Shown: piece by piece, positions 1 to 64,000 of the stretch
Position numbering within the stretch: the stretch's first letter is position 1
Layout: the number at the start of each line of letters is the position of its first letter
NCBI RefSeq assembly: GCF_014648275.1
Contig: NZ_BMQU01000018.1
Span: 50,881-114,880 of the forward strand
From: Pseudomonas laurentiana
GTDB lineage: Bacteria; Pseudomonadota; Gammaproteobacteria; Pseudomonadales; Pseudomonadaceae
Direction of reading: 5' to 3'
Length of the DNA stretch: 64,000 nt
Program-made: the position numbers and the translations under genes
The notes under the pieces: generated by a model
The model's input: only the letters and a program-made list of their open reading frames with translations
The model's database searches: none
Told to the model about the DNA's origin: nothing

Positions 1-184
1 CAAGCAGCTCGCCGTTCTCCTCCGCTACGAGGGTATGCAAGGGCATTTCCAACCACAGTTGGCGTGCCTGCTCGTACGTGATGGCGGGGTCGAAGGCATA
101 GGTTTCGCGGGCGCTGACGATGGCCTTGAAGGTCGGCCAGAAGTGCTCGAAGTCGGCGGCGGTCATGGGGCGGATGTGAATCAT
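1..184 (-). CDS. GNAT-family N-acetyltransferase, N-terminal part (runs off the window)
   Basis: Reading leftward from an ATG at 184, the first 61 codons begin MIHIRPMTAADFEHFWPTF and continue with a segment ending in LHTLVAEENGELL. The opening I-R-x-M-x-x-x-D-F pattern and the following strand are typical of GNAT acyltransferases, which move an acetyl group from acetyl-CoA to an amine. The acetyl-CoA binding loop lies outside the window, so neither completeness nor substrate can be judged. A weak GAGAA lies upstream of the start. Confidence 0.6.
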   Translation of the reverse strand, partial: MIHIRPMTAADFEHFWPTFKAIVSARETYAFDPAITYEQARQLWLEMPLHTLVAEENGELL

Positions 185-255
185 GCTGTTCTCGGCGGGG
201 GCGTGCGGGTGGGCTGGCTGCAACTGACGTGCGCGCCAGCCTGGCGATGCCGGGA

Positions 256-594
256 TTATTGCTCGACCTTGCCTACCGCATCCAGTGCCCGTGCCGAGTA
301 AACCAGTGCGGCACCCGCGTTCATCGCGACGGCAACACCCAGCGCTTCGGCAATTTCTTCCCGGGTGGCACCGTGTTTCACGGCCTGAGCCGAATGCACG
401 GCGATGCAGCCATCGCAACGGGTCGTGACGGCCACGGCCAGCGAGATCAGTTCACGGGTTTTGGCGTCGAGGTGGTTGGTTTTTTCGCCGGCAGCGCTGG
501 CGGTCAGGTAGCCGCTGACCGTGTCCGGGGAGAGTTGCTTGAGGTCGCGAATGCCGGCCGTCAGCTGTTTACGGTACTCGTTCCAGTCCAACAT
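256..594 (-). CDS. Carboxymuconolactone decarboxylase / AhpD-like protein
   Basis: A 112-aa protein starting MLDWNEYRKQL. The ATG at 594 has GGTGA upstream and was preferred over an in-frame extension to 741, which adds a low-complexity Pro/Ala segment unlike the family. The core TTRCDGCIAVHSAQAVKHG contains the CxxC and downstream His of AhpD-like alkylhydroperoxidases, so peroxidase or disulfide-reductase chemistry is more likely than decarboxylation. It is a single gene and the partner is unknown. Confidence 0.85.
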   Translation of the reverse strand: MLDWNEYRKQLTAGIRDLKQLSPDTVSGYLTASAAGEKTNHLDAKTRELISLAVAVTTRCDGCIAVHSAQAVKHGATREEIAEALGVAVAMNAGAALVYSARALDAVGKVEQ

Positions 595-753
595 GGTGTT
601 CACCTTGTGTGTTTCGACAAAATGAACAGTGAAGCTAGTTTTTCGGCCGTTGCTGTGCCGTTGGTCGATAGGCGCAGGGCAGGGACGTAGGTCGTCATGG
701 CAAGGCGCGGCACAACCTGAGGGCGCCGGCCATGCCGACACCCCCGCAACGGG

Positions 754-1653
754 TCAGATGTAAATGAAGATCAGCGCCAACACGGCCACTACCGCCCATT
801 TCTCGGCGTAGTAACGTGCGCGGTTGCGCTTCTTCAGCGCTTTGCCGCGCTCGCGGATCTTGTAGATGCGGGTGAACAGGCGGTTGATACCGCCGGTCTT
901 GTCCCCGTCAGCATTTGGCGCAGCAGCGGCGGCCATGACATTGCGGCTGAACCAGCGGTTGAACGCCGTGGCCCAGCGGTACTTCAGGGGCCGCTCGATG
1001 TCGCAGAACAGGATGATACGGTTTTGATCCGTCTGGTTGGCGGCATAGTGGATATAGGTTTCATCGAACACGACACCTTCGCCATCACGCCAGTGGTACT
1101 TCTCACCGTCCACGTCGATATAGCAGTCCGGGCTGTTGGGGGTGTCCAGGCCCAGGTGATAACGGTAAGAGCCGGCATACGGGTCGCGGTGGCGAACCAG
1201 TTTAGAGCCTGGCGGCAGGGTGGCGAACATGGCCGCTTTGACCGTGCCGATACCTTGCAGCAGTTCTGTGGTACGCGGGCACAGCTTCATGGCCGAAGGG
1301 TGGCTCTCGCCGTACCACTTCAGGTAGAAGCGTTTCCAGCCACTTTTGAAAAAGGAGTTGAAACCCACATCGTCATAGCGCTGCGAACTTTTGATTTCGC
1401 CGACATTCAGGAGTTGTTGGGCCTCTTCGCGGATGGCTTCCCAGTTGTCCTGCAGGGGCTTGAGCTCGGGAAATGAGTCTGTGCTGAGGTAGGGCCGGGC
1501 GGGCAGCCTGGAGAACAGGTAGAGGAAAACGTTGACGGGCGCGAGGAAGCTGGAGTGGTCGCCCAACTGGCGGGTCAGTTTGTGCCGAACACGGCCGCGC
1601 AGGTGAACATAGGCAATCGAAAAGACGAACAGAAGAACGAGAAATAGTTTCAT
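754..1653 (-). CDS. lpxO: Lipid A 2-hydroxylase, aspartyl/asparaginyl beta-hydroxylase family (LpxO)
   Basis: A 299-aa protein, the usual LpxO length. It has an N-terminal membrane helix (about residues 1-20, MKLFLVLLFVFSIAYVHLRG), a 2-oxoglutarate/Fe(II) dioxygenase domain and a second hydrophobic segment at the C-terminus (AVVAVLALIFIYI). The Fe-binding part is visible as LVRHRDPYAGS, with FDETYIHYAANQT and the 2-oxoglutarate-side Arg in DQNRIILF further on. The family hydroxylates the secondary acyl chain of lipid A at the inner membrane. It is transcribed alone, separated from azlD by a REP palindrome. Confidence 0.9.
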   Translation of the reverse strand: MKLFLVLLFVFSIAYVHLRGRVRHKLTRQLGDHSSFLAPVNVFLYLFSRLPARPYLSTDSFPELKPLQDNWEAIREEAQQLLNVGEIKSSQRYDDVGFNSFFKSGWKRFYLKWYGESHPSAMKLCPRTTELLQGIGTVKAAMFATLPPGSKLVRHRDPYAGSYRYHLGLDTPNSPDCYIDVDGEKYHWRDGEGVVFDETYIHYAANQTDQNRIILFCDIERPLKYRWATAFNRWFSRNVMAAAAAPNADGDKTGGINRLFTRIYKIRERGKALKKRNRARYYAEKWAVVAVLALIFIYI

Positions 1654-1869
1654 GCGGGCTTACTTGTCGGTGTGGCTATGAGCCATGGCGTAAGCGCGCC
1701 AGCATAAACAATCGCATCTTGTCTTTGAACAAATTGTTACCGTTTGGCAGGTCGACTTATGTGCAATACCCAGTCGGGATTTACCCGATAGTCCTGCGCA
1801 TTCGACGATGCCTGAACCCACTTTCGAGCGCCGTACTGCGTGTGGCAAATCAGTCATTGGAGAAGCCCG

Positions 1870-1896
1870 CTTGCCGGCGATGCTATCGCCGGCAAG
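1870..1896. repeat. REP-type palindrome between azlD and lpxO
   Basis: CTTGCCGGCGAT at 1870-1881 and its exact reverse complement at 1885-1896 form a 12-bp stem with a 3-nt GCT loop, preceded by AGAAGCCCG. This is a common Pseudomonas REP form. It lies at the 3' side of azlCD and upstream of lpxO, so it may protect or end the azlCD transcript. No T-tract follows on either strand. Confidence 0.8.
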
Positions 1897-1907
1897 TCCC
1901 CAGGACG

Positions 1908-2231
1908 TCATGCCGCGCCGTTCAACCACCAGCGAAAGACGAAGAAAAACACCATGCTCAACAGCATGCTGATCAAGGTATTGCGGGTCAGTAGCACCAG
2001 CACGACCGCCACCAACGAACCCAACAGGTACGGGTTGGCAGGGTTCAGGTCAAGCTGATGCTCGGGCATGAAGATAATCGGCCCGCAGATAGCGGTGAGC
2101 ATGCCGGGTACCGCAAAACCAAGGAACTGCCGGGCATTGGAGCTCAAGCGCAGCGGCAGGCGGGGTTCGAGAAAGGCGTAGCGGTTGAGAAACACCACCA
2201 GCCCCATGCCGACGATCAGCAGGAACATCAT
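1908..2231 (-). CDS. azlD: AzlD-family branched-chain amino-acid transport subunit
   Basis: A 107-aa, very hydrophobic protein starting MMFLLIVGMGLVVFLNRYAFL, with about four membrane helices and the LPLRLSSNARQFLGFAVP segment typical of AzlD. It overlaps the end of azlC by 4 bp (ATGA type), so the two are translationally coupled. AzlC and AzlD together form an inner-membrane exporter for branched-chain amino acids or analogues. The start at the ATGATG (2231) replaces a longer reading with no membrane character. Confidence 0.88.
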   Translation of the reverse strand: MMFLLIVGMGLVVFLNRYAFLEPRLPLRLSSNARQFLGFAVPGMLTAICGPIIFMPEHQLDLNPANPYLLGSLVAVVLVLLTRNTLISMLLSMVFFFVFRWWLNGAA

Positions 2232-2926
2232 GCGCGACCTCCGCTCAGTTTCTGGCAGATAAACCCGGCGCTCATGCCCAGCAGGCCGGCCAGCACCAGT
2301 GCGGTCTCCCAGTGCCAGAAACTGAACAGTACCGAACTGAACAGCGAAACTGCGACGCACACCACCGTTGGCAGGTTACGTACCAGTGGCGCAATCAAGG
2401 CCACGAAGGTGGCGACGATGGAAAAATCCAGGCCCAGCTTGTCCAGGTGCGGAATGTTCTGGCCCAGCACGATGCCGGCCAGGGTGAACAGGTTCCAGGC
2501 CACATAGAAGGTCAGGCCTACGCCCAGTGCGTACCAGCGGTTGAACTGTTGTTTGTCGTACTGGCTGGTGAGGGCGAAGAATTCGTCGGTGAGCAGAAAG
2601 CCCAGGCCCAGCCGCCAGCGCGCAGGCAGATCGGAAATCACGGGGCGCATCGACAGGCCGTAAAGCAGGTGCTGTGAGGTCAGCAGCAGGGTGGTCAGAA
2701 TGATCGAGAACAGATTCGCGCCGCCCTTGAGCATACCGATGGCGACCAGTTGTGCCGCACCGGCGAAGACGATTGCCGAGAGGCCTTGACCTTCAAGCGG
2801 TGTCAGGTTGGCTTCGATGGCCATCGAGCCGGCCAGCAGGCCCCAGGGGGCAACTGCCAATGACAACGGCAGGATGGCAATGGCGCCATGGATAAATGCC
2901 TGGCGGGGGAGGTGTGGGTGAGTCAT
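2228..2926 (-). CDS. azlC: AzlC-family branched-chain amino-acid exporter subunit
   Basis: A 232-aa membrane protein with the AzlC signature near the N-terminus (LPLSLAVAPWGLLAGSMA) and FAGAAQLVAIGML shortly after, then several helices. It forms a two-gene operon with the overlapping azlD. The family exports branched-chain amino acids and toxic analogues. The substrate here is unknown. The gene is not part of the steroid cluster. Confidence 0.9.
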   Translation of the reverse strand: MTHPHLPRQAFIHGAIAILPLSLAVAPWGLLAGSMAIEANLTPLEGQGLSAIVFAGAAQLVAIGMLKGGANLFSIILTTLLLTSQHLLYGLSMRPVISDLPARWRLGLGFLLTDEFFALTSQYDKQQFNRWYALGVGLTFYVAWNLFTLAGIVLGQNIPHLDKLGLDFSIVATFVALIAPLVRNLPTVVCVAVSLFSSVLFSFWHWETALVLAGLLGMSAGFICQKLSGGRA

Positions 2927-3028
2927 GGTCTACAAACGCGACGTGAAAGGGGGGCATAGCATGCCAGAGAGCCTGCCCCACGGGTTGAATGATGTTGCCA
3001 GGGCGCAAGGTGACTGCCGAGCGCCTGC

Positions 3029-3715
3029 TCAGCGTTGGCTGGTCAGGCGATGCTGGGCGGTTGCGCAGCCATTGGCATCGACTGCCTTGCGGTACCACAT
3101 CTGGCGCTGCGGTCGGTCGACGGCGCCGAGCAGTCGATAGACCTCGGCCTGGAAGTCACGTTGCTGGCCCCATTGCAGGGTCAGGCCCTGATTGCCTTGG
3201 GGACGGCACTCCAGGCGCACGGCAGGTTGCGGGTAGTAGGTGGCATAGCGCGTGGCATCCTGTACGGTTTTCTTCAGGGCCGCCCGATAGGCACTGCTGT
3301 CGCGGTACTCGGTACACAGCGAGTTGATCTGCAGCGAGGCCGGTGCGAAACCCTGGCTAAGGCTGGCTGCCAGTAACGGGCAGGCCAGTGCCGGCACCTC
3401 GTCGGGGCTCAGGTAGGTCATGTAGTAGAGCGCCAGTCGGTACTCGGCGACCGGGTGATCGAGGGCAACGGCTTTGCGCAGCAGTTCCACACCCGGTGCC
3501 AGGGTTTGCACCAGTGCCGTGCCCTGGCGAAGCAGGTCGTCCTTGGTCGTGCTGGCTTGTGGGCTGAACGTACTGGCCTCAGTGTCAGCCTGTTCCAGAA
3601 ACGGCAGGGCCTGGCGATACAGCAGGTCGGCGTGAGGGTCGATAGGGGCATCGGCCCAAGCCACGCAGGGTGCCAATGCCGAATACACCGTCAGCACACG
3701 TAGGCAACGTTTCAC
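3029..3715 (-). CDS. Periplasmic Sel1/TPR-like hypothetical protein
   Basis: A 228-aa protein with a signal peptide (MKRCLRVLTVYSALAPCVAWADA, cleavage likely after AWA). It has helical stretches of Sel1/TPR type: LLRKAVALDHPVAEYRLALYY in the middle and MWYRKAVDANGCATAQHRL at the end. Four or more cysteines suggest disulfides in the periplasm. Function is not recognisable. It is single and divergent from polB. Confidence 0.65.
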   Translation of the reverse strand: MKRCLRVLTVYSALAPCVAWADAPIDPHADLLYRQALPFLEQADTEASTFSPQASTTKDDLLRQGTALVQTLAPGVELLRKAVALDHPVAEYRLALYYMTYLSPDEVPALACPLLAASLSQGFAPASLQINSLCTEYRDSSAYRAALKKTVQDATRYATYYPQPAVRLECRPQGNQGLTLQWGQQRDFQAEVYRLLGAVDRPQRQMWYRKAVDANGCATAQHRLTSQR

Positions 3716-3985
3716 TGGGCTGAACCTGTGATCAGGAGGACGTGGTCCACTGGGGCAGGCCAGAGCAGGGTAGAAGAGCTGATGACGGTGTGCATGGTTC
3801 GATCCGGTGGTCCCGCAGGGAAAAGGATGTTTCCTGACGGCGCTATTCTAGCGGTTGCAGCCTGGCAGCTGAAGTGATGGCTCAAGCCTTGGACGCGATG
3901 TTGTCGGGATCGGGGTACCGGAATACGACGGTGCAGGTGGCCGCTCGGGTAGAATCGACGCTTACGAGTCCGTTCGGGGGTTGCA

Positions 3986-6349
3986 GTGGTGGATGTACAA
4001 CAGGGCTTCGTCCTGACCCGGCATTGGCGGGATACGCCTGACGGTACCCTGGTGGAATTCTGGCTGGCGACCGATGCCGGCCCCCGACATGTACGCCTGC
4101 CGGTGCAGACGTCGGTGGCCTTTGTCCCGGCCGAGCAGCGGGCCCGGGTCGAGGCCTTGCTGGCTGGCGAGCGTGATGTCGAACTGCGCCCGCTGGGCCT
4201 CTGTGATTTCCAGCACCGCCCGGTACTGGGCCTGTATTGCCGCCAGCACCGTCAGTTGATGCAACTGGACAAGCGTTTGCGGGCGGCCGGCATCGAGCTG
4301 CTGGAGGCTGATGTCCGCCCGCCCGAGCGCTACCTGATGGAGCGCTTCATCACCGCCCCGGTGAGTTTCACCGGGCGAGTCGACGCCAGCGGTGTATGGC
4401 TGGATGCTCAGCTCAGGCCCGAATCGGACTATCGCCCGCCGTTGAAGCTGGTATCGCTGGACATCGAAACCACCGAGCGCGGTGAGTTGTACTCCATTGC
4501 CCTGGAAGGCTGTGGCCAGCGCCAGGTGTACATGCTGGGGCCGGCCAACGGCGATGACCAGGCCGTGGATTTTGACTTGGAGTACTGTGCCAGCCGTGCG
4601 CAATTGCTTGAGCGGCTGAATACCTGGTTGGCCCGTCACGACCCGGACGCGATCATTGGCTGGAACCTGGTGCAGTTCGACCTGCGGGTGCTCCATGAGC
4701 ATGCCCAGCGGCTGAAGGTTCCTTTGATCCTCGGGCGAGGCGGCGAGCCGATGGAGTGGCGCGAGCATGGCAGTCGTTCTCATTTTTTTGCCGGTGCCGC
4801 CGGGCGGTTGATCATCGACGGCATCGAAGCGCTGCGCTCGGCCACCTGGAGTTTTCCGTCGTTCAGCCTGGAAAACGTTGCCCAGACCTTGCTCGGCGAG
4901 GGCAAGGCAATCGACACGCCCTACCAGCGTATGGATGAAATCAATCGCATGTTTGCCGAGGATAAGCCGGCCCTGGCCCGCTATAACCTCAAGGACTGCG
5001 AACTGGTGACGCGGATTTTCGCCAAGACCGAACTGCTGACCTTCCTGCTGGAGCGCGCCAGCGTTACCGGCTTGCCCGCTGACCGCAGTGGTGGTTCGGT
5101 GGCGGCGTTCTGTCACCTGTACATGCCACTGATGCACCGTCAGGGCTTTGTGGCGCCCAATCTCGGCGGCCGTCCGGACGAAGCCAGCCCAGGGGGCTTT
5201 GTCATGGACTCGCGGCCCGGCCTGTACGAGTCAGTACTGGTGCTGGATTACAAGAGCCTGTACCCATCGATCATCCGGACCTTCCTGATCGACCCGATCG
5301 GGTTGGTCGAGGGCCTGCGCGAACCAGGCGATGCCACGTCGGTGGCAGGTTTTCGGGGGGCGCGGTTTTCGCGTACCCGGCACTGCCTGCCCTCGATTGT
5401 CGAACGGGTGTGGCAGGGGCGTGAAGCGGCCAAGCGAGAACGCAATGCCCCGTTGTCCCAAGCCTTGAAGATCATCATGAACGCGTTCTACGGGGTACTC
5501 GGTTCCAGCGGTTGCCGGTTCTTCGACCCACGGCTGGCATCGTCGATCACGATGCGCGGCCACGAAATCATGCGTCGTACCCGCGAACTGATCGAGGCTC
5601 AAGGGTATGAAGTGATCTATGGCGATACCGACTCGACCTTCGTCTGGCTCAAACGTACCCACAGTGAAGACGATGCAACGGCCATCGGCCGACGCCTGGT
5701 GCAGCAGGTCAACCTGTGGTGGCAAGCACATCTGCAGGCGGAGTATGGGCTGACAAGTGCATTGGAATTACAGTTTGAAACCCACTACCAACGCTTTCTG
5801 ATGCCAACCATTCGTGGTGCCGAGGAGGGCAGCAAGAAGCGTTATGCAGGCTTGGTGCGCCGTGCAGATGGGCATGACGAGATGGTCTTCAAGGGCCTGG
5901 AAACCGTGCGTACCGATTGGTCGCCGCTGGCCCGGCAGTTCCAGCAGGAACTCTACCAACGGATCTTCTTGCGCCAGCCTTACCAGGCTTATCTGCGTGA
6001 GTATGTGCGGCAAACGCTGGCCGGTGAACGGGACGAGCAACTGATCTATCGCAAGCGCCTGCGTCGACCGCTGGCGGACTATCAGCGTAATGTCCCGCCA
6101 CACGTGCGCGCCGCGCGGCTGGCCGATGACTATAACGACCGCCAGGGACGTCCACGCCAGTACCAGAACGGTGGCTGGATCAGCTACGTGATCACCTTGG
6201 CCGGGCCTGAACCCTTGGAGAGCCGCAACGCGATGATCGATTACGATCATTACCTGACCAAGCAGTTGCAGCCAATCGCCGATGCAATCCTGCCGTTTGT
6301 AGGCGATAGCTTCAGTGCCTTGATTGACCGGCAGATGGGCCTGTTCTAA
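3986..6349 (+). CDS. polB: DNA polymerase II (family B)
   Basis: A 787-aa protein, normal length for bacterial Pol II. The proofreading exonuclease motif I DIETT is near residue 159. The polymerase motif [11 protein letters not shown] is near residue 421, and motif C YGDTDST is near residue 545. SKKRYAGL and [12 protein letters not shown] follow, as in other Pol II enzymes. It acts in replication restart and translesion synthesis. The start is a GTG-GTG pair with only a weak upstream G-run. A start a few codons later cannot be excluded. I found no convincing LexA box in the 270 bp upstream. Confidence 0.95.
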
Positions 6350-6597
6350 CGCCGGGTGTCCGCGCGCGGATTAGATGAAACTCGATGCGCGAGCCGATGG
6401 ACGGCAGCAAAGTGCAGACCATCAGCTATCCTCTGGTTCAATGGATTCAGCCTTTTCATAGCGCGTCGGGTGGGGCTTGGTCATCGGAAGTTACCGTTGT
6501 CTTGCGTACATGGTCGGTACAGTCGTTTAGGCTCGCAGGTCGGATCTTTCTTCAGGATTCGTAGCCTATGGAGCATTGAAACAAGAAGGAGAGGCGT

Positions 6598-7161
6598 ATG
6601 CTCGTTCGTTCACTGACCCTTGCCACCCTGCTGGCTGTTGCCTGCCCCTTGATGGCTGCCGACAGCGACGGCCCCCTCGCCCTGGAGCGGGGTAGAACCC
6701 GACCCTTGATCATCATTGCGCCCAGTACGGTAGACCCGACGCTGGTCAGCCTGAAAAAGGCCCTGGATGAACCGGCCAACCGTCAGGCGTTCACTGAGCG
6801 CAACATGGTGCTGTTCACCATCGCCAACACCATCGGTCAACGCGAAGGCAAGAACATGGACCCGCAAACCACCATGGCCTTGATTCGCGAGCTCAAGCTT
6901 GGTGCCAGCGTGGGGACCAAGGTGATTCTGATGGGCAAGGATGGCGAGAAAAAGCTTGAGCGCATCGGTGCGGTTGACCCCAAGGAAATTTTCAGCACCA
7001 TCGATCAGTTGCCGGCCAGCGAAAAAGAAATGGTTACGACGACACCTGTCGTGACAGAGGCTGCGCCAGGCAAGGAGGGCAAGGAGGGCAAGGAGGGCAA
7101 ACCGGGAAAACCGGCGAAGCCTGCAAAACCGGCAGCACCGCCCAAGCCTCTGGAAGATTGA
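6598..7161 (+). CDS. DUF4174 exported protein with a Lys/Gly/Pro-rich tail
   Basis: A 187-aa protein with a strong RBS (AAGGAGAGGCGT before ATG) and a signal peptide MLVRSLTLATLLAVACPLMAAD. Residues about 25-140 match the DUF4174 pattern (RPLIIIAPSTVDPTLVSLKKAL, then VGTKVILMGKDGEKKL). The last 40 residues are low complexity: three KEG units, then repeated KPAKPAKPA. The DNA beneath holds three perfect 9-bp GGCAAGGAG units at 7069-7095. The function of DUF4174 is unknown. Confidence 0.8.
   Translation: MLVRSLTLATLLAVACPLMAADSDGPLALERGRTRPLIIIAPSTVDPTLVSLKKALDEPANRQAFTERNMVLFTIANTIGQREGKNMDPQTTMALIRELKLGASVGTKVILMGKDGEKKLERIGAVDPKEIFSTIDQLPASEKEMVTTTPVVTEAAPGKEGKEGKEGKPGKPAKPAKPAAPPKPLED
7069..7095 (+). 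repeat. Tandem 9-bp repeat inside the DUF4174 gene
   Basis: GGCAAGGAG is repeated three times without mismatch and is followed by a partial fourth copy (GGCAAA). Each unit adds Gly-Lys-Glu in frame, so copy-number change would lengthen the tail without a frameshift. Confidence 0.9.
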
Positions 7162-7235
7162 TCTCCCCCCGGTAAAGCGACAACCAGGTGCCTGCGGCAA
7201 TGCTGCAGGCCTTCACCCTCACTCAATTTCCCGTG

Positions 7236-7248
7236 AATGATTCTCGCT
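7236..7248 (+). promoter_or_regulatory. Candidate Fur box ahead of the TonB receptor
   Basis: AATGATTCTCGCT, about 62 bp upstream of the receptor start, keeps the AATGATTCTC half of Pseudomonas Fur operators, while the second half is poor. This fits iron control of a siderophore receptor. Confidence 0.4.
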
Positions 7249-7277
7249 AAGCAGTAGGATATTGCTCACTTTATTGT

Positions 7278-7291
7278 TATGTTATTACATA
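7278..7291. promoter_or_regulatory. Short AT-rich palindrome just upstream of the TonB receptor
   Basis: TATGTTATTACATA has perfect 5-bp arms around TATT and lies 19 bp before the ATG in a distinctly AT-rich patch. It could be an operator or overlap the -10 region. I cannot name a regulator. Confidence 0.25.
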
Positions 7292-7309
7292 GTAAATAAA
7301 GGAGCCCCC

Positions 7310-9403
7310 ATGAATCACCCGCTAGGAAGGTTGTACCTTGGCCTGTCGGCAGGCCTGCTGAGCGTGCCCGCCACCGCCGAACAAACCGTAGTCCTCGATG
7401 CCGTCACGGTCAGTGACAGTCGTTTTGAAGAGCGTGCCGATGGCCCCGTACAGGGTTACCGGGCCACGCGCTCCAGCACCGCGACCAAGACTGATACCGA
7501 CATCCGCGACACCCCGCAGAGCATCAGCGTGGTACCCGCCCAAGTGCTCAAGGATCTCAACAGCACACGTATTGATCGCGCACTGGATTTTGCCGGGGGG
7601 GTATCGCGGCAGAACAATTTTGGCGGCTTGACCTTCCTTAACTACAGCGTGCGGGGGTTCACCACCGGCGAGTTGTACAAGAATGGTTTTGCCGTCAACC
7701 GGGGCAGCTACAGTGCGCCGGATACCTCGAACATCGAGCGTATCGAAGTGCTCAAGGGGCCTGCTGCCAGCCTGTATGGGCGAGGCGACCCCGGCGGGTT
7801 GGTGAACATCGTGACCAAACGGCCCGAGGCCGACGTCTTCACCCGGTTCAAGGCCAGTGCCGGCAGCTGGGACCGCTATCGCAGCAGCCTGGATGTGAAC
7901 ACCCCGCTCAATGACGACGGTTCACTGCTGTCGCGGGTTAACCTGGCGGTGGAAGACAACGGCAGCTTCCGTGACCATGTCGACAGCCAGCGACGGATTG
8001 TCAGCCCGTCGCTGAGTTGGCAGCTCAATCCGGACACACAACTGTTTGTCGATGCAGAGTTCTCCCGTACCGAGGCGGTGTTCGACCGTGGCATTGCGGC
8101 CGTGAACAACGAACTGGGCTCAGTAAAACGCTCGACCTTCCTGGGCGAACCCAACGATGGCCGTATCCGCAATGACAATCAGACGCTGGACCTGGCGCTG
8201 GAGCACTACCTCAATGACAGTTGGAAGCTGCGTCTGGCCAACCATTACACCCAGGGCAGCCTCAACGGTGACAGCTCGGAAGCCTCGCGGGTGGTTGGAA
8301 CGGCCGTCAGCCGGTTCTACCGTCAGCGGGACTTCGAGTGGAACGACAACATCACCCAGGCTGAACTGCATGGCCGTTTCGAGGTGGGCAACTGGCAACA
8401 CCAGACACTGATTGGCCTGGAGTACGAGAACTACCGCAACAGCCAGAAGTATCCGCAAAGCGCAACGTCACTCGACTATGGCCTGGATGTTTACAACCCG
8501 GTCTATGGCCAGCCCAAGCCTGCCATCGTCAAAGCCAACGACTTCTTCGAGCGCACCGAAAGCTACGCCCTGAACCTGCAGGACCAGATCGTCTTCACCG
8601 AACGGCTGCGGGGGTTGCTCGGCGTTCGTCTTGAGCATATCGAACAGACCGCACAGAACCGCACCACTCAGGTCAGCAACACCCAGGAAAAAGATGCCGT
8701 TACGCCTCGGCTAGGCCTGCTGTACCAACTGACACCGCAGGTGGGGGTGTTCGCCAACGCGTCGACCTCGTTCAAGCCCAACGGCATAGGCACACAGGGC
8801 GAGGTCTACACACCGGAGAAAGGCCTGGGTTATGAAACCGGGGTCAAGCTCGACCTGTTCGACAGCCGCTTGGGCGCGACGATTGCGTTGTTCCAGATCG
8901 ACAAGGAAAACGTCATCACCACCGATGCCAATGGCGACAGCATCGCGGCGGGCAAGGCACGCAGCCAGGGCCTGGATGTACAGTTCAGTGGCCAGTTGAG
9001 CGATGCCGTGCGCGTGATTGGGGCCTATGCCTACATCGACGCTGAAGTCACCAAGGGCGATGCCAACGTGCCCAAGGGCAGTGACTTACTGGGGATTCCC
9101 CAGCACAGCGGTAGCCTGATGGCGGTGTATGAATTCCAGGACGGTGCCTTGCGTGGCGCTGACGTTGGTGCCGCAGCCAACTATGTCGGTGAGCGTTCAG
9201 GACTTGCCGGTGGCGATTTCCGGTTGCCGGGTTACAGCACGGTCGATCTGTTGGCTCACTACAAGGCGACCGAGAACCTCACACTCGGTTTGAACCTCAA
9301 CAACCTGTTCGACCGCACCTATTACGAGCGCAGCTACAACGCGGCGTGGGTCATGCCGGGTGATCCCCGCAACATCAGCCTGAGCCTGGCCTTGAGCCTT
9401 TGA
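7310..9403 (+). CDS. TonB-dependent siderophore receptor
   Basis: A 697-aa outer-membrane receptor. The ATG at 7310 follows GGAGCCCCC and replaces an upstream reading through AT-rich leader. The signal peptide ends in PATAEQ. A TonB-box-like VVLDAVTVSD is next, then a plug domain (DTDIRDTPQSISVVPAQVL, RIEVLKGPAASLYGRGDPGG) and a 22-strand barrel ending in NLNNLFDRTYYERSYN. The plug pattern is that of ferric-siderophore receptors. The protein ends LSLALSL, without the usual terminal aromatic residue. It precedes the steroid cluster but lacks the cluster box. Confidence 0.9.
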   Translation: MNHPLGRLYLGLSAGLLSVPATAEQTVVLDAVTVSDSRFEERADGPVQGYRATRSSTATKTDTDIRDTPQSISVVPAQVLKDLNSTRIDRALDFAGGVSRQNNFGGLTFLNYSVRGFTTGELYKNGFAVNRGSYSAPDTSNIERIEVLKGPAASLYGRGDPGGLVNIVTKRPEADVFTRFKASAGSWDRYRSSLDVNTPLNDDGSLLSRVNLAVEDNGSFRDHVDSQRRIVSPSLSWQLNPDTQLFVDAEFSRTEAVFDRGIAAVNNELGSVKRSTFLGEPNDGRIRNDNQTLDLALEHYLNDSWKLRLANHYTQGSLNGDSSEASRVVGTAVSRFYRQRDFEWNDNITQAELHGRFEVGNWQHQTLIGLEYENYRNSQKYPQSATSLDYGLDVYNPVYGQPKPAIVKANDFFERTESYALNLQDQIVFTERLRGLLGVRLEHIEQTAQNRTTQVSNTQEKDAVTPRLGLLYQLTPQVGVFANASTSFKPNGIGTQGEVYTPEKGLGYETGVKLDLFDSRLGATIALFQIDKENVITTDANGDSIAAGKARSQGLDVQFSGQLSDAVRVIGAYAYIDAEVTKGDANVPKGSDLLGIPQHSGSLMAVYEFQDGALRGADVGAAANYVGERSGLAGGDFRLPGYSTVDLLAHYKATENLTLGLNLNNLFDRTYYERSYNAAWVMPGDPRNISLSLALSL

Positions 9404-9475
9404 TCCTGACGTGGCCCCGTGTGCCAGGCTTGCCTGCGATAGTATCAACTCGGTTCGCGTGCGTATCTGATGCCG

Positions 9476-10813
9476 TCAGGCGGTAACGGCCTGTCCGGGA
9501 GGCGCAACCCGCGCTGTCTGTTTCAACTGCTGCCGATAACGCGGCAGTGCCAGGGCCAGGAAAACCGCAGCCAGTACCAGCAGTGAGACGGAAGAGGCGA
9601 GGGCATAGCGCAGTGATTCACCCCCCAGGGTCGGGACGAAGAAGTCACTGAGCATGCCAATCAGCAGCGGACCGACACCCACACCGAGCAAGGTCATCGA
9701 CATCACAAAAATAGCGGTGGCCTGGGCCAGGCGCGAGGCCGGGAACAGGTGGGTGATCGCACTCAGGCAAGGTGTTGCCCACCACACGCCGAAGAACCCG
9801 AAGGCGCTGTAGAACAGGAACGCTTGCGGTACGGCGATGCTGCCGATGTGGAAGGCGACGCCTTGTGGCCAGAGGAAGTAGGCCAGTGCAAAGGGGATGC
9901 TGATGAGTGTGCCCAGCAGTGGTACACCGATTTGCCAGCCGACATCGCGCCGTGCCATTCGGTCGGTCAGCAGGCCGCAGGTCAGGGTGCCGATAGTCGA
10001 GCCGGTGCCGCCGACCACACCTACCAGGAAGCCGGCTTCCTGCAGGTTCAGGCCATGGGAGCGAATGAGGAAACTCGGGCTCCAGGTACCGATTGCGTAG
10101 CCGGCAATCGCTGCAGCGCCACCGGTCAGCACCAGCCACAGGAATGATGGCATCTGGAACAACTCGACCAGCGTCTTGAACCAGCCTTCCTGCTGCAATG
10201 TCGCGTTGTCCAGGTGCGCTGGCGGCAGGGCAGGTTTTGGGGCGCGTACGGTCAACAGCAGGAGCAGGCCAAGGAAGATACCGGGGGCGCCGATCAGCAA
10301 GAAGGCGTAGCGCCAGCCATGGTGCTGGGCAATCCAGCCACCCAAACCGAGGCCGACGATTGCACCCAGGCTTGAGCCCAGCATCAGCACGGCCAGTGCT
10401 GTCGAGCGGCGCCGTGCCGGGTACAGGTCCGAGACCATGGCTACTGAAGGCGCGGTACCGCCGGCTTCACCGACGGCTACGCCGATCCGTGCCAGCACCA
10501 GTGTCAGAAAGCTGCCAGCCATCCCGCAGAGCATGGTCATCAGGCTCCAGGCGATGCAACTGAAGGCAATGACCGGTTTGCGCCCGATGCGATCCGACAG
10601 GCGCCCCAGGGGGAAGCCAAAAACCGTATAGAACACCGCGAAGGTCACGCCCGACAGTAAGCCGATGCCGGTGTCCGAGATGCCGAATTCGAGCTTCACC
10701 GGTTCGATCAGAATCGCCATCAACTGGCGGTCGATGTAGTTGAAAACGTAGATGCTGGCGAGCACGAAAAGCGCGTAATGCGTTCGCCATGTCACGGGGT
10801 TGGATGCGTTCAC
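9476..10813 (-). CDS. MFS transporter, spinster-like (candidate steroid permease)
   Basis: A 445-aa inner-membrane protein with 12 predicted helices. The first-half signature is FGFPLGRLSDRIGRKPVI and the fourth helix reads LVLARIGVAVGEAGG. I place the start at the GTG at 10813 (V-N-A-S-N-P-V-T-W), which has GGGAG 8 nt upstream. The longer reading starts inside the regulatory box at 10874-10891 and upstream of its implied transcription start. Divergent from the OYE operon and sharing its control region, it is probably a steroid or bile-acid importer. Substrate is inferred from context only. Confidence 0.85.
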   Translation of the reverse strand: MNASNPVTWRTHYALFVLASIYVFNYIDRQLMAILIEPVKLEFGISDTGIGLLSGVTFAVFYTVFGFPLGRLSDRIGRKPVIAFSCIAWSLMTMLCGMAGSFLTLVLARIGVAVGEAGGTAPSVAMVSDLYPARRRSTALAVLMLGSSLGAIVGLGLGGWIAQHHGWRYAFLLIGAPGIFLGLLLLLTVRAPKPALPPAHLDNATLQQEGWFKTLVELFQMPSFLWLVLTGGAAAIAGYAIGTWSPSFLIRSHGLNLQEAGFLVGVVGGTGSTIGTLTCGLLTDRMARRDVGWQIGVPLLGTLISIPFALAYFLWPQGVAFHIGSIAVPQAFLFYSAFGFFGVWWATPCLSAITHLFPASRLAQATAIFVMSMTLLGVGVGPLLIGMLSDFFVPTLGGESLRYALASSVSLLVLAAVFLALALPRYRQQLKQTARVAPPGQAVTA

Positions 10814-10873
10814 TGCGGGTGCTCCCGGTCTTGTTCTAGTGGGCTTGATCGTCAGTGCATCCTGCTGTTTTTT

Positions 10874-10891
10874 CATCGTCCGTTCAGACCA
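10874..10891 (-). promoter_or_regulatory. Steroid-regulon box (minus strand) for the MFS gene
   Basis: On the minus strand this reads TGGTCTGAACGGACGATG, identical to the box at 38283-38300. A -10-like GACGAT lies 21-26 nt downstream. The implied start of transcription near 10841 gives a 28-nt leader to the GTG at 10813. It pairs back-to-back with the box at 10942. Confidence 0.7.
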
Positions 10892-10896
10892 TTTTT

Positions 10897-10910
10897 CCCG
10901 TAGTTACGGG
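10897..10910. promoter_or_regulatory. Inverted repeat between the two divergent boxes
   Basis: CCCGTAGTTACGGG has perfect 6-bp arms around GT. It lies between the boxes at 10874 and 10942, where a further regulator or a DNA-bending protein could bind. No partner is known and it is not repeated at the other divergent promoters. Confidence 0.3.
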
Positions 10911-10941
10911 CATTTGGCTGCGATGTCCGGGCAGGCAAATC

Positions 10942-10959
10942 TAGTCTTGTCGGACGATG
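10942..10959 (+). promoter_or_regulatory. Steroid-regulon box for the OYE-FadD operon
   Basis: TAGTCTTGTCGGACGATG, with AATCAT as -10-like hexamer 21-26 nt downstream. The operon's first ATG is at 11076, giving a leader of about 84 nt. Confidence 0.7.
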
Positions 10960-11075
10960 TTTCAGTCTCGCTCAGGGTGAATCATTCAGCCCATATCCGG
11001 TTTTGCGCAATCCCTGGCCGCCTTTCGGTGAGCAGCCTGGCATCGCCGGAAACAATAAGACGTAAAGGAGCTGAC

Positions 11076-12161
11076 ATGAGCATCTTGTTCGAGCCGGTGT
11101 GCCTCGGTGAACTGCAGCTGGCCAATCGTATCGTCATGGCGCCGATGACCCGCAGTCGTGCCGATGCAGGTGCGGTACCAAGCGCTGACATGGTCGAGTA
11201 CTACCGCCAGCGCGCCAGCGCCGGGTTGATTGTTGCCGAGGGTACGGCGCCGTCGGCCAGTGGCCTTGGCTATTGCCGTACACCGGCGATCTACACCGGC
11301 GAACAGATTACCGCATGGCGCCAGGTGACCCGCGCCGTGCATGACGCAGGCGGTCGTATCGTACTGCAACTGATGCATGTGGGACGCGCTGCCAGCCATT
11401 ACAACAAACCCGGCGGTGCTGCCACTGTGGGCCCTTCGGCAGTACGCGCACGCACTCAAGTGTTCAGCGATGCCGTTGGCCTGGTCGATACCGACAGCCC
11501 GCAGGCGTTGACCCTGGAAGGCATCGCCGCTGTGATCGAGGATTACCGTCAGGCGGCGTTGAATGCACGTGAAGCCGGTTTCGATGGCGTCGAGTTGCAT
11601 TGCACCAGCGGTTACCTGCCGATGCAGTTCATGGCGGCGGGCAGCAACCAGCGTACCGATGCCTACGGCGGCTCGGCGAGCAACCGGGTGCGGTTTGCCA
11701 AGGAGGTGATCGAGGCCATGGCCGCAGCAATCGGCGCCGGCCGTGTGGGCTTTCGGATGTGCCCGGGCAACCCCTACAACGATATCGACGACCTCGACCC
11801 GGCAGGCACCGCTGCCGCTCTTTGTGCTGCCGTGGCACCGCTGGGCCTGGCGTACCTGCACATCATGCGTTCGCCTGTGGCGGGTCTCGATGCCTTTGCC
11901 CTGGCGCGTGAGCACAGTGCTCTTGGGCTGATCCTCAACGATGGCTTTGATGGCGCATCGGCCAGCGCCGCGCTGGAGGCGGGCGAGGGGGCAGCGGTGT
12001 CCTTCGGGCGACATTTCATTGCCAACCCCGACCTGGTCGAGCGTTTGAAGCGCGGCGTGCCATTGGCCGGGTTTGACCGCAAGACGCTCTACACCTCTGG
12101 CCCTCGTGGCTATACGGACTATCCCACCTATCAGGCCGATGTTCTGGAGGTGACGCCATGA
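11076..12161 (+). CDS. Old yellow enzyme-family NAD(P)H:flavin oxidoreductase
   Basis: A 361-aa FMN TIM barrel starting MSILFEPVCLGELQLANRIVMAPMTRSRAD, with an AAAGGAGCTGAC ribosome site. Other OYE landmarks are LMHVGRAAS, TDAYGGSASNRVRF and the late phosphate-binding VSFGRHFIANPDL. Residues near the substrate His read HCTSGYLPMQF. Typical OYEs have His-x-x-Asn or His-x-x-His here, so the second proton-binding residue is Ser. The family reduces activated C=C bonds, so a ring or side-chain enone of a steroid is plausible. First gene of the side-chain operon, it overlaps the next gene by 4 bp. Confidence 0.88.
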   Translation: MSILFEPVCLGELQLANRIVMAPMTRSRADAGAVPSADMVEYYRQRASAGLIVAEGTAPSASGLGYCRTPAIYTGEQITAWRQVTRAVHDAGGRIVLQLMHVGRAASHYNKPGGAATVGPSAVRARTQVFSDAVGLVDTDSPQALTLEGIAAVIEDYRQAALNAREAGFDGVELHCTSGYLPMQFMAAGSNQRTDAYGGSASNRVRFAKEVIEAMAAAIGAGRVGFRMCPGNPYNDIDDLDPAGTAAALCAAVAPLGLAYLHIMRSPVAGLDAFALAREHSALGLILNDGFDGASASAALEAGEGAAVSFGRHFIANPDLVERLKRGVPLAGFDRKTLYTSGPRGYTDYPTYQADVLEVTP

Positions 12162-14011
12162 GCCGGAGTAACCTGGCCGGCGTCCTGTCGAGTGACCCCG
12201 TACCCCGTGAGCAGACCCAGGCGATTCTGGATCGACGCTCGGCTGCCAGTGCGCAGATCAAGCCCCGTGATCACTACACCCTGGCCGATCGGCTGGAGCA
12301 GCAGGCCATCCGCCATGCCGATCGAACATTCCTGATCTATGGCGAAGAAGCCCTGAGCTACGCCGAAGTCGATGCCCGCGCGAACCAGATGGCCCATACC
12401 TTTTACGCCAATGGCCTGCGCGTCGGTGATGTCTGCGCCATCGTGATGGAGAACCGTCCGGCGTTCTTTTGCACCTGGTTCGGCCTGGTCAAGCTGGGGG
12501 TGGTGGTCGCGTTCATCAACACCCAGGTCAATGGTCGACCGCTGTTGCATGCGCTGGAAACCACCGGCGCCAAGGCACTGGTGGTTGGAGAAGAGTGCCT
12601 GGCCAATATCCAGGTTACCGAAGGCCTGCCGGAACTGGACTACTGGCTGATACGCGATCCGGAGACCCCATGGCCCGGTGTGCTTCCCAAAGGTGTTGAT
12701 GGGCATTTCGCTGCCCGCCTGGACAGTGCGCCGCGCAGCCCTTTCCCCAGGGATGAGCGTGCGGGCGTCGAGGCCCAGGCCCCGACCCTGCTGATATTTA
12801 CCTCCGGTACTACCGGCTTGCCCAAGGCTGCACGCTACAGCCACATGCGCTGGATGTCGTCTGGCGATGTGATGGACGTGACCCTTGAGGCCACCTGCGA
12901 CGACGTATTTTATTGCTGCCTGCCGCTTTACCACGGCGCTGCCGCCACCTCGGTAACCTCCACCGCGCTGCGTGCCGGCGCCAGTATTGTGGTACGCCGC
13001 AAGTTCAGCGTGCGTGAGTTCTGGAGCGACGTTGCCCGTCATCGCATCAGCGTGTTCCAGTACATCGGTGAAATCTGCCGCTACCTGCTCAACCGGCCAG
13101 TCGCCCCGGGTGAGCGCCAGCATAGTCTGCGCTGCATGCTCGGTGCCGGCCTGACACCGGATTCCTGGCAACGCTGGATCGAACGTTTTGGACCGATCCA
13201 GGTTTTTGAAGGCTGGGGCGCCACCGAAGCCAACACCAACCTGATCAATGTCGACAACTACATCGGTTCGTGCGGGCGTGTACCCGACTGGAACAAGACC
13301 AATCTGCGGCTGGTGCGCTTCGATGTCGAAAATGACTGCCATCCGCGCGACGAGAACGGCTTCTATCAGCGCTGCGAAGTGGGTGAAGTGGGTGAAGCCA
13401 TGGGTTTCATCGTCGATCACCCGGATATCGGCGGTGGGCGCTTCGAAGGCTACACCTCGGGCGAGGCTACCGAGAGCAAGATTCGCCGCAATGTCTTTCG
13501 CGAAGGCGATGCCTATTGGAGTTCGGGCGACTTGTTGCGCGAGGACGCCGATGGCTACTGTTATTTCGTCGACCGTATCGGCGACACCTTCCGCTGGAAG
13601 AGCGAAAACGTCTCCACCCAGGAGGTCGCCGATGCCCTGGCGGATCTGCCGGGCCTTGAGCTGATCAATATCTATGGTGTGCAGGTGCCGGGGCATGAAG
13701 GGCGCGCCGGCATGGCCGCCGTGCTGATGCAGCCAGGTCAGGCGTTCAATCCCGAGGCGCTGTATGCACTGAGCGAAGCGTGCTTGCCACGTTACGCCGC
13801 GCCGGTGTTCGTACGCGTGACGGCAGCAGCGGACCTGACCAGCACCTTCAAGTTGCGCAAGGTTGATTTGCAGCGCCAGGGCTACTGCCCACGTGCCTGC
13901 AGCGACCCGTTGTTCATCCGTGATGAGCACACGCGAACCTACCAGCCCTATTCGCCAGAGGTGTTGGCGCGCGTTGGCCTGGCGCCGTTCGCGGGTGCCC
14001 ACCATGGCTGA
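12158..14011 (+). CDS. FATP/very-long-chain-type acyl-CoA synthetase (candidate steroid side-chain CoA ligase)
   Basis: A 617-aa AMP-forming ligase. The P-loop-like motif LLIFTSGTTGLPKAA is near residue 210. The FEGWGATEANTNL motif and the FATP-type region DRIGDTFRWKSENVST identify the long-chain/FATP subgroup rather than medium-chain enzymes. It would activate the carboxylate of a bile-acid or cholesterol-like side chain. It overlaps the OYE gene by 4 bp and the MBL gene by 8 bp, so all three are coupled. The C5 carboxyl of cholate is the likely substrate, by context only. Confidence 0.85.
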   Translation: MSRSNLAGVLSSDPVPREQTQAILDRRSAASAQIKPRDHYTLADRLEQQAIRHADRTFLIYGEEALSYAEVDARANQMAHTFYANGLRVGDVCAIVMENRPAFFCTWFGLVKLGVVVAFINTQVNGRPLLHALETTGAKALVVGEECLANIQVTEGLPELDYWLIRDPETPWPGVLPKGVDGHFAARLDSAPRSPFPRDERAGVEAQAPTLLIFTSGTTGLPKAARYSHMRWMSSGDVMDVTLEATCDDVFYCCLPLYHGAAATSVTSTALRAGASIVVRRKFSVREFWSDVARHRISVFQYIGEICRYLLNRPVAPGERQHSLRCMLGAGLTPDSWQRWIERFGPIQVFEGWGATEANTNLINVDNYIGSCGRVPDWNKTNLRLVRFDVENDCHPRDENGFYQRCEVGEVGEAMGFIVDHPDIGGGRFEGYTSGEATESKIRRNVFREGDAYWSSGDLLREDADGYCYFVDRIGDTFRWKSENVSTQEVADALADLPGLELINIYGVQVPGHEGRAGMAAVLMQPGQAFNPEALYALSEACLPRYAAPVFVRVTAAADLTSTFKLRKVDLQRQGYCPRACSDPLFIRDEHTRTYQPYSPEVLARVGLAPFAGAHHG

Positions 14012-15089
14012 TCTCGACGCGAACGGCCATGAACTGCGTAGCGGCCTGCGCTATCCGTGGCCGCAGGCCCCGTCTGCCGGAGAGGTGTGTGAGGTCGCGC
14101 CGGGGATGCTCTGGTTGCGCATGCCTCTGCCGTTTCGTCTGGACCATATCAACTTGTACCTGCTGCGCCATAACGAGGGTTGGGTCGCGGTGGATACCGG
14201 TATGAACACCGCGCAAACCCGTGAGGTCTGGGAGCGTGTGTTGAGCGAAGCCTGCGCGGGCCTGCCGCTGCTAGCGGTGATCTGTACGCATTATCACTCC
14301 GACCATGCCGGTGTCGCGGCCTGGCTGGCAGAGCGCTTTCGCTGCCCGGTGTACATGACTGCCAGCGAGTATCAGGCACTGCACGTCAGCGTCCCGTCGG
14401 ATCAGCCGCCGGGCTGGGATTTTCTGGCGTTTTACCGCAAGGCCGGTTTCAGCGCCGAGCAGGCCACTCAGATGCACGAGGTGATCCAGAACGGGCATTT
14501 CCGGCCTGCGCATTTCAACAGCTATCGGCGTTTGCGTGATGGCAGTCGCCTACACATCGGCGGTCGCCTCTGGCAGGTGGTTATCGGCCGTGGGCACTCG
14601 CCCGAACACGCCTGTCTGTTTGCTGAAGAAGATGGCCTGCTCATTTCCGGTGACCAGGTGTTGCCACGTATCACCCCGACGGTCGGCGTACATGCCACTG
14701 AACCGGAGGCCGATCCGCTGCGCGACTGGCTGGCTTCCCTTGAGTACCTGCGCGGTTTGCCGGACAGCGTTCTGGTTCTGCCGGCCCACGAACGACCGTT
14801 CTTCAACCTGCATCAGCGTCTGGATCAGTTGCAGGCCCATCACCAGGCTCACCTGGCGCTGCTGTTGGCCAGCTGTGATGAGCCGCGGAGTGCGCTCGAA
14901 CTGATGGCTGTGCTGTTCCCGAAGCTGTCGGGTCGTTTCGACGAACTGATGGCGCTGGGTGAAACGTTGGCGCATGCCAACTACCTCGTGGCCGAAGGGT
15001 CGCTGTTGCGGGAGGAACACCGCGGGCTTCACCAGTATCGGCGTTCCGCCCAGGGGGCACCTGCTGTCACGCCGCTCGTGGTGTTTTGA
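14004..15089 (+). CDS. Metallo-beta-lactamase-fold hydrolase
   Basis: A 361-aa protein starting MADLDANGHELRSGLRYPWP. The ATG at 14004 lies inside the end of the preceding ligase gene. The zinc motif THYHSDHAG (HxHxDH) is near residue 95. It is followed by GRGHSPEHACLF, then SGDQVLP and a late PAHERPF His, giving a full binuclear site. A C-terminal helical extension (about 280-361) resembles MBL proteins of the LACTB2 or thioesterase type. A CoA-thioesterase or lactone hydrolase in side-chain degradation is possible; the reaction is not determined. Confidence 0.82.
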   Translation: MADLDANGHELRSGLRYPWPQAPSAGEVCEVAPGMLWLRMPLPFRLDHINLYLLRHNEGWVAVDTGMNTAQTREVWERVLSEACAGLPLLAVICTHYHSDHAGVAAWLAERFRCPVYMTASEYQALHVSVPSDQPPGWDFLAFYRKAGFSAEQATQMHEVIQNGHFRPAHFNSYRRLRDGSRLHIGGRLWQVVIGRGHSPEHACLFAEEDGLLISGDQVLPRITPTVGVHATEPEADPLRDWLASLEYLRGLPDSVLVLPAHERPFFNLHQRLDQLQAHHQAHLALLLASCDEPRSALELMAVLFPKLSGRFDELMALGETLAHANYLVAEGSLLREEHRGLHQYRRSAQGAPAVTPLVVF

Positions 15090-15155
15090 GCGGCCGGACA
15101 GCGGCAATGTTCAACATTCCAGGCGGCCAACCGGTTGCCCTTGAGGAGAGTCAGT

Positions 15156-16823
15156 GTGATCGATAAGAACAACAATAATTGTACTGGCCTTGGTTCGCGT
15201 GGTGTTCAGGCAGTCAGCCTGACGGCGGCCATCGCTTTGGTTTCGACACCGGTATGGTCGGGGGAGACGATCGAGTTTGATAACGGCACGACCGTCGACT
15301 GGTCGGTAACCACCAGCTACGGCGTGGGCGTGCGCCTGAACGATCAGAATGATCGCTTGCTCGGGGTCAATGCTGACGATGCCAACCGGAACTTCGATCG
15401 CGGCAGCCTGACCACCAACCGTGTGGGGGCGTTGGGCGAGCTGATCCTGCGCAAGGACAACTACGGTGCTGTCGTGCGTGGCAGTACCTTCTACGATGAT
15501 GTCTACCACCGCGAAAACGACAACGACTCGCCGGCGACGGTCAACAAAGACGGGCGCAACGACGAGTTCACCAGTAATACCCGTTACTACAGTGGTGGCC
15601 GCACGCGCCTGCTCGACGCCTACGTGTTCAGCGGCTGGCGGTTTGACAATGACTCCATGCTCGACGTCAAGGCAGGCCGTCATATCGAGTCCTGGGGGGA
15701 AAGCCTCTATTACCCGGGTGTCAACGGTGTACAGAACCCGTCCGATGCGGTGAAGGCGGCGCAACCGGGTGTTGAGGTCAAGGAAGTCCTGTTGCCGGTA
15801 GGGCAGTTCTCCGGCTCCTACCGGTTGAATCCAAGCCTGACCTTTGGTGCCTATGTGCAGTACGAATGGAAGGGGACTGAACTGCCGCCGGTGGGCAGCT
15901 ACCTGTCTGGCAGCGATGTGGTGGGCCCGGGTCGCGAGTTCATCATCACCCCGGGTGGCAAGGTTCCCTACCGTGGCACCGACGAGCCTCGCGATGGCGG
16001 GCAGTGGGGCGTGCAGGTTCGCTACCGACCGGTACCGGCGCTTGAGCTGTCGCTGTTTCACGTCAACTACCACGACAAGAACCCGGCCACTGCGCTGGTG
16101 GGCTATGACCCGTTGCCCGTGGGTGGCGGCCTCTATGCCTTCACGCCCAACGGTTACCGGGTGAAGTATTTCGAGGACATCAAGCTGACCGGTATCAGCG
16201 CCTCGACCAAGCTGGGTGACACCCAGGTCGGTGCCGAATGGTCCTACCGCGACGGTGCGCCGGTGATGGTCAACACCGGCCTGGGACCAGTACCGGCCAA
16301 GGGCAAGGGGCAACAGATGCAACTGTCGGCGATCCGCATTCTGGGTGATCGGCCATGGGCCAGCCAGACCAGCCTGACAGCTGAAATCATCCACGTGCTG
16401 GTCGACAGCGTCGAATCCACTTCGGCCGCAGGCAATCTGCAAGGCGTGAACCTGTTGCCGTCGCTGGCACCGCTGGTTGGGGCGTCGGATGACTACACCT
16501 ACAAGACCAGCTCGGCCTGGCGTACCAAGTCTTCCAGTGCCTACACCTTGGGCGCCTCGTTCAGCTATCCGGGCGTTTTCCAAGGCTGGGACCTGGAAGT
16601 ACCCGTGCGCTTCTCCAACGTGTTCAGTGGCTCGACACCGATGGCCGGCAGCATTTCCGGTGTTCAGGGTGATCGACGCATGAGTATCGGTACCACGTTC
16701 AAGTACCTGGGTAACCTGGAAGTCGGCATGAACGTGACCAGTTACCTGGGCGCGGCGGATGCGATCAAGCGTCCGTTTGCTGACCGTGACTATGCCACGT
16801 TCTCGATGAAGTACTCCTTCTGA
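15156..16823 (+). CDS. DUF1302 outer-membrane protein, copy 1
   Basis: A 555-aa protein. The GTG at 15156 (MIDKNNNN) follows GAGGAGAGTCA and was preferred to a TTG 21 nt earlier. The signal peptide ends near PVWSGETIEF. DUF1302 proteins are predicted beta-barrels, and the body here is rich in alternating aromatic strands (for example FGAYVQYEWKGTELPPVGSY) with a terminal Phe (TFSMKYSF) as in outer-membrane barrels. The second copy at 34236 keeps FDRGSxxxNRV, the DDVYHxxNDNDSPxTVNK segment and AGRHxxxWGESL. It probably admits hydrophobic steroid across the outer membrane. Confidence 0.85.
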   Translation: MIDKNNNNCTGLGSRGVQAVSLTAAIALVSTPVWSGETIEFDNGTTVDWSVTTSYGVGVRLNDQNDRLLGVNADDANRNFDRGSLTTNRVGALGELILRKDNYGAVVRGSTFYDDVYHRENDNDSPATVNKDGRNDEFTSNTRYYSGGRTRLLDAYVFSGWRFDNDSMLDVKAGRHIESWGESLYYPGVNGVQNPSDAVKAAQPGVEVKEVLLPVGQFSGSYRLNPSLTFGAYVQYEWKGTELPPVGSYLSGSDVVGPGREFIITPGGKVPYRGTDEPRDGGQWGVQVRYRPVPALELSLFHVNYHDKNPATALVGYDPLPVGGGLYAFTPNGYRVKYFEDIKLTGISASTKLGDTQVGAEWSYRDGAPVMVNTGLGPVPAKGKGQQMQLSAIRILGDRPWASQTSLTAEIIHVLVDSVESTSAAGNLQGVNLLPSLAPLVGASDDYTYKTSSAWRTKSSSAYTLGASFSYPGVFQGWDLEVPVRFSNVFSGSTPMAGSISGVQGDRRMSIGTTFKYLGNLEVGMNVTSYLGAADAIKRPFADRDYATFSMKYSF

Positions 16824-16900
16824 TCCCTGCTGTTTCGTATCGACCACTCAGGTTCGGGGCAGGTTGCCTGCCTCGGGCCTTAACCATCACCTGGAAATGT

Positions 16901-16919
16901 CCGAAGCCTGTCGCTTCGG
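16901..16919. promoter_or_regulatory. Hairpin just upstream of the thiolase ribosome site
   Basis: CCGAAGC at 16901-16907 and GCTTCGG at 16913-16919 make a perfect 7-bp stem with a 5-nt loop. It is followed at once by AGTGGAGGCACT and the ATG. With no T-tract it is unlikely to terminate. It may stabilise the mRNA segment or modulate translation between the DUF1302 and thiolase genes. Confidence 0.45.
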
Positions 16920-16931
16920 AGTGGAGGCACT

Positions 16932-18143
16932 ATGGGGCTCAAAGGGCATGCGGCCATTATTGGTACCGCGCAGTACAAACCGGAGAAGTACGCGACTGCA
17001 CCGAAGATGTTTCACCTTGAACAAGTCGCTGACCTGGCGGCACAGGCCCTGCGTGATGCGGGGCTCAGGCCCGAGGACCTCGATGGCTTGGTGATCAACG
17101 GCCCGCAATTTCATGAAGCGTCGGTGTTCGTGCCGGCAATGGCCGCCGAGTACTTGGGTTTGCGGCTCAACTTTGCCGAAGTGGTGGACCTCGGCGGCTG
17201 TACCTCGGTGGGTATGGTCTGGCGGGCGGCTGCTGCCATCGAACTGGGGTTGTGCCAGGCGGTACTGTGCGTACTGCCAGCCCGCATGGCCCCGCTGGGC
17301 CCGGATGAAGACCCGAGCTGGATGGCCCGTGCCATGCGTTTTGGTGGCCACAGCACGGCGTTCGGTGCGCCAGAGGCTGAATTCGACCTGCCCTACGGGC
17401 ACATGGGCCAGAACACCGGTTACGCGATGATCGCCCAGCGTTATGCCGCCCAGTATGGCTATGACCCGGTAGCGATGGCCAAGATTGCCGTGGATCAGCG
17501 CACCAACGCCCAGGCCAACCCGCAGGCGATGTTCTATGGCCAGCCGTTGACCATCGAGCAGGTGCTGGCGAGCAAACGGGTCGCCGATCCCCTGCATGTG
17601 TTGGAAATCGTCATGCCTGTGGCCGGTGGTGCAGCAATGATCATCGCCTCCAAGGAGGTCGCGGCACGGGCGCGCAAGCGTCCTGCATTTATTACCGGCT
17701 TCGGTGAGCACCTGGCGTTCAAGTCGCCGTCCTATGCGGCGGACATGCTCCATACGCCAATTGGTCCGGCGTCGCGGCGGGCCTTCGAGATGGCCGGGCT
17801 CAAGCCGGCCGATGTCGACGCGGCGCAGATCTACGACTGCTACACCATTACCGCGCTGCTGACCCTGGAGGACGCTGGCTTCTGCGCCAAGGGCGAGGGC
17901 ATGGCGTTTGTGCGTGAGCATGACCTGACCTGGCGTGGTGATTTTCCGATGAACACACATGGCGGCCAGCTCAGTTTCGGCCAGGCCGGGTCGGCCGGGG
18001 GCATGTCCCAGGTGATTGAGGCGGTGACGCAAATTGCCGGGGTAGCCGGCGAACGTCAGCTCGGGCGCTGCGATAACGTCTACGTCTCCGGTACCGGCGG
18101 CGTGATGAGTGAGCAGGGCGCATTGATACTTCAGGGAGCATAA
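16932..18143 (+). CDS. Thiolase-fold lipid-transfer-protein/SCPx type (candidate steroid side-chain aldolase)
   Basis: A 403-aa thiolase-superfamily protein of the Ltp/SCPx branch: GGCTSVGMVWRAAAAIELG in the first half, then IYDCYTITALLTLEDAGF, and a C-terminal GTGGVMSEQGALIL. In known steroid pathways Ltp2 with the ChsH2 DUF35 domain, or Sal1 in a cholate-degrading Pseudomonas, cleaves a hydroxyacyl-CoA side chain by retro-aldol reaction. The DUF35 partner is the next gene, 5 bp away, which supports an aldolase over an ordinary beta-ketothiolase. Which activity it has is inferred from context. Confidence 0.82.
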   Translation: MGLKGHAAIIGTAQYKPEKYATAPKMFHLEQVADLAAQALRDAGLRPEDLDGLVINGPQFHEASVFVPAMAAEYLGLRLNFAEVVDLGGCTSVGMVWRAAAAIELGLCQAVLCVLPARMAPLGPDEDPSWMARAMRFGGHSTAFGAPEAEFDLPYGHMGQNTGYAMIAQRYAAQYGYDPVAMAKIAVDQRTNAQANPQAMFYGQPLTIEQVLASKRVADPLHVLEIVMPVAGGAAMIIASKEVAARARKRPAFITGFGEHLAFKSPSYAADMLHTPIGPASRRAFEMAGLKPADVDAAQIYDCYTITALLTLEDAGFCAKGEGMAFVREHDLTWRGDFPMNTHGGQLSFGQAGSAGGMSQVIEAVTQIAGVAGERQLGRCDNVYVSGTGGVMSEQGALILQGA

Positions 18144-18148
18144 GCACC

Positions 18149-19096
18149 ATGTCCAACAATAAACCGATGCCTGTTCCGACGGAAATCTCCGCTCCCTTCT
18201 GGGAAGGCCTGAAGGCCAAGCGCCTGTTGATCCAGCAATGCACAGCCTGCGCGCACTGGGTTTTCTACCCGCGGCGCCATTGTCCCGCCTGCCTGGCCCA
18301 TGACCTGGCCTGGCGCGAGGTCGAGGGCAGCGCGACGCTTTACAGTTACACACTGACGCGTATTCCCACGCTGCCCGACTTCATGGACGAAATGCCGCAA
18401 AAGCTGGCAGTCGTTGAGTTGGCCGAAGGTGTGCGCATCAACACCAACCTGGTCGGTTTGGCGGAAGACGAAATCCACATTGGCATGCCGCTGAAACCGG
18501 TGTTTGCCCAGGTCGACGCCAAGGGCAATCGCTTGCTGCGCTTCACGGGCCTGGACAAGGATGCCGTGAACCTGGAGCAGTTGCCTGCGGTTGACAGCGA
18601 ACCGGTACCGGTTTCGTCGCAACCCGAGCCGCGCAAGATCGACTTCAACGACGCCGCGAGCTTGCAGGCGCTGGTCAGCGAGCAGTTCAGTGACTGGAGC
18701 AACAGCATCGTCGTGGATCAGGCCTTGATCGACGCTTTTGCACAGTTGTCTGGCGACGACTACTGGATTCATACCGACCCGGAACGTGCCCGCCTGCAGA
18801 GCCCGTTCGGTGGCACCATCGCCCATGGCGCCCTGGTGCAGGTGTTGCAGTCACGAATGAAGCTGGCACTGGATTTCGAAGTCACCGGTTTCAGTACCCA
18901 GATCAACTATGGCTCCGACCGTTTGCGCTTCCCGGCACCCGTGCCCGCAGGTTCACGCATCCATTCGCGGGCGCGGGTCAAGCAGGTCGAACTGCTCCCC
19001 AGAGGCACCCAACTGACGCTGGAGCTCAACACCCATGTCGTGGGCCATGACCGGCCATCGGTCATCAACGATCTGGTGATTCTCTACCGGGCCTGA
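18149..19096 (+). CDS. DUF35 (OB-fold zinc ribbon) fused to MaoC-like hydratase
   Basis: A 315-aa two-domain protein. Residues 1-140 are a DUF35 unit with a zinc ribbon (C31-x2-C34, C45-x2-C48) followed by the OB fold. Residues about 165-315 are a MaoC/NodN hotdog domain with the hydratase Asp/His in LSGDDYWIHTDPERA and GGTIAHGAL. The mycobacterial counterpart ChsH2 has the same domains in reverse order. Shy1 of cholate-degrading Pseudomonas is the likely functional analogue. The DUF35 domain should bind the upstream thiolase-fold protein; the MaoC domain would hydrate the delta-22-type enoyl-CoA before aldol cleavage. Last gene of the operon. Confidence 0.82.
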   Translation: MSNNKPMPVPTEISAPFWEGLKAKRLLIQQCTACAHWVFYPRRHCPACLAHDLAWREVEGSATLYSYTLTRIPTLPDFMDEMPQKLAVVELAEGVRINTNLVGLAEDEIHIGMPLKPVFAQVDAKGNRLLRFTGLDKDAVNLEQLPAVDSEPVPVSSQPEPRKIDFNDAASLQALVSEQFSDWSNSIVVDQALIDAFAQLSGDDYWIHTDPERARLQSPFGGTIAHGALVQVLQSRMKLALDFEVTGFSTQINYGSDRLRFPAPVPAGSRIHSRARVKQVELLPRGTQLTLELNTHVVGHDRPSVINDLVILYRA

Positions 19097-19202
19097 TCGT
19101 ACCCGCTTTACGCCCATGGCAAGGCTGTGGGCGGCAGGGCGGTGCGCCTCTGCACCGCACCTCTACACCGCACTTCTGGCACATGCCATTCACGCCAATT
19201 TG

Positions 19203-19220
19203 TAAGCCATTTGGACGATG
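19203..19220 (+). promoter_or_regulatory. Steroid-regulon box for the first YCF48-RND module
   Basis: TAAGCCATTTGGACGATG with GAGTAT at 21-26 nt downstream. The left half is weaker than consensus. It shares TTTGGACGATG with the box ahead of the second module (55786). Confidence 0.65.
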
Positions 19221-19320
19221 TTTCAAAAGGGCCTACAGCTGAGTATCCCCCTAGGCAATGCCCACTTAGCTCGCCGCGCGACAAGGCGTGGCGCCTGACA
19301 AGAACAAGAGGATTGGCCCT

Positions 19321-19377
19321 ATGACCCCCGCTTTGCATGCGTGTCACGAACAGGAGCGACCTTCATGCGCTCAGTGA
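19321..19377 (+). CDS. Candidate 18-codon leader ORF overlapping the YCF48 start (copy 1)
   Basis: The ORF MTPALHACHEQERPSCAQ follows AAGAGGA at about 9 nt. Its stop (19375-19377) lies 10 nt past the ATG of the YCF48 gene. The second module has an ORF of exactly the same length, with the same 44-nt offset between the two ATGs. Both peptides begin MTP and share C8, P14 and C16-A17. Part of that identity is forced by the overlap with the YCF48 start. It may couple translation rather than make a functional peptide. Confidence 0.4.
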   Translation: MTPALHACHEQERPSCAQ

Positions 19378-20336
19378 TCGGATACCTGGTCTGCCTGGTT
19401 GTCGGGCTGACGATCGTGTTTACCTTTTCCCCCAAGACCGAGCCTGAGCAAGCCCGGTTATCGCTGCGTTCGGACCGGGTTCAAATCAACGGCTTGCTGA
19501 ACCTGGGTGAGCGTGTGGTGGCGGTGGGCGAGCGTGGCAGCATCCTGCTCAGTGACGACCAAGGCGTGAGTTGGCAGCAGGCCAGCGTCGATCGGCAGCG
19601 TGACGTCGCCCTGACCGCCTTGGTGGCGTTGGGTGAACAGCGACTGCTGGCGGTCGGGCATGACGGGTGGATCCTGCGTTCCGAAGACAGCGGCAGCCAC
19701 TGGCGGGAAATGCGCTATGACACTGAATTGGGCGAGCCACTGCTGGGCGTCTGGGCGGCCGGTGGCGAGAGCGTCCTGGCATTCGGCAGTTTCGGCAAGT
19801 TCTATCAGTCCGATGATGCCGGGCTGAGCTGGAGCAAGCTGTCGCTCGACGTCGACAGCGCGCACCTCAACAGCATGGACGGTGGCCCTGATGGTCGCCG
19901 GATGCTGGTTGGTGAGCAGGGGTTGGTGCTGCGTACCCGCGATGGTGGCAAGCACTGGCAGACCTTGCCGGCGTTCTACAGCGGCTCGCTGTTCGGCATC
20001 GTGCGCCTGAGCCCGGAACATTGGGTGACCTATGGCATGCGCGGCCATGTCTTCGTCAGCCATGACTTCGGTGATAGCTGGACACAGGTCAACGTGGGTA
20101 ACCAACTGCCGCTCTACGGGCATGTGCTGTTGCCCGACCATTCCGGCCTGGTGATTGTCGGTGCGGGCAGCTCGGTGGTCCGGTTGGATGCACGCGGCGC
20201 CTTGGTTGGCGTCAGTCGCTTGGCCGGGCTTGGCACCTTGACCTCGGCGACGATGGTCGGCTCGCGTCTGCTGGTCGGCGGTGAGCGCGGGTTACTCCAG
20301 GGTTCTGGTGGCAGCGTTGCCGCCCTAGGTAAATGA
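19365..20336 (+). CDS. YCF48-like beta-propeller protein, copy 1
   Basis: A 323-aa protein. The ATG at 19365 (MRSVIGYLVCLVVGLTIVF) has AGGAGCGACC upstream and aligns with the start of the second copy. One N-terminal membrane helix or signal anchor leads into a repeated bladed domain: repeated GERG/GxxGxILxSxDxGxxW units such as VAVGERGSILLSDDQGVSWQ and AVGHDGWILRSEDSGSHWRE. This is the BNR/YCF48 propeller fold, placed in the periplasm. It is always next to an RND protein here, so a scaffold or chaperone role in that complex is likely. The biochemical role is unknown. Confidence 0.82.
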   Translation: MRSVIGYLVCLVVGLTIVFTFSPKTEPEQARLSLRSDRVQINGLLNLGERVVAVGERGSILLSDDQGVSWQQASVDRQRDVALTALVALGEQRLLAVGHDGWILRSEDSGSHWREMRYDTELGEPLLGVWAAGGESVLAFGSFGKFYQSDDAGLSWSKLSLDVDSAHLNSMDGGPDGRRMLVGEQGLVLRTRDGGKHWQTLPAFYSGSLFGIVRLSPEHWVTYGMRGHVFVSHDFGDSWTQVNVGNQLPLYGHVLLPDHSGLVIVGAGSSVVRLDARGALVGVSRLAGLGTLTSATMVGSRLLVGGERGLLQGSGGSVAALGK

Positions 20337-20346
20337 GAGGCGGGCA

Positions 20347-22722
20347 ATGAAACAAGGTAAAAGCTGGGTGACGCATAGCGTCGAAGCAGTCGCGGACCGG
20401 CTGATGGCATGGCGCAAGGGATTGTTGGTGCTGTTTGTGCTGGTAACCGTGGGGCTTGGCTACAGTGCTACCCACACGCAACTGGACCCGGGCTTCAACA
20501 AGCAGATTCCGGTACGGCATGCGTACATGGTCAACTTCCTGAAGTTCAGCCAGTACTTCACCGGTGCCAACCGGTTCCTGGTCAGCGTGCACTGGAAAGG
20601 TGAGGGGGACATCTACAACCCGGTATTCCTCGACACCTTGCGCAAGGTCACCGACGACGTGTTCTTTATTTCCGGGGTCAGTCGCGCCAGCGTTACCTCG
20701 CTGTTCACCACCAACGTGCGCTACATCGAAATCACCGAGGAAGGCTTTTTCGGTGATGTGGTGGTACCGCCACGGTTCAGCGGCACCGAGGAGGACCTGG
20801 CACAGGTGCGCAGCAACGCCGCCGCGTCCGGGCAGATCGGTCGCCTGCTGGCCAATGACCTGAAATCGGCCATGGTGCGCGCCGACCTGCAAGATATCGA
20901 CCCGCAGACCGGCGAACCCGTCAAGTACGCTGAAGTTGCCCGCCGTCTTGAAGAAATTCGCCACAAGTACAGCAATGAGCAGGTCGAAATCAACATTGTC
21001 GGTTTTGCCAAGCTGGTCGGCGACGTGGTCGAGGGGTTGAACACGGTCATCGGCTTCTTTGTGATCGCCTTCGTGATTACCGGGCTGCTGCTCTGGCTCT
21101 ATTCGCGTTCCTTGCGCCTGACCGTGGTTGCGCTGGTGGTGGCCTTGTTGCCGGTGGTCTGGTTACTGGGTTTGTTGCCGCTATTGGGGCTTGGCATCGA
21201 TCCGATGTCGATCCTGGTGCCGTTCCTGATTTTCTCCATCGGTGTATCCCACGCGGTACAGATGACCAATGCCTGGAAGCAGGACGTGGTTGCCGGCAGC
21301 GACTCGTTGCGGGCCGCACATTCGGCGTTCTGCAAGATCTTCATTCCTGGCTCCCTGGCGCTGTTGATGAACGCTCTGGGTTTTGCGGTGATCATGTTGA
21401 TCGATATCCCGATCGTGCATGAACTGGGCGTGACCGCCTGTATTGGCGTAATGCTGATGATCATCACCAACAAATTGATGCTGCCGGTGATCATCTCCTA
21501 CCTGCGCCTGGAGCCTGGGTTGATTCGGCAGGCACAAACCCGTCAGACCGGCAGGCATCGCCTGTGGTGGCGGCTGTCCGCGCTGGCCGAGCCAGGACCG
21601 GCACTGAGCGTGTTCGCCATCAGCCTGTTGCTGCTGGTGGCCGGGGCCTACAAGGCACGTGATCTGGCGGTGGGCGATATCGGTGCCGGCGCACCGGAGC
21701 TCAGGGCCGACTCACGCTACAACCAGGACAACCGCAAGATTGTCGACAGCTACTCGATCGGCCTCGATGTCATGTCGGTATTTGTCGAGGTCAAGGGCAT
21801 CGAAGAAGGCTGCCTGTCACCGGAAGTGATGCGTGCGGTGGAAGCCTTCGATTTCCGCATGCGTGCCGTCAGCGGTGTGCAGTCGGTCCAGAGCGTGGCC
21901 GGCATGGGCAAGCGGGTCATTGCCGGCAACAACGAGGGTAATCCACGCTGGGCGGCGATTCCCGGTTCGGCGCGGGGGTTGAGCCAGGGCGCGCGGGCCT
22001 ACATGCCGGACGACGGGTTGGTCACCGACGGCTGTCAGCAAATGCAGATCCTGGTGTTCCTGGCCGACCACGAAGGCGCCACCGTGGCCCATGCCATCAA
22101 TGAAGCCAAGCGCATCATCGCCGAGGTCCGCACACCACAGGTCGAGTTCCTCCTGGCGGGTGGAAACGTGGGCGTGATGGCCGCCTCCAACGAAGCCGTG
22201 AAACGGGCAGAGATCATCATGTTGGCGGCGCTCTTTGGTTCGGTGGCGCTGTTCTGCTGGCTGACGTTCCTCTCGGTCCGCGCGGTACTGTGCATTCTCG
22301 TGCCGTTGGCCATTGTAGCGATCCTCTGCAACGCGCTGATGGCGATGCTCGGCATTGGCCTGAAAGTCGCGACCTTGCCGGTGATGGCGCTGGGAGTGGG
22401 AGTGGGGGTCGATTACGGCATTTACCTGTATGAACGTATCCAGCACGAAATGGCCAGTGGATCGAGCCTGCGCGAGGCGTTTTATGAGGCGATGTGCCAA
22501 CGAGGGACGGCAGCAGTGTTCACCGCCTTGACCATGTCGATTGGGGTGTGTACCTGGGCCTTTGCGCCACTGAAGTTTCAGGCAGACATGGGCGTGCTGT
22601 TGTCCTTCATGTTCCTGGTCAACGTATTGGGTGCGATATTCCTGCTACCGGCGCTGGCGGCCTGGTTCAACCGTGGGCGCCGGCTGGTCGCCACGGACAG
22701 TCCCCTGGCCCAGACCCAGTGA
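20347..22722 (+). CDS. RND/MMPL-family transporter, copy 1
   Basis: A 791-aa inner-membrane protein with the RND duplication. Helix 1 (about 28-48) is followed by a large periplasmic loop, five helices around residues 230-385 (LPLLGLGIDPMSILVPFLIF, GVSHAVQMTNAWK), a second loop and five more helices (VATLPVMALGVGVGVDYGIYLYERIQ). This is the MMPL/HpnN-like class, which moves lipids or hydrophobic compounds using the proton gradient and needs no MFP partner. It starts 10 bp after the YCF48 gene. The second copy at 56888 is highly similar throughout. Role in steroid movement is inferred. Confidence 0.87.
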   Translation: MKQGKSWVTHSVEAVADRLMAWRKGLLVLFVLVTVGLGYSATHTQLDPGFNKQIPVRHAYMVNFLKFSQYFTGANRFLVSVHWKGEGDIYNPVFLDTLRKVTDDVFFISGVSRASVTSLFTTNVRYIEITEEGFFGDVVVPPRFSGTEEDLAQVRSNAAASGQIGRLLANDLKSAMVRADLQDIDPQTGEPVKYAEVARRLEEIRHKYSNEQVEINIVGFAKLVGDVVEGLNTVIGFFVIAFVITGLLLWLYSRSLRLTVVALVVALLPVVWLLGLLPLLGLGIDPMSILVPFLIFSIGVSHAVQMTNAWKQDVVAGSDSLRAAHSAFCKIFIPGSLALLMNALGFAVIMLIDIPIVHELGVTACIGVMLMIITNKLMLPVIISYLRLEPGLIRQAQTRQTGRHRLWWRLSALAEPGPALSVFAISLLLLVAGAYKARDLAVGDIGAGAPELRADSRYNQDNRKIVDSYSIGLDVMSVFVEVKGIEEGCLSPEVMRAVEAFDFRMRAVSGVQSVQSVAGMGKRVIAGNNEGNPRWAAIPGSARGLSQGARAYMPDDGLVTDGCQQMQILVFLADHEGATVAHAINEAKRIIAEVRTPQVEFLLAGGNVGVMAASNEAVKRAEIIMLAALFGSVALFCWLTFLSVRAVLCILVPLAIVAILCNALMAMLGIGLKVATLPVMALGVGVGVDYGIYLYERIQHEMASGSSLREAFYEAMCQRGTAAVFTALTMSIGVCTWAFAPLKFQADMGVLLSFMFLVNVLGAIFLLPALAAWFNRGRRLVATDSPLAQTQ

Positions 22723-22770
22723 GCAGGCAAGAGGTCTTGTGGGCGCGGTGCTAGTAACTGAGCGGTGCCT

Positions 22771-23055
22771 GCATCGTTGGCAAGCCAACTCCCACGGGGG
22801 GCCGTGCAGAACACTGCTTTTTCTGTGGGAGCAGGCTTGCCTGCGATAGCGTCGGCGCGGTGCCAGTGAATGCGCGGTGCTTGCATCGTTGGCAAGCCAA
22901 CTCCCACGGGGGGCCGTGCAGAACACTGCTTTTTCTGTGGGAGCAGGCTTGCCTGCGATAGCGTCGGCGCGGTGCCAGTGAATGCGCGGTGCTTGCATCG
23001 TTGGCAAGCCAACTCCCACAGGGATCCGTGCAGAACACCGCTTTTTCTGTGGCAG
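22771..23055. repeat. Tandem array of 112-bp units carrying paired REP palindromes
   Basis: Units begin at 22771, 22883 and 22995 (GCATCGTTGGCAAGCCAACT each time), a constant 112-bp period; the third is incomplete. Within a unit, a GTTGGCAAGCCAACTCCCAC arm is followed about 30 bp later by GTGGGAGCAGGCTTGCCTGC. These inverted REP halves can form a long stem. Units 1 and 2 are nearly identical, so duplication is recent. Typical Pseudomonas REP arrays mark 3' ends of genes. Confidence 0.88.
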
Positions 23056-23117
23056 GGCTTGTTAGTGGGTGGTCGTAGACATTCAGTTACCAAAAATAAA
23101 ACCTCAACGCCTATTGT

Positions 23118-23131
23118 GGACTACGTAGTGG
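23118..23131. promoter_or_regulatory. Inverted half-sites of the regulon box ahead of LuxR copy 1
   Basis: GGACTACGTAGTGG contains GGACTA and TAGTGG facing each other across CG; GGACTA is the exact reverse complement of the TAGTCC half of the cluster box. It is 142 bp before the regulator's ATG. An autoregulatory site is possible, but the spacing differs from the other boxes. Confidence 0.3.
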
Positions 23132-23272
23132 GCAGAGAGACTGTGACGCCAGCCTTGTTGCAGGGCCGTTGCAAGCAGCGTGTGGTCAAAAAGGGGGCGT
23201 GCTGCCCTCAAGCCGAAATTATAAAAATAACAAGGGAAGGTCACTGTGCCTTACCCGAGCGCGGAGAAGACT

Positions 23273-24508
23273 ATGGTAAGTGCAGTCTTGACCCATGAGG
23301 TTCTGGCCAGCGTCGGCCTTGACCTGAGCGAATACGACCGCCTGGTCGGTGAAGTCTATGAAGGGGCCCTCGATCCGAAGTTGATGGCGCGAGCCCTCAA
23401 GAGCTTCCGCACACTCTACGATGCCAACTACGTCACACTGATCCTGCGAGTACCGGACCAACCGGACATGGGTGTGATGATCATCGCCGGCGACATCGAA
23501 GGTGCTGGCGACGTCAGCTACATGACCTACCCCCAGACCAATACCCCGTTTGCCAATCAACCGCTGGATTACGTGTTCACGGTCGACGACATCATGACGT
23601 CCTCGGAATGGGAGCACAGCGCCTACTTCAAGATGTTCTGTGGCCCGCAAGGGGTGTACCACGTGATGGGCGCCGATATTTCCACCCCGGACGGCGGCAA
23701 GTTGCGCTTTCGCATTACCCGTCCCAAGCACGCGCCCAACTTCTCGGCCAACGAACGGGCACTGTGCGGTGTGTTCCTCCCGCACCTGCGGCGGGCATTG
23801 CAGGTGCATAACTTGCTGGATCGCAGTGAGTCGTTGAGTGAACTCTACTCCCAGGCAATCAGTCGGCTGTCGGTGGCAACCCTGGTGCTGGATGAAAGCG
23901 GCAGTGTGCTGCGGGTCAACCCGGTCGCCCAGGATATTCTGGCCAACGCCGATGGGTTGAAGTTGGTCGGCGGGCGCCTTGAGGCAAGCTACCCCAGTGA
24001 CAATCGCGAGCTGCAACGGCTGATTCGCGCCGCATTTTCCCCGGATGCCCCCAAGAGCGCCGAGGCCATGTCTGTCACGCGACCGTCCGGGCTGGTCAAC
24101 CTCGGCCTTGTGGTTGAATCGATTCCCTCGCTGGACTGGGCAGACGAGAAGGGCAAGCCCGCCGCACTGGTGTATATCCGCGATGCCGCGAGCAAGTCGC
24201 TGGCCAGCGAAGTGGTGACCAAGCAGTTGTTCAACCTGACCAGGGCCGAGACCGCCCTGGCAATGGAGTTGGCCAACGGTTTGTCCCTGGAGGAAGCGGC
24301 CGAAGTGCTGAACATCCGACGCAACACCGCACGTGCCCATCTGCGTTCGATTTTCTCCAAGACCGGTGTGCGCCGGCAGACTGAGCTGGTGCGCATCATG
24401 CTCAACAGTGTCGTGGCGCTGGGCAAGCCCAAGGTCGCCCTCAAGGTGGTTGAAAAACTCAAGGTTCCACCGCCGAAACTGGCAGTAGCCGCCTGTCGTC
24501 AGGCTTGA
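23273..24508 (+). CDS. LuxR-type regulator with PAS-like domain (TesR/TeiR-like), copy 1
   Basis: A 411-aa protein. The ATG at 23273 (GGAG 7 nt upstream) aligns residue for residue with the start of copy 2; an in-frame GTG at 23246 also has a good RBS. The N-terminal about 200 residues are a putative ligand-sensing region. A PAS-like stretch (LVLDESGSVLRVNPVAQDIL) follows near 205-310, then a clear LuxR helix-turn-helix (LTRAETALAMELANGLSLEE, RRNTARAHLRSIFSKTGV) near 325-385. TesR/TeiR of Comamonas testosteroni, a LuxR-type activator of steroid genes, is the nearest known analogue. It probably binds the TAGTCC-N4-GGACGATG box. Confidence 0.85.
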   Translation: MVSAVLTHEVLASVGLDLSEYDRLVGEVYEGALDPKLMARALKSFRTLYDANYVTLILRVPDQPDMGVMIIAGDIEGAGDVSYMTYPQTNTPFANQPLDYVFTVDDIMTSSEWEHSAYFKMFCGPQGVYHVMGADISTPDGGKLRFRITRPKHAPNFSANERALCGVFLPHLRRALQVHNLLDRSESLSELYSQAISRLSVATLVLDESGSVLRVNPVAQDILANADGLKLVGGRLEASYPSDNRELQRLIRAAFSPDAPKSAEAMSVTRPSGLVNLGLVVESIPSLDWADEKGKPAALVYIRDAASKSLASEVVTKQLFNLTRAETALAMELANGLSLEEAAEVLNIRRNTARAHLRSIFSKTGVRRQTELVRIMLNSVVALGKPKVALKVVEKLKVPPPKLAVAACRQA

Positions 24509-24526
24509 ATCACCGTTCTGTTACCG

Positions 24527-24554
24527 GGCGGCAGGGGGTTGCCCCGGTGCCGCC
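24527..24554 (+). terminator. Possible hairpin terminator after LuxR copy 1
   Basis: GGCGGC (24527-24532) and GCCGCC (24549-24554) flank an inner GGGG/CCCC pairing with small bulges. There is no T-run. It sits between the regulator's stop and the next box, where a transcript end is expected. Confidence 0.4.
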
Positions 24555-24570
24555 ATGACCCTGAAAACCT

Positions 24571-24588
24571 TAGTCCGCACAGACGATG
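24571..24588 (+). promoter_or_regulatory. Steroid-regulon box for the 3-alpha-HSD operon
   Basis: TAGTCCGCACAGACGATG. GATACT lies 22-27 nt downstream, at the same place and with the same sequence as at 60642. The leader to the ATG at 24642 would be about 21 nt. Confidence 0.75.
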
Positions 24589-24641
24589 CAGCCTCGTGGT
24601 CGGTCTCTCGATACTGCCCGGACTTATCACGGAGAATACCT

Positions 24642-25409
24642 ATGCCAGTTACAGCTATCAGCGGCAGCGCTTCGGGAATCGGTGCCGCGGTGAGCACTGC
24701 ATTGCGCGCCGCCGGACATCGCGTCATCGGAATCGACCGCAGCAATGCCGAGGTGATTGCCGATCTCTCAACACCACAGGGTCGTGAGGCCGCCATTGCC
24801 CAGGTACTTGAGCTCAGTGGTGGGGTGCTCGACGGCCTGGTCTGTTGTGCGGGTGTCGGGGTAACGGCCCCGTCCTGCGGGTTGATCCCGGCGGTCAACT
24901 ATTTCGGCGTCAGCCAGTTGCTGGGTGGCCTGGCCGGGGCGTTGGCTAAAGGCGATAGCCCGGCTGCGCTGGTGATCGGTTCAGTGGCCGCGACCCAGGC
25001 CGGTGCCGATCAGCAGCCGATGACCGAGGCGATGCTCGCCGGTGATGAGCCCTATGCGCTGGAACTGGCCAATGCCCTTGGTCAGCCCCATGTGGCCTAT
25101 GCCTGCTCCAAGTATGCGATCACCCATCACGCCCGGCGCACGGCATCCAGTTGGGCGAGCAAAGGTATCCGCTTGAACGTGGTGGCGCCGGGGGCGGTGG
25201 AAACCCCACTGCACCAGGCATCGCTGGACGACGCACGCTTTGGCAAGGCAGTACGTGATTTTGTTGCACCCCTGGGCCGAGCCGGGCATCCGCAGGAAAT
25301 CGCCGCGTTGGTGGCGTTCCTGCAATCCCGGCAGGCTGCGTTCATCCATGGCAGTGTGGTGTTCATCGATGGCGGCATGGACGCCATGGTTCGCCCACAG
25401 CGTTTCTAA
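24642..25409 (+). CDS. hsdA: 3-alpha-hydroxysteroid dehydrogenase/carbonyl reductase (SDR)
   Basis: A 255-aa SDR with GGAGAATACCT before the ATG. It closely resembles the Comamonas testosteroni 3-alpha-HSD in order and wording. It has a short glycine loop SGSASGIGAA, then HRVIGIDRSNAEVIADLST and VNYFGVSQLL. The active-site Ser-Tyr-Lys appears as IGSVAAT and YACSK, followed by RLNVVAPGAVETPLHQA and an end MVRPQRF. The enzyme oxidises the 3-alpha-hydroxyl of bile acids and androsterone to the 3-ketone with NAD+. Presence of a 3-alpha enzyme favours bile-acid-type substrates. It forms an operon with the next SDR. Confidence 0.85.
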   Translation: MPVTAISGSASGIGAAVSTALRAAGHRVIGIDRSNAEVIADLSTPQGREAAIAQVLELSGGVLDGLVCCAGVGVTAPSCGLIPAVNYFGVSQLLGGLAGALAKGDSPAALVIGSVAATQAGADQQPMTEAMLAGDEPYALELANALGQPHVAYACSKYAITHHARRTASSWASKGIRLNVVAPGAVETPLHQASLDDARFGKAVRDFVAPLGRAGHPQEIAALVAFLQSRQAAFIHGSVVFIDGGMDAMVRPQRF

Positions 25410-25420
25410 AAGGACTCCCC

Positions 25421-26254
25421 ATGAACAAGGTGGCTTTCATTACCGGTGCCAGCCGTGGCATCGGTCGCGAGGCGGCATTGGCATTTGCGCGGGCCGGCTT
25501 CGACCTGGCGATCAGTGCACGTACCCTCGACGAAGGTGAGCAGCATCCGCATGCCCTGCGTGACGCCGCCGGCGCACCACTGCCCGGCAGTCTCAATGGT
25601 ACCGCCGAAGCGATCCGGGCGCTGGGGCGGCGGGTACTGGTCGTGCCCATGGACCTGCTCGACAGTGCATCGGCCATCGGCGCCTGTGAGGCGGTGCTGG
25701 CCGAGTACGGGCGGATCGATGTGCTGATCAACAACGCGATCTACCAGGGCAACGACCTCAACGCGGGCTTCATGGCCCTGGAGCCGGAAACGCTGGAGCG
25801 GATGTACAAGGGCTACATCCTGACGCCGTTCCTGCTGACCCGGGCAGTGGCCGAGCAGATGGTCCAGCAGGGCTCGGGGGTCGTCATCAACGTCACGTCC
25901 GGTGCCGGTGAGAGTGACCCGCCCGTGGCTGCCGGCAAGGGCGGTTGGGGATATGCCTATGGGGCCGGCAAGGCGGCGGTATCGCGTCTTTCAGGGATTC
26001 TTTCGGTGGAATTGGGGGATACCGGGGTTTGTGCCTACACCCTCAACCCAGGTGTCGTGACCACCGACGCACTCAAGGCGACCATTGGTGACAAGGGTGT
26101 GATCGCCTTGCGTGCCGGTAGCGCACCGCCGCAGGTTCCCGCCGAGGTGATGCTCTGGTTGGCGACGGCAGAGCAGGCACCCCGTTACCAGCGTCGAACC
26201 ATCGCTGCCCAGCCCTTTGCACTGGAGCACGGCATCGTTGCCGATTGGCGTTGA
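25421..26254 (+). CDS. Short-chain dehydrogenase/reductase
   Basis: A 277-aa classical SDR starting MNKVAFITGASRGIGREAAL (TGxxxGIG cofactor loop). NNA is near residue 103, Ser in INVTSGAG and Tyr/Lys in YGAGK. An insertion at about 38-58 (DEGEQHPHALRDAAG) lengthens the segment after the second strand, as in some hydroxyacyl-CoA or steroid SDRs. It lies 11 bp after hsdA, under the same box. The oxidised hydroxyl (3-beta, 7, 12 or a side-chain position) is not identified. Confidence 0.8.
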   Translation: MNKVAFITGASRGIGREAALAFARAGFDLAISARTLDEGEQHPHALRDAAGAPLPGSLNGTAEAIRALGRRVLVVPMDLLDSASAIGACEAVLAEYGRIDVLINNAIYQGNDLNAGFMALEPETLERMYKGYILTPFLLTRAVAEQMVQQGSGVVINVTSGAGESDPPVAAGKGGWGYAYGAGKAAVSRLSGILSVELGDTGVCAYTLNPGVVTTDALKATIGDKGVIALRAGSAPPQVPAEVMLWLATAEQAPRYQRRTIAAQPFALEHGIVADWR

Positions 26255-26283
26255 AGCTGTGATGTGTTGATACCTGAAGGTAA

Positions 26284-26313
26284 CGTTATTGGCGACCAAG
26301 GTCGCCAATAACG
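26284..26313. terminator. 30-bp palindrome between convergent operons (bidirectional terminator)
   Basis: CGTTATTGGCGACC (26284-26297) and its exact reverse complement (26300-26313) are separated by AA. It sits between the SDR operon on the plus strand and the hsaE-G-F operon on the minus strand, where a two-way terminator is expected. Neither side has a long T-tract, so a protein operator is an alternative. Confidence 0.65.
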
Positions 26314-26345
26314 CTGGAGGGCAGAATCAGCGGATAGGTCGTTGC

Positions 26346-27374
26346 TCAGGCCTGGCGGCGTTGGCGGGCGAGGGTCATGGCCGTGTCCTCGATCATGTCT
26401 TCCTGGCCACCTACCATGCCGCGACGGCCCATTTCGACGAGGATTTCCCGTGCCGAGACGCCGTACTTCTTCTCGGCGCGCTTGGCGAACAGCAGGAACG
26501 AGCCATAGACCCCGGCATAACCCATGGTCAGTGCATCGCGGTCGCTACGGATCGGGAAGTCCATGATGGGTACGACCAGGTCTTCGGCAACGTCCTGGAT
26601 GCCAAACACGCTGACACCGGTCTCGATGCCCATGCGGTCGCACACGGCGACCAACACTTCCATTGGCGTGTTACCCGCACCTGCGCCCAGACCGGCGCAG
26701 GCCGCGTCAATGCGGGTGGCACCTGCTGCGATGGCAGCAATCGAGTTGGACACGCCCATCGACAGGTTGTGGTGGCCATGGAAGCCGATCTCGGTTTCCG
26801 GTTTCAGTGCTGCACGCATCGCCGCTACCCGCGCGCTGACGTCATGGGGCAGCAGGTAGCCTGCGGAGTCGGTCAGGTAGATGCAGTTGGCGCCATAGCT
26901 TTCCATCAACTTGCCCTGCTTGACCAGGCCTTCCGGGCTGTTCATGTGGGCCATCATCAAGAAGCCTACGGTGTCCATGCCCAGGCTGCGGGCGTGGGAG
27001 ATATGCTGCTCACTGACATCGGCTTCAGTGCAGTGGGTGGCGACGCGAATGGTGTTGACGCCCAGCTCATGGGCCATCTTCAGGTGGTCGACGGTGCCGA
27101 TCCCCGGCAGTAGCAGGGCCGAGACCTTGGCCCGCTTCATCAACGGGATCACCGCCGACAGGTAGGCCTCGTCGCTGTGCGCGGGGAAACCGTAGTTCAC
27201 CGAGCTGCCGCCCAGGCCGTCGCCGTGGGTGACTTCGATCAGGGGGACGCCAGCCGCATCCAGGCCGCAGGCAATGTCTTTCATCTGTTGCAGGCTGATC
27301 TGATGACGCTTGGGGTGCATGCCGTCGCGCAGGCACATGTCATGAACGGTGATGGTCTTGCCGCGAAGATCCAT
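26346..27374 (-). CDS. hsaF: 4-hydroxy-2-oxovalerate-type aldolase of ring A/B degradation (HsaF/TesG)
   Basis: A 342-aa DmpG-family aldolase. The ATG at 27374 has AAGGAG 6 nt upstream; a TTG two codons earlier is less likely. The N-terminal [16 protein letters not shown] carries the metal/catalytic Arg-Asp, and [15 protein letters not shown] supplies the His metal ligands. The C-terminal DsbA-like communication domain follows. It cleaves 4-hydroxy-2-oxohexanoate to pyruvate and propanal, and channels the aldehyde to the dehydrogenase encoded 10 bp upstream (HsaG). Operon order is SDR-hsaE-hsaG-hsaF. Confidence 0.9.
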
Positions 27375-27384
27375 GGTCAACTCC

Positions 27385-28314
27385 TTAGGCGAGGGCAGGT
27401 TGGGTGTGAGTGGCGTGCAGGACCAGTTCGCCCTTGAGGATTTCTTCGGCGAACATTTCGGCGGTGCGCGCGGCGGCGGCGGTCATGATGTCGAGGTTGC
27501 CGGCGTACTTGGGCAGGTAGTCACCCAGGCCTTCGACCTCCATGAACACCGAGACGCGGTTGCCCTCGAACACCGGGCCGTTTACCAGCTTGTAGCCGGG
27601 TACATAGCGCTGCACCTGCAGGATCATTGCCTCGATAGCGGCGGTGATGGCCGCCTGGTCGGGTTCCGTTTCGGTCAGGCAATGCACGGTGTCGCGCATG
27701 ATCAGCGGCGGTTCTGCCGGGTTGATAATGATGATCGCCTTGCCTTTTTTCGCACCGCCGACCTGTTCCACTGCGCTGGCCGTCGTGCGGGTGAACTCGT
27801 CGATGTTCTTGCGCGTGCCCGGGCCGACCGATTTGGACGCTGCGGTTGCGATGATTTCGGCGTATTCCACGGGTTGCACGCTGGATACTGCCGCCACCAG
27901 CGGTATGGTCGCCTGGCCGCCGCAGGTGACCATGTTGACGTTCATCACGCCCAGACCGAGGTTGGTCTTGAGGTTGACCGGTGGTACGCAGTACGGGCCG
28001 ATGGCGGCGGGGGTCAGGTCGATCATCAGCACGCCCAAGGCATTGAGCTTGCGCGAGTTCTGTTCGTGGACATAGGCGGATGTGGCGTCGAAGGCGATCT
28101 GTATCTGGTCTTCGAGAACGTGGGGCAACAAGCCGTCGACCCCGTCAGCGGTGGTTTTCAGGCCCAGCTCGCGGGCCCGTGCAAGGCCCTCGGAAGTGGC
28201 GTCGATACCGACCATCCAGACCGGCTCAAGTACGTCGCTGCGCTTCAGTTTGTACAGCAGGTCGGTGCCAATATTGCCTGGCCCGATCAGCGCACATTTG
28301 ATCTTCTTGCTCAT
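27385..28314 (-). CDS. hsaG: Acylating propionaldehyde/acetaldehyde dehydrogenase (HsaG/TesF)
   Basis: A 309-aa DmpF-family enzyme. The Rossmann start is [19 protein letters not shown], and the catalytic Cys is in [14 protein letters not shown] near residue 129. It converts the aldehyde from HsaF to its CoA ester (propionyl-CoA) with NAD+. It forms an obligate complex with the aldolase, in keeping with adjacency. Confidence 0.92.
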
Positions 28315-28352
28315 TGTCTATGGCTCCAGGGGAGGGATTGCAAAGGGTTCAC

Positions 28353-29144
28353 TCAGGGCACGAAGCGCAGGCTGGTCTGGCCCAGCCCGCTCATGGAAAG
28401 GCTGATTCGGTCGCCCGCCACAACCGGAACGAGCGGCGCCAATGCGCCCGAGAGGATGATTTCGCCGCGACGAAACGGAATGCCGAGTTCGCCCAGGGTG
28501 TTGGCCAGCCAGGCCACCGCTGCACACGGGTGGCCCTGAACCGCCGACCCCAGGCCGCTGCCTGCCGGTTGGCCGTTCTTGGACAGCTGCATCTCGACCC
28601 GGGCCAGGTCCAGCCCGCGCGGGTCAATGCGTTGCGGGCCGAGGGCGAACACGCCGCAGGAGGCGTTGTCGGCCACGGTGTCCTGAATACGGATCTGCCA
28701 GTTGTCGATACGTGAGTCGACGATCTCGAAGCACGGCACGACCCATTGGCTTGCGGCCAGCACGTCTTCGGCGCTGATACCCGGGCCTTGGAGGTCTTCG
28801 CCGAGAATGAAGGCAATTTCGCCTTCGGCACGCGGTTGAATCAGGTTGTAGTGAGCCAGGCTGACATCGCTGCCATCCTCGACCTGCATGGCATCGGTGA
28901 GGAAGCCGAAGTCCGGCTGGTGGACATCGAGCATTTCCTGTACGGCACGGCTGGTGACACCGATTTTTTTACCGATCACGCGCTCACCGAGGGCTTCGCG
29001 GCGTTGCAAAAAGTGCAGGGAAATCCGGTAGGCCTGCTCAAGGGTGATCTGCGGATACCGGCGGGTCAGCGGAGGGAGCGTCTGGCGTGTGCGCAGGGCG
29101 TTGAACAGTTCGTCACCGAGTGCGTTGATCAAGTGGGCGTCCAT
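28353..29144 (-). CDS. hsaE: 2-hydroxyhexa-2,4-dienoate hydratase (HsaE/TesE)
   Basis: A 263-aa hydratase of the DmpE/MhpD family: RYPQITLEQAYRISLHFLQRR, the KIGVTSRAVQEMLDVHQPDFGFL motif and the acidic metal site in RAEGEIAFIL. It adds water to the five- or six-carbon dienoate released from rings A/B by HsaD, making the substrate of HsaF. It lies 38 bp upstream of hsaG in the same operon. Confidence 0.9.
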   Translation of the reverse strand: MDAHLINALGDELFNALRTRQTLPPLTRRYPQITLEQAYRISLHFLQRREALGERVIGKKIGVTSRAVQEMLDVHQPDFGFLTDAMQVEDGSDVSLAHYNLIQPRAEGEIAFILGEDLQGPGISAEDVLAASQWVVPCFEIVDSRIDNWQIRIQDTVADNASCGVFALGPQRIDPRGLDLARVEMQLSKNGQPAGSGLGSAVQGHPCAAVAWLANTLGELGIPFRRGEIILSGALAPLVPVVAGDRISLSMSGLGQTSLRFVP

Positions 29145-29220
29145 GACGGGGTGCTCTGTGTGAAAGGAATAAAAGGGCCGGGCCCAACGGGTTCAAGGCG
29201 CCGGCCAAAAAGGGCGATGT

Positions 29221-29994
29221 TCAGCCGGGCCAGACCGTGGAGTCCGCGCCGCCGTCGACATCGATGATTTTTCCGCTGACCCAGGCCGAGGCCGGGCTGG
29301 CCAGGTACAGGGCGGCCGCGGCGATATCTTCCGGGCTGCCCAGGCATTTGAGGGGCGTGTTGGCTTCCATGGTCTGGCGCATGGCCGCCGGCATCACGCC
29401 GTTCAGCGCTTCGGTCAGGGTGGGGCCGGGCGCGACGGCATTGACTCGCACCAGTGGGGCAAAATCCTGTGCCAACAACCGGGTCAAGTGGCTCAGGGCT
29501 GCCTTGGCAGCGCCATACGCGCTGAAATGCCGCTGCGAGTAGCGGGCGGCGACCGAGCTGATGTTGACGATGTTGCCGCCACCGGCTTCACGCATCAGCG
29601 GCACGCACAGTTGGCAGAAGGCGTAGGCCGTGGAGACGTTGAAGCGCAGGATCTCGTCGAACTGTTCCGGGCTCATGCTCAACGGATCGTTGGGACCGCC
29701 GCCACCGACGTTGTTGACCAGATGAGTAATCCGCCCCATCTGTTCATGGCTCTGGCTGACCAGCGCCTTGCGCTGCTCGCTGTCGTTAACGTCGCAGGCG
29801 ATGGCCAGGGCACGGCGGCCCAAGGCGCGCACCTCCTCGGCAACGCGTTGCACATCTTCAAGCGAGCGCGCGGAGCAGACGACATCGGCACCTGCTTCGG
29901 CATAGGCCAGGGCAATGGCGCGGCCAATGCCTCGGCCGCTGCCGGTGACGATGGCGACGCTACCGTCCAGGTGGAAACGCTGCAGGATACTCAT
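29221..29994 (-). CDS. 7-alpha-hydroxysteroid dehydrogenase-like SDR
   Basis: A 257-aa SDR. The ATG at 29994 has GAGGAAGGACACCCC upstream. It resembles E. coli HdhA: NNVGGGGPNDP in place of the common NNAG, Ser in NISSVAARYS, Tyr/Lys in YGAAK, then NAVAPGPTLTEAL and the LGSPEDIAAAALYLASPASA segment. HdhA oxidises the 7-alpha-OH of cholate and chenodeoxycholate. First gene of the hsaE-G-F operon. A role on another ring hydroxyl remains possible. Confidence 0.75.
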   Translation of the reverse strand: MSILQRFHLDGSVAIVTGSGRGIGRAIALAYAEAGADVVCSARSLEDVQRVAEEVRALGRRALAIACDVNDSEQRKALVSQSHEQMGRITHLVNNVGGGGPNDPLSMSPEQFDEILRFNVSTAYAFCQLCVPLMREAGGGNIVNISSVAARYSQRHFSAYGAAKAALSHLTRLLAQDFAPLVRVNAVAPGPTLTEALNGVMPAAMRQTMEANTPLKCLGSPEDIAAAALYLASPASAWVSGKIIDVDGGADSTVWPG

Positions 29995-30072
29995 GGGGTG
30001 TCCTTCCTCGGGTAGGGATTGGGTTGAACGGGCTTTCAATGGACTGAATATCCCGAGACTGACTCGCAGGTG

Positions 30073-30090
30073 CATCGTCTCAATGGACTA
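30073..30090 (-). promoter_or_regulatory. Steroid-regulon box (minus strand) for the SDR-hsaEGF operon
   Basis: On the minus strand TAGTCCATTGAGACGATG, with GATATT 21-26 nt downstream. The implied leader is about 46 nt to the ATG at 29994. Back-to-back with 30128. Confidence 0.75.
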
Positions 30091-30127
30091 ACGCATTGAG
30101 CTGCGCCCTTTGCAGCACCGGGTGTCC

Positions 30128-30145
30128 TAGTCCGCTTTGACGATG
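30128..30145 (+). promoter_or_regulatory. Steroid-regulon box for the hsaA operon
   Basis: TAGTCCGCTTTGACGATG with GATGAT 21-26 nt downstream. The implied leader is about 38 nt. Confidence 0.75.
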
Positions 30146-30215
30146 AACGATCTGCCACTCGACCCGATGATCAATCACGGCTCGCGCACCGGCGCAGCGA
30201 GATTGGGAGAATTGA

Positions 30216-31406
30216 GTGATGCAAAGCATGCGAGAAAGGACCCAGGACGAACTCGAACTGATCGAACGTGCTCGGCGCCTTGTGCCGGCACTCAAGGAGC
30301 GCACGGCACAGGCCGACCGCGACTTGAAGGTCCCGGAGGAAAGCGTTGCCGAATTGCAATCGGCCGGGCTGCTGCGGGCCCTGCAGCCGCGTGCGTTCGG
30401 TGGCTATGAAGTCGACCCGCGAACCTTTTTTGAGATCCAGATGATTCTTGCCGAAGGCTGCATGTCCACGGCCTGGATCTACGGTGTCATGGGGGTCCAC
30501 CCGTGGCAGTTGGCACGCTACCCTGTCGAAGCCCAGCGTGACGTCTGGGGCAACGATCATGATGCGCTGATTTCCTCGACGTATATGCCGTCGGCCAAGG
30601 TCACGGTGGTCGAAGGTGGCTACCGCATCAGCGGTCAGTGGAGCTTCTCCAGTGGCAGCGAGCACTGCCAGTGGGTACTGCTGGGCGGCATCCTGCCCGC
30701 CGAGGGTGAGGTCGCGGCGGAACACGGCACCTTCCTGCTGCCACGCAGCGACTACCGTATTCAGCGCAACTGGGAGGTGCTCGGGCTGCGCGGTACCGGC
30801 AGCCACGACATTCTCGTCGAGGATGTGTTTGTGCCGGCACACCGGGTTCAGCGCACCAACAACTGCGCGGTCGAGGCCACGCCAGGGCGTCTGGTCAACA
30901 CCAATCCGATCTATGCCATTCCGTTTGCCCAGGTGTTCTCCCGAGCGGTCTCGACCTCGGCCATCGGTGCGCTGCAAGGGGCGATCAATGAGTTTCGCGC
31001 CAATGCCGCCAAGCACATTGGCAAGCACGGCGCCCGCACGGCGGATGATCCAGTAGCGCAAACCGCAGTGGCCGAAGCGACGATCACTGTCGACAGCCTG
31101 AAGCTGGTACTGGAGCGTAACTACGAGCACCTGATGAGTCTGGCCAGGGCCGGCGAGTACCCGGACACCGAAACCCGACTGCTGTATCGCTACCAGTCTG
31201 CCTATGTCACCAACGTCTGCGCCGACAAGGTGAATGACCTGCTGCGCAGCATGGCCGCGTCCGGCCTGTACAACACCAACCCGGTCGCCCGGCTGTTCCG
31301 TGACCTGCACCAGGCCCGTGGGCACATCGCCAACAACTTCATGGCCTACGGTCGCGCCTTCGGCGCGGTGCAATTGGGCTTGCCCAACCCAGACCCGTAC
31401 GTCTGA
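30216..31406 (+). CDS. hsaA: Flavin-dependent 3-HSA hydroxylase, oxygenase component (HsaA/TesA2)
   Basis: A 396-aa protein of the acyl-CoA-dehydrogenase-fold group D monooxygenases. Landmarks: LQPRAFGGYEVDPRTFFEIQ, WSFSSGSEHCQWVLLGG, WEVLGLRGTGSHDILVEDVF and a C-terminal DLHQARGHIANN. HsaA hydroxylates 3-hydroxy-9,10-secoandrostatriene-dione to the catechol using reduced flavin from HsaB. No HsaB-type flavin reductase is in this window. The start is GTG at 30216 or ATG at 30219, both served by GGGAGA. It heads the hsaA-kshB-fadD3 operon. Confidence 0.9.
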   Translation: MMQSMRERTQDELELIERARRLVPALKERTAQADRDLKVPEESVAELQSAGLLRALQPRAFGGYEVDPRTFFEIQMILAEGCMSTAWIYGVMGVHPWQLARYPVEAQRDVWGNDHDALISSTYMPSAKVTVVEGGYRISGQWSFSSGSEHCQWVLLGGILPAEGEVAAEHGTFLLPRSDYRIQRNWEVLGLRGTGSHDILVEDVFVPAHRVQRTNNCAVEATPGRLVNTNPIYAIPFAQVFSRAVSTSAIGALQGAINEFRANAAKHIGKHGARTADDPVAQTAVAEATITVDSLKLVLERNYEHLMSLARAGEYPDTETRLLYRYQSAYVTNVCADKVNDLLRSMAASGLYNTNPVARLFRDLHQARGHIANNFMAYGRAFGAVQLGLPNPDPYV

Positions 31407-31440
31407 GGCGGTCCGGCCGTTCCAACACCATCGCGGCTAC

Positions 31441-31466
31441 ACCCGCCTGTCCCCCGGCAGGCGGGT
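31441..31466 (+). promoter_or_regulatory. Hairpin between hsaA and the reductase gene
   Basis: ACCCGCCTG (31441-31449) and CAGGCGGGT (31458-31466) form a perfect 9-bp stem with an 8-nt loop, ending 19 nt before the reductase ATG. There is no T-run; an intra-operon mRNA-stability or attenuation element is likely. Confidence 0.5.
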
Positions 31467-31485
31467 AGTAATGAGTACCTGACCT

Positions 31486-32508
31486 ATGAATGATTATCTT
31501 GCCTTGCGCGTGGCGCGGGTGATCGAGGAAACGGCCGACGCTCGCTCTCTGGTGTTCGACGTACCCGAGCACCTGACCGAACGCTTTCGTTATCGACCCG
31601 GTCAATTCCTGACGCTGCGGGTCCCGTTCGCAGATGGCTGGTTACCCCGCTGTTACTCGTTGTCCAGTACGCCGATGCTGGATGAACCGTTGCGTGTGAC
31701 GGTCAAGCGTGTGCATGAGGGCCGTGCCTCGAACTGGCTCTGCAGTGAGCTGCAGGAGGGGCAGACCCTGCAGGTGCTGCCACCTGCGGGCGTGTTTGTG
31801 CCGCGTAACCTGGACAGCGACTTGTTGCTCTTTGGTGGCGGCAGCGGGGTCACCCCTGTGTTGTCGATTCTGCGTTCGGCACTCCTGGCAGGGCAGGGGC
31901 GAATCCTGCTGATTTACGCCAACCGCGATGAAGGTTCGGTGATTTTTCGCGATGAGCTCAGGTTTCTGGCCAGTGCTCATCCGCAACGTCTGCAAATCGT
32001 TCACTGGCTTGATTCGGTACAGGGCATTCCAGCCGTCGGGCAACTGGCCGAGCTGGCCCGGCCGTTCATCGATGCGCAGGCGTTTATTTGCGGCCCTGGC
32101 CCGTTCATGGACGCTGCAGTCAGTGCCCTGAAGAGCCTGGGCATGCCCGATGCCAGGGTGCATGTGGAACGCTTCGTTTCGTTGCCGGGCGAAGGTGAGC
32201 TGCCATTGGCTGCCAGCAGTGAGTCTGCCGTGGCCGCGCAACTGGCCGTCCACCTCGACGGTGAGGAACACAGCCTGGCCTGCGACAGCGGTGAAACCCT
32301 GCTGGCCGCCATGCAACGCGCCGGGCTGAACCCGCCGAGTGCTTGCCGTGTCGGTGGCTGCGCCTCGTGCATGTGCACGCTGGAAAGCGGCGACGTCGAA
32401 CTGCTGCACAACGATGCCCTGGATGACGACGAATTGGCCGAAGGCTGGATCCTCGCCTGCCAGGCCGTGCCGACCAGTACGCAACTGCGTATCCGCTTTC
32501 CCGATTGA
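31486..32508 (+). CDS. kshB: Ferredoxin-NAD(P) reductase with C-terminal 2Fe-2S domain (KshB-like)
   Basis: A 340-aa three-domain reductase. FAD domain: RYRPGQFLTLRVP and RCYSLSS (the RxYS motif). NAD domain: LLLFGGGSGVTPVLSI and FICGPGPFMDAA. The C-terminal plant-type ferredoxin has CRVGGCASC (C-x4-C-x2-C) and a fourth Cys in ILACQAVP. This order is that of KshB, which passes electrons to the Rieske oxygenase KshA. The only Rieske oxygenase here is the kshA gene 30 kb to the right. Serving another oxygenase cannot be ruled out. Confidence 0.85.
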   Translation: MNDYLALRVARVIEETADARSLVFDVPEHLTERFRYRPGQFLTLRVPFADGWLPRCYSLSSTPMLDEPLRVTVKRVHEGRASNWLCSELQEGQTLQVLPPAGVFVPRNLDSDLLLFGGGSGVTPVLSILRSALLAGQGRILLIYANRDEGSVIFRDELRFLASAHPQRLQIVHWLDSVQGIPAVGQLAELARPFIDAQAFICGPGPFMDAAVSALKSLGMPDARVHVERFVSLPGEGELPLAASSESAVAAQLAVHLDGEEHSLACDSGETLLAAMQRAGLNPPSACRVGGCASCMCTLESGDVELLHNDALDDDELAEGWILACQAVPTSTQLRIRFPD

Positions 32509-34136
32509 TGCAGATGACCGAGCCCACGATGAATCAGAGCCTGATGTGTTCCCCGCCCGTGATCGACGCGCCGACGACCATTGCCCAATTACTGTTTGCC
32601 AGCGCTGAACGGTTCGCTGGACGCACGGCCATTGAAGAAAATGGTCAGTGTACGGACTACGCCGATTTGCCCGATCAGGCGCTGGCCATCACCCGTGGTT
32701 TGATGGCGCTGGGTATTCAGGCCGGAGACCGGGTCGGGGTCTGGGCGCCGAACAGCCGTGACTGGATCCTCGCCGCGCTGGGTATCCATTGTGCCGGTGC
32801 GGTGCTGGTGCCCATCAATACCCGCATGAAAGGCGCCGAGGCCGCTGATGTGTTGGCGCGCAGTGGCTGCCGGGTGCTGTTCGTCCAGCAGCGCTTTCTC
32901 GATGTCGATTACCCGGCAATGCTCGCACCTCATCGTCCCGCCAGCCTGGAGCATCTGGTGGTGTTGGCCAGTGACACGCCGCCGCGCCCTGGCGATCTGA
33001 GCTTCCAGCAGTTTCTGCTGGGCGCTGCCACCTATGACACCGAGGCCGCGCGACGTCGGGCGCTGGCCATCGAGCCGCAGGCGATGTGCGATTTGCTCTT
33101 CACCTCGGGCACCACAGGCAAACCCAAGGGCGTGATGAGCGGCCATGGGCAGAACCTGCGGGCGTTCAGCGAATACGTCAAGGTGATTGGCCTGGTGCCG
33201 GGTGACCGCTACCTGATCGTCAACCCATTCTTCCATGCGTTTGGCTACAAGGCCGGTTGGTTGACCTGCCTGATTGCCGGGGCAACCATTCTGCCGCACG
33301 CGGTGTTCGATGCCGATGCGGTGTTCCAGCGTATTGCCAACGAGCGCATCAGTGTCTTGCCTGGTGCGCCGACCCTTTACCTTTCGCTGCTGGCGCACCC
33401 GCGCCTGGCCGAAACCGACCTTTCCAGCCTGCGGATCGCCGTAACCGGTTCGGCCAGTATTCCGCCGAGCCTCATTGAGCGCATGCGCAACGAACTGGGT
33501 TTCAGCGTGGTGACCACCGCCTACGGGCTGACCGAATGTGGCGGCCTGGCGACGCTTTGCGATCCGCAGGACTCGGCGCAGGTGATTGCCAGTACCAGCG
33601 GGCGACCGATTGCCGGTACTGAAGTGAGCATCCGCGATTCGCATAACCAGGCCGTGGCCAACGGGGAAACCGGCGAAATCTGCCTGCGCGGTTTCCATGT
33701 CATGCAGGGCTATTTCGAGAACCCCGAGGCCACTGCCGAAGCCATCGACGCTGACGGCTGGCTGCACACCGGCGATGTCGGGCGCCTGGATGAAGCGGGC
33801 AACCTGATCATCACTGACCGCCTGAAAGACATGTACATCGTTGGGGGCTTCAACTGCTATCCGGCAGAAATCGAAGCCGCATTGATCGCCCACCCGGCCA
33901 TTGCCCAGGTCGCGGTCATTGGCGTTGCGGACGTGCGCATGGGCGAGGTCGGTTGTGCCTGCGTAGTGTTGCGTGAAGGCCAGACACTGGATGAAAGCGA
34001 GCTGATCGCCTGGAGTCGCGACCGCATGGCCAACTACAAGGTGCCGCGTCAGGTGCGCTTCTTCGATGCGCTGCCACTCAATCCTTCGAGCAAGGTCGCC
34101 AAGAACGAACTGCGGGCTGCGGTTAACCAAGGCTGA
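32508..34136 (+). CDS. fadD3: Acyl-CoA synthetase, FadD3-like (HIP-CoA ligase)
   Basis: A 542-aa AMP-forming ligase: LLFTSGTTGKPKGVMSGH near residue 200, TTAYGLTECGG, WLHTGDVGRLDEAGN, the hinge DRLKDMYIVGGFNCYP, and the catalytic Lys in LNPSSKVAKNEL. FadD3 adds CoA to 3aa-H-4a(3'-propanoate)-7ab-methylhexahydro-1,5-indanedione (HIP), the gate to C/D-ring degradation. The motif series and the rest of the IpdABCF pathway support that reading over a general fatty-acid ligase. The start codon overlaps the reductase stop (TGATG), so the two are coupled. Confidence 0.82.
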   Translation: MQMTEPTMNQSLMCSPPVIDAPTTIAQLLFASAERFAGRTAIEENGQCTDYADLPDQALAITRGLMALGIQAGDRVGVWAPNSRDWILAALGIHCAGAVLVPINTRMKGAEAADVLARSGCRVLFVQQRFLDVDYPAMLAPHRPASLEHLVVLASDTPPRPGDLSFQQFLLGAATYDTEAARRRALAIEPQAMCDLLFTSGTTGKPKGVMSGHGQNLRAFSEYVKVIGLVPGDRYLIVNPFFHAFGYKAGWLTCLIAGATILPHAVFDADAVFQRIANERISVLPGAPTLYLSLLAHPRLAETDLSSLRIAVTGSASIPPSLIERMRNELGFSVVTTAYGLTECGGLATLCDPQDSAQVIASTSGRPIAGTEVSIRDSHNQAVANGETGEICLRGFHVMQGYFENPEATAEAIDADGWLHTGDVGRLDEAGNLIITDRLKDMYIVGGFNCYPAEIEAALIAHPAIAQVAVIGVADVRMGEVGCACVVLREGQTLDESELIAWSRDRMANYKVPRQVRFFDALPLNPSSKVAKNELRAAVNQG

Positions 34137-34152
34137 CGGGCAGCACGCTGTC

Positions 34153-34170
34153 GTAACCAAACGGACGATG
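34153..34170 (+). promoter_or_regulatory. Steroid-regulon box (weak left half) for DUF1302 copy 2
   Basis: GTAACCAAACGGACGATG keeps the right half and the central CC but not TAGT. CAGACT lies 21-26 nt downstream, with a leader of about 33 nt. Confidence 0.6.
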
Positions 34171-34235
34171 CGCAGGCCCGGGCAGTTTTTCAGACTGGGC
34201 CCGCAAACCGGAAAACAACAAGAAAGGAGAGGAGC

Positions 34236-35897
34236 ATGTCTACGTTGAACCCTGCAGCGCTGAGCGCGGCCAATGGTATTCGCGGGCGCTGTCTGCTGGC
34301 CATGGCTGTTGCGCTGGCCAGCGGTACCGCCAGCGCCGGGCCAACCATCGAGTTGGGCGAAAACACCACCCTGGACTCGTCGCTGACCGTCAACTACACC
34401 GCATCGGTACGTACTGCCAAGCCGGCACACCAATACCTCAACGACCTGAACAACGACGACGGTACGCGTAACTTCGACCGTGGCTCGATGATCAACAACC
34501 GTGTCAGCCTGTTTGGCGAGCTGCTGCTCAAGCATGACAACCTGGGTGCGGTGCTGCGTGGCAGTCATTTCTATGACGATGTCTACCATGAGCGCAACGA
34601 TAACGACTCACCGGATACCGTGAACAAAATCGGCCGCGCCAACGGCTTCAGCGAAGACACACGTCGCCTCAGTGGTAGCAAGGCACGTCTGCTCGACGCC
34701 TATGTCTATGGCAACTTCGATGTTGCCGATAGCCAGTACCTGTCGGTCAAGGCCGGTCGCCACCTGGTGGCCTGGGGTGAAAGCCTGTTCTGGCCGAACA
34801 TCAGCCAGGGGCAGGCGCCGGTGGATGCCACCAAGTTCAACGTACCCGGTACCGAAGCCAAGGACTCCTACCTGCCGGTGGGGCAGGTGTCCGCGTCCTG
34901 GTCGCTCAACGAAGACCTGGCGCTGGTCGGCTACTACCAGTACGAGTGGGAGAAGACTCAGCTCAACCCGGTGGGTGACTACTTTGGCAGCGATTACTTC
35001 GGCCCGGGTGCCGAGTTCTTCCGGCTTAACTCGGGGGTGATCAACAGCCTGCCGGACAAGACCTTTACCGGCGTCAACTATGCCGGTGAAGTCGATGCCC
35101 GCGACAGTGGCCAGTGGGGCCTTGGCATGCGCTACCGGCTCACCGAAAACACCGAGGTGGGGCTGTTCCATTACCGCTACCACGAGCGGGTCGGGTCGAT
35201 CTTCTTCGACTTCAGCGGCAGTACCCAGTACTCCTCGCTCAAGAGCATCGGCGAGCGCTCGAACACGGCTTCGGCGCCGGCCTATCGGTTGGGCTACTTC
35301 GAGGACGTCGAACTGACGGGGATCAGTTTCAGCTCGAAGATCGGTGACTCGGTGCAGTATGCCGGTGACCTGAGTTACCGCGACGGCGCTTCGGTCTATC
35401 TGAACAACGGTGCCCCCACGACCGGCCAGCTGTGGCAAGCCAACCTCAATGCCACGTACATTCTTGGCCCTAGCTTCCTGGCCCAGCAAACCACCTTCCT
35501 CGGCGAAGTGGTGCATCAGCGTATCGAAGGGGTCGACACCTTGGTGGTCAGTGGTGGTGGCCCAGGTATCGACGGGACGTTCAACCAGTTCGAATCCAAC
35601 ACCCAGACCCGTGGTTCGACCCTGCTGGGCGTGGGTGCCTACATGGATTACCCGGCCATCAGCGATGGCCTGGACCTGACCACCAAGGTGGTCTGGACGC
35701 AGAACGTCGACGGCAGCGCCTACCAGGGCCTGGGCCGTGATGAAAAGCGTCTGACCGTCGGCGGCGACTTCAAGTACCTGGGCAACTTCCAGGTGGGCCT
35801 GACCTATGTGGCTTACCTCAGTTCGCCGGATGTCGCCCAAGGGCGTTTGTTGGCTGACCGCGATTACCTGTCGTTCAACGCCAAGTACACCTTCTGA
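34236..35897 (+). CDS. DUF1302 outer-membrane protein, copy 2
   Basis: A 553-aa exported barrel-type protein, with AAAGGAGAGGAGC before the ATG. The signal peptide ends near GTASAGPTIEL. Shared landmarks with copy 1 are RNFDRGSMINNRVSLFGELL, the DDVYHERNDNDSPDTVNK segment, KAGRHLVAWGESLFW, and RDSGQWGLGMRYR. It ends FNAKYTF with a terminal aromatic. The differing mid-regions suggest different ligands. It has its own box and is followed 78 bp later by an OYE-like gene. Confidence 0.85.
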   Translation: MSTLNPAALSAANGIRGRCLLAMAVALASGTASAGPTIELGENTTLDSSLTVNYTASVRTAKPAHQYLNDLNNDDGTRNFDRGSMINNRVSLFGELLLKHDNLGAVLRGSHFYDDVYHERNDNDSPDTVNKIGRANGFSEDTRRLSGSKARLLDAYVYGNFDVADSQYLSVKAGRHLVAWGESLFWPNISQGQAPVDATKFNVPGTEAKDSYLPVGQVSASWSLNEDLALVGYYQYEWEKTQLNPVGDYFGSDYFGPGAEFFRLNSGVINSLPDKTFTGVNYAGEVDARDSGQWGLGMRYRLTENTEVGLFHYRYHERVGSIFFDFSGSTQYSSLKSIGERSNTASAPAYRLGYFEDVELTGISFSSKIGDSVQYAGDLSYRDGASVYLNNGAPTTGQLWQANLNATYILGPSFLAQQTTFLGEVVHQRIEGVDTLVVSGGGPGIDGTFNQFESNTQTRGSTLLGVGAYMDYPAISDGLDLTTKVVWTQNVDGSAYQGLGRDEKRLTVGGDFKYLGNFQVGLTYVAYLSSPDVAQGRLLADRDYLSFNAKYTF

Positions 35898-35975
35898 TGC
35901 ACTGCCGGCCATGTGCTGCGTTCACGCAGACGTGGCCGGCATTCTCCGATAATCTGCTGCCGAAAAGGGTCTGCC

Positions 35976-37208
35976 ATGAGCCTTCATCCGACACCGTCCC
36001 CCTTCAGTCCCATTGCCATTGGCCCACTGACGTTAAAAAACCGATTCATCAAGGCCGCGACCAATGAGGGCATGAGTGCCCAGGGCGTGCCCTCCAAGCA
36101 ATTGGTCAAGCTGCATGCCGCCCTGGTCAATGGCGGCACAGCCCTGACCACCGTGGCCTATTGCGCCGTGAGCAGCGATGGCCGCACGCTGCCCAACCAA
36201 CTGATTCTCGTGCCTGAGAGCCTGCCGCACTTCAAGGCGTTGACCGATGCGGTACACCGAGAGGGTGGGCTGGCCAGTGCGCAGATCACCCACGGAGGCT
36301 GTTTCACCTTTATTCGGGAACGCTCCACCGCGCGTCCGTTGTCCTCCAGTGGCGGCTTCAACAAAATTGGCATGATGAGCGGCATGTTCCTCAAACAGGC
36401 GATGAATGAGCGTGACATGCAGCAGGTCGTGCAGGATTTCGCCCGAGCTGCACGACTGGCCCGGCAGGCCGGATTCGACGCCGTGGAAATTCACATGGGG
36501 CACGGCTACTTGCTCAGCCAGTTCATTTCGCCGCTGTACAACAAGCGGCGCGACCAGTACGGCGGCAGCCTGGAAAACCGCCTGCGGTTCCCGCGTCGGG
36601 TGCTGCGTGCGGTGCTTGATGCGGTTGGCCGGGACATGGCGGTGATCTGCAAGTACAGCATTACCGAAGGCGTGCGCGGCGGGAACAGTGCCGAAGATGG
36701 TGCCCAGATTGCCCGTATGCTGGAACAGGAGGGCGCGCATCTGCTGGTGCTCAGTGCCGGTATGAACGCCGAGTCGATTACGACCATGTTCGGCTCCTCG
36801 TTCCCGAAGGAAAACCGCGTCCAGCAGAAAAACCCGGTGATTGCCCTGGCGATGGCCATTCAGCGGCTGACCGACCCGAAGGTGGAGTTTCGCGAGCTGT
36901 ACCTGCTTGAGCACGCGCGCAAGGTGCGTGCAGCGGTGAAGATGCCGCTGGCCTACCTGGGCGGTGCGAAGAGCCTGAGTAGCATCGAGCGGATCATGGC
37001 CGAGGGCTTTGACCTGATCGCCATGGGGCGGGTGTTGTTGGCGGAGCACGACTACGTCAACAAACTGGCCAGCGGGGCCAGCAAAAACTCGATCTGCACC
37101 GCCTGCAACCGCTGCGTGGCCATGATGTACACGCCAGGCGGCACCTCGTGTGTACTGGGCAAGCCTGGCGATGCCGAGCTGAACCGGCAACCGGCAGCGG
37201 CCCAGTAG
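35976..37208 (+). CDS. NADH:flavin oxidoreductase of the BaiCD/2,4-dienoyl-CoA-reductase type, short form
   Basis: A 410-aa protein. The FMN TIM barrel starts FSPIAIGPLTLKNRFIKAAT, with active-site HMGHGYLLSQF (His-x-x-His), RRDQYGGSLENRLRFP, and a C-terminal Cys cluster CTACNRCVAMM followed by Cys in TSCVLG. This Cys pattern binds 4Fe-4S in the BaiCD/2-enoate reductase family, but the FAD/NAD domain that usually follows is absent. It may reduce a ring C=C such as delta-4 or delta-1. The ATG at 35976 follows AAAAGGG. Confidence 0.85.
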   Translation: MSLHPTPSPFSPIAIGPLTLKNRFIKAATNEGMSAQGVPSKQLVKLHAALVNGGTALTTVAYCAVSSDGRTLPNQLILVPESLPHFKALTDAVHREGGLASAQITHGGCFTFIRERSTARPLSSSGGFNKIGMMSGMFLKQAMNERDMQQVVQDFARAARLARQAGFDAVEIHMGHGYLLSQFISPLYNKRRDQYGGSLENRLRFPRRVLRAVLDAVGRDMAVICKYSITEGVRGGNSAEDGAQIARMLEQEGAHLLVLSAGMNAESITTMFGSSFPKENRVQQKNPVIALAMAIQRLTDPKVEFRELYLLEHARKVRAAVKMPLAYLGGAKSLSSIERIMAEGFDLIAMGRVLLAEHDYVNKLASGASKNSICTACNRCVAMMYTPGGTSCVLGKPGDAELNRQPAAAQ

Positions 37209-37238
37209 GCGGTCATCTGGTTCTGCCCAGGCTCCTCA

Positions 37239-37272
37239 AGGATGCGTGAACCCCTATAGGTCAGCGCATCCT
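37239..37272. terminator. Hairpin between convergent OYE-like and hsaD genes
   Basis: AGGATGCG (37239-37246) and CGCATCCT (37265-37272) form an 8-bp stem, with a further ACC/GGT pairing inside the loop. The site between two converging genes suits a shared terminator. There is no strong T-run. Confidence 0.5.
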
Positions 37273-37321
37273 CGGTACGCCTCGGTGAGGCTACAGCGCG
37301 TGTAGCCCCATGCTCCCCGGC

Positions 37322-38155
37322 TCAGCCGTGCTGCAGAAAGTCGATGCAGCTGCGGTTGAACAGCTCGGGATGTTCGACCTGCACCCAATGCCCGCATCGG
37401 TTGAGCACAATGAAACGGGCACTTTTGGCACCGTCAATAATGCGCTGGGCACCGCTGACCGGGTTGAAGTTGTCGTTGCTGCCCCAGAAGCCCAGGATCG
37501 GGCAAGTGATCTCACCCAGGCGGGTTTCCATGTTGGGCACCATCATGGTGCTGAACAGGTTCTTCGGTTGCGTCACTGCGACCGCCACCCGCTCCAGCAG
37601 CAAGCTCTCTGGCAGGATCGAGTCATCGAACAGCTGCAGACGCATCATGCTGCGCATTTCCTCCAGGCCGATCGGGCCGGCATTGAACAGGCGAACCATG
37701 CGCACAATGCCTTCCATCTGGAAGTAGGTCTCGCGTTCTTCGACGCCGCCGGGTGCCAGCAGAATCAGCCGCTCTGCCAGTGAGGGCTGTTGCAATGCCA
37801 ACCCCAGGGCAATCGCCCCTCCCAGGGAGTTACCCAGGATCGTGCAGCGCTTGACGTCGATTTGCGCCAGAAAAGTACCTACGCACTCAACGAAAAAGTC
37901 CAGGTTGTACTGCACATCCTCAGGCTTGTCCGAACGCCCGAAACCTGGAAGGTCCAGCAGGATATTGCGGTAGCCGGCTTCGGCGAACGCCGGGTAGTTA
38001 CCTTTGAAATTGCTGAAGCCACTGGCGCCTGGTCCGCTGCCGTGCAGCCACAGCACCGCCGGGCCGCTGCCTTCGTCCAGGTAGTGCAGGCGCAGGCCGT
38101 TGGGCAGGGTCGCGTAATGGCCTGTAGGCAATGGCAGGTCTACGGCTTGATTCAT
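37322..38155 (-). CDS. hsaD: 4,9-DSHA hydrolase, alpha/beta fold (HsaD/TesD)
   Basis: A 277-aa meta-cleavage-product hydrolase. The oxyanion loop is HGSGPGASGFSNF, and the nucleophile Ser110 is in GNSLGG. The acid lies in WGSNDNFNPV and the His in CGHWVQVEHPELF. It hydrolyses the C-C bond of the HsaC ring-cleavage product, releasing a hexadienoate (to HsaE) and the C/D-ring propionate (to FadD3). It is a single gene with its own box. Confidence 0.92.
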   Translation of the reverse strand: MNQAVDLPLPTGHYATLPNGLRLHYLDEGSGPAVLWLHGSGPGASGFSNFKGNYPAFAEAGYRNILLDLPGFGRSDKPEDVQYNLDFFVECVGTFLAQIDVKRCTILGNSLGGAIALGLALQQPSLAERLILLAPGGVEERETYFQMEGIVRMVRLFNAGPIGLEEMRSMMRLQLFDDSILPESLLLERVAVAVTQPKNLFSTMMVPNMETRLGEITCPILGFWGSNDNFNPVSGAQRIIDGAKSARFIVLNRCGHWVQVEHPELFNRSCIDFLQHG

Positions 38156-38282
38156 GGGGGTTCTCCAGAGTCTGCGGGTTCATGAGGCGCTTACCGGCCG
38201 GGCCGCATTGATGCCTGAAGGGGATGGTTACGCCCGGCCCGGTTTGCGCAAAACAGATCCTGGGCTGCCGTGGCCCTGACGG

Positions 38283-38300
38283 CATCGTCCGTTCAGACCA
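38283..38300 (-). promoter_or_regulatory. Steroid-regulon box (minus strand) for hsaD
   Basis: On the minus strand TGGTCTGAACGGACGATG, identical to the MFS box. CAGGAT lies 21-26 nt downstream. The leader (about 95 nt) is the longest among the boxes. Confidence 0.68.
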
Positions 38301-38318
38301 CGCCAATCGGTGTGCCGG

Positions 38319-38336
38319 TAGTCCTATCGGACGATG
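38319..38336 (+). promoter_or_regulatory. Steroid-regulon box for the SDR-SDR-NTF2 operon
   Basis: TAGTCCTATCGGACGATG, a perfect GTCC-N4-GGAC dyad. AATCAT lies 21-26 nt downstream, as at 10942. It is only 18 bp from the divergent hsaD box. Confidence 0.78.
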
Positions 38337-38424
38337 TTCGTGACGGGGTGGCAGCTAATCATGCGGGTGACTGGCTCGCTGCACCTGCAGCGGGTTGCGA
38401 TGCACGTCAATCCAGGAGAACGCA

Positions 38425-39159
38425 ATGAAGTTGCTGAATAAAGTGGCCTTCGTGACAGGCGCAGGACAAGGTATGGGCCAGGCCATCGTGCGCCGGTTCG
38501 TTGCCGAAGGTGCGAAGGTGGTAGCGGTCGATCTCAACCTGCCCGCCTTGGCCGACAGTCTCGCAGACCTTGGTGACAGCGTGCTGGCCCTGGCCTGCAA
38601 CGTTGCCGACAGTGCATCGGTTGCCGATGCCATGGGGCAAACCGAGCAACGCTTTGGCGGCCTCGACATTCTCGTCAACAATGCCGGTGTCGGTGCCCTC
38701 GACAGCTTCCTGGAAACCCCGGACGAGAGCTGGGCGCGGGTGATCAATGTCAACCTGGGCGGGACCTTCCTGTGCTGCCGCGAAGGTGCCAGGTTGATGG
38801 TCAAGGGGGCTCGCAAGGGCGCCATCATCAACCTCTCCAGTACGGCCGCCCTGACCGGTGAAGGGCCGAGCCACTACTGCGCGTCGAAAGCCGGCGTCAT
38901 GGGCCTGACCCGCTCGATCGCCCGCGACCTGGCCGCCAGTGGCATTCGCGTCAACACCCTGGTACCCGGCCCGACCAACACGCCGATGATGGCCGGTATC
39001 CCTGACGAACACATGCAGGCGCTGCTCAAGAACGTCCCGCTGGGGCGCATGTGCGAAACCGATGAAATCGCCCGTGTGGCGGTATTCCTGGCCAGCGAAG
39101 ACGCCAGCTTCATGACCGGGCAGAACATTGCGGTCAACGGCGGCATGGCCTTTATCTGA
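38425..39159 (+). CDS. Short-chain dehydrogenase/reductase
   Basis: A 244-aa classical [23 protein letters not shown] supplies the cofactor loop, NNAGVG the structural Asn, NLSSTAAL the Ser and YCASK the Tyr/Lys. [12 protein letters not shown] follows. The ATG at 38425 follows AGGAGAACGC. First of three coupled genes (SDR, SDR, NTF2-like), suggesting sequential modification of one ring position, for example hydroxyl oxidation then elimination. Confidence 0.82.
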
Positions 39160-39173
39160 GAGGGGAGTGATCC

Positions 39174-39947
39174 ATGAGCAAGCGTCTGGGAGGAAAAATT
39201 GCTTTTGTCACCGGCGCCGGTTCCGGCATCGGTGAAGCGACCGCATTGCGGTTCGCCGAGGAGGGCGCCACCGTGGTGTTATGCGGTCGGCGCGCAGAAC
39301 CGTTGCAAGGCGTTCAGGAGAAAATCCGCGGGCTGGGTGGACGTGCTGAAATCGCCGTTGCCGATGTGAGCGACGAGCAGGCCTATGTCAGCGCACTGGA
39401 AGGTGCAGCGCAGCGCCACGGTCGCCTGGATATCCTGGTGAACAACGCGATGGCTTACACCTGGGGCGGCATCGACACGATGTCTACGGCAGACTGGCAC
39501 GCCAACTTCGCCACCACCGTGGATGGCACGTTCTGGGGCACCCGTACCGCCATGCAACTGATGAAGGCTCAGGGCGGAGGTGCCATCGTCAACATTGCCT
39601 CCATCTGCGGCCTGTTCGGTACGGCCTGGATGGCAGGCTACTCAGCGGCCAAAGCGGCAGTGATCAACTTCAGCCGGGCGGCTGCCAGTGAAGGTGCGCC
39701 GCACAACATCCGCTGCAACGTCATTATCCCGGGCGTGGTCGACACCCCGGCGACTGCCGGCATGCTCAGCGACGGTAAAACCCGCAGCAACACCGAAAAA
39801 GTCATCCCCATGAAACGTGTCGGCCTGCCGCTGGAGCTGGCCAACGCCATCCTCTTCCTGGCCAGCGACGAGGCGTCCTACATCACCGGTGCGAGCCTGG
39901 CGGTGGATGGCGGGCGTAGTTCCGACCTCTACACGGTGCTGGATTGA
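39174..39947 (+). CDS. Short-chain dehydrogenase/reductase
   Basis: A 257-aa SDR ([26 protein letters not shown] instead of [18 protein letters not shown]). The Asn motif variant and [12 protein letters not shown] tail place it apart from its upstream neighbour, so the two probably act on different hydroxyls or opposite faces. It starts 14 bp after the first SDR and its stop overlaps the next start codon. Confidence 0.82.
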
Positions 39948-40582
39948 TGAACATGGACCCGACCTCACTGCTCGAGCGGATCGACCGCCTGGAATCGCTG
40001 GATGCCATTCGCCAACTGGCGGGCAAGTACGCGTTGGCGTTGGACATGCGTGACATGGACGCCATGGCCAACTGCTTCGCCCCGGATGTTCGGGTAGGTC
40101 GTGACAAGAGCGGACGCGCGCACCTCAAGGCCTGGTTGGACGAAACCATGCGCAAACAGTTTCACGGGACGTCTCATCACCTGGGGCAGCACATCATCGA
40201 GTTCAGCGACCCGGACCATGCCACAGGTGTGGTCTACTCCAAGAACGAGCATGAGACCGGCCCCGAGTGGGTCATCATGCAGATGCTGTATTGGGATGAC
40301 TATGAACGTATCGACGGCCGCTGGTGCTTCCGCCGGCGTTTACCGTGTTACTGGTATGCCACGGACCTGAACAAACCGCCGATTGGCGGCTTGAAAATGC
40401 GCTGGCCGGGGCGTGAGCCTTACGCCGGGAGCTTCCACGAGTTGTTCCCGTCGTGGGATGCGTTCTGGGCCCAGCGCCCGGACAAGGACGTACTGCCACA
40501 CATCGCCGAGCCTGCACCGCTGGAGGGGTTCCTGACGAACCTGCGGCGTGGTGCTGGTGATCCCAGGATTCGTGTTCGCTAG
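39947..40582 (+). CDS. SnoaL/NTF2-fold protein (candidate steroid dehydratase or isomerase)
   Basis: A 211-aa protein whose ATG overlaps the preceding stop (TGATG). The N-terminal half is an NTF2-like cone: LDAIRQLAGKYALALDMRDMDAM then CFAPDVRVG, HHLGQHIIEFSDPDHATGVV and RRRLPCYWY. The C-terminal about 60 residues are a Trp/Pro-rich extension. BaiE (bile-acid 7-alpha-dehydratase) and ketosteroid isomerase share this fold, so removal of a ring hydroxyl after oxidation is a sensible guess. Identity to either cannot be judged by eye. Confidence 0.72.
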   Translation: MNMDPTSLLERIDRLESLDAIRQLAGKYALALDMRDMDAMANCFAPDVRVGRDKSGRAHLKAWLDETMRKQFHGTSHHLGQHIIEFSDPDHATGVVYSKNEHETGPEWVIMQMLYWDDYERIDGRWCFRRRLPCYWYATDLNKPPIGGLKMRWPGREPYAGSFHELFPSWDAFWAQRPDKDVLPHIAEPAPLEGFLTNLRRGAGDPRIRVR

Positions 40583-40595
40583 GTTACGTTTTTCG

Positions 40596-40840
40596 CAGGC
40601 AAGCCTGCTCCCACAGAGAATGCAGTGTTCTGCGCAGATCTCTGTGGGCGTTGGCTTGCCAACGATTGCAGGCACCGCGCACGTGCTGACACCCCGCCAA
40701 AGCCATCGCAGGCAGCCTGCTCCCACAGAGAATGCAGTGTTCTGCGCAGATCTCTGTGGGAGTTGGCTTGCCAACGATTGCAGGCACCGCGCACGTGCTG
40801 ACACCCCGCCAAAGCCATCGCAGGCAAGCCTGTTCCCTCA
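40596..40840. repeat. Second REP tandem array with 112-bp period
   Basis: CCTGCTCCCACAGAGAATGC begins at 40604 and again at 40716, a 112-bp period like that of the array at 22771. A third partial REP follows near 40820. Each unit pairs GCAGGCAAGCCTGCTCCCAC with GTTGGCTTGCCAACGATTGC. It fills the gap between the converging NTF2-like and acyl-CoA dehydrogenase genes and probably ends both transcripts. Confidence 0.85.
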
Positions 40841-40860
40841 GAGTGGACTGCCCCCACCCA

Positions 40861-42054
40861 TTAACTACGCACGCGCGCTTCGCGCGGCATCCCCAACGCC
40901 CGTTCGGCGATGACATTGCGCTGGATCTCGTTGCTGCCACCATAGATCGTATCGGAACGGGTAAACAGAAACAGCGACTGCAACCGGCTCAACTGGTAGG
41001 GCGCACCTTCGAGAATCTCGCCCTCGCTGCCCAACACGTCCATCGCCAGCTTGCCAAGGTCGGCATGCCAGGTCGACCAGGCCAGTTTATAGATCATGGC
41101 CTCGCGGCTCAGGCTGCCGTCCTGCGGCCCGGACAACATCCGTAACGAGTTGTAGCGCAGCACCTTGAGCCCGGCCCAGGCCTGGGCGATGCGTTGCCGC
41201 AGTAACGGGTCGCGCGAGGCGCCGTTGTCGCGGGCAATGCGGATGATCTCGTCAAGTTCGTTCTGGAACTGCATCTGCTGGCCCAGCGTCGACACACCAC
41301 GTTCGAAACCGAGCAGGGCCATGGCGATTTTCCAGCCGTCGCCCGGTTGTCCGATCAGGTTGTCCGCCGAGGTGCTGGCCTGGTCGAAGAACACTTCATT
41401 GAATTCGCTGGTTCCGGTCAGTTGCTGGATAGGCTGCACACGGATCTGTTCCTGGGCCATGGGCACCAGCAGGAACGACAGCCCGTGATGACCGGTGCTG
41501 CCCGGCTCGGTTCGGGCGAGGACGAAGCACCAATCGGCCTCGTGGGCCAGTGAGGTCCAGACTTTCTGCCCACTGATCAGCCAGTGCTCGCCGCTGGCAT
41601 CAAGCCGGGCGCGGGTTTGCACGTTCGCCAGATCAGAACCGGCGCCGGGCTCGGAATAGCCCTGGCACCAGAATTCGGTACCGTTGAGGATGCCCGGTAG
41701 CAAACGCTGTTGCTGGGCCGGGGTACCGAAGGTGGCGAGTGTCGGCCCGACCAGGCCCTCGCCGATGTGGCCCATGCGCCCAGGCCCCCCGGCGCGTGCG
41801 TACTCTTCATGGAAAATGACCTGTTGGCTGATGCTGAGGCCGCGTCCACCGTGTTCCTTGGCCCAGCCCACGCCGATCCAGCCGCCAGCGGCCAGCGTGC
41901 GCTCCCAGGCTTTGCGCTCGGCAGGGAAGCTGTGCTCGTCGCCAGGACCTCCGCGAAAGCGCAGGGGTGCGAAGTCGCCGGTCAGGTGTTCGGCCATCCA
42001 CTGGGCAACCTGTCGACGGAACGCTTCATCTTCGTTGTTGAAACCGATTTTCAT
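40861..42054 (-). CDS. Acyl-CoA dehydrogenase, larger/FAD-binding subunit of a steroid-type pair
   Basis: A 397-aa ACAD. FAD/substrate segment: WCQGYSEPGAGSDLANVQ, then KVWTSLAHEADWCFVLART, and the C-terminal SDTIYGGSNEIQRNVIAERALG. It overlaps the upstream ACAD gene by 4 bp. In steroid pathways such adjacent ACADs form alpha2-beta2 heterotetramers (FadE28-FadE29 type). This subunit has the standard C-terminal FAD motif, the partner the divergent one. Substrate is side-chain or C/D-ring acyl-CoA. Confidence 0.87.
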   Translation of the reverse strand: MKIGFNNEDEAFRRQVAQWMAEHLTGDFAPLRFRGGPGDEHSFPAERKAWERTLAAGGWIGVGWAKEHGGRGLSISQQVIFHEEYARAGGPGRMGHIGEGLVGPTLATFGTPAQQQRLLPGILNGTEFWCQGYSEPGAGSDLANVQTRARLDASGEHWLISGQKVWTSLAHEADWCFVLARTEPGSTGHHGLSFLLVPMAQEQIRVQPIQQLTGTSEFNEVFFDQASTSADNLIGQPGDGWKIAMALLGFERGVSTLGQQMQFQNELDEIIRIARDNGASRDPLLRQRIAQAWAGLKVLRYNSLRMLSGPQDGSLSREAMIYKLAWSTWHADLGKLAMDVLGSEGEILEGAPYQLSRLQSLFLFTRSDTIYGGSNEIQRNVIAERALGMPREARVRS

Positions 42055-43223
42055 GGTTGTTCTCCAAATAGATGTGCGGCTAGACGCTCGCGGTGGAATG
42101 CGGGAGTCCCCAGCAATTGCTCGCTGGCGCGGGCCCGTTTGAAGTACAGGTGAGGGTCATACTCCCAGGTGAAACCTACGCCTCCGTGCAGTTGGATGGA
42201 TTCGGCGGCGCAGTGGAAGAACGCTTCGCTGGCGTGGATCTTGGCCGTCGCGGCGGCTGCGTCGAGCTCGCTTGAGACAACGTTGTCGCCCGCGGGGTCA
42301 AGGCGCTCTTGGGCTACACAGGCGGCGTAGTAGGCGGCTGAACGGGCGCATTCGACCTGCAGCATCATGTCCGCGCAGCGGTGTTTGATGGCCTGGAAGC
42401 TGGCGATGCTGCGGCTGAACTGGTGGCGCTCGGCGGTGTAGGCCAGGGTCAGGTCGAGGGCCTGTTGCGCGCCGCCGGTCTGTTCGGCAGCCAGGCCTAT
42501 GGCGGCGATCTGCAAGGTATCACGCAGCAGCGGCCAGCCTTGGCCGGCTGCGCTCAGCAGTTGTGCGTCGGTCACCTGCACCGCGTGCAGTTCGATCCGG
42601 GCCAGGCGCCGGGTTTGATCCAGGGTCGGCAGTGCGTGGCGCACAACCCCCGGTGTATCGGCCGGCAGGGCGAACAGGCTGATGCCGTGTTCTCCCTGAG
42701 TACCAGGGGTACGCGCGGCGACGATCAGCAGGTCGGCCTGGGCTCCATCGACCACGTGGGTGTAGGTGCCCGTGAGGCTGAAGCCGCCGCTGCAGGAGTG
42801 GGCTTCGGTGTGCACGCTGCTGGCGTCCAGCCCCGGGCCGCTGGCGAAAGCCAGGCTGGCGGTGGTTTCGCCGGCCGCAATGGCGCCGAGCCAGGTGACC
42901 TGCAATGCGGCGTTGTCACCCAACAGCAGGGCTGGGGTCGCGAGGCAAGTAGTGGCGAAGAGGGGCGAGCAGAGCAGGTAGCGGCCGCTTTGCTCAAGCA
43001 GGATCGCCAGCTCGACAAACCCCAGGCCCATGCCGCCAAACGGCTCGGGCACCATTAATGCGGGCCAATACAGGTCTTGGCCGATGCGTTTCCAAACCGC
43101 GGGGTCGTAGCCCTCAGGGCGGCTCATGGCCGCGCGTACGGCATGCGAGTCACTGGCTTGTGTCAGAAAGCGTATCGCGCTGTCCCGAATCATCACGTGT
43201 TCTTGAGTAAAGGCGAACTCCAT
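42051..43223 (-). CDS. Acyl-CoA dehydrogenase, divergent partner subunit
   Basis: A 390-aa ACAD starting MEFAFTQEHVMIRDSAIRFL. It keeps helical parts (VPEPFGGMGLGFVELAILLEQSG, QFSRSIASFQAIKHRCADMM) and the C-terminal QLHGGVGFTWEYDPHLYFKRA, but lacks the EIQRN-type FAD motif of its partner. This is the usual pattern for one half of heteromeric steroid ACADs. It is the first gene of a two-gene operon with the overlapping gene at 40861. Confidence 0.86.
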   Translation of the reverse strand: MEFAFTQEHVMIRDSAIRFLTQASDSHAVRAAMSRPEGYDPAVWKRIGQDLYWPALMVPEPFGGMGLGFVELAILLEQSGRYLLCSPLFATTCLATPALLLGDNAALQVTWLGAIAAGETTASLAFASGPGLDASSVHTEAHSCSGGFSLTGTYTHVVDGAQADLLIVAARTPGTQGEHGISLFALPADTPGVVRHALPTLDQTRRLARIELHAVQVTDAQLLSAAGQGWPLLRDTLQIAAIGLAAEQTGGAQQALDLTLAYTAERHQFSRSIASFQAIKHRCADMMLQVECARSAAYYAACVAQERLDPAGDNVVSSELDAAAATAKIHASEAFFHCAAESIQLHGGVGFTWEYDPHLYFKRARASEQLLGTPAFHRERLAAHLFGEQP

Positions 43224-43282
43224 GGGGCTGTCTCTGCTGGGCGGAAGGATGCCCGAGTCTAGGGTTGCTGTGCTTTTCGCCG

Positions 43283-43300
43283 AATCATTGAAACGGACTA
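43283..43300 (-). promoter_or_regulatory. Degenerate regulon box (minus strand) for the ACAD pair
   Basis: On the minus strand TAGTCCGTTTCAATGATT: perfect left half, right half only 4 of 8. TAGACT lies 22-27 nt downstream, with a 27-nt leader to the ATG at 43223. Orientation and spacing match the others. Confidence 0.5.
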
Positions 43301-43341
43301 GTCCGCCATCTGCCCAAGGGCCCTGGAATGGCCGACTTGCG

Positions 43342-43359
43342 TAGTCTCAACGGACGATG
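43342..43359 (+). promoter_or_regulatory. Steroid-regulon box for the hsaC-ipd operon
   Basis: TAGTCTCAACGGACGATG. The -10 candidate CAATGT is at 23-28 nt downstream, slightly further than usual. Leader about 34 nt to the ATG at 43426. Confidence 0.7.
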
Positions 43360-43425
43360 AAGGCGCCGCCGCGGGTTTGCACAATGTTCACCAGGCAATG
43401 AACTCAGCCATTGAGGAACATAGGC

Positions 43426-44316
43426 ATGATCGACATTCGCGGTTTGAGCTATTTCGTCTCGCAGATCGAGAACCTCAGCCAGTGGCAGCGTTACGCCGAG
43501 GACGTCCTCGGGATGCAGGTCCATCCGGCGCCAGGTGGTGGCCTGTACGTGAAAATGGACGAGCGGCCGTTCCGCATGCTGATCGTCGAGGGCAGCGAAG
43601 CGCGTTATCTGGCCTCCGGTTGGGAGTTGGCTTCCGAGCAAGCGTTCAGCGAGGCACTTCATCACCTGACCCAGGCCGGCGTTGAGTGGGAACTGGGCAG
43701 CGCCGCTGAGGTCGAGCAGCGCGGCGTGCAGGCACTGGCGACGCTGGTTGACCCTTCAGGCAACCGTCATGAGTTGAGCTGGGGGCATCGCTCCGATTGC
43801 CAACCGTTCGTCTCGCCCCAGGGTGTGCCGCGTTTTGTCACCGGCGACATGGGGTTGGGGCACACGGTGTTGCCGGCACCCCACTTCGACGCAACGCTGG
43901 CGTTCGCCAAGGACGTGCTCGGTTTTGGCCTGTCGGACATGTTCAATTTCCGTCCCGATCCGGCGGCCGCGCCGATCCGTATCCATTTCCTGCATTGCCG
44001 TAATGCCCGGCACCACAGCCTGGCGCTGGCCGAGTACCCGGTGCCGTCTGGCTGTGTCCACGTGATGGTCGAGGTTGACTCGATGACCGAGGTTGGCCGT
44101 GCTCATGACCGCCTGCTGGCACACGACGTGCGCCTGTCGGCGACGCTGGGGCAGCACCTGAACGACCGCATGACCAGTTTCTACATGAAGACGCCGTCCG
44201 GCTTTGATCTGGAGTACGGCTATGGCGGGCTGCAAGTCGACTGGGCCGAGCATTCGGCATTCGAATTCACCCGCGTGAGCATTTGGGGGCACGACTTTTC
44301 GGTCGGCCAACAGTAA
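43426..44316 (+). CDS. hsaC: Extradiol ring-cleavage dioxygenase, 3,4-DHSA type (HsaC/TesB)
   Basis: A 296-aa type I extradiol dioxygenase of two vicinal-oxygen-chelate domains. Fe ligands are H146 in MGLGHTVLPAP, a His in SGCVHVMVEV and the Glu in GFDLEYGYGG. It opens the catecholic ring A of 3,4-dihydroxy-9,10-secoandrostatriene-dione. The ATG at 43426 follows GAGGAACATAGGC. It heads a ten-gene operon that goes on with the C/D-ring enzymes. Confidence 0.93.
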   Translation: MIDIRGLSYFVSQIENLSQWQRYAEDVLGMQVHPAPGGGLYVKMDERPFRMLIVEGSEARYLASGWELASEQAFSEALHHLTQAGVEWELGSAAEVEQRGVQALATLVDPSGNRHELSWGHRSDCQPFVSPQGVPRFVTGDMGLGHTVLPAPHFDATLAFAKDVLGFGLSDMFNFRPDPAAAPIRIHFLHCRNARHHSLALAEYPVPSGCVHVMVEVDSMTEVGRAHDRLLAHDVRLSATLGQHLNDRMTSFYMKTPSGFDLEYGYGGLQVDWAEHSAFEFTRVSIWGHDFSVGQQ

Positions 44317-44327
44317 GGAACCTGCAC

Positions 44328-45203
44328 ATGAATAAACAACTGACAGCGGCCGATGCGGTTGCTCAATTGCGTGACGGCATGACCATCGGTTTCGGCGGAT
44401 GGGGGCCGCGGCGCAAGCCGATGGCGATTGTCCGCGAGATCCTCCGTTCGCCGGTCAAGGACCTGACCGTGGTTGCCTACGGCGGCCCCGAAGTGGGCAT
44501 GCTCTGCGCGGCAGGCAAGGTGCGCAAGCTGGTGTTCGGTTTCGCCACCCTCGACGCCATTCCCCTCGAGCCGTACTACCGCAAGGCCCGCGAAGCCGGT
44601 GAACTGGAACTGCTTGAGCTGGATGAAGGCATGTTCCAGTGGGGGCTGCGCGCTGCGGGCATGCGCTTGCCGTTCCTGCCCACCCGCTGTGGGCTGGCCA
44701 CTGATGTGACCCGTCTCAACCCGCAACTCAAGACGATTCAGTCGCCCTATGCCGATGGCGAAGTGCTGTTGGCGATGCCGGCGTTGAACCTTGATGTGGC
44801 GTTCCTGCATGTCAACGTCGCGGACCGCTTGGGCAACTGCCTGGTGACCGGGCCGGACCCGTATTTCGATCACCTGTTCGCCCGTGCCGCCGCGCAGTGC
44901 TTTGTCTCTTGCGAAACGCTTGAAGAGCGTCTTGAGCTGAGTGCCGAACTGGCCCGGTTCAACACCTTCGAGCGTTATCTGGTGACCGGTGTGGTGCATG
45001 CGCCCCTGGGGGCGCACCCGACCTCCTGCCCATCGGATTACGGTTGGGACATGGAACACCTTAAGCGCTATGTCGCCAGCAGCCAGGAAGAAAACGGCTG
45101 GCACGCCTATGTCGAGACGTATGTGGCGGGCGGCGAGCAGGCCTATCAAGCGCAGAACGGCGGTGCCGTGCGCATGGGCGCCTTGCCCCTTCCTGTGTTC
45201 TGA
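44328..45203 (+). CDS. ipdA: COCHEA-CoA hydrolase, alpha subunit (IpdA)
   Basis: A 291-aa class I CoA-transferase-fold protein. MTIGFGGWGPRRKPMAIVREI and VVAYGGPEVGMLCAAGKVRKL form the CoA-binding start, and PSDYGWDMEHLKRY is near the end. IpdAB has lost transferase activity and hydrolyses a carbon-carbon bond of the opened C ring. Motifs match IpdA rather than acetoacetate CoA-transferase. It lies 12 bp after hsaC and 13 bp before ipdB. Confidence 0.88.
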   Translation: MNKQLTAADAVAQLRDGMTIGFGGWGPRRKPMAIVREILRSPVKDLTVVAYGGPEVGMLCAAGKVRKLVFGFATLDAIPLEPYYRKAREAGELELLELDEGMFQWGLRAAGMRLPFLPTRCGLATDVTRLNPQLKTIQSPYADGEVLLAMPALNLDVAFLHVNVADRLGNCLVTGPDPYFDHLFARAAAQCFVSCETLEERLELSAELARFNTFERYLVTGVVHAPLGAHPTSCPSDYGWDMEHLKRYVASSQEENGWHAYVETYVAGGEQAYQAQNGGAVRMGALPLPVF

Positions 45204-45215
45204 GGAGTATGAACA

Positions 45216-46013
45216 ATGTCTGCAACCTGTGATTTCACCCTCGCGGAATTGATGATTGTCGCCGCCGCCGAAGCCTGGCGGGGCAATGGAGAGGTGATCG
45301 CCTCGGGCCTGGGCGTGATCCCCCGTTTGGGCGCAAGCCTGGCCAAGCTGACCCACAGCCCTGAACTGCTGATGACCGACAGTGAGGCCTTCCTGGTCGA
45401 AGAGCCGATCCCGCTTGGACCGCGCGGCGATTTCGTTCCGCGCTACTCGGGCTATCTGTCGTTTGAGCGTGTGTTCGAATGCGTCTGGGGCGGCCGCCGT
45501 CACGCGATGATCGGGCCAACCCAGATCGACCGTTGGGGTCAGACCAACCTGTCCTGCGTTGGCGACTACCAGAAGCCGAAGACTGCGATTCTGGGCGTAC
45601 GCGGCTTGCCGGGGAACAGCATCAACCACCTCAATTCGTTCTTTGTGCCCAACCACAACACGCGGGTGTTCGTCAGCGGTGAAGTGGACATGGTCTCGGG
45701 GGTCGGCTTCAAGGCCGAGCGCTGGCCTGAGGGAGTACGCCGCGACCTGATGGACATTCGCCGGGTGGTCACGGACCTTTGCACCCTGGATTTCGACGGC
45801 CCGCAACGTGCCGTCCAAGTGCGCACCCTGCACCCGGGGGTGAGTTTTGACGAGGTCCAGGACAAGACGGGCTTCCCGTTGCTCAAGTCTGCGCACCTGC
45901 AAGAAACCGCGCACCCCAGCGCCGAACAGTTGGCGCTTATCCGCCGACTTGATCCCCACGATTACCGGGCTTCGGCGATCAAGGGCAACCCGGCCGGTAT
46001 CCGTACGGCCTGA
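45216..46013 (+). CDS. ipdB: COCHEA-CoA hydrolase, beta subunit (IpdB)
   Basis: A 265-aa CoA-transferase-fold subunit. The landmark is QIDRWGQTNLSCVGDYQKPK followed by RGLPGNSINHLNSFFVPNHN; the region around ATEAWRGNGEVIASGLGVIP is at the N-terminus. It pairs with IpdA to form the ring-C hydrolase. Confidence 0.88.
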   Translation: MSATCDFTLAELMIVAAAEAWRGNGEVIASGLGVIPRLGASLAKLTHSPELLMTDSEAFLVEEPIPLGPRGDFVPRYSGYLSFERVFECVWGGRRHAMIGPTQIDRWGQTNLSCVGDYQKPKTAILGVRGLPGNSINHLNSFFVPNHNTRVFVSGEVDMVSGVGFKAERWPEGVRRDLMDIRRVVTDLCTLDFDGPQRAVQVRTLHPGVSFDEVQDKTGFPLLKSAHLQETAHPSAEQLALIRRLDPHDYRASAIKGNPAGIRTA

Positions 46014-46029
46014 GGCGAGGACAGCGAAC

Positions 46030-46947
46030 ATGCACAGCCGCGACAGTGAATTCGTCGTCCGCGAAGACCAGGCGGTCTATGAAACAGATGCACCGGTGCT
46101 GTACAGCGTGGCCGACGGTATTGCCACGCTGACGCTGAACCGACCGACCTTCAACAATGCACAAAACTCGCAGATGACCTATGCGCTGGACGCCGCCTTT
46201 CGCCAGGCGGTAGACGACGACGGCGTCAAGGTCATCGTCCTGCGCGGCAACGGCAAGCATTTTTCGGCAGGGCACGATATTGGTACCCCCGGGCGCGACA
46301 TCAATAAACCGTTCGAGCGGGCGCACCTGTGGTGGGACCACACCAACAAACCGGGCGGGGAGCAATTGTACGCCCGCGAACAGGAAGTCTATTTGGGCAT
46401 GTGCCGCCGTTGGCGTGACGTGCCCAAGCCGACCATCGCCATGGTTCAGGGTGCCTGCGTGGCCGGCGGGTTGATGCTGGCCTGGGTCTGCGACCTGATT
46501 GTCGCCAGTGAGGACGCGTTCTTCCAGGACCCGGTGGTGCGCATGGGCATTCCGGGTGTGGAGTATTTCGCCCATCCGTATGAGTTGAACCCGCGTATCG
46601 CCAAGGAATTCCTGTTCTGCGGTGACCGCATGAGCGCCGCACGGGCGTATCAGATGGGCATGGTCAATCGGCTGGTGCCGCGTGAGGAACTGGAACAGGC
46701 GACCTACGCGCTGGCCACCGGCATTGCCCGGCAGCCGCGCATGGGCCTGGCCTTGACCAAGCAGGCCATCAACCATGTCGAGGACCTTCAAGGCAAGCGC
46801 AGTGCCATGGATGCGGCCTTTGCCTGGCACCACTTCGCCCATGCCCACAACGAGTTGCTCTCCGGCGACAAACTCGGTGGCTTCGATGCCAAAGGCATGG
46901 CCCAGGCCAACAAGCGGGCGGCCACAGCGGAGGATAAACCCGTATGA
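46030..46947 (+). CDS. Enoyl-CoA hydratase/isomerase family protein, long form
   Basis: A 305-aa crotonase-family protein. The oxyanion-hole segments are HFSAGHDIGTPG and VQGACVAGGLMLAWVCDLIVA, with DPVVRMGIPGVEYFAHPYEL after. It is longer than EchA20 (250 aa, two genes on) because of an insert near the middle and a C-terminal tail. It probably hydrates a C/D-ring or side-chain enoyl-CoA. The ATG at 46030 follows GAGGACAGC, 16 bp after ipdB. Confidence 0.85.
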   Translation: MHSRDSEFVVREDQAVYETDAPVLYSVADGIATLTLNRPTFNNAQNSQMTYALDAAFRQAVDDDGVKVIVLRGNGKHFSAGHDIGTPGRDINKPFERAHLWWDHTNKPGGEQLYAREQEVYLGMCRRWRDVPKPTIAMVQGACVAGGLMLAWVCDLIVASEDAFFQDPVVRMGIPGVEYFAHPYELNPRIAKEFLFCGDRMSAARAYQMGMVNRLVPREELEQATYALATGIARQPRMGLALTKQAINHVEDLQGKRSAMDAAFAWHHFAHAHNELLSGDKLGGFDAKGMAQANKRAATAEDKPV

Positions 46948-48068
46948 GTCGCTGGCTGAATACTCCGCTGACCGAGGCCTTGGGCTGTCGCTACCCGATC
47001 GTGCAAACCGCCATGGGCTGGGTCGCCGATGCCAATCTGGTAATCGCTACCACGCAGGCCGGCGGTTTCGGTTTCCTGGCGGGCGCGACGATTCCCGCCG
47101 ACGAGCTTGAAGGCGAGATCTGCAAGGTGATCGATGCCACCGGGGGCAGTAACTTCGGGCTCAATTTCCATATGTTCCAGGACAACGCCGCTCAATGCGT
47201 TGATCTGGCCATCCAGTACCGCTTGCGTGCCGTCAGTTATGGCCGTGGGCCGGACAAACAGACCATCGCGCGTTTCAAGGCAGCCAACGTGCTGTGCATC
47301 CCCACGGTGGGGGCGCTCAAGCATGCGCTGAAGGCGGTGGAGTTGGGCGCCGACCTCATCACCATCCAGGGCGGCGAGGGCGGCGGTCACACCGGCGGTG
47401 TGCCCAGTTCGATCCTGCTGCCGCAAGTATTGGCGGCGGTCAACGTACCGGTGATTGCCGCCGGCGGCTATGCCACCGGGCGCGGCCTTGCCTCGGTGCT
47501 GGCGGCGGGTGCCAGCGGGATTGCCATGGGCACCCGGTTCCTGATGACCCGCGAGTCGCCAACCCCGAGCGCGACGCTTGAGCGTTACCTGAAGGTGGCC
47601 GATCCACAGCAGGTGCGGGTGACCACCGCCGTGGATGGCATGCGCCACCGAATGATCGAAAACCGTTTTATCAATCAATTGGAGCAGGCCGGGCCATTTG
47701 GTCGGTTGCGCATCGCCTTGGGCAGTGCCTGGCAGTGGAAACAACAGACCGGCATGAGCCTGGCGCACATGGCCGGGGTGTTCTTCCGGTCGTTGCGCGA
47801 AGACCCGTCCGCCTTGTCACAGGTGGTCATGGCCGCCAACCAGCCGGTGCTGCTGCAGCGCTCAATGGTCGATGGCCACCCGGACGACGGCATCTTGCCC
47901 AGCGGTCAGGTGGCGGCGGCAATCGGCGAGTTGCTGAGTTGCCGCGAGGTGATCGAAGGCATCGCCGCCGAAGCCGAACAGTGTCTTGACGCGCTCCTGG
48001 CTCGCTGCCAGCCCGCTACGGAGCCGTGCCAACCCCATCGTCCCGCCAGCATTGGAGAACCCCTGTGA
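46944..48068 (+). CDS. ipdC: Nitronate-monooxygenase-family flavoprotein (IpdC)
   Basis: A 374-aa FMN TIM-barrel protein of the 2-nitropropane dioxygenase family: IVQTAMGWVADANLVIATTQ, the nucleotide loop TIQGGEGGGHTGGVPSSIL, AAGGYATGRGLASVLAAGAS and MGTRFLMTRESPTPS. In steroid degraders this family member is IpdC, which acts on the C/D-ring CoA intermediate before IpdAB. It overlaps the preceding gene by 4 bp and the next by 4 bp. Confidence 0.87.
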   Translation: MSRWLNTPLTEALGCRYPIVQTAMGWVADANLVIATTQAGGFGFLAGATIPADELEGEICKVIDATGGSNFGLNFHMFQDNAAQCVDLAIQYRLRAVSYGRGPDKQTIARFKAANVLCIPTVGALKHALKAVELGADLITIQGGEGGGHTGGVPSSILLPQVLAAVNVPVIAAGGYATGRGLASVLAAGASGIAMGTRFLMTRESPTPSATLERYLKVADPQQVRVTTAVDGMRHRMIENRFINQLEQAGPFGRLRIALGSAWQWKQQTGMSLAHMAGVFFRSLREDPSALSQVVMAANQPVLLQRSMVDGHPDDGILPSGQVAAAIGELLSCREVIEGIAAEAEQCLDALLARCQPATEPCQPHRPASIGEPL

Positions 48069-48817
48069 ACCAGGCCTTTACCACGCAGCTTAACCAGGGG
48101 ATCGCTGAACTTGTGATCGCCAAACCACCGGTCAATGCCCTCGACAGCCAGGAGTGGCTGGCGTTGGCCCAGCAGATCGAAGCGCTCGGGGCCAACCCTG
48201 AGGTACGTGTCATTGTCATTCGTGCCGAAGGCCGGGGTTTCTGTGCCGGCGTCGACATCAAGGAACTGGACGCCCACCCGGAGCGCATTGTCGAAGTCAA
48301 CGCGGGCAACTACGCGACCTTCAAGGCGGTACATCGCAACCCGGTGCCCGTGATTGTCGCGGTGCATGGTTTCGTGCTGGGCGGAGGCATCGGCATTACC
48401 GGCGCGGCCGATATTGTCGTGGCTTCGGAGTGCGCCACCTTTGCCTTGCCAGAGGTCGATCGCGGCGCCATGGGCGGCGGTGCGCATTTGCAGCGACTGT
48501 TCCCGGTGCAGAAGGTTCGTTACCTGTTTTTTACCGGCGCCTCGATTGGTGCCGTCGACGCTCAGCAATACGGCTTTATCGAACAGGTAGTGCCGAAGGA
48601 TCAATTGCGTGAAACCGCACTGGAAATCGCTGCGCGCATCGCGGCGAAAAGCCCGGGGATGATCCGCATTGCCAAGGAGGCCTTGAACGGTATCGAAGAC
48701 GGCAACCTGGAAGACAAATACCGCTGGGAGCAGGGCTTCACTTTACAGGCCTACAGCAGCCCCGATTCGGCGGAGACCCGTCGGGCCTTCGTCGAAAAAC
48801 GCGACGCCAAGTTCTGA
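48065..48817 (+). CDS. echA20: Ring-D-opening crotonase (EchA20-like)
   Basis: A 250-aa crotonase. The GTG at 48065 has GGAGAACCCCT upstream and overlaps ipdC. It shows APVNALDSQEW-like start, VIRAEGRGFCAGVDIKELDA, HGFVLGGGIGITGAADIVVA, LPEVDRGAMGGGAHLQRLFP and the end GFTLQAYSSPDSAETRRAFV. These match the EchA20 pattern, including the GVDIKE and EVDRGA motifs. EchA20 hydrolyses ring D of the indane-dione-type CoA ester. Confidence 0.88.
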   Translation: MNQAFTTQLNQGIAELVIAKPPVNALDSQEWLALAQQIEALGANPEVRVIVIRAEGRGFCAGVDIKELDAHPERIVEVNAGNYATFKAVHRNPVPVIVAVHGFVLGGGIGITGAADIVVASECATFALPEVDRGAMGGGAHLQRLFPVQKVRYLFFTGASIGAVDAQQYGFIEQVVPKDQLRETALEIAARIAAKSPGMIRIAKEALNGIEDGNLEDKYRWEQGFTLQAYSSPDSAETRRAFVEKRDAKF

Positions 48818-48826
48818 GAGAACGCC

Positions 48827-49990
48827 ATGGAACTGACTTACACGCCAAAACAAAAAGCCTTCCGCGCCGAAGTCCGTGCGTGGCTGGCAGACAATCTGCC
48901 GCGTGAACCGCTGGCCAGCTACGACACCCGCGAAGGCTTTGAGCAGCACCGCGCCTGGGAGGCGAAGCTGTTTGAAAGTCGCTGGTCGATGGTGATGTGG
49001 CCCGCTGACCTGGGCGGTCGTGGCTGCGACCTTATCGAGTGGCTGATCTTCGAGGAAGAGTACTACGGCGCCGGTGCGCCGATGCGCGTCAACCAGAACG
49101 GTCAGTTGCTGCTGGGGCCAACGTTGATGGAGTTCGGTACCGCCGAACAGAAACAACGTTTTCTACCGCGCATGGCGGCCAGTGCCGACATGTGGGCCCA
49201 GGGCTGGTCGGAGCCGAATGCCGGTTCCGACATGGCGGCGATCACCAGCAAGGCCGTACTTGAGGGTGAACACTACGTCATAAACGGTCAGAAAACCTGG
49301 TCTACCCGGGCGATCTTTGCCGATTGGCTGTTCGGGTTGTTCCGCAGCGAGCCAGGTTCCGCCCGCCACCACGGCCTGTCGTTCCTGATGGTGCCGCTGA
49401 ATGCGCCGGGGGTGAGTATTCGCCCGATCAAGGCCCTGAATGGCAAGGACGCGTTCGCCGAAGTGTTCTTCGACGACGTGCGGGTGCCTGTCGCCAATCG
49501 TATCGGTGCCGAGGGCCAGGGCTGGCATGTGGCGATGGCCACCGCAGGTTTTGAGCGCGGGTTGCTGCTGCGCTCACCTGCACGTTTCCAGCATACCGCT
49601 CGCAAACTGGTCGAACTGTACAAGGCCAACCGCGAAAGCGCCGACCGTGATCCCGGCCTGCGTGACGCCGTGCTTGAGACCTGGATGGGCGCCGAGGCCT
49701 ACGCATTGTCTGCGTACCACACCGTCGGCCGATTGAGCCGGGGCGAGGCGATTGGTGCGGAGTCGAGCATCAACAAGATCATCTGGTCGGAACTGGACCT
49801 GAAAATGCACGAGACCGCAATGCGCATTCTCGGGGCGCGCGCTGAGCTGCTGGGCACTGCGCCAGTCGCCGGCGATGCGGCGGGCTGGTTGGAGGGTTTC
49901 CTGTTCGCCCAGTCCGGGCCGATCTATGCCGGTACCAACGAAATCCAGCGCAACATCATTGCCGAGCGGATGCTCGGCTTGCCGAAGTAA
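48827..49990 (+). CDS. Acyl-CoA dehydrogenase of a steroid-type pair
   Basis: A 387-aa ACAD: WAQGWSEPNAGSDMAAITSK, then KTWSTRAIFADWLFGLFRSE, and C-terminal SGPIYAGTNEIQRNIIAERM with the FAD motif. It has a near equivalent at 40861. With the gene 10 bp downstream it should form a heteromeric dehydrogenase for the C/D-ring or propionyl side chain. Confidence 0.87.
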   Translation: MELTYTPKQKAFRAEVRAWLADNLPREPLASYDTREGFEQHRAWEAKLFESRWSMVMWPADLGGRGCDLIEWLIFEEEYYGAGAPMRVNQNGQLLLGPTLMEFGTAEQKQRFLPRMAASADMWAQGWSEPNAGSDMAAITSKAVLEGEHYVINGQKTWSTRAIFADWLFGLFRSEPGSARHHGLSFLMVPLNAPGVSIRPIKALNGKDAFAEVFFDDVRVPVANRIGAEGQGWHVAMATAGFERGLLLRSPARFQHTARKLVELYKANRESADRDPGLRDAVLETWMGAEAYALSAYHTVGRLSRGEAIGAESSINKIIWSELDLKMHETAMRILGARAELLGTAPVAGDAAGWLEGFLFAQSGPIYAGTNEIQRNIIAERMLGLPK

Positions 49991-50000
49991 GGAACAGGCC

Positions 50001-51059
50001 ATGGACTTCACTTTTACCGATGACCAGCTCACGTTTCGCGAAGCCATCAGCCGTTTTCTGATGACCGAAGCTGCGCCGGAAATGCTCCGCGAAATCTGGG
50101 AAACCGATGCCGGGCGCTCGCCCGACCTGCGCAACAAGATCGCCGCCCAGGGCCTTACCGCACTGTCGGTGCCTGAAGCGGAGGGCGGCCTGGGCATGGA
50201 TGACGTGGCGTGGGCCTTGATGACCCAGGAGTTGGGCTACTACGCCATTCCCGACTCAATGGCCGACACTGCTTATGTCGCCACTGGCCTGCTTGCAGGC
50301 CTGACACCGGAGCATCCGGCGCGTGCCCGCCTGCTGCCCCGTATCGCCGATGGCACCTTGCGCCTGGCCATCGGTCACCCGGTCAACCCGCTGGTCAGTG
50401 ATGCGCAACTGGCGGAAGTCCTGATCTTGCTTGAGGGTGATGACATTCACGCCGTACCGCGGGCTGAGGTTGATGTCGAGGCCAACCCGAGTATCGATGC
50501 CTCGCGGCGTCTTGGTCGGGTGACCTGGAACCCCAGCCCGGCAACATTGATCGCCAGCGTAGCGCAAGGGCGTGCCTTGCAGGCCCAGTTGCTCGACCGT
50601 GGCGCGTTGTCGGTAGCCGGGCAACTGCTGGGCTTGGCGCAGCGCATGCTCGACCTGTCGGTTGACTACGTGGCCCAACGCAAGCAATTCGGCAAGCCGA
50701 TCGGCAGCTTTCAGGCGGTCAAGCACCACCTGGCCGATGTGGCCCGGCAAATCGAACAGGCCAAACCGGTGCTCTACCGCGCCGCCCATGGTCTGGCCCG
50801 GGGTGAGCGCAATGCCAGCCTCTGGGTCTCCCAAGCCCGCTTGGCCTGTTGTGAAGCGAGCTGGCTGGCAGCGCGCAAGGGTATCCAGGTGCATGGCGCC
50901 ATGGGGTACACCTGGGAAGTCGATCTGCAGATGTTCATGAAACGCGCCTGGTCGCTCGATGCATCCTGGGGCGACCGCGCCTTCCACAAGTCGCGTGTCA
51001 GCGACTACCTGTTCGCCGACGGCGCCCGGCTAGGGCCGGGGCATACCTTCGAGGAGTGA
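50001..51059 (+). CDS. Acyl-CoA dehydrogenase, divergent partner subunit
   Basis: A 352-aa ACAD-type protein. The ATG at 50001 follows AAGGAACAGGCC. DFTFTDDQLTFREAISRFLM, KQFGKPIGSFQAVKHHLADV and the end QVHGAMGYTWEVDLQMFMKR are visible, but the GSD-type FAD loop and the EIQRN motif are missing. This parallels the partner at 42051. It is shorter than most ACADs. Confidence 0.84.
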   Translation: MDFTFTDDQLTFREAISRFLMTEAAPEMLREIWETDAGRSPDLRNKIAAQGLTALSVPEAEGGLGMDDVAWALMTQELGYYAIPDSMADTAYVATGLLAGLTPEHPARARLLPRIADGTLRLAIGHPVNPLVSDAQLAEVLILLEGDDIHAVPRAEVDVEANPSIDASRRLGRVTWNPSPATLIASVAQGRALQAQLLDRGALSVAGQLLGLAQRMLDLSVDYVAQRKQFGKPIGSFQAVKHHLADVARQIEQAKPVLYRAAHGLARGERNASLWVSQARLACCEASWLAARKGIQVHGAMGYTWEVDLQMFMKRAWSLDASWGDRAFHKSRVSDYLFADGARLGPGHTFEE

Positions 51060-51062
51060 ATC

Positions 51063-52214
51063 ATGGCTCAAGCCTACATTGTTGACGCGCTGCGCAGCCC
51101 GACTGGCAAGCGCAAAGGGGCGCTGTCAGAGGTTCACGCGATTGATCTGGGGGCCCATGTGCTCAAGGCACTGGTGGCGCGCAACGTCATTCCCGGCGAA
51201 GACTATGACGATGTGATTTTTGGCTGTGTCGATACGATCGGCTCACAGGCCGGGGATATCGCCCGCACCAGTTGGCTGGCTGCCGGGTTGCCGCTGAATG
51301 TACCGGGTACCACGGTGGACCGTCAGTGCGGTTCATCGCAGCAGGCGTTGCACTTCGCCGCGCAGGCCGTGATGAGCGGCACCCAGGACGTGGTTGCGGT
51401 TGGGGGCGTGCAAACCATGACGCGCATCCCGATTTCCTCGGCGATGCTGGCCGGGCAAGCGCTGGGTTTTGCTGACCCGTTCTCCGGTAGCGAAGGCTGG
51501 CGCGCGCGTTTCGCCAACCAGCCGGTCAACCAGTTCTATGCCGCGCAGCGTATCGCCGAGCATTGGCAGATCAGCCGCGAGCAGATGGAAGTGTTTGCCT
51601 TGCAGAGCCATCGTCGCGCCTTGGCGGCCATCGAGAGTGGGCGGTTTGCCCGCGAGATCGTTGCCTGCCAGGGGCTGCAGCAGGATGAAACACCGCGCCT
51701 GACCAGCCTGGAAAAGATGGCCGAGCTGCAACCGGTAGATCCACAGTTTCCTTCGATCACCGCCGCCGTCTCCAGCCAGACCTGCGATGCCTCGGCTGCC
51801 TTGCTGGTGGTGTCGGAGGCTGCCCTCAAGCGCTACGACTTGACGCCACGGGCACGCATTCATCACCTCACCGTGTTGGGCGATGACCCGATCTGGCATT
51901 TGACTGCACCGATTGCGGCAACGCGCCACGCCTTGAAAAAGGCTGGCATGCGCATGGCTGATATCGACCGGGTGGAGATCAACGAGGCCTTTGCGTCGGT
52001 GGTCATGGCCTGGGCCAAGGAGCTGGATTACGACCCGGCACAGACCAACGTCAACGGCGGCGCCATCGCCCTTGGCCATCCACTGGGCGCCACCGGAGCA
52101 CGGTTGATGACCACGTTGTTGCACGAACTGGAGTGCAGTGGTGGCCGTTATGGCCTGCAAACCATGTGCGAAGGCGGTGGCCAGGCAAACGTCACCATCA
52201 TCGAGCGGCTGTAG
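51063..52214 (+). CDS. Thiolase (acetyl-CoA acyltransferase)
   Basis: A 383-aa thiolase: nucleophilic Cys in [18 protein letters not shown] (near residue 91), [22 protein letters not shown] followed by the C-terminal [18 protein letters not shown] and MCEGGGQAN with the second Cys. It cleaves a 3-ketoacyl-CoA of the C/D-ring pathway or the side chain. The gap to the ACAD is 3 bp, so it is co-translated. Confidence 0.9.
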
Positions 52215-52282
52215 TCCCGTTCCCTCAATCAATCCCTGTCGCCGCCCTCAGGGCGCGCGGCCATGCAGTCAAAGGAGTCAAC

Positions 52283-53161
52283 ATGGCTATTTGCACAGAC
52301 CGCACCGTGATCATTACCGGTGCTGGCGGTGGGCTCGGTCGCGCCTATGCGCTGGCGTTCGCCGCGCAAGGCGCCAATGTGGTGGTCAACGACATCCGTG
52401 CCGACGCGGCACAGGATGTCGCTGGCGAGATCCACGCCAATGGAGGCCAGGCCATTGCCAACAGCGACGACATTACGACCCTGGACACCGCTCAGCGCAT
52501 TGTCGATGCGGCCCTGGCGGCGTTCGGTGAAGTGCATGTACTGGTCAACAATGCCGGGGTGTTGCGCGACCGAATGTTCATCAGCCTCTCGGAAGAGGAC
52601 TGGGACACGGTCATGCGCGTGCACCTCAAGGGGCACTATTGCCTGGCAAACCTGCTGGGTCGTCGTTGGCGCGACCTAGCCAAGGCGGGAACGCCAGTCG
52701 CCGGGCGGATCATCAACACCAGCTCCGGTGCCGGCCTGCAGGGTTCGATCGGGCAGTCCAATTATTCCGCTGCCAAAGGCGGTATCGCGGCACTGACCCT
52801 GGTGCAGGCCGCTGAACTGGCTCGATATGGGGTCACCGCCAACGCCCTGGCACCGGCGGCACGGACCTCCATGACCGAAAGCGCAATGCCTGACGTGGTG
52901 AAAAAGCCCGAGGACGGCAGCTTCGATGCCTGGGCGCCGGAAAACGTCGCACCGCTGGTGGTCTGGCTCGGCAGTCTCGCATCGTCTCACGTCACGGGGC
53001 AGGTCTTCGAGAGCCAGGGCGGGCGAATCTCCCTCGGTGATGGCTGGCGTACCGGCACGACCCGTGACAAGGGTGGGCTCTGGCAGGTCGAGGAGATTGG
53101 TCCGGTCGTCGATGCGATTCTCGCTGAAGCCCCCGTGGCCCAGCGTGTCTGGGGCAGTTGA
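52283..53161 (+). CDS. SDR of the MFE-2/17-beta-HSD type 4 class
   Basis: A 292-aa SDR: TVIITGAGGGLGRAYALAFA, NNAGVLRDRMFISLSEEDWD (characteristic of multifunctional-enzyme-2 dehydrogenases), NTSSGAGLQGSIGQSNYSAA and late VTGQVFESQGGRISLGDGW. This class oxidises 3-hydroxyacyl-CoA or a 17-beta-hydroxyl. The ATG at 52283 has AAAGGAG upstream. Last gene of the hsaC operon. Confidence 0.85.
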   Translation: MAICTDRTVIITGAGGGLGRAYALAFAAQGANVVVNDIRADAAQDVAGEIHANGGQAIANSDDITTLDTAQRIVDAALAAFGEVHVLVNNAGVLRDRMFISLSEEDWDTVMRVHLKGHYCLANLLGRRWRDLAKAGTPVAGRIINTSSGAGLQGSIGQSNYSAAKGGIAALTLVQAAELARYGVTANALAPAARTSMTESAMPDVVKKPEDGSFDAWAPENVAPLVVWLGSLASSHVTGQVFESQGGRISLGDGWRTGTTRDKGGLWQVEEIGPVVDAILAEAPVAQRVWGS

Positions 53162-53193
53162 ACCGGCCCTGAAATGGCCGCTTCATGCGGCCA

Positions 53194-53211
53194 TACCCCG
53201 TTTTGACGATG
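53194..53211 (+). promoter_or_regulatory. Steroid-regulon box for the ipdF operon
   Basis: TACCCCGTTTTGACGATG, with TTATAC 20-25 nt downstream. Leader about 28 nt to the GTG at 53272. Confidence 0.65.
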
Positions 53212-53271
53212 TGCCCGCCGGGGCGGCGCTTTATACCTGACAGCGTATTGATTTCTTCGGAGGTAATCGCT

Positions 53272-54057
53272 GTGAAACAAGCTCCCCCTTATGTACCTGG
53301 CCATCAATTACTGGCCGGCAAGTCCGTACTGATTACCGCTGCCGCTGGCGCGGGTATCGGCTATTCGGCGGCCCGTCGCAGCGCCGAAGAGGGCTGCCGG
53401 GCATTGATGATTTCGGATGTGCACCCGCGCCGCCTGGAAGAGGCCGTAGAACGCCTCAAGGCTGAAACCGGCTTAGAGGCCATCTATGGCCAGCTGTGCA
53501 ATGTCACGGTCGAGGAAGAGGTTCAGGCGTTGATCGACAGCGCTGAAACCCTGCTGGGCGGTGTCGATGTACTGATTAATAACGCGGGCCTCGGTGGTCA
53601 GAAGCGGCTGGTCGACATGAGCGACGAGGAATGGTCGCGGGTACTCGACGTGACGCTCACCGGGACCTTCCGCATGACCCGCGCCATGCTTCCGCACATG
53701 CAGCGGCGCGGTGCGGGTGCCATCGTCAACAACGCGTCGGTGCTCGGCTGGCGCGCCCAGAAAGAGCAGGCGCACTACGCCGCCGCCAAGGCCGGGGTCA
53801 TGGCCCTGACCCGATGCAGCGCCCTGGAAGCCGCAGAGTTCGGGGTTCGGATCAACGCAGTCTCGCCCTCGATTGCCCTGCATGAATTTCTCAAGAAGGC
53901 CTCCAGCGAGGAATTGCTCGCCCGTCTTGCGGACCGAGAGGCCTTTGGCCGTGCCGCCGAAGTCTGGGAAGTGGCCAACGTGATGATGTTCCTGGCCAGC
54001 GACTACGCCTCCTACATGGTTGGCGAGGTGTTGTCTGTCAGTTCGCAACAGGCCTGA
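53272..54057 (+). CDS. ipdF: 5-hydroxy-HIP-CoA dehydrogenase-like SDR (IpdF)
   Basis: A 261-aa SDR. The GTG at 53272 follows GGAGGTAATCGCT; an upstream reading adds unrelated residues. It closely resembles mycobacterial IpdF: VLITAAAGAGIGYSAARR in place of the usual TG start, NNAGLGGQKRLVDMSDEEW, NNASVLGWRAQKEQAHYAAA and RINAVSPSIALHEFLKKAS. IpdF oxidises the 5-hydroxyl on the HIP-CoA branch. It forms an operon with a MaoC hydratase and a thiolase. Confidence 0.9.
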   Translation: MKQAPPYVPGHQLLAGKSVLITAAAGAGIGYSAARRSAEEGCRALMISDVHPRRLEEAVERLKAETGLEAIYGQLCNVTVEEEVQALIDSAETLLGGVDVLINNAGLGGQKRLVDMSDEEWSRVLDVTLTGTFRMTRAMLPHMQRRGAGAIVNNASVLGWRAQKEQAHYAAAKAGVMALTRCSALEAAEFGVRINAVSPSIALHEFLKKASSEELLARLADREAFGRAAEVWEVANVMMFLASDYASYMVGEVLSVSSQQA

Positions 54058-54067
54058 GGAGTCCGCC

Positions 54068-54538
54068 ATGAGCCATACCTTCAGCAGCGCCCAGGCGTTG
54101 CTCGATGCCGAGGGCCTGGACCTTGGCTGCACCGAGTGGCTGACCATCAGCCAGGAGCGGGTCAACCTGTTCGCCGAAGCCACGGGCGACCATCAGTGGA
54201 TTCATGTCGATCCTGTACGTGCCGCCCTTGGCCCATTTGGCGGCTGTATCGCCCACGGCTACCTGACCCAGGCGCTGGCCAACCTGTTCATGCCGCAGTT
54301 GCTCATCCTCGAAAACATGGCGATGGGGGTCAACTATGGCAGTGATCGGGTGCGCTTCCCCGCGCCGGTCAGGGTCGGTTCGCGTGTGCGCGGGCGCGGC
54401 GCCATCGTGCGTGCCGAGCAACTGGGCGAAACCGTGCAACTGGTGGTGCGCATCACCGTGGAAATCGAGGGCGAAGCCCGCCCAGGCTGCGTGGTTGACA
54501 CCATCAGTCGTTATACCTTCAACCCTATTGCCGAGTGA
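54068..54538 (+). CDS. MaoC/NodN-like enoyl-CoA hydratase
   Basis: A 156-aa hotdog protein. The hydratase motif [15 protein letters not shown] has the Asp and His, then [13 protein letters not shown], and [20 protein letters not shown]. It resembles the C-terminal domain of the DUF35-MaoC fusion at 18149 (GDDYWIHTDPERA, INYGSDRLRFPAPVPAGSRI). It probably hydrates an enoyl-CoA in the ring C/D branch. Confidence 0.85.
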
Positions 54539-54546
54539 GCCTGTTC

Positions 54547-55755
54547 ATGGACCTGAATGAAGTTGTGATTGTCGCCACTGCGCGTACTGCGCTGGCCAAG
54601 TCTTTCCGTGGATCGTTCAACGACACCGAGGCCCCGGTGCTGGGCGGTCATGTGGTGCGCGCCGTCGTCGAACGCGCCGGTATCGAGGCGGAGGCGGTGG
54701 AGGATGTGATCATGGGCGCTGCCGTGCAACAGGGCACGCAGGCCTACAACATCGGTCGTCTGTGTGCCTATACCGGTGGCCTGCCGGACAGTGTGCCGGG
54801 CATGGCCCTGGACCGTATGTGTGCGTCGGGCCTGATGAGTATCGGCGTGGCCGCCAAGGGCATCATGACCGGCGAGATGAGCATTGCCATCGGCGGTGGT
54901 GTCGAGTCGCTGTCCCTGACCCAGACCAAGCACAAGAACACCTACCGGGCGCAGTCCGAGGCGGTGCTGGAGGTGATGCCCAGTGCCTACATTCCGATGC
55001 TGGAAACCGCCGAAATTGTCTCGCGTCGCTATGGCATCAGCCGTGCCGCGCAGGACGAGTATGCCTTGCAGAGTCAACTGCGCACCGCCGCTGCCCAGCG
55101 TGACGGGCTGTTCGATGATGAGATCGTCGGTTTGACGGTCGACAAGTTGTGCTTCGATGAGGGGGGGCAACCCAGCGGGCATACCCGGCTATTGGTGGCG
55201 CGTGATGAATGCAACAGGCCCGGTACCCGTCTTGAGGACCTGACGGCGCTCAAGCCGGTCTGGAAAGACGGCAAATGGGTTGCACAGGGCGAGTTCATTA
55301 CTGCAGGCAACGCTTCGCAGTTCTCTGATGGCGCCTCGGCAAGCCTGTTGATGAGCCGCGCTGAAGCCAAGCGCCGTGGCCTGACGCCGCTGGGTATCTA
55401 CCGCGGGATCGCCGTCGGTGGTTGTGCGCCCGAAGAAATGGGCATTGGCCCGGTAGTGGCGGTACCCAAGCTGCTCAAGCGTTTTGGCCTGAGCGTGGCG
55501 GATATTGGCTTATGGGAGATCAACGAGGCCTTTGCTTGCCAGGTGCTGCATTGCCGGGACGCGCTGGGCATCCCGGCCGAACGCTTGAACGTCAATGGCG
55601 GGGCCATTGCCATCGGCCATCCGTTCGGTATGTCGGGTGCTCGTATGGTCGGTCATGCCTTGCTCGAAGGCCGCCGCCGTGGTGTGCGTTACGTGGTAGT
55701 GGCCATGTGCATTGGTGGCGGCATGGGGGCGGCGGGGTTGTTCGAGCTGCCTTGA
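54547..55755 (+). CDS. Thiolase (FadA6-like)
   Basis: A 402-aa thiolase: nucleophilic Cys in [67 protein letters not shown] and [11 protein letters not shown]. Association with ipdF matches fadA6 in actinobacterial clusters, where the enzyme works late in C/D-ring degradation. ATG 54547 was taken; a GTG at 54535 overlaps the preceding stop. Confidence 0.88.
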
Positions 55756-55785
55756 GCGCCAGCCGCTCAGGCCTGGTCCTCTGAC

Positions 55786-55803
55786 TAGGCCGTTTGGACG
55801 ATG
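55786..55803 (+). promoter_or_regulatory. Steroid-regulon box for the second YCF48-RND-LuxR module
   Basis: TAGGCCGTTTGGACGATG, with GATGAT 21-26 nt downstream. It is closest to the box of the first module. Confidence 0.7.
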
Positions 55804-55860
55804 TAGCACGGGCGGGGCGGTCTGATGATCCTTCAAACAAAATCAAGAGGATCGCCCCCC

Positions 55861-55917
55861 ATGACGCCTGTCTCGTGCCCCTGTGTTTCGCCATGGAGTC
55901 CAGTATGCGCCAGCTGA
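55861..55917 (+). CDS. Candidate 18-codon leader ORF overlapping the YCF48 start (copy 2)
   Basis: MTPVSCPCVSPWSPVCAS, with AAGAGGA about 9 nt upstream. Its ATG is 44 nt ahead of the YCF48 ATG and its stop lies 10 nt past it, exactly as in copy 1. The peptide body differs, so conservation may be of coupling rather than of sequence. Confidence 0.4.
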   Translation: MTPVSCPCVSPWSPVCAS

Positions 55918-56879
55918 TTGGATACGCCATGAGCGCCATCATCATCGCTGCGGTGGCCTTTGCCTTCTCGCCGCGTAACCCTACACCGCTGGCGATCACC
56001 CGGATCAATGCTGACCGTGTCCAGGTCAACGCCTTGCTGGCCAATGGCTCGCAACTGGTCGCGGTCGGTGAGCGCGGCACTATTTTGACCAGCACGGACA
56101 GTGGCCTGTCCTGGCAAACCAGCCAGGTGGCGGCCGAGCGTGAGGCGACGCTTACCGGCGTCATTGCCTTGAGCCCCGAGGTGCTGGTCGCGGTTGGCCA
56201 TGATGGGTGGATCCTGCGTTCAAGCGACCGTGGTCAGAGCTGGCAGGAGGTGCACTACGACGCGCAGCTGGGTGAGCCGTTGCTTGGCGTGTGGAGCGGT
56301 GACGGCAAGCAGGTGGTCGCCTATGGCAGCTATGGCAAGTACCTTGAGTCGAGTGATGCCGGCGAACACTGGACAGCCCGTGAGATGCCCGGCGAAGGCG
56401 CCCATTTCAATGGCCTGGACGGCGGCCCTGATGGCCGGCAGATGCTGGTTGGCGAGCAGGGCCTGGTGCTGCGCTCCAGCAATGGCGGGCACGATTGGCA
56501 GAGCCTGACGCCGTTCTACAACGGCTCGCTGTTTGGCGTGGTGCGCTTGTCGGCCTCTCGCTGGCTGGCGTATGGCATGCGCGGGCATGTCTTTATCAGT
56601 ACGGATTTCGGTGACAGCTGGAGCCAGGTCGATGTTGGCAGTAGCCAGCCGATTTACGGTCATGCGGTGTTGCCCCAGCACGCTGGCCTGGTGCTGGTTG
56701 GTGCCGGTAGCCGGCTGATTCGCCTCGATGCCAACGGTGCGTTGGTCGACAGCGCTCAACGCGCGGGCTTGGGCACCTTGACCTCTGCGGTAGTACTCAA
56801 TGCCCGCCGCCTGTTGGTGGCCGGGGAACGTGGGGTATTTCAGGGCGCAGACGGTGGTCTTGCCGCCGTCGCACAGTGA
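55905..56879 (+). CDS. YCF48-like beta-propeller protein, copy 2
   Basis: A 324-aa protein. The ATG at 55905 (MRQLIGYAMSAIIIAAVAFAF) has GGAGTCCAGT upstream and matches the start of copy 1. The same propeller repeats occur, for example AVGHDGWILRSSDRGQSWQE and the GGPDGRQMLVGEQGLVLRSS block. Copies differ mostly in the N-terminal anchor and surface loops. It begins the second transport module and ends 8 bp before the RND start. Confidence 0.82.
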   Translation: MRQLIGYAMSAIIIAAVAFAFSPRNPTPLAITRINADRVQVNALLANGSQLVAVGERGTILTSTDSGLSWQTSQVAAEREATLTGVIALSPEVLVAVGHDGWILRSSDRGQSWQEVHYDAQLGEPLLGVWSGDGKQVVAYGSYGKYLESSDAGEHWTAREMPGEGAHFNGLDGGPDGRQMLVGEQGLVLRSSNGGHDWQSLTPFYNGSLFGVVRLSASRWLAYGMRGHVFISTDFGDSWSQVDVGSSQPIYGHAVLPQHAGLVLVGAGSRLIRLDANGALVDSAQRAGLGTLTSAVVLNARRLLVAGERGVFQGADGGLAAVAQ

Positions 56880-56887
56880 GTAGGCAT

Positions 56888-59299
56888 ATGACACAGACTA
56901 CAGGTTGGATCGAACGCCGCGTGCAGGACTGCGCGGACTTACTGCTGAACAATCGGCGCTGGTGGCTGGGGCTGTTCATGCTGGTGACGGTGGCCTTGGG
57001 CTACAGCGCAACCCAGGTACGACTCGACCCGGGGTTCAACAAGCAGATCCCCGTGCGCCACGAGTACATGTTGAGCTTTCTGGACTTCAGTCGGGTGTTC
57101 ACGGGCGCCAATCGGTTGCTGGTGAACGTACACTGGAAGGGTGAGGGCGACATCTATAACCCGGAGTTTCTCCGGGTGCTGCAGCAGGTTACCGATGACG
57201 TGTTCTTCATCTCCGGGGTCAGCCGCCCGAGCGTGACCTCGCTGTTCACCCCGAACGTGCGCTACGTCGAGATCACCGAAGAGGGGTATGTCGGTGACCT
57301 GGTGGTGCCACCGCAATACGCCGGTACCGATGAGGACCTGCAGAAAGTCCGCAGTAATGCCGCCCGCGCCGGGCAGGTGGGCCGGTTGCTGGCCAACGAT
57401 CAGCGTTCGGCCATGGTCCGCGCCGACTTGCAGGACACCGACCCGAAAACCGGCCAGCCGGTGTCCTATGTCGAGATCGCCAAGCGGCTTGAGGAGATCC
57501 GGGCCAAGTACAACAGCCCGACCATCGAGATCAACGTGGTGGGGTTCGCCAAGCTGGTGGGGGATGTGGTCGAAGGGCTTAACACCGTCATGCTGTTCTT
57601 TGTCGTGGCGTTCGTCATTACCGCGTTGCTGCTTTGGGCCTACTCGCGCTCGTTGCCGTTGACGGTCGTGGCCTTGGTCGTGGCGTTGTTGCCGGTGGTC
57701 TGGCTGCTCGGGTTGCTGCCGCTGTTGGGGCTGGGCATCGATCCGATGTCCGTGCTGGTGCCGTTCCTGATCTTCTCCATTGGCGTATCCCATGCGGTAC
57801 AGATGACCAACGCCTGGAAGCAGGATGTGCTGGCTGGCAGCACCTCGTTGCAGGCGGCGCGTTCGGCCTTCTGCAAGATCTTCATTCCAGGGTCCCTGGC
57901 ACTGTTGATGAATGCCCTGGGTTTTGCGGTGATCATGCTGATCGACATCCCGATCGTGCATGAACTGGGTGTGACCGCCTGTATGGGGGTGATGCTGATG
58001 ATCATCACCAACAAGATGATGCTGCCGCTGATCATTTCCCATTTGCCCCTGGGATTGTCCGCGCGTGTGGCACGACCGACACATGAAGCCGCTCGCCACC
58101 CGTTGTGGTGGCGGTTGTCGGCATTGGCTGAGCCGCGTCCGGCCCTCGTGGTGTTCGCCATCAGCCTGGTGCTGCTCGGTTTCGGCGTGTTCAAGGCACG
58201 GGAACTGGCGGTCGGCGACATTGGCCCGGGCGCGCCGGAGCTGCGCGCCGACTCGCGTTACAACCAGGACAACCAGCGCATTATCGACAGTTATTCGATT
58301 GGCCTGGATGTGCTGGCGGTCTTTCTTCAGACCCAGGGTATCGACGAGGCGTGCCTGAACCCGGGTGTCATGCGCGCCGTCGAGGCTTTTGACTTCCAGA
58401 TGCGCAATGTCGCTGGCGTGCAATCGGTGCAGAGCGTGGCCGGCATGGGCAAGGAAATGATTGCCGGGAACAACGAAGGAAACCCGCGCTGGTCGGCAAT
58501 CCCTGGCTCTTCGCGCGGTTTGCAGCAGGGGTCGATGGCCTATTCGCCGGATTCCGGTCTGGTCACCGATGGCTGCAAGCGGATGCAGATCCTGGTGTTC
58601 CTCAACGATCATGAGGGCGCGACGGTGTTCCATGTGGTCAACGAAGCCAAGCGGATTATTGCCGGGATCCGGGCGCCTGGGGTTGAGTTCAAGCTGGCCG
58701 GCGGCAACATCGGCGTCATGGCGGCGTCCAACGAAGCGGTAAAACGTGCCGAGGTGTGGATGCTCGCGGCGTTGTTCTGCTCGGTGGCGTTTTTCTGCCT
58801 GCTGACGTTTCGCTCGTTGCGCGCAGTGCTCTGTATTCTGGTGCCGATGGGCATCGTTGCGATTCTCTGCAACGCGCTGATGGCCATGCTCGGCATCGGC
58901 TTGAAAGTCGCGACATTGCCCGTGATGGCGCTGGGTGTCGGGGTCGGCGTGGACTATGGCATTTACCTGTATGAGCGCATCCAGCATGAAATGGCGGCGG
59001 GCCAGGACTTGCGTCATGCGTTCTATCGCGCCATGTGCCAGCGCGGCACGGCAGCGGTGTTCACCGCCCTGACCATGTCGATCGGGGTCGGTACCTGGGC
59101 GTTTGCCCCCCTGAAACTGCAGGCTGACATGGGTATCCTGCTGGCGTTCATGTTCCTGGTGAATGTCTTTGGCGCTATCTTCTTGTTGCCGGCGCTTGCG
59201 GCCTGGTTCAATCGTGGCCGGCCATTGGTTGCTGTGAAAGCAGCGTCACCTGGCACTGACGCGTCACTACCGTTCTCCGGTGTGCTCGCAGGTCGTTAA
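56888..59299 (+). CDS. RND/MMPL-family transporter, copy 2
   Basis: An 803-aa membrane protein, homologous end-to-end to copy 1. LDPGFNKQIPVRH, FTGANRLLVNVHWKGEGDIY, SFCKIFIPGSLALLMNALGF-type blocks and VMALGVGVGVDYGIYLYERI are shared almost word for word. Divergence concentrates in the middle loop (around 380-410) and at the C-terminus, where copy 2 has about 12 extra residues. The ATG at 56888 follows GAGTAGGC. Substrate is inferred to be steroid-like. Confidence 0.87.
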   Translation: MTQTTGWIERRVQDCADLLLNNRRWWLGLFMLVTVALGYSATQVRLDPGFNKQIPVRHEYMLSFLDFSRVFTGANRLLVNVHWKGEGDIYNPEFLRVLQQVTDDVFFISGVSRPSVTSLFTPNVRYVEITEEGYVGDLVVPPQYAGTDEDLQKVRSNAARAGQVGRLLANDQRSAMVRADLQDTDPKTGQPVSYVEIAKRLEEIRAKYNSPTIEINVVGFAKLVGDVVEGLNTVMLFFVVAFVITALLLWAYSRSLPLTVVALVVALLPVVWLLGLLPLLGLGIDPMSVLVPFLIFSIGVSHAVQMTNAWKQDVLAGSTSLQAARSAFCKIFIPGSLALLMNALGFAVIMLIDIPIVHELGVTACMGVMLMIITNKMMLPLIISHLPLGLSARVARPTHEAARHPLWWRLSALAEPRPALVVFAISLVLLGFGVFKARELAVGDIGPGAPELRADSRYNQDNQRIIDSYSIGLDVLAVFLQTQGIDEACLNPGVMRAVEAFDFQMRNVAGVQSVQSVAGMGKEMIAGNNEGNPRWSAIPGSSRGLQQGSMAYSPDSGLVTDGCKRMQILVFLNDHEGATVFHVVNEAKRIIAGIRAPGVEFKLAGGNIGVMAASNEAVKRAEVWMLAALFCSVAFFCLLTFRSLRAVLCILVPMGIVAILCNALMAMLGIGLKVATLPVMALGVGVGVDYGIYLYERIQHEMAAGQDLRHAFYRAMCQRGTAAVFTALTMSIGVGTWAFAPLKLQADMGILLAFMFLVNVFGAIFLLPALAAWFNRGRPLVAVKAASPGTDASLPFSGVLAGR

Positions 59300-59330
59300 G
59301 CGCGGCTAACCCATCACAATAAAAAATCTT

Positions 59331-59366
59331 GCAGGCCCCGGTGGTTCAGACCACTGCAGGGCCTGC
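59331..59366. terminator. Strong two-tier hairpin between RND copy 2 and LuxR copy 2
   Basis: GCAGGCCC (59331-59338) pairs with GGGCCTGC (59359-59366), and inside it GTGGT (59341-59345) pairs with ACCAC (59350-59354) around TCAG. It is preceded by AAAAAATC and followed by TCTTGGGGAG, the RBS region of the regulator. It may attenuate read-through into the regulator. On the minus strand it looks like a terminator with a T-run, but no gene reads into it. Confidence 0.6.
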
Positions 59367-59381
59367 TCTTGGGGAGTGTCT

Positions 59382-60590
59382 ATGCAAACCAGCGTGCCCA
59401 ATACCCAGGTCCTGGCGGACATGGGACTCGAGTTGGCCGAGTACGAAAAAATCATTGGCAATATGTACGATTCGGCCCTGGATACGCGCTACATGAGCGA
59501 ATCGCTGCAGCAGATTCGTGCGCTGTTCCAGGCCAATTTCGTCACGCTGATCCTGCGGGTAATGGATGAGCCGTTCCTGTCACCGATGATGGTCGCCGGG
59601 GATGTCGAACTGGGCGAGGGTGGGATCAACCATTACGCGTACTACGCCAAGTCCACGCTGTTCAACAACCTGCCGACGGATCAGGTGTTCACCATCGAAG
59701 ACTTGATGACCGATGCCGAGTGGGTCAGTTCATCCTTCTACCTGCTGTTTTGCGAGCCCTATGACTGCTACCAGATGCTGGGTGCCGACATCAGCATGCC
59801 CGATGGCGGTACCTTGCGTTTTCGCATCAGTCGACCCAAGGATCACCCGCGGTTTTCGGCCGCCGAACGGGCGATGTGCGCAATGTTGCTGCCGCACTTG
59901 CGCCGTGCCTTGCACATGCACTCGTTGCTGGACCGCAGCGAGTCGCTGGGTAGCCTGTACTCGCAGACCATCAGCCGTTTGTCGGTGGCCACGATTGTGC
60001 TCGATGAAAGCGGCAGCGTACTGCAATTGAACCCGGTCGCACGGGAGATCCTCGACAGTAATGACGGCCTGAAGGTGGTCGGTGGCCGACTGGAGGCCAC
60101 CTACCCGAGCGATAATCGAGAGCTGTCGCGGTTGGTACGCAATGCGTTCCTGCGGGCCAAGCAGGGCAGTGATACGTTGCAAGGGGCCGAGGCGATGTCG
60201 ATCTCCCGACCATCCGGACAGGTCAGCCTGGGCGTCGTGGTGGAGCTGATCCCGTCACAGGAGCTGGTCGAGGGCAAGGGCAAACCCACTGTTGTGGTGT
60301 ATGTGCGCGATGCCGTGAGCAAATCGCTGGTCAGTAATGTGGTGACCTCGCAACTCTACAACCTCACGCCTGCCGAGACCGCGCTGGCCCTGGAACTGGC
60401 CAACGGCCTGTCGCTGGAGGAGGCCTCCGAGACCCTGAACATCCGCCGCAACACGGCACGGGCGCACCTGCGCTCGATCTTCTCCAAGACCGGCGTGCGG
60501 CGCCAGACCGAGCTGGTGCGGATCATGCTCAACAGTGTTGTCGCATTGGGCAAACCGGGTGCGTTGCCCGTGCCGGCAATCGTTGGTTAG
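59382..60590 (+). CDS. LuxR-type regulator with PAS-like domain (TesR/TeiR-like), copy 2
   Basis: A 402-aa protein starting MQTSVPNTQVLADMGLELAE, with GGGGAG before the ATG. It aligns along its whole length with copy 1. Shared blocks include SLYSQTISRLSVATIVLDES, the PAS-like core, and an almost identical helix-turn-helix (LTPAETALALELANGLSLEE, RRNTARAHLRSIFSKTGVRR). The matching recognition helices imply that both regulators read the same box. Differences in the N-terminal 200 residues suggest different ligands. Confidence 0.85.
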   Translation: MQTSVPNTQVLADMGLELAEYEKIIGNMYDSALDTRYMSESLQQIRALFQANFVTLILRVMDEPFLSPMMVAGDVELGEGGINHYAYYAKSTLFNNLPTDQVFTIEDLMTDAEWVSSSFYLLFCEPYDCYQMLGADISMPDGGTLRFRISRPKDHPRFSAAERAMCAMLLPHLRRALHMHSLLDRSESLGSLYSQTISRLSVATIVLDESGSVLQLNPVAREILDSNDGLKVVGGRLEATYPSDNRELSRLVRNAFLRAKQGSDTLQGAEAMSISRPSGQVSLGVVVELIPSQELVEGKGKPTVVVYVRDAVSKSLVSNVVTSQLYNLTPAETALALELANGLSLEEASETLNIRRNTARAHLRSIFSKTGVRRQTELVRIMLNSVVALGKPGALPVPAIVG

Positions 60591-60641
60591 CGTGTTGCCG
60601 TCACGACTGGGGAGGCTGCGCGTGACGGCGTAAAAATGCGT

Positions 60642-60659
60642 TAGTCCGAGCGGACGATG
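60642..60659 (+). promoter_or_regulatory. Steroid-regulon box for the DUF1329 gene
   Basis: TAGTCCGAGCGGACGATG, a perfect AGTCCG-AG-CGGAC-type dyad. GATACT lies 22-27 nt downstream, leader about 30 nt to the ATG at 60722. Best match to the consensus. Confidence 0.8.
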
Positions 60660-60721
60660 CTTCTCGCTCCATTGGCTGTCGATACTGGGGGACCGCTATC
60701 GGTAATCAAGGAGAATAAGAA

Positions 60722-62134
60722 ATGACCGGCAGTAATCTGGCCTCTCGTTGTTCTGTTTCGCGCACTGCCAATGCCACGCAGACGTGGACGTTAGCGCTGT
60801 TGCTGGGGTGCAGTGTGATTGGCACGGCCAGTGCGGCGCCGGAAGATCTGGCGCGCCTGGGCAAGGACTTGACCTGTTTGGGGGCTGACAAGAGCGGTAA
60901 CGCCGACGGCAGCATCCCGCCGTTCAGCGGCAAGTGGCTGGGGGTTCCACCGCATGTGGACTTCAAGGGCACCGGCAACCACCCGGTTGACCCTTACCCG
61001 GACGAAAAGCCCCTGTTCGTGATCACCGCAGCCAACCTGGCGCAATACAGTGACTACTTGTCCGATGGGCAGAAAGCCCTGTTCAAGCTCTATCCCGCCA
61101 CCTTCAACATGCCGGTGTACCCGTCGCACAGGGACTTCCGCGTCCCTGACTCGGTGTGCCAGGCGACCCGTGAAAACGCCAGCGTTGCTCGCCTGGTCGA
61201 TGACGGGGAGGGTGTGGTTGGCAAAACCGGTGGTACGCCGTTCCCGGTCCCCCGCAGCGGCCTGGAGCTGCTGAAGAATGCCTCGACCTTCACCTTGCGT
61301 GCCTGGACCGAGGAATACACCTCTGACAACGCCTATGTGCTCAAGGACGGCAACATCAACTGGGGCCGCGTGCATTCGCGCAACCTGGCACCGGCACTGG
61401 AGCCGGGCAAGATCGGCGATACCGTGGGCAACTCTTCGTTCTACCTGAACGAGACGCTGCTGCCGCAGCGTGACAAGGGCGAGGTCAACACCGGTACCGA
61501 GTTCTGGAACGACAAGACCGAGCCCCGCCAGAGCTGGCGCTACGACCCGGGCACCCGCCGCGTGCGGCAGTCGCCAGGGTATGGCTTCGACATGTCGTTC
61601 CCAGGCAGTGGTGGCTCGATCACCGTCGACGAGGTGCGCCTGTTCAACGGTTCAGGGCAGCGCTATGACTGGAAGATCGTCGGCAAGCGCGAGATGTTCA
61701 TTCCGTACAACGCCTACCGACTGCACGCTGCCAACTTGAAATACGCTGACCTGCTTACCCCAGGCCACATCAACCCGCAGGCCATGCGCTATGAGCGCCA
61801 CCGCGTATGGGAGCTGGAAGGCACCCTCAAGCCGGGTTACCGCCACCTGTATGGCAAGCGCAAGTTGTACATCGATGAAGACACCTGGTTCCCGATGCTC
61901 GCAGACAACTACGACAACCGTGGCGAGCTGTGGCGTACCTCGATGGTCAACTACTTCTATGCCTACGAAAGTCAGGCACAGCAAGCGGGTGTGGGGCTTT
62001 ACCACGACCTCAACGCGGGCAGCTACCTGGCGTTCAACCTGATCAACGAGCAGCGCAACGGCTATCAACTGAACAAGCCGGGCTTCAGCCCGCGCGATTT
62101 TGGCCCTGAAGCCGCACGTCGTTTCGGTCAGTAA
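60722..62134 (+). CDS. DUF1329 exported protein
   Basis: A 470-aa protein with AAGGAGAATAAGA before the ATG and a signal peptide ending at GTASAAPEDLA. The DUF1329 hallmarks are visible: WRYDPGTRRVRQSPGYGFDM, YDWKIVGKREMFIPYNAYRL, RHRVWELEGTLKPGYRHLYG and the end SPRDFGPEAARRFGQ. The fold is thought to resemble LolA/LolB-type lipid carriers. It usually keeps company with DUF1302, as here. A periplasmic carrier between the DUF1302 barrel and the RND pump is a reasonable model. Confidence 0.85.
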   Translation: MTGSNLASRCSVSRTANATQTWTLALLLGCSVIGTASAAPEDLARLGKDLTCLGADKSGNADGSIPPFSGKWLGVPPHVDFKGTGNHPVDPYPDEKPLFVITAANLAQYSDYLSDGQKALFKLYPATFNMPVYPSHRDFRVPDSVCQATRENASVARLVDDGEGVVGKTGGTPFPVPRSGLELLKNASTFTLRAWTEEYTSDNAYVLKDGNINWGRVHSRNLAPALEPGKIGDTVGNSSFYLNETLLPQRDKGEVNTGTEFWNDKTEPRQSWRYDPGTRRVRQSPGYGFDMSFPGSGGSITVDEVRLFNGSGQRYDWKIVGKREMFIPYNAYRLHAANLKYADLLTPGHINPQAMRYERHRVWELEGTLKPGYRHLYGKRKLYIDEDTWFPMLADNYDNRGELWRTSMVNYFYAYESQAQQAGVGLYHDLNAGSYLAFNLINEQRNGYQLNKPGFSPRDFGPEAARRFGQ

Positions 62135-62230
62135 TGCGGGGGCGAGGCGCCGTTGAGGCGCTTCGCCTGCGGTGTGGTTGCAGGGGCGAACCCATCAAGG
62201 GCGCGCATCGAGAATAGATCTCGCTTGATC

Positions 62231-62248
62231 TAGTCCAATTGGAGGATG
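62231..62248 (+). promoter_or_regulatory. Steroid-regulon box for kshA
   Basis: TAGTCCAATTGGAGGATG. AATGAT lies 22-27 nt downstream, leader about 68 nt. The right half has GGAGGATG instead of GGACGATG. Confidence 0.7.
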
Positions 62249-62348
62249 AGCACCTTGCACAGGCTGCTCAATGATGTCCTCCATGGATTCACCCTGTTTT
62301 TCAAGGGGGTATTGCTCCCCCGGAGTTTCCAACAGAGGAACAACAACA

Positions 62349-63389
62349 ATGACGAAACTCGCTGAACTCTCTATCGAGAACGCCCAGCATACTTACCGTT
62401 ACGCCCGCGGTTGGCACTGCCTGGGTGTGGCTGATGAGTACCGCGACGGCAAGCTGCATACCTTGAACATTTTTGGTACCCGTCTGGTGGCGTTTGCCAA
62501 CAGCCAGGGCGCTATCAGCATTCTCGACGCCCATTGCCCACACATGGGCGCCGACCTGTCTCAGGGCACTATCGAGAACGATACCGTGGTGTGCCCCTTC
62601 CACCATTGGAAGTACGACACCGCCGGCAAATGCGTCGAGATTCCTTACTGCAAGCGCATCCCGCCCAAGGCCAAGACCCGTAGCTGGCTGACGTGCGAGG
62701 AGAACAACCTGCTGTTCGTCTGGAACAACCCAGAGGGGCGTCCGCCAAAAGACGGCGTGATCATCCCGCATCTGGCCGAGATGGACGATCCGGAGTGGAT
62801 CCACGACTGGAACATCGACACCATGCTGATCGAAACCAACCCGCGCGAGTTGGTCGACAACCTGGTGGACGCCCAGCATTTCGGGCCCGTACACGGCACC
62901 CCGACCAAGTACTTCGCCAACGTCTTTGAAGGGCATATCGGCCGGCAGATTTTCCATGGCGATTCCGAGCGCCTGGGCGGCGACCTGATCGCGCCGTCTG
63001 CCTACTACGGCCCGGCGACCCACTTTACCCACCTGAGTTCGATGTTCGGTGAGGTCCGCGTGCATGCGATTCTGCTCAACAGCCACGTGCCGGTTACCCC
63101 GAACAGCTTTGAGCTGCGTTTTGGCTGCATGGTCAAGCGGGTGCCTGGCTGGAGCGAGGAGCAGAACCTCGAAGTGGCCAAGGCCTATGTGATGGGTAAC
63201 CGCGCTTCGTTCTACCAGGACGTGGATATCTGGAAGCACAAGATTCGTATCGACAAGCCGGTGCTGGCGGAAAACGACGGCCCGGTCTACCAGCTGCGTG
63301 AGTGGTACCAGCAGTTCTTCACCGATGAGGATCAGGTGCCTGCGAGCATGGCCGAACGGCGTGAGATCGTCACTGTCGACGAGCGCTGA
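62349..63389 (+). CDS. kshA: 3-ketosteroid 9-alpha-hydroxylase, oxygenase component (KshA)
   Basis: A 346-aa Rieske oxygenase. The 2Fe-2S ligands are C63-x-H65 (HCPHMGADLSQG) and C82-x2-H85 (VVCPFHHWKYD). The mononuclear iron has D174, H177 and H182 in NLVDAQHFGPVHG. ARGWHCLG and NNLLFVWNNPEGRPP match KshA. The ATG at 62349 was chosen because the KshA N-terminus starts there; upstream reading through the leader is not conserved. KshA hydroxylates C9 of androstadienedione and with KstD causes ring B opening. Partner reductase is probably the gene at 31486. Confidence 0.92.
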   Translation: MTKLAELSIENAQHTYRYARGWHCLGVADEYRDGKLHTLNIFGTRLVAFANSQGAISILDAHCPHMGADLSQGTIENDTVVCPFHHWKYDTAGKCVEIPYCKRIPPKAKTRSWLTCEENNLLFVWNNPEGRPPKDGVIIPHLAEMDDPEWIHDWNIDTMLIETNPRELVDNLVDAQHFGPVHGTPTKYFANVFEGHIGRQIFHGDSERLGGDLIAPSAYYGPATHFTHLSSMFGEVRVHAILLNSHVPVTPNSFELRFGCMVKRVPGWSEEQNLEVAKAYVMGNRASFYQDVDIWKHKIRIDKPVLAENDGPVYQLREWYQQFFTDEDQVPASMAERREIVTVDER

Positions 63390-63405
63390 GTTGTAACGGA
63401 GCCGT

Positions 63406-63438
63406 GAACGGCGAGCCAGCTGCAATCGCTTGCCGTTC
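63406..63438 (+). terminator. Hairpin after kshA
   Basis: GAACGGCGAGC (63406-63416) and GCTTGCCGTTC (63428-63438) pair over 11 bp with one G-U. There is no T-run. Confidence 0.5.
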
Positions 63439-63525
63439 GACGGGTTCCGACCAGGGAGGGTGAACCTGTACTTCGTCACGTTGTAACGACGTAGGTCCGA
63501 ATCAAAGGTCACGAGAAAGCCGACA

Positions 63526-63699
63526 ATGAAAATAAAAAGCCTTCTAGCCTATTCCGTTCCTCTGTTGATCCTGCTCTTCCTGGTGTTCACCGTGCTTGTC
63601 TCGGTACCGCCCGAAGCGCACAGCCCCTGGGCCTGCACGACGTCCCCGGCCTGCGTTGGGGTGACACCAAGCTTCCAGGGCTGGCCGAACGTGCGCTAA
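63526..63699 (+). CDS. Small membrane protein, 57 aa, unknown function
   Basis: Begins MKIKSLLAYSVPLLILLFLV and has one hydrophobic helix (about 7-27). A short tail follows with two Cys, in PWACTTSPACVGV, ending GWPNVR. A modest GAGAAAG lies ahead of the ATG. It is on the same strand as kshA, 136 bp after it, and is followed by a strong terminator, so it could be the final gene of the cluster. Signal-anchor or lipoprotein-like forms are both possible; there is no clear lipobox. Confidence 0.45.
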   Translation: MKIKSLLAYSVPLLILLFLVFTVLVSVPPEAHSPWACTTSPACVGVTPSFQGWPNVR

Positions 63700-63760
63700 C
63701 GCTACCGTTCGCACTGCATCTGGTTGCGTCAACCAGCACGGGCGGGCCCCGGCGCTGTTC

Positions 63761-63792
63761 GGCTCGGAGTTAAGGCTCTCCGAGCCTTTTTT
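63761..63792 (+). terminator. Rho-independent terminator at the end of the cluster
   Basis: GGCTCGGAG (63761-63769) and CTCCGAGCC (63778-63786) form a perfect 9-bp stem with an 8-nt loop, followed directly by TTTTTT. It separates the plus-strand cluster from the converging etfA gene. Confidence 0.9.
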
Positions 63793-63820
63793 CGCCTGAA
63801 AACAGCGCTTTTGCGTGAAT

Positions 63821-64000
63821 CTACAGCAGGTTTTCCAGTTCCGGGACGGCCTCGAACAGGTCCGCCACCAGGCCGTAGTCGGCCACCTGGAAGATCGGTG
63901 CTTCCTCATCCTTGTTGATCGCGACGATCACCTTGGCGTCTTTCATACCGGCCAGGTGCTGGATCGCGCCGGAGATACCCACCGCGATGTACAGCTGTGG
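63821..64000 (-). CDS. etfA: Electron transfer flavoprotein alpha subunit, C-terminal part (runs off the window)
   Basis: The last 59 codons before the stop at 63821 read [20 protein letters not shown], then [20 protein letters not shown] and end VPELENLL. These are the FAD-binding and terminal motifs of EtfA/FixB. ETF takes electrons from acyl-CoA dehydrogenases, which fits beside a cluster with four of them. It is probably the housekeeping copy and not cluster-specific. Confidence 0.92.

Follow-up and report, generated by a model that had tools for sequence, protein, structure and literature searches.

A conserved operator-promoter box, most likely of TeiR/TesR-type LuxR regulators, in the steroid cluster of Pseudomonas laurentiana

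Boxes of the steroid cluster

The window, i.e. the whole 64-kb stretch of P. laurentiana DNA analysed here (G000:C18:50881-114880, in a 5.2 Mb genome), stops at the end of contig C18, about 600 bases past kshA. The names hsaA and hsaC derive from NCBIfam best matches scoring 373 and 277 bits against a curated cut-off of 450, those of hsaD-G from Pfam families and gene company, and that of kshA from Pfam KshA_C, while the transcription units were deduced from gene order. Two regulator genes, luxR-A and luxR-B, are located in the same cluster as the hsaA-, hsaC- and kshA-like genes. Fifteen copies of a directional box, TAGTCC-N4-GGACGATG, had been noted ahead of these units, and direct reading of the sequence confirms every one of them, coordinates and strands included. 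The strand of each box is that of the next gene (15/15), i.e. the box always points to its gene, as had been claimed.

From left to right (with mismatches to the consensus and the -10-like hexamer beyond the box in parentheses), the box at 10874..10891 on the minus strand (two; GACGAT; box centre -41.5) precedes an MFS transporter gene (9476-10876, minus) and that at 10942..10959 (+, one; AATCAT) an Oxidored_FMN gene (ORF 10800-12161, plus). A box at 19203..19220 (+, two; GAGTAT) stands before a YCF48-MMPL-luxR-A gene set, luxR-A itself occupying 23246..24508 (+). It is followed by boxes before SDR1-SDR2 (24571..24588, +, one; GATACT, shift +1; ATG at 24642), before SDR3 and the hsaE-, hsaG- and hsaF-like genes (30073..30090, minus strand, one; GATATT) and before the hsaA-like gene (30216-31406, plus; box at 30128..30145, +, one; GATGAT). 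The DUF1302 gene (34236, plus) has a weak box at 34153..34170 (+, four; CAGACT, in the usual place). The next pair belongs to an HsaD-like alpha/beta hydrolase gene (37322-38155, minus; box at 38283..38300, minus strand, two; CAGGAT) and to the SDR4-SDR5-SnoaL genes (38319..38336, +, none; AATCAT). The second weak box, at 43283..43300 on the minus strand (four; TAGACT, shift +1), precedes acyl-CoA dehydrogenase genes (42051-43223, minus), and its neighbour at 43342..43359 (+, one; CACAAT) the hsaC-like gene (43411, plus). The remaining boxes stand before SDR7-MaoC-thiolase genes (53194..53211, +, three; TATACC), a YCF48-MMPL-luxR-B set (55786..55803, +, one) with luxR-B at 59376..60590 (+), a DUF1329 gene (60722, plus; box at 60642..60659, +, none; GATACT, shift +1) and kshA (62271-63389, plus; box at 62231..62248, +, one; AATGAT, shift +1).

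The 15 boxes thus comprise two without mismatch, seven with one, three with two, one with three (53194) and two with four. The original prediction counted 14 good copies and a degenerate one; weak boxes do exist, and there are two of them, 34153 and 43283, both with a -10-like hexamer at most 1 nt off its usual place. At up to three mismatches, 22 matches are found in the window as compared to 4.39 expected (sd 1.90, largest 9; 100 shuffles). They are 13 of the listed sites and nine others, all nine with three mismatches, a number equal to the shuffle maximum. The claim that positions 1-9400 are free of boxes holds except for one such three-mismatch match at 9045, inside a TonB-receptor ORF.

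A second steroid locus in the same genome

Specificity of the bare pattern is limited to near-exact matches, since at up to two mismatches the whole genome contains 63 matches, versus 96 for the reversed control. At up to one mismatch, 15 matches are found: nine in the window, four in a region of contig C15 (C15:49-83 kb) and two elsewhere. The latter two (C19:29217 and C16:97743), both within long mechanical ORFs, were considered chance matches.

A sequence model of 46 positions, covering the box and the -10-like element, was trained on 68 foreign sites only; the sites of P. laurentiana itself (window, L034, L035), those of P. defluvii, sites with two mismatches and the sites of L110 and L092 were left out. 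It scored 150 first-look candidates per genome, and 2372 in the P. laurentiana genome. The genome-wide enrichment that had been anticipated was recovered: the 14 best model matches all fall in the window or in C15:49-83 kb, the best of all, at 26.2 bits, being the box at 55786. Seventeen matches reach at least 14.6 bits, 11 in the window, five in C15 and one elsewhere, which ranks 15th and lies inside an ORF. Four of the 15 window boxes (10874, 19203, 34153 and 43283) are missed by the model, even in a direct search.

The C15 region is a second steroid locus. Copies outside the window had been expected at the missing kstD, hsaB and aldehyde dehydrogenase genes, and C15 boxes indeed precede a kstD-like gene (587 of 788 bits), an HsaB-related flavin reductase gene (63 bits for a cut-off of 230; 133 of 340 for a related family) and an aldehyde dehydrogenase gene followed by a chemotaxis receptor gene. 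The locus also has boxes ahead of two divergent side-chain units, a SnoaL-like gene and another DUF1329 gene.

Promoter geometry

The geometry was derived from 251 box matches of own and foreign loci, of which 219 end in GATG; removal of sites at least 65% alike left 122 non-redundant ones. Outside the box, one zone is clearly conserved, positions 39-44, which played no part in choosing the sites and is the most informative feature as to mechanism: A is found at position 40 in 91/122 and T at position 44 in 84/122. Both occur together at the exact offset in 75/122 sites and within 1 nt in 104/122, as compared to a mean of 8.3 and a maximum of 15 at other offsets; asymmetric sites have the pair on their far side in 9/109 cases. 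A is also enriched at position 52 (55/122). The flanks are otherwise almost unconserved, box and -10 being kept, and no conserved -35 hexamer was found in the 122 aligned sites.

In the window, 14 of the 15 boxes possess such a hexamer at most 1 nt from the fixed offset, the box at 53194 having TATACC. With a start assumed 7 nt past the hexamer, each of the 15 boxes would have its centre at -41.5 or -42.5, the dyad being thus predicted to sit near -42, in the place of the -35 element. Since the -10-like element lies at one fixed distance on the gene side, 20 nt beyond GATG, the direction of the box fits a class II promoter, in which the activator site is centred at about -42. Among 14 sites from outside Pseudomonas, the -10-like element is in the exact position in eight and within 1 nt in 11.

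The original description of a dyad core with directional flanks stands in a refined form: the full dyad reads TCGTCC-N4-GGACGA, of which there are near-symmetric versions, in part between divergent genes. Among 32 non-redundant near-symmetric sites, a -10-like element is present on both sides of eight, on one side of 18 and on neither side of six; some of the 32 are likely chance matches. Two-sided examples are located between divergent genes in C15 (72783) and, in Shewanella and Vibrio, between enoyl-CoA hydratase and SDR genes.

Conservation and co-occurrence with LuxR relatives

Across 199 Pseudomonas genomes, the exact box occurs in 27/27 genomes with a relative of the LuxR regulators and in 14/172 without (Fisher p 2e-23), a figure that overstates independence because the genomes compared are related. 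These 27 genomes hold 99 of the 114 exact matches; the reversed pattern has eight. One exact match, in genome G131, has no regulator match and none of the window's genes nearby, and was taken as chance. At E up to 0.05, the sequence model finds 5-13 matches in each of eight regulator-bearing genomes and a single one in total among ten genomes without the regulator; training genomes were avoided in this comparison, in which near relatives of training sites may remain. Scoring of G042, G046, G132 and G193 is partly circular, as training sites came from them.

Conservation is also observed gene by gene. At two mismatches, 61 regulator-gene loci contain 174 matches versus 21 for the reversed control. 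In 70 Pseudomonas/Stutzerimonas loci, of which two bear the title Paucimonas, a box with at most three mismatches precedes 154/190 homologues of genes that come first in their unit (reversed control 6/190), as compared to 25/165 operon-internal genes (control 8/165); homologues below 35% identity, late starts and short upstream sequences were skipped. All homologues of kshA (37/37), hsaC (5/5) and the YCF48 gene (31/31) are boxed in this set. Conversely, no box with up to three mismatches was found before 9/28 SDR1, 14/31 SDR7 and 3/5 DUF1302 homologues, and none of the SDR7 homologues is boxed at up to two mismatches. In 11 loci of other genera, 10/22 first genes are boxed (control 0/22) and 12/22 are not at this threshold, together with 2/21 internal genes (control 1/21). 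An hsaA-, hsaC- or kshA-like gene with a box ahead of it is found in Shewanella, Vibrio, Caballeronia, Cupriavidus and genome G422. The idea of a cluster-wide regulon is supported, except that its limits were drawn too narrowly: the boxes reach beyond the cluster, to C15, and beyond the genus. In Sphingobium, TomTYG64 has weak boxes only and TomTYG46 none at up to two mismatches.

In a class-wide sample, relatives of the regulator are present in 3/369 genomes, P. laurentiana included, and the exact box in two of these three and in 6/366 of the others. Genome G422, of the same class and probably a Comamonas relative, contains a Comamonas-type mega-cluster with gene runs like those of the 120-kb C. 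testosteroni cluster (PMC13101464). Its boxes precede hsaA-like, thiolase/ChsH2, YCF48, DUF1329, side-chain and aldehyde dehydrogenase/MFS genes, as well as hsaC-like and SDR4 (SDR4-SDR5-SnoaL) genes and a second luxR gene. With one mismatch to TNGTCY-N4-GGACGATG, this genome has 34 matches versus 15 for the control; near one exact box, at 2925855, no steroid gene was recognised.

The LuxR regulators as candidate binders

LuxR-A (P0001) and LuxR-B (P0002) both carry a GerE domain, the LuxR-type C-terminal HTH (Pfam). They are 63% identical overall and 91% in their HTH tails, which are similar in the box-bearing genera too; LuxR-A is 98% identical to a Pseudomonas defluvii protein. The predicted parts are GAF, PAS and HTH, the alignment rows covering mainly the GAF-like residues 1-195. 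The PAS assignment relies on the secondary structure of an AlphaFold model of moderate confidence (mean pLDDT 69.7) and on Foldseek matches, that of the HTH also on Pfam; a PDB sequence search returned no match. The highest 19-residue Kyte-Doolittle mean is 1.28 in both proteins, so neither has an obvious membrane helix. Because they are paralogues with nearly identical HTH tails and because box and regulator co-occur across the genus, LuxR-A and LuxR-B are the best candidate binders of the box.

An operator of a different regulator, for example of the TetR or LysR type, encoded elsewhere and repressing or activating the steroid genes, is an unlikely explanation. In actinobacteria, steroid regulons do run on TetR repressors (KstR and KstR2), and C. 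testosteroni reportedly has additional regulators (PMC8399759, PMC6678751). The luxR co-occurrence could moreover be hitch-hiking, as it would also fit another regulator travelling with the clusters, a point counted against the LuxR reading. The same goes for the unboxed homologues of first-of-unit genes, the four window boxes missed by the model, the class-wide counts of the exact box and the weak or lacking boxes of Sphingobium. However, the GerE proteins are the only transcription-factor families among 59 ORF queries of the window, in which TetR had no match (the survey covered the window, the regulators of C15 lying outside it). The box covers the -35 position, where no hexamer is conserved, as would suit an activator. 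Boxes are present in every luxR-bearing Pseudomonas genome of the set, and cluster layouts differ between the compared loci.

It is very improbable that the box is part of an alternative sigma factor promoter. Its direction and rigid spacing to the -10-like element would suit such a promoter, but the core is a dyad, a quarter of the near-symmetric versions (8/32) have -10-like elements on both sides, the -10 itself resembles a sigma-70 element, and box presence follows luxR. Chance or a repeat-derived origin (mobile or structural element) is hardly credible: the four mismatches of 34153 and 43283 and the frequency of the bare pattern at two mismatches would allow it, but flanks are barely conserved around a kept box and -10, matches far outnumber the reversed pattern in the regulator loci, the best genome matches lie in steroid loci, and model matches follow the regulator across genomes. 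Both readings were rejected.

The box is genuine and is conserved as an operator-promoter module, which most likely belongs to a TeiR/TesR-type regulator; it is very probably the operator of the two LuxR regulators of this cluster, acting as class II activators. In the proposed mechanism, a LuxR-A/B dimer (predicted GAF-PAS-HTH) would bind the dyad TCGTCC-N4-GGACGA, whose upstream half would be relaxed to TAGTCC in one-way promoters, the promoter-side half being GGACGATG. Centred at about -42, the box would replace the -35 element, with a -10 hexamer NANNAT 20 nt after it. The GAF or PAS domain presumably binds a steroid or catabolite first, upon which the activator would recruit RNA polymerase in the class II manner and switch on genes of transport, side-chain and ring degradation. 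The boxes before the two YCF48-MMPL-luxR sets suggest that the luxR genes may also activate themselves.

Reach and comparison with known systems

We lean towards a broader proposal, held with less assurance: one operator, read by cytoplasmic GAF-PAS-LuxR steroid receptors, may govern the breakdown of steroids in both gamma- and betaproteobacteria, Comamonas-type mega-clusters included. If true, TeiR/TesR would be a direct ligand-gated class II activator and would not head a membrane kinase cascade; unknown steroid genes could then be located in any such genome by means of the box. The control of steroid degradation is poorly understood, and an exact operator with a predicted geometry lends itself to simple binding and reporter tests. 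The box ties the scattered C15 locus to the regulon, can be used to look for missing steroid genes and is a candidate steroid-biosensor promoter.

The closest known system is TeiR/TesR of Comamonas testosteroni, likewise a LuxR-family HTH regulator inside a steroid cluster. According to PMC13101464, tesR ends the steA-tesR cluster; the G422 relative, in a tesR-like position after a thiolase/MaoC/SDR/acyl-CoA dehydrogenase run, is 46-47% identical. P. laurentiana differs in having two paralogues. Furthermore, TeiR is described in PMC6678751 as a polar membrane kinase, whereas LuxR-A and LuxR-B are predicted to be built of GAF, PAS and HTH parts; direct binding alone leaves that description unexplained, which was counted against the LuxR reading. 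For P. stutzeri Chol1, PMC8399759 mentions as an unpublished result that both the degradation of cholate and growth were delayed when one of its two TeiR-like genes was deleted. No operator for TeiR/TesR and no similar box was found in the literature searched, the scope of which left out the original TeiR paper, nor in the searched parts of PMC8399759, PMC6678751, PMC13101464, PMC12239570, PMC6895838, PMC12502768, PMC4810484 and PMC8700777.

KstR and KstR2 of actinobacteria resemble the present system in that one operator type covers a steroid-degradation regulon, but they are TetR repressors, a family absent from the window ORFs queried. Class II sites of LuxR-family regulators, such as the lux box, are inverted repeats with a length of 16-20 bp that cover the -35 position, their centre being near -42. 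The box is likewise a dyad predicted near -42 over this position, but with another sequence and with asymmetric one-way and near-symmetric forms of one operator. PAS-LuxR regulators such as PimM combine a PAS domain with a LuxR HTH and recognise a conserved dyad operator; LuxR-A and LuxR-B differ by a predicted additional GAF domain, catabolic targets and another operator sequence. The kind of system is thus familiar, while the operator, its geometry and its reach appear to be new within the literature searched.

Paralogous sets and extent of the regulon

Two paralogous gene sets of the window, at 19341-24508 and 55794-60590, each have a box ahead of them and encode YCF48-like and MMPL/RND proteins followed by a closing LuxR regulator. 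The helix-turn-helix tails of these two regulators are 91% identical, while their sensor parts have diverged. One of the MMPL proteins scores 26.7 bits against the sterol-sensing domain of Pfam, above the cut-off of 22.3. At the end of the window, the contig stops (position 64000) ~600 bases after kshA, and the regulon may therefore run on beyond the assembly gap.

A second steroid locus of the same genome lies on another contig (C15:49000-83000, L034 and L035) and harbors a kstD-like gene, side-chain genes and a steroid-24-oyl-CoA synthetase-like gene. Since a methyl-accepting chemotaxis receptor gene sits there between those of the aldehyde dehydrogenase and kstD, this arrangement suggests chemotaxis towards steroids under a control shared with the steroid genes.

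Box variants and further LuxR relatives

Among the 122 aligned sites ending in GATG on the gene side, 11 have a T at the first -10 position; the TG may compensate for a weak -10. By contrast, inspection by eye of symmetric sites (loci L071, L073, L035, L070, L111, L112 and L114) indicated that a TAGNNT-like -10, with the first T, often seems present where the box ends in GGACGAGG or GGACGAAG.

Two Pseudomonas genomes encode an additional LuxR relative (L111:8961-10115 and L112:8369-9466; 34-35% identity) with an altered recognition region, and symmetric TCGTCC-N4-GGACGA sites lie close to its genes. A LuxR relative of 36% identity is encoded in the cluster of the alphaproteobacterium Sphingobium TomTYG64, on whose plasmid TAGTCTCTTCGGACGAAG is found immediately upstream of kshA (L119:14611); the putative operator may thus reach into the Alphaproteobacteria as well.
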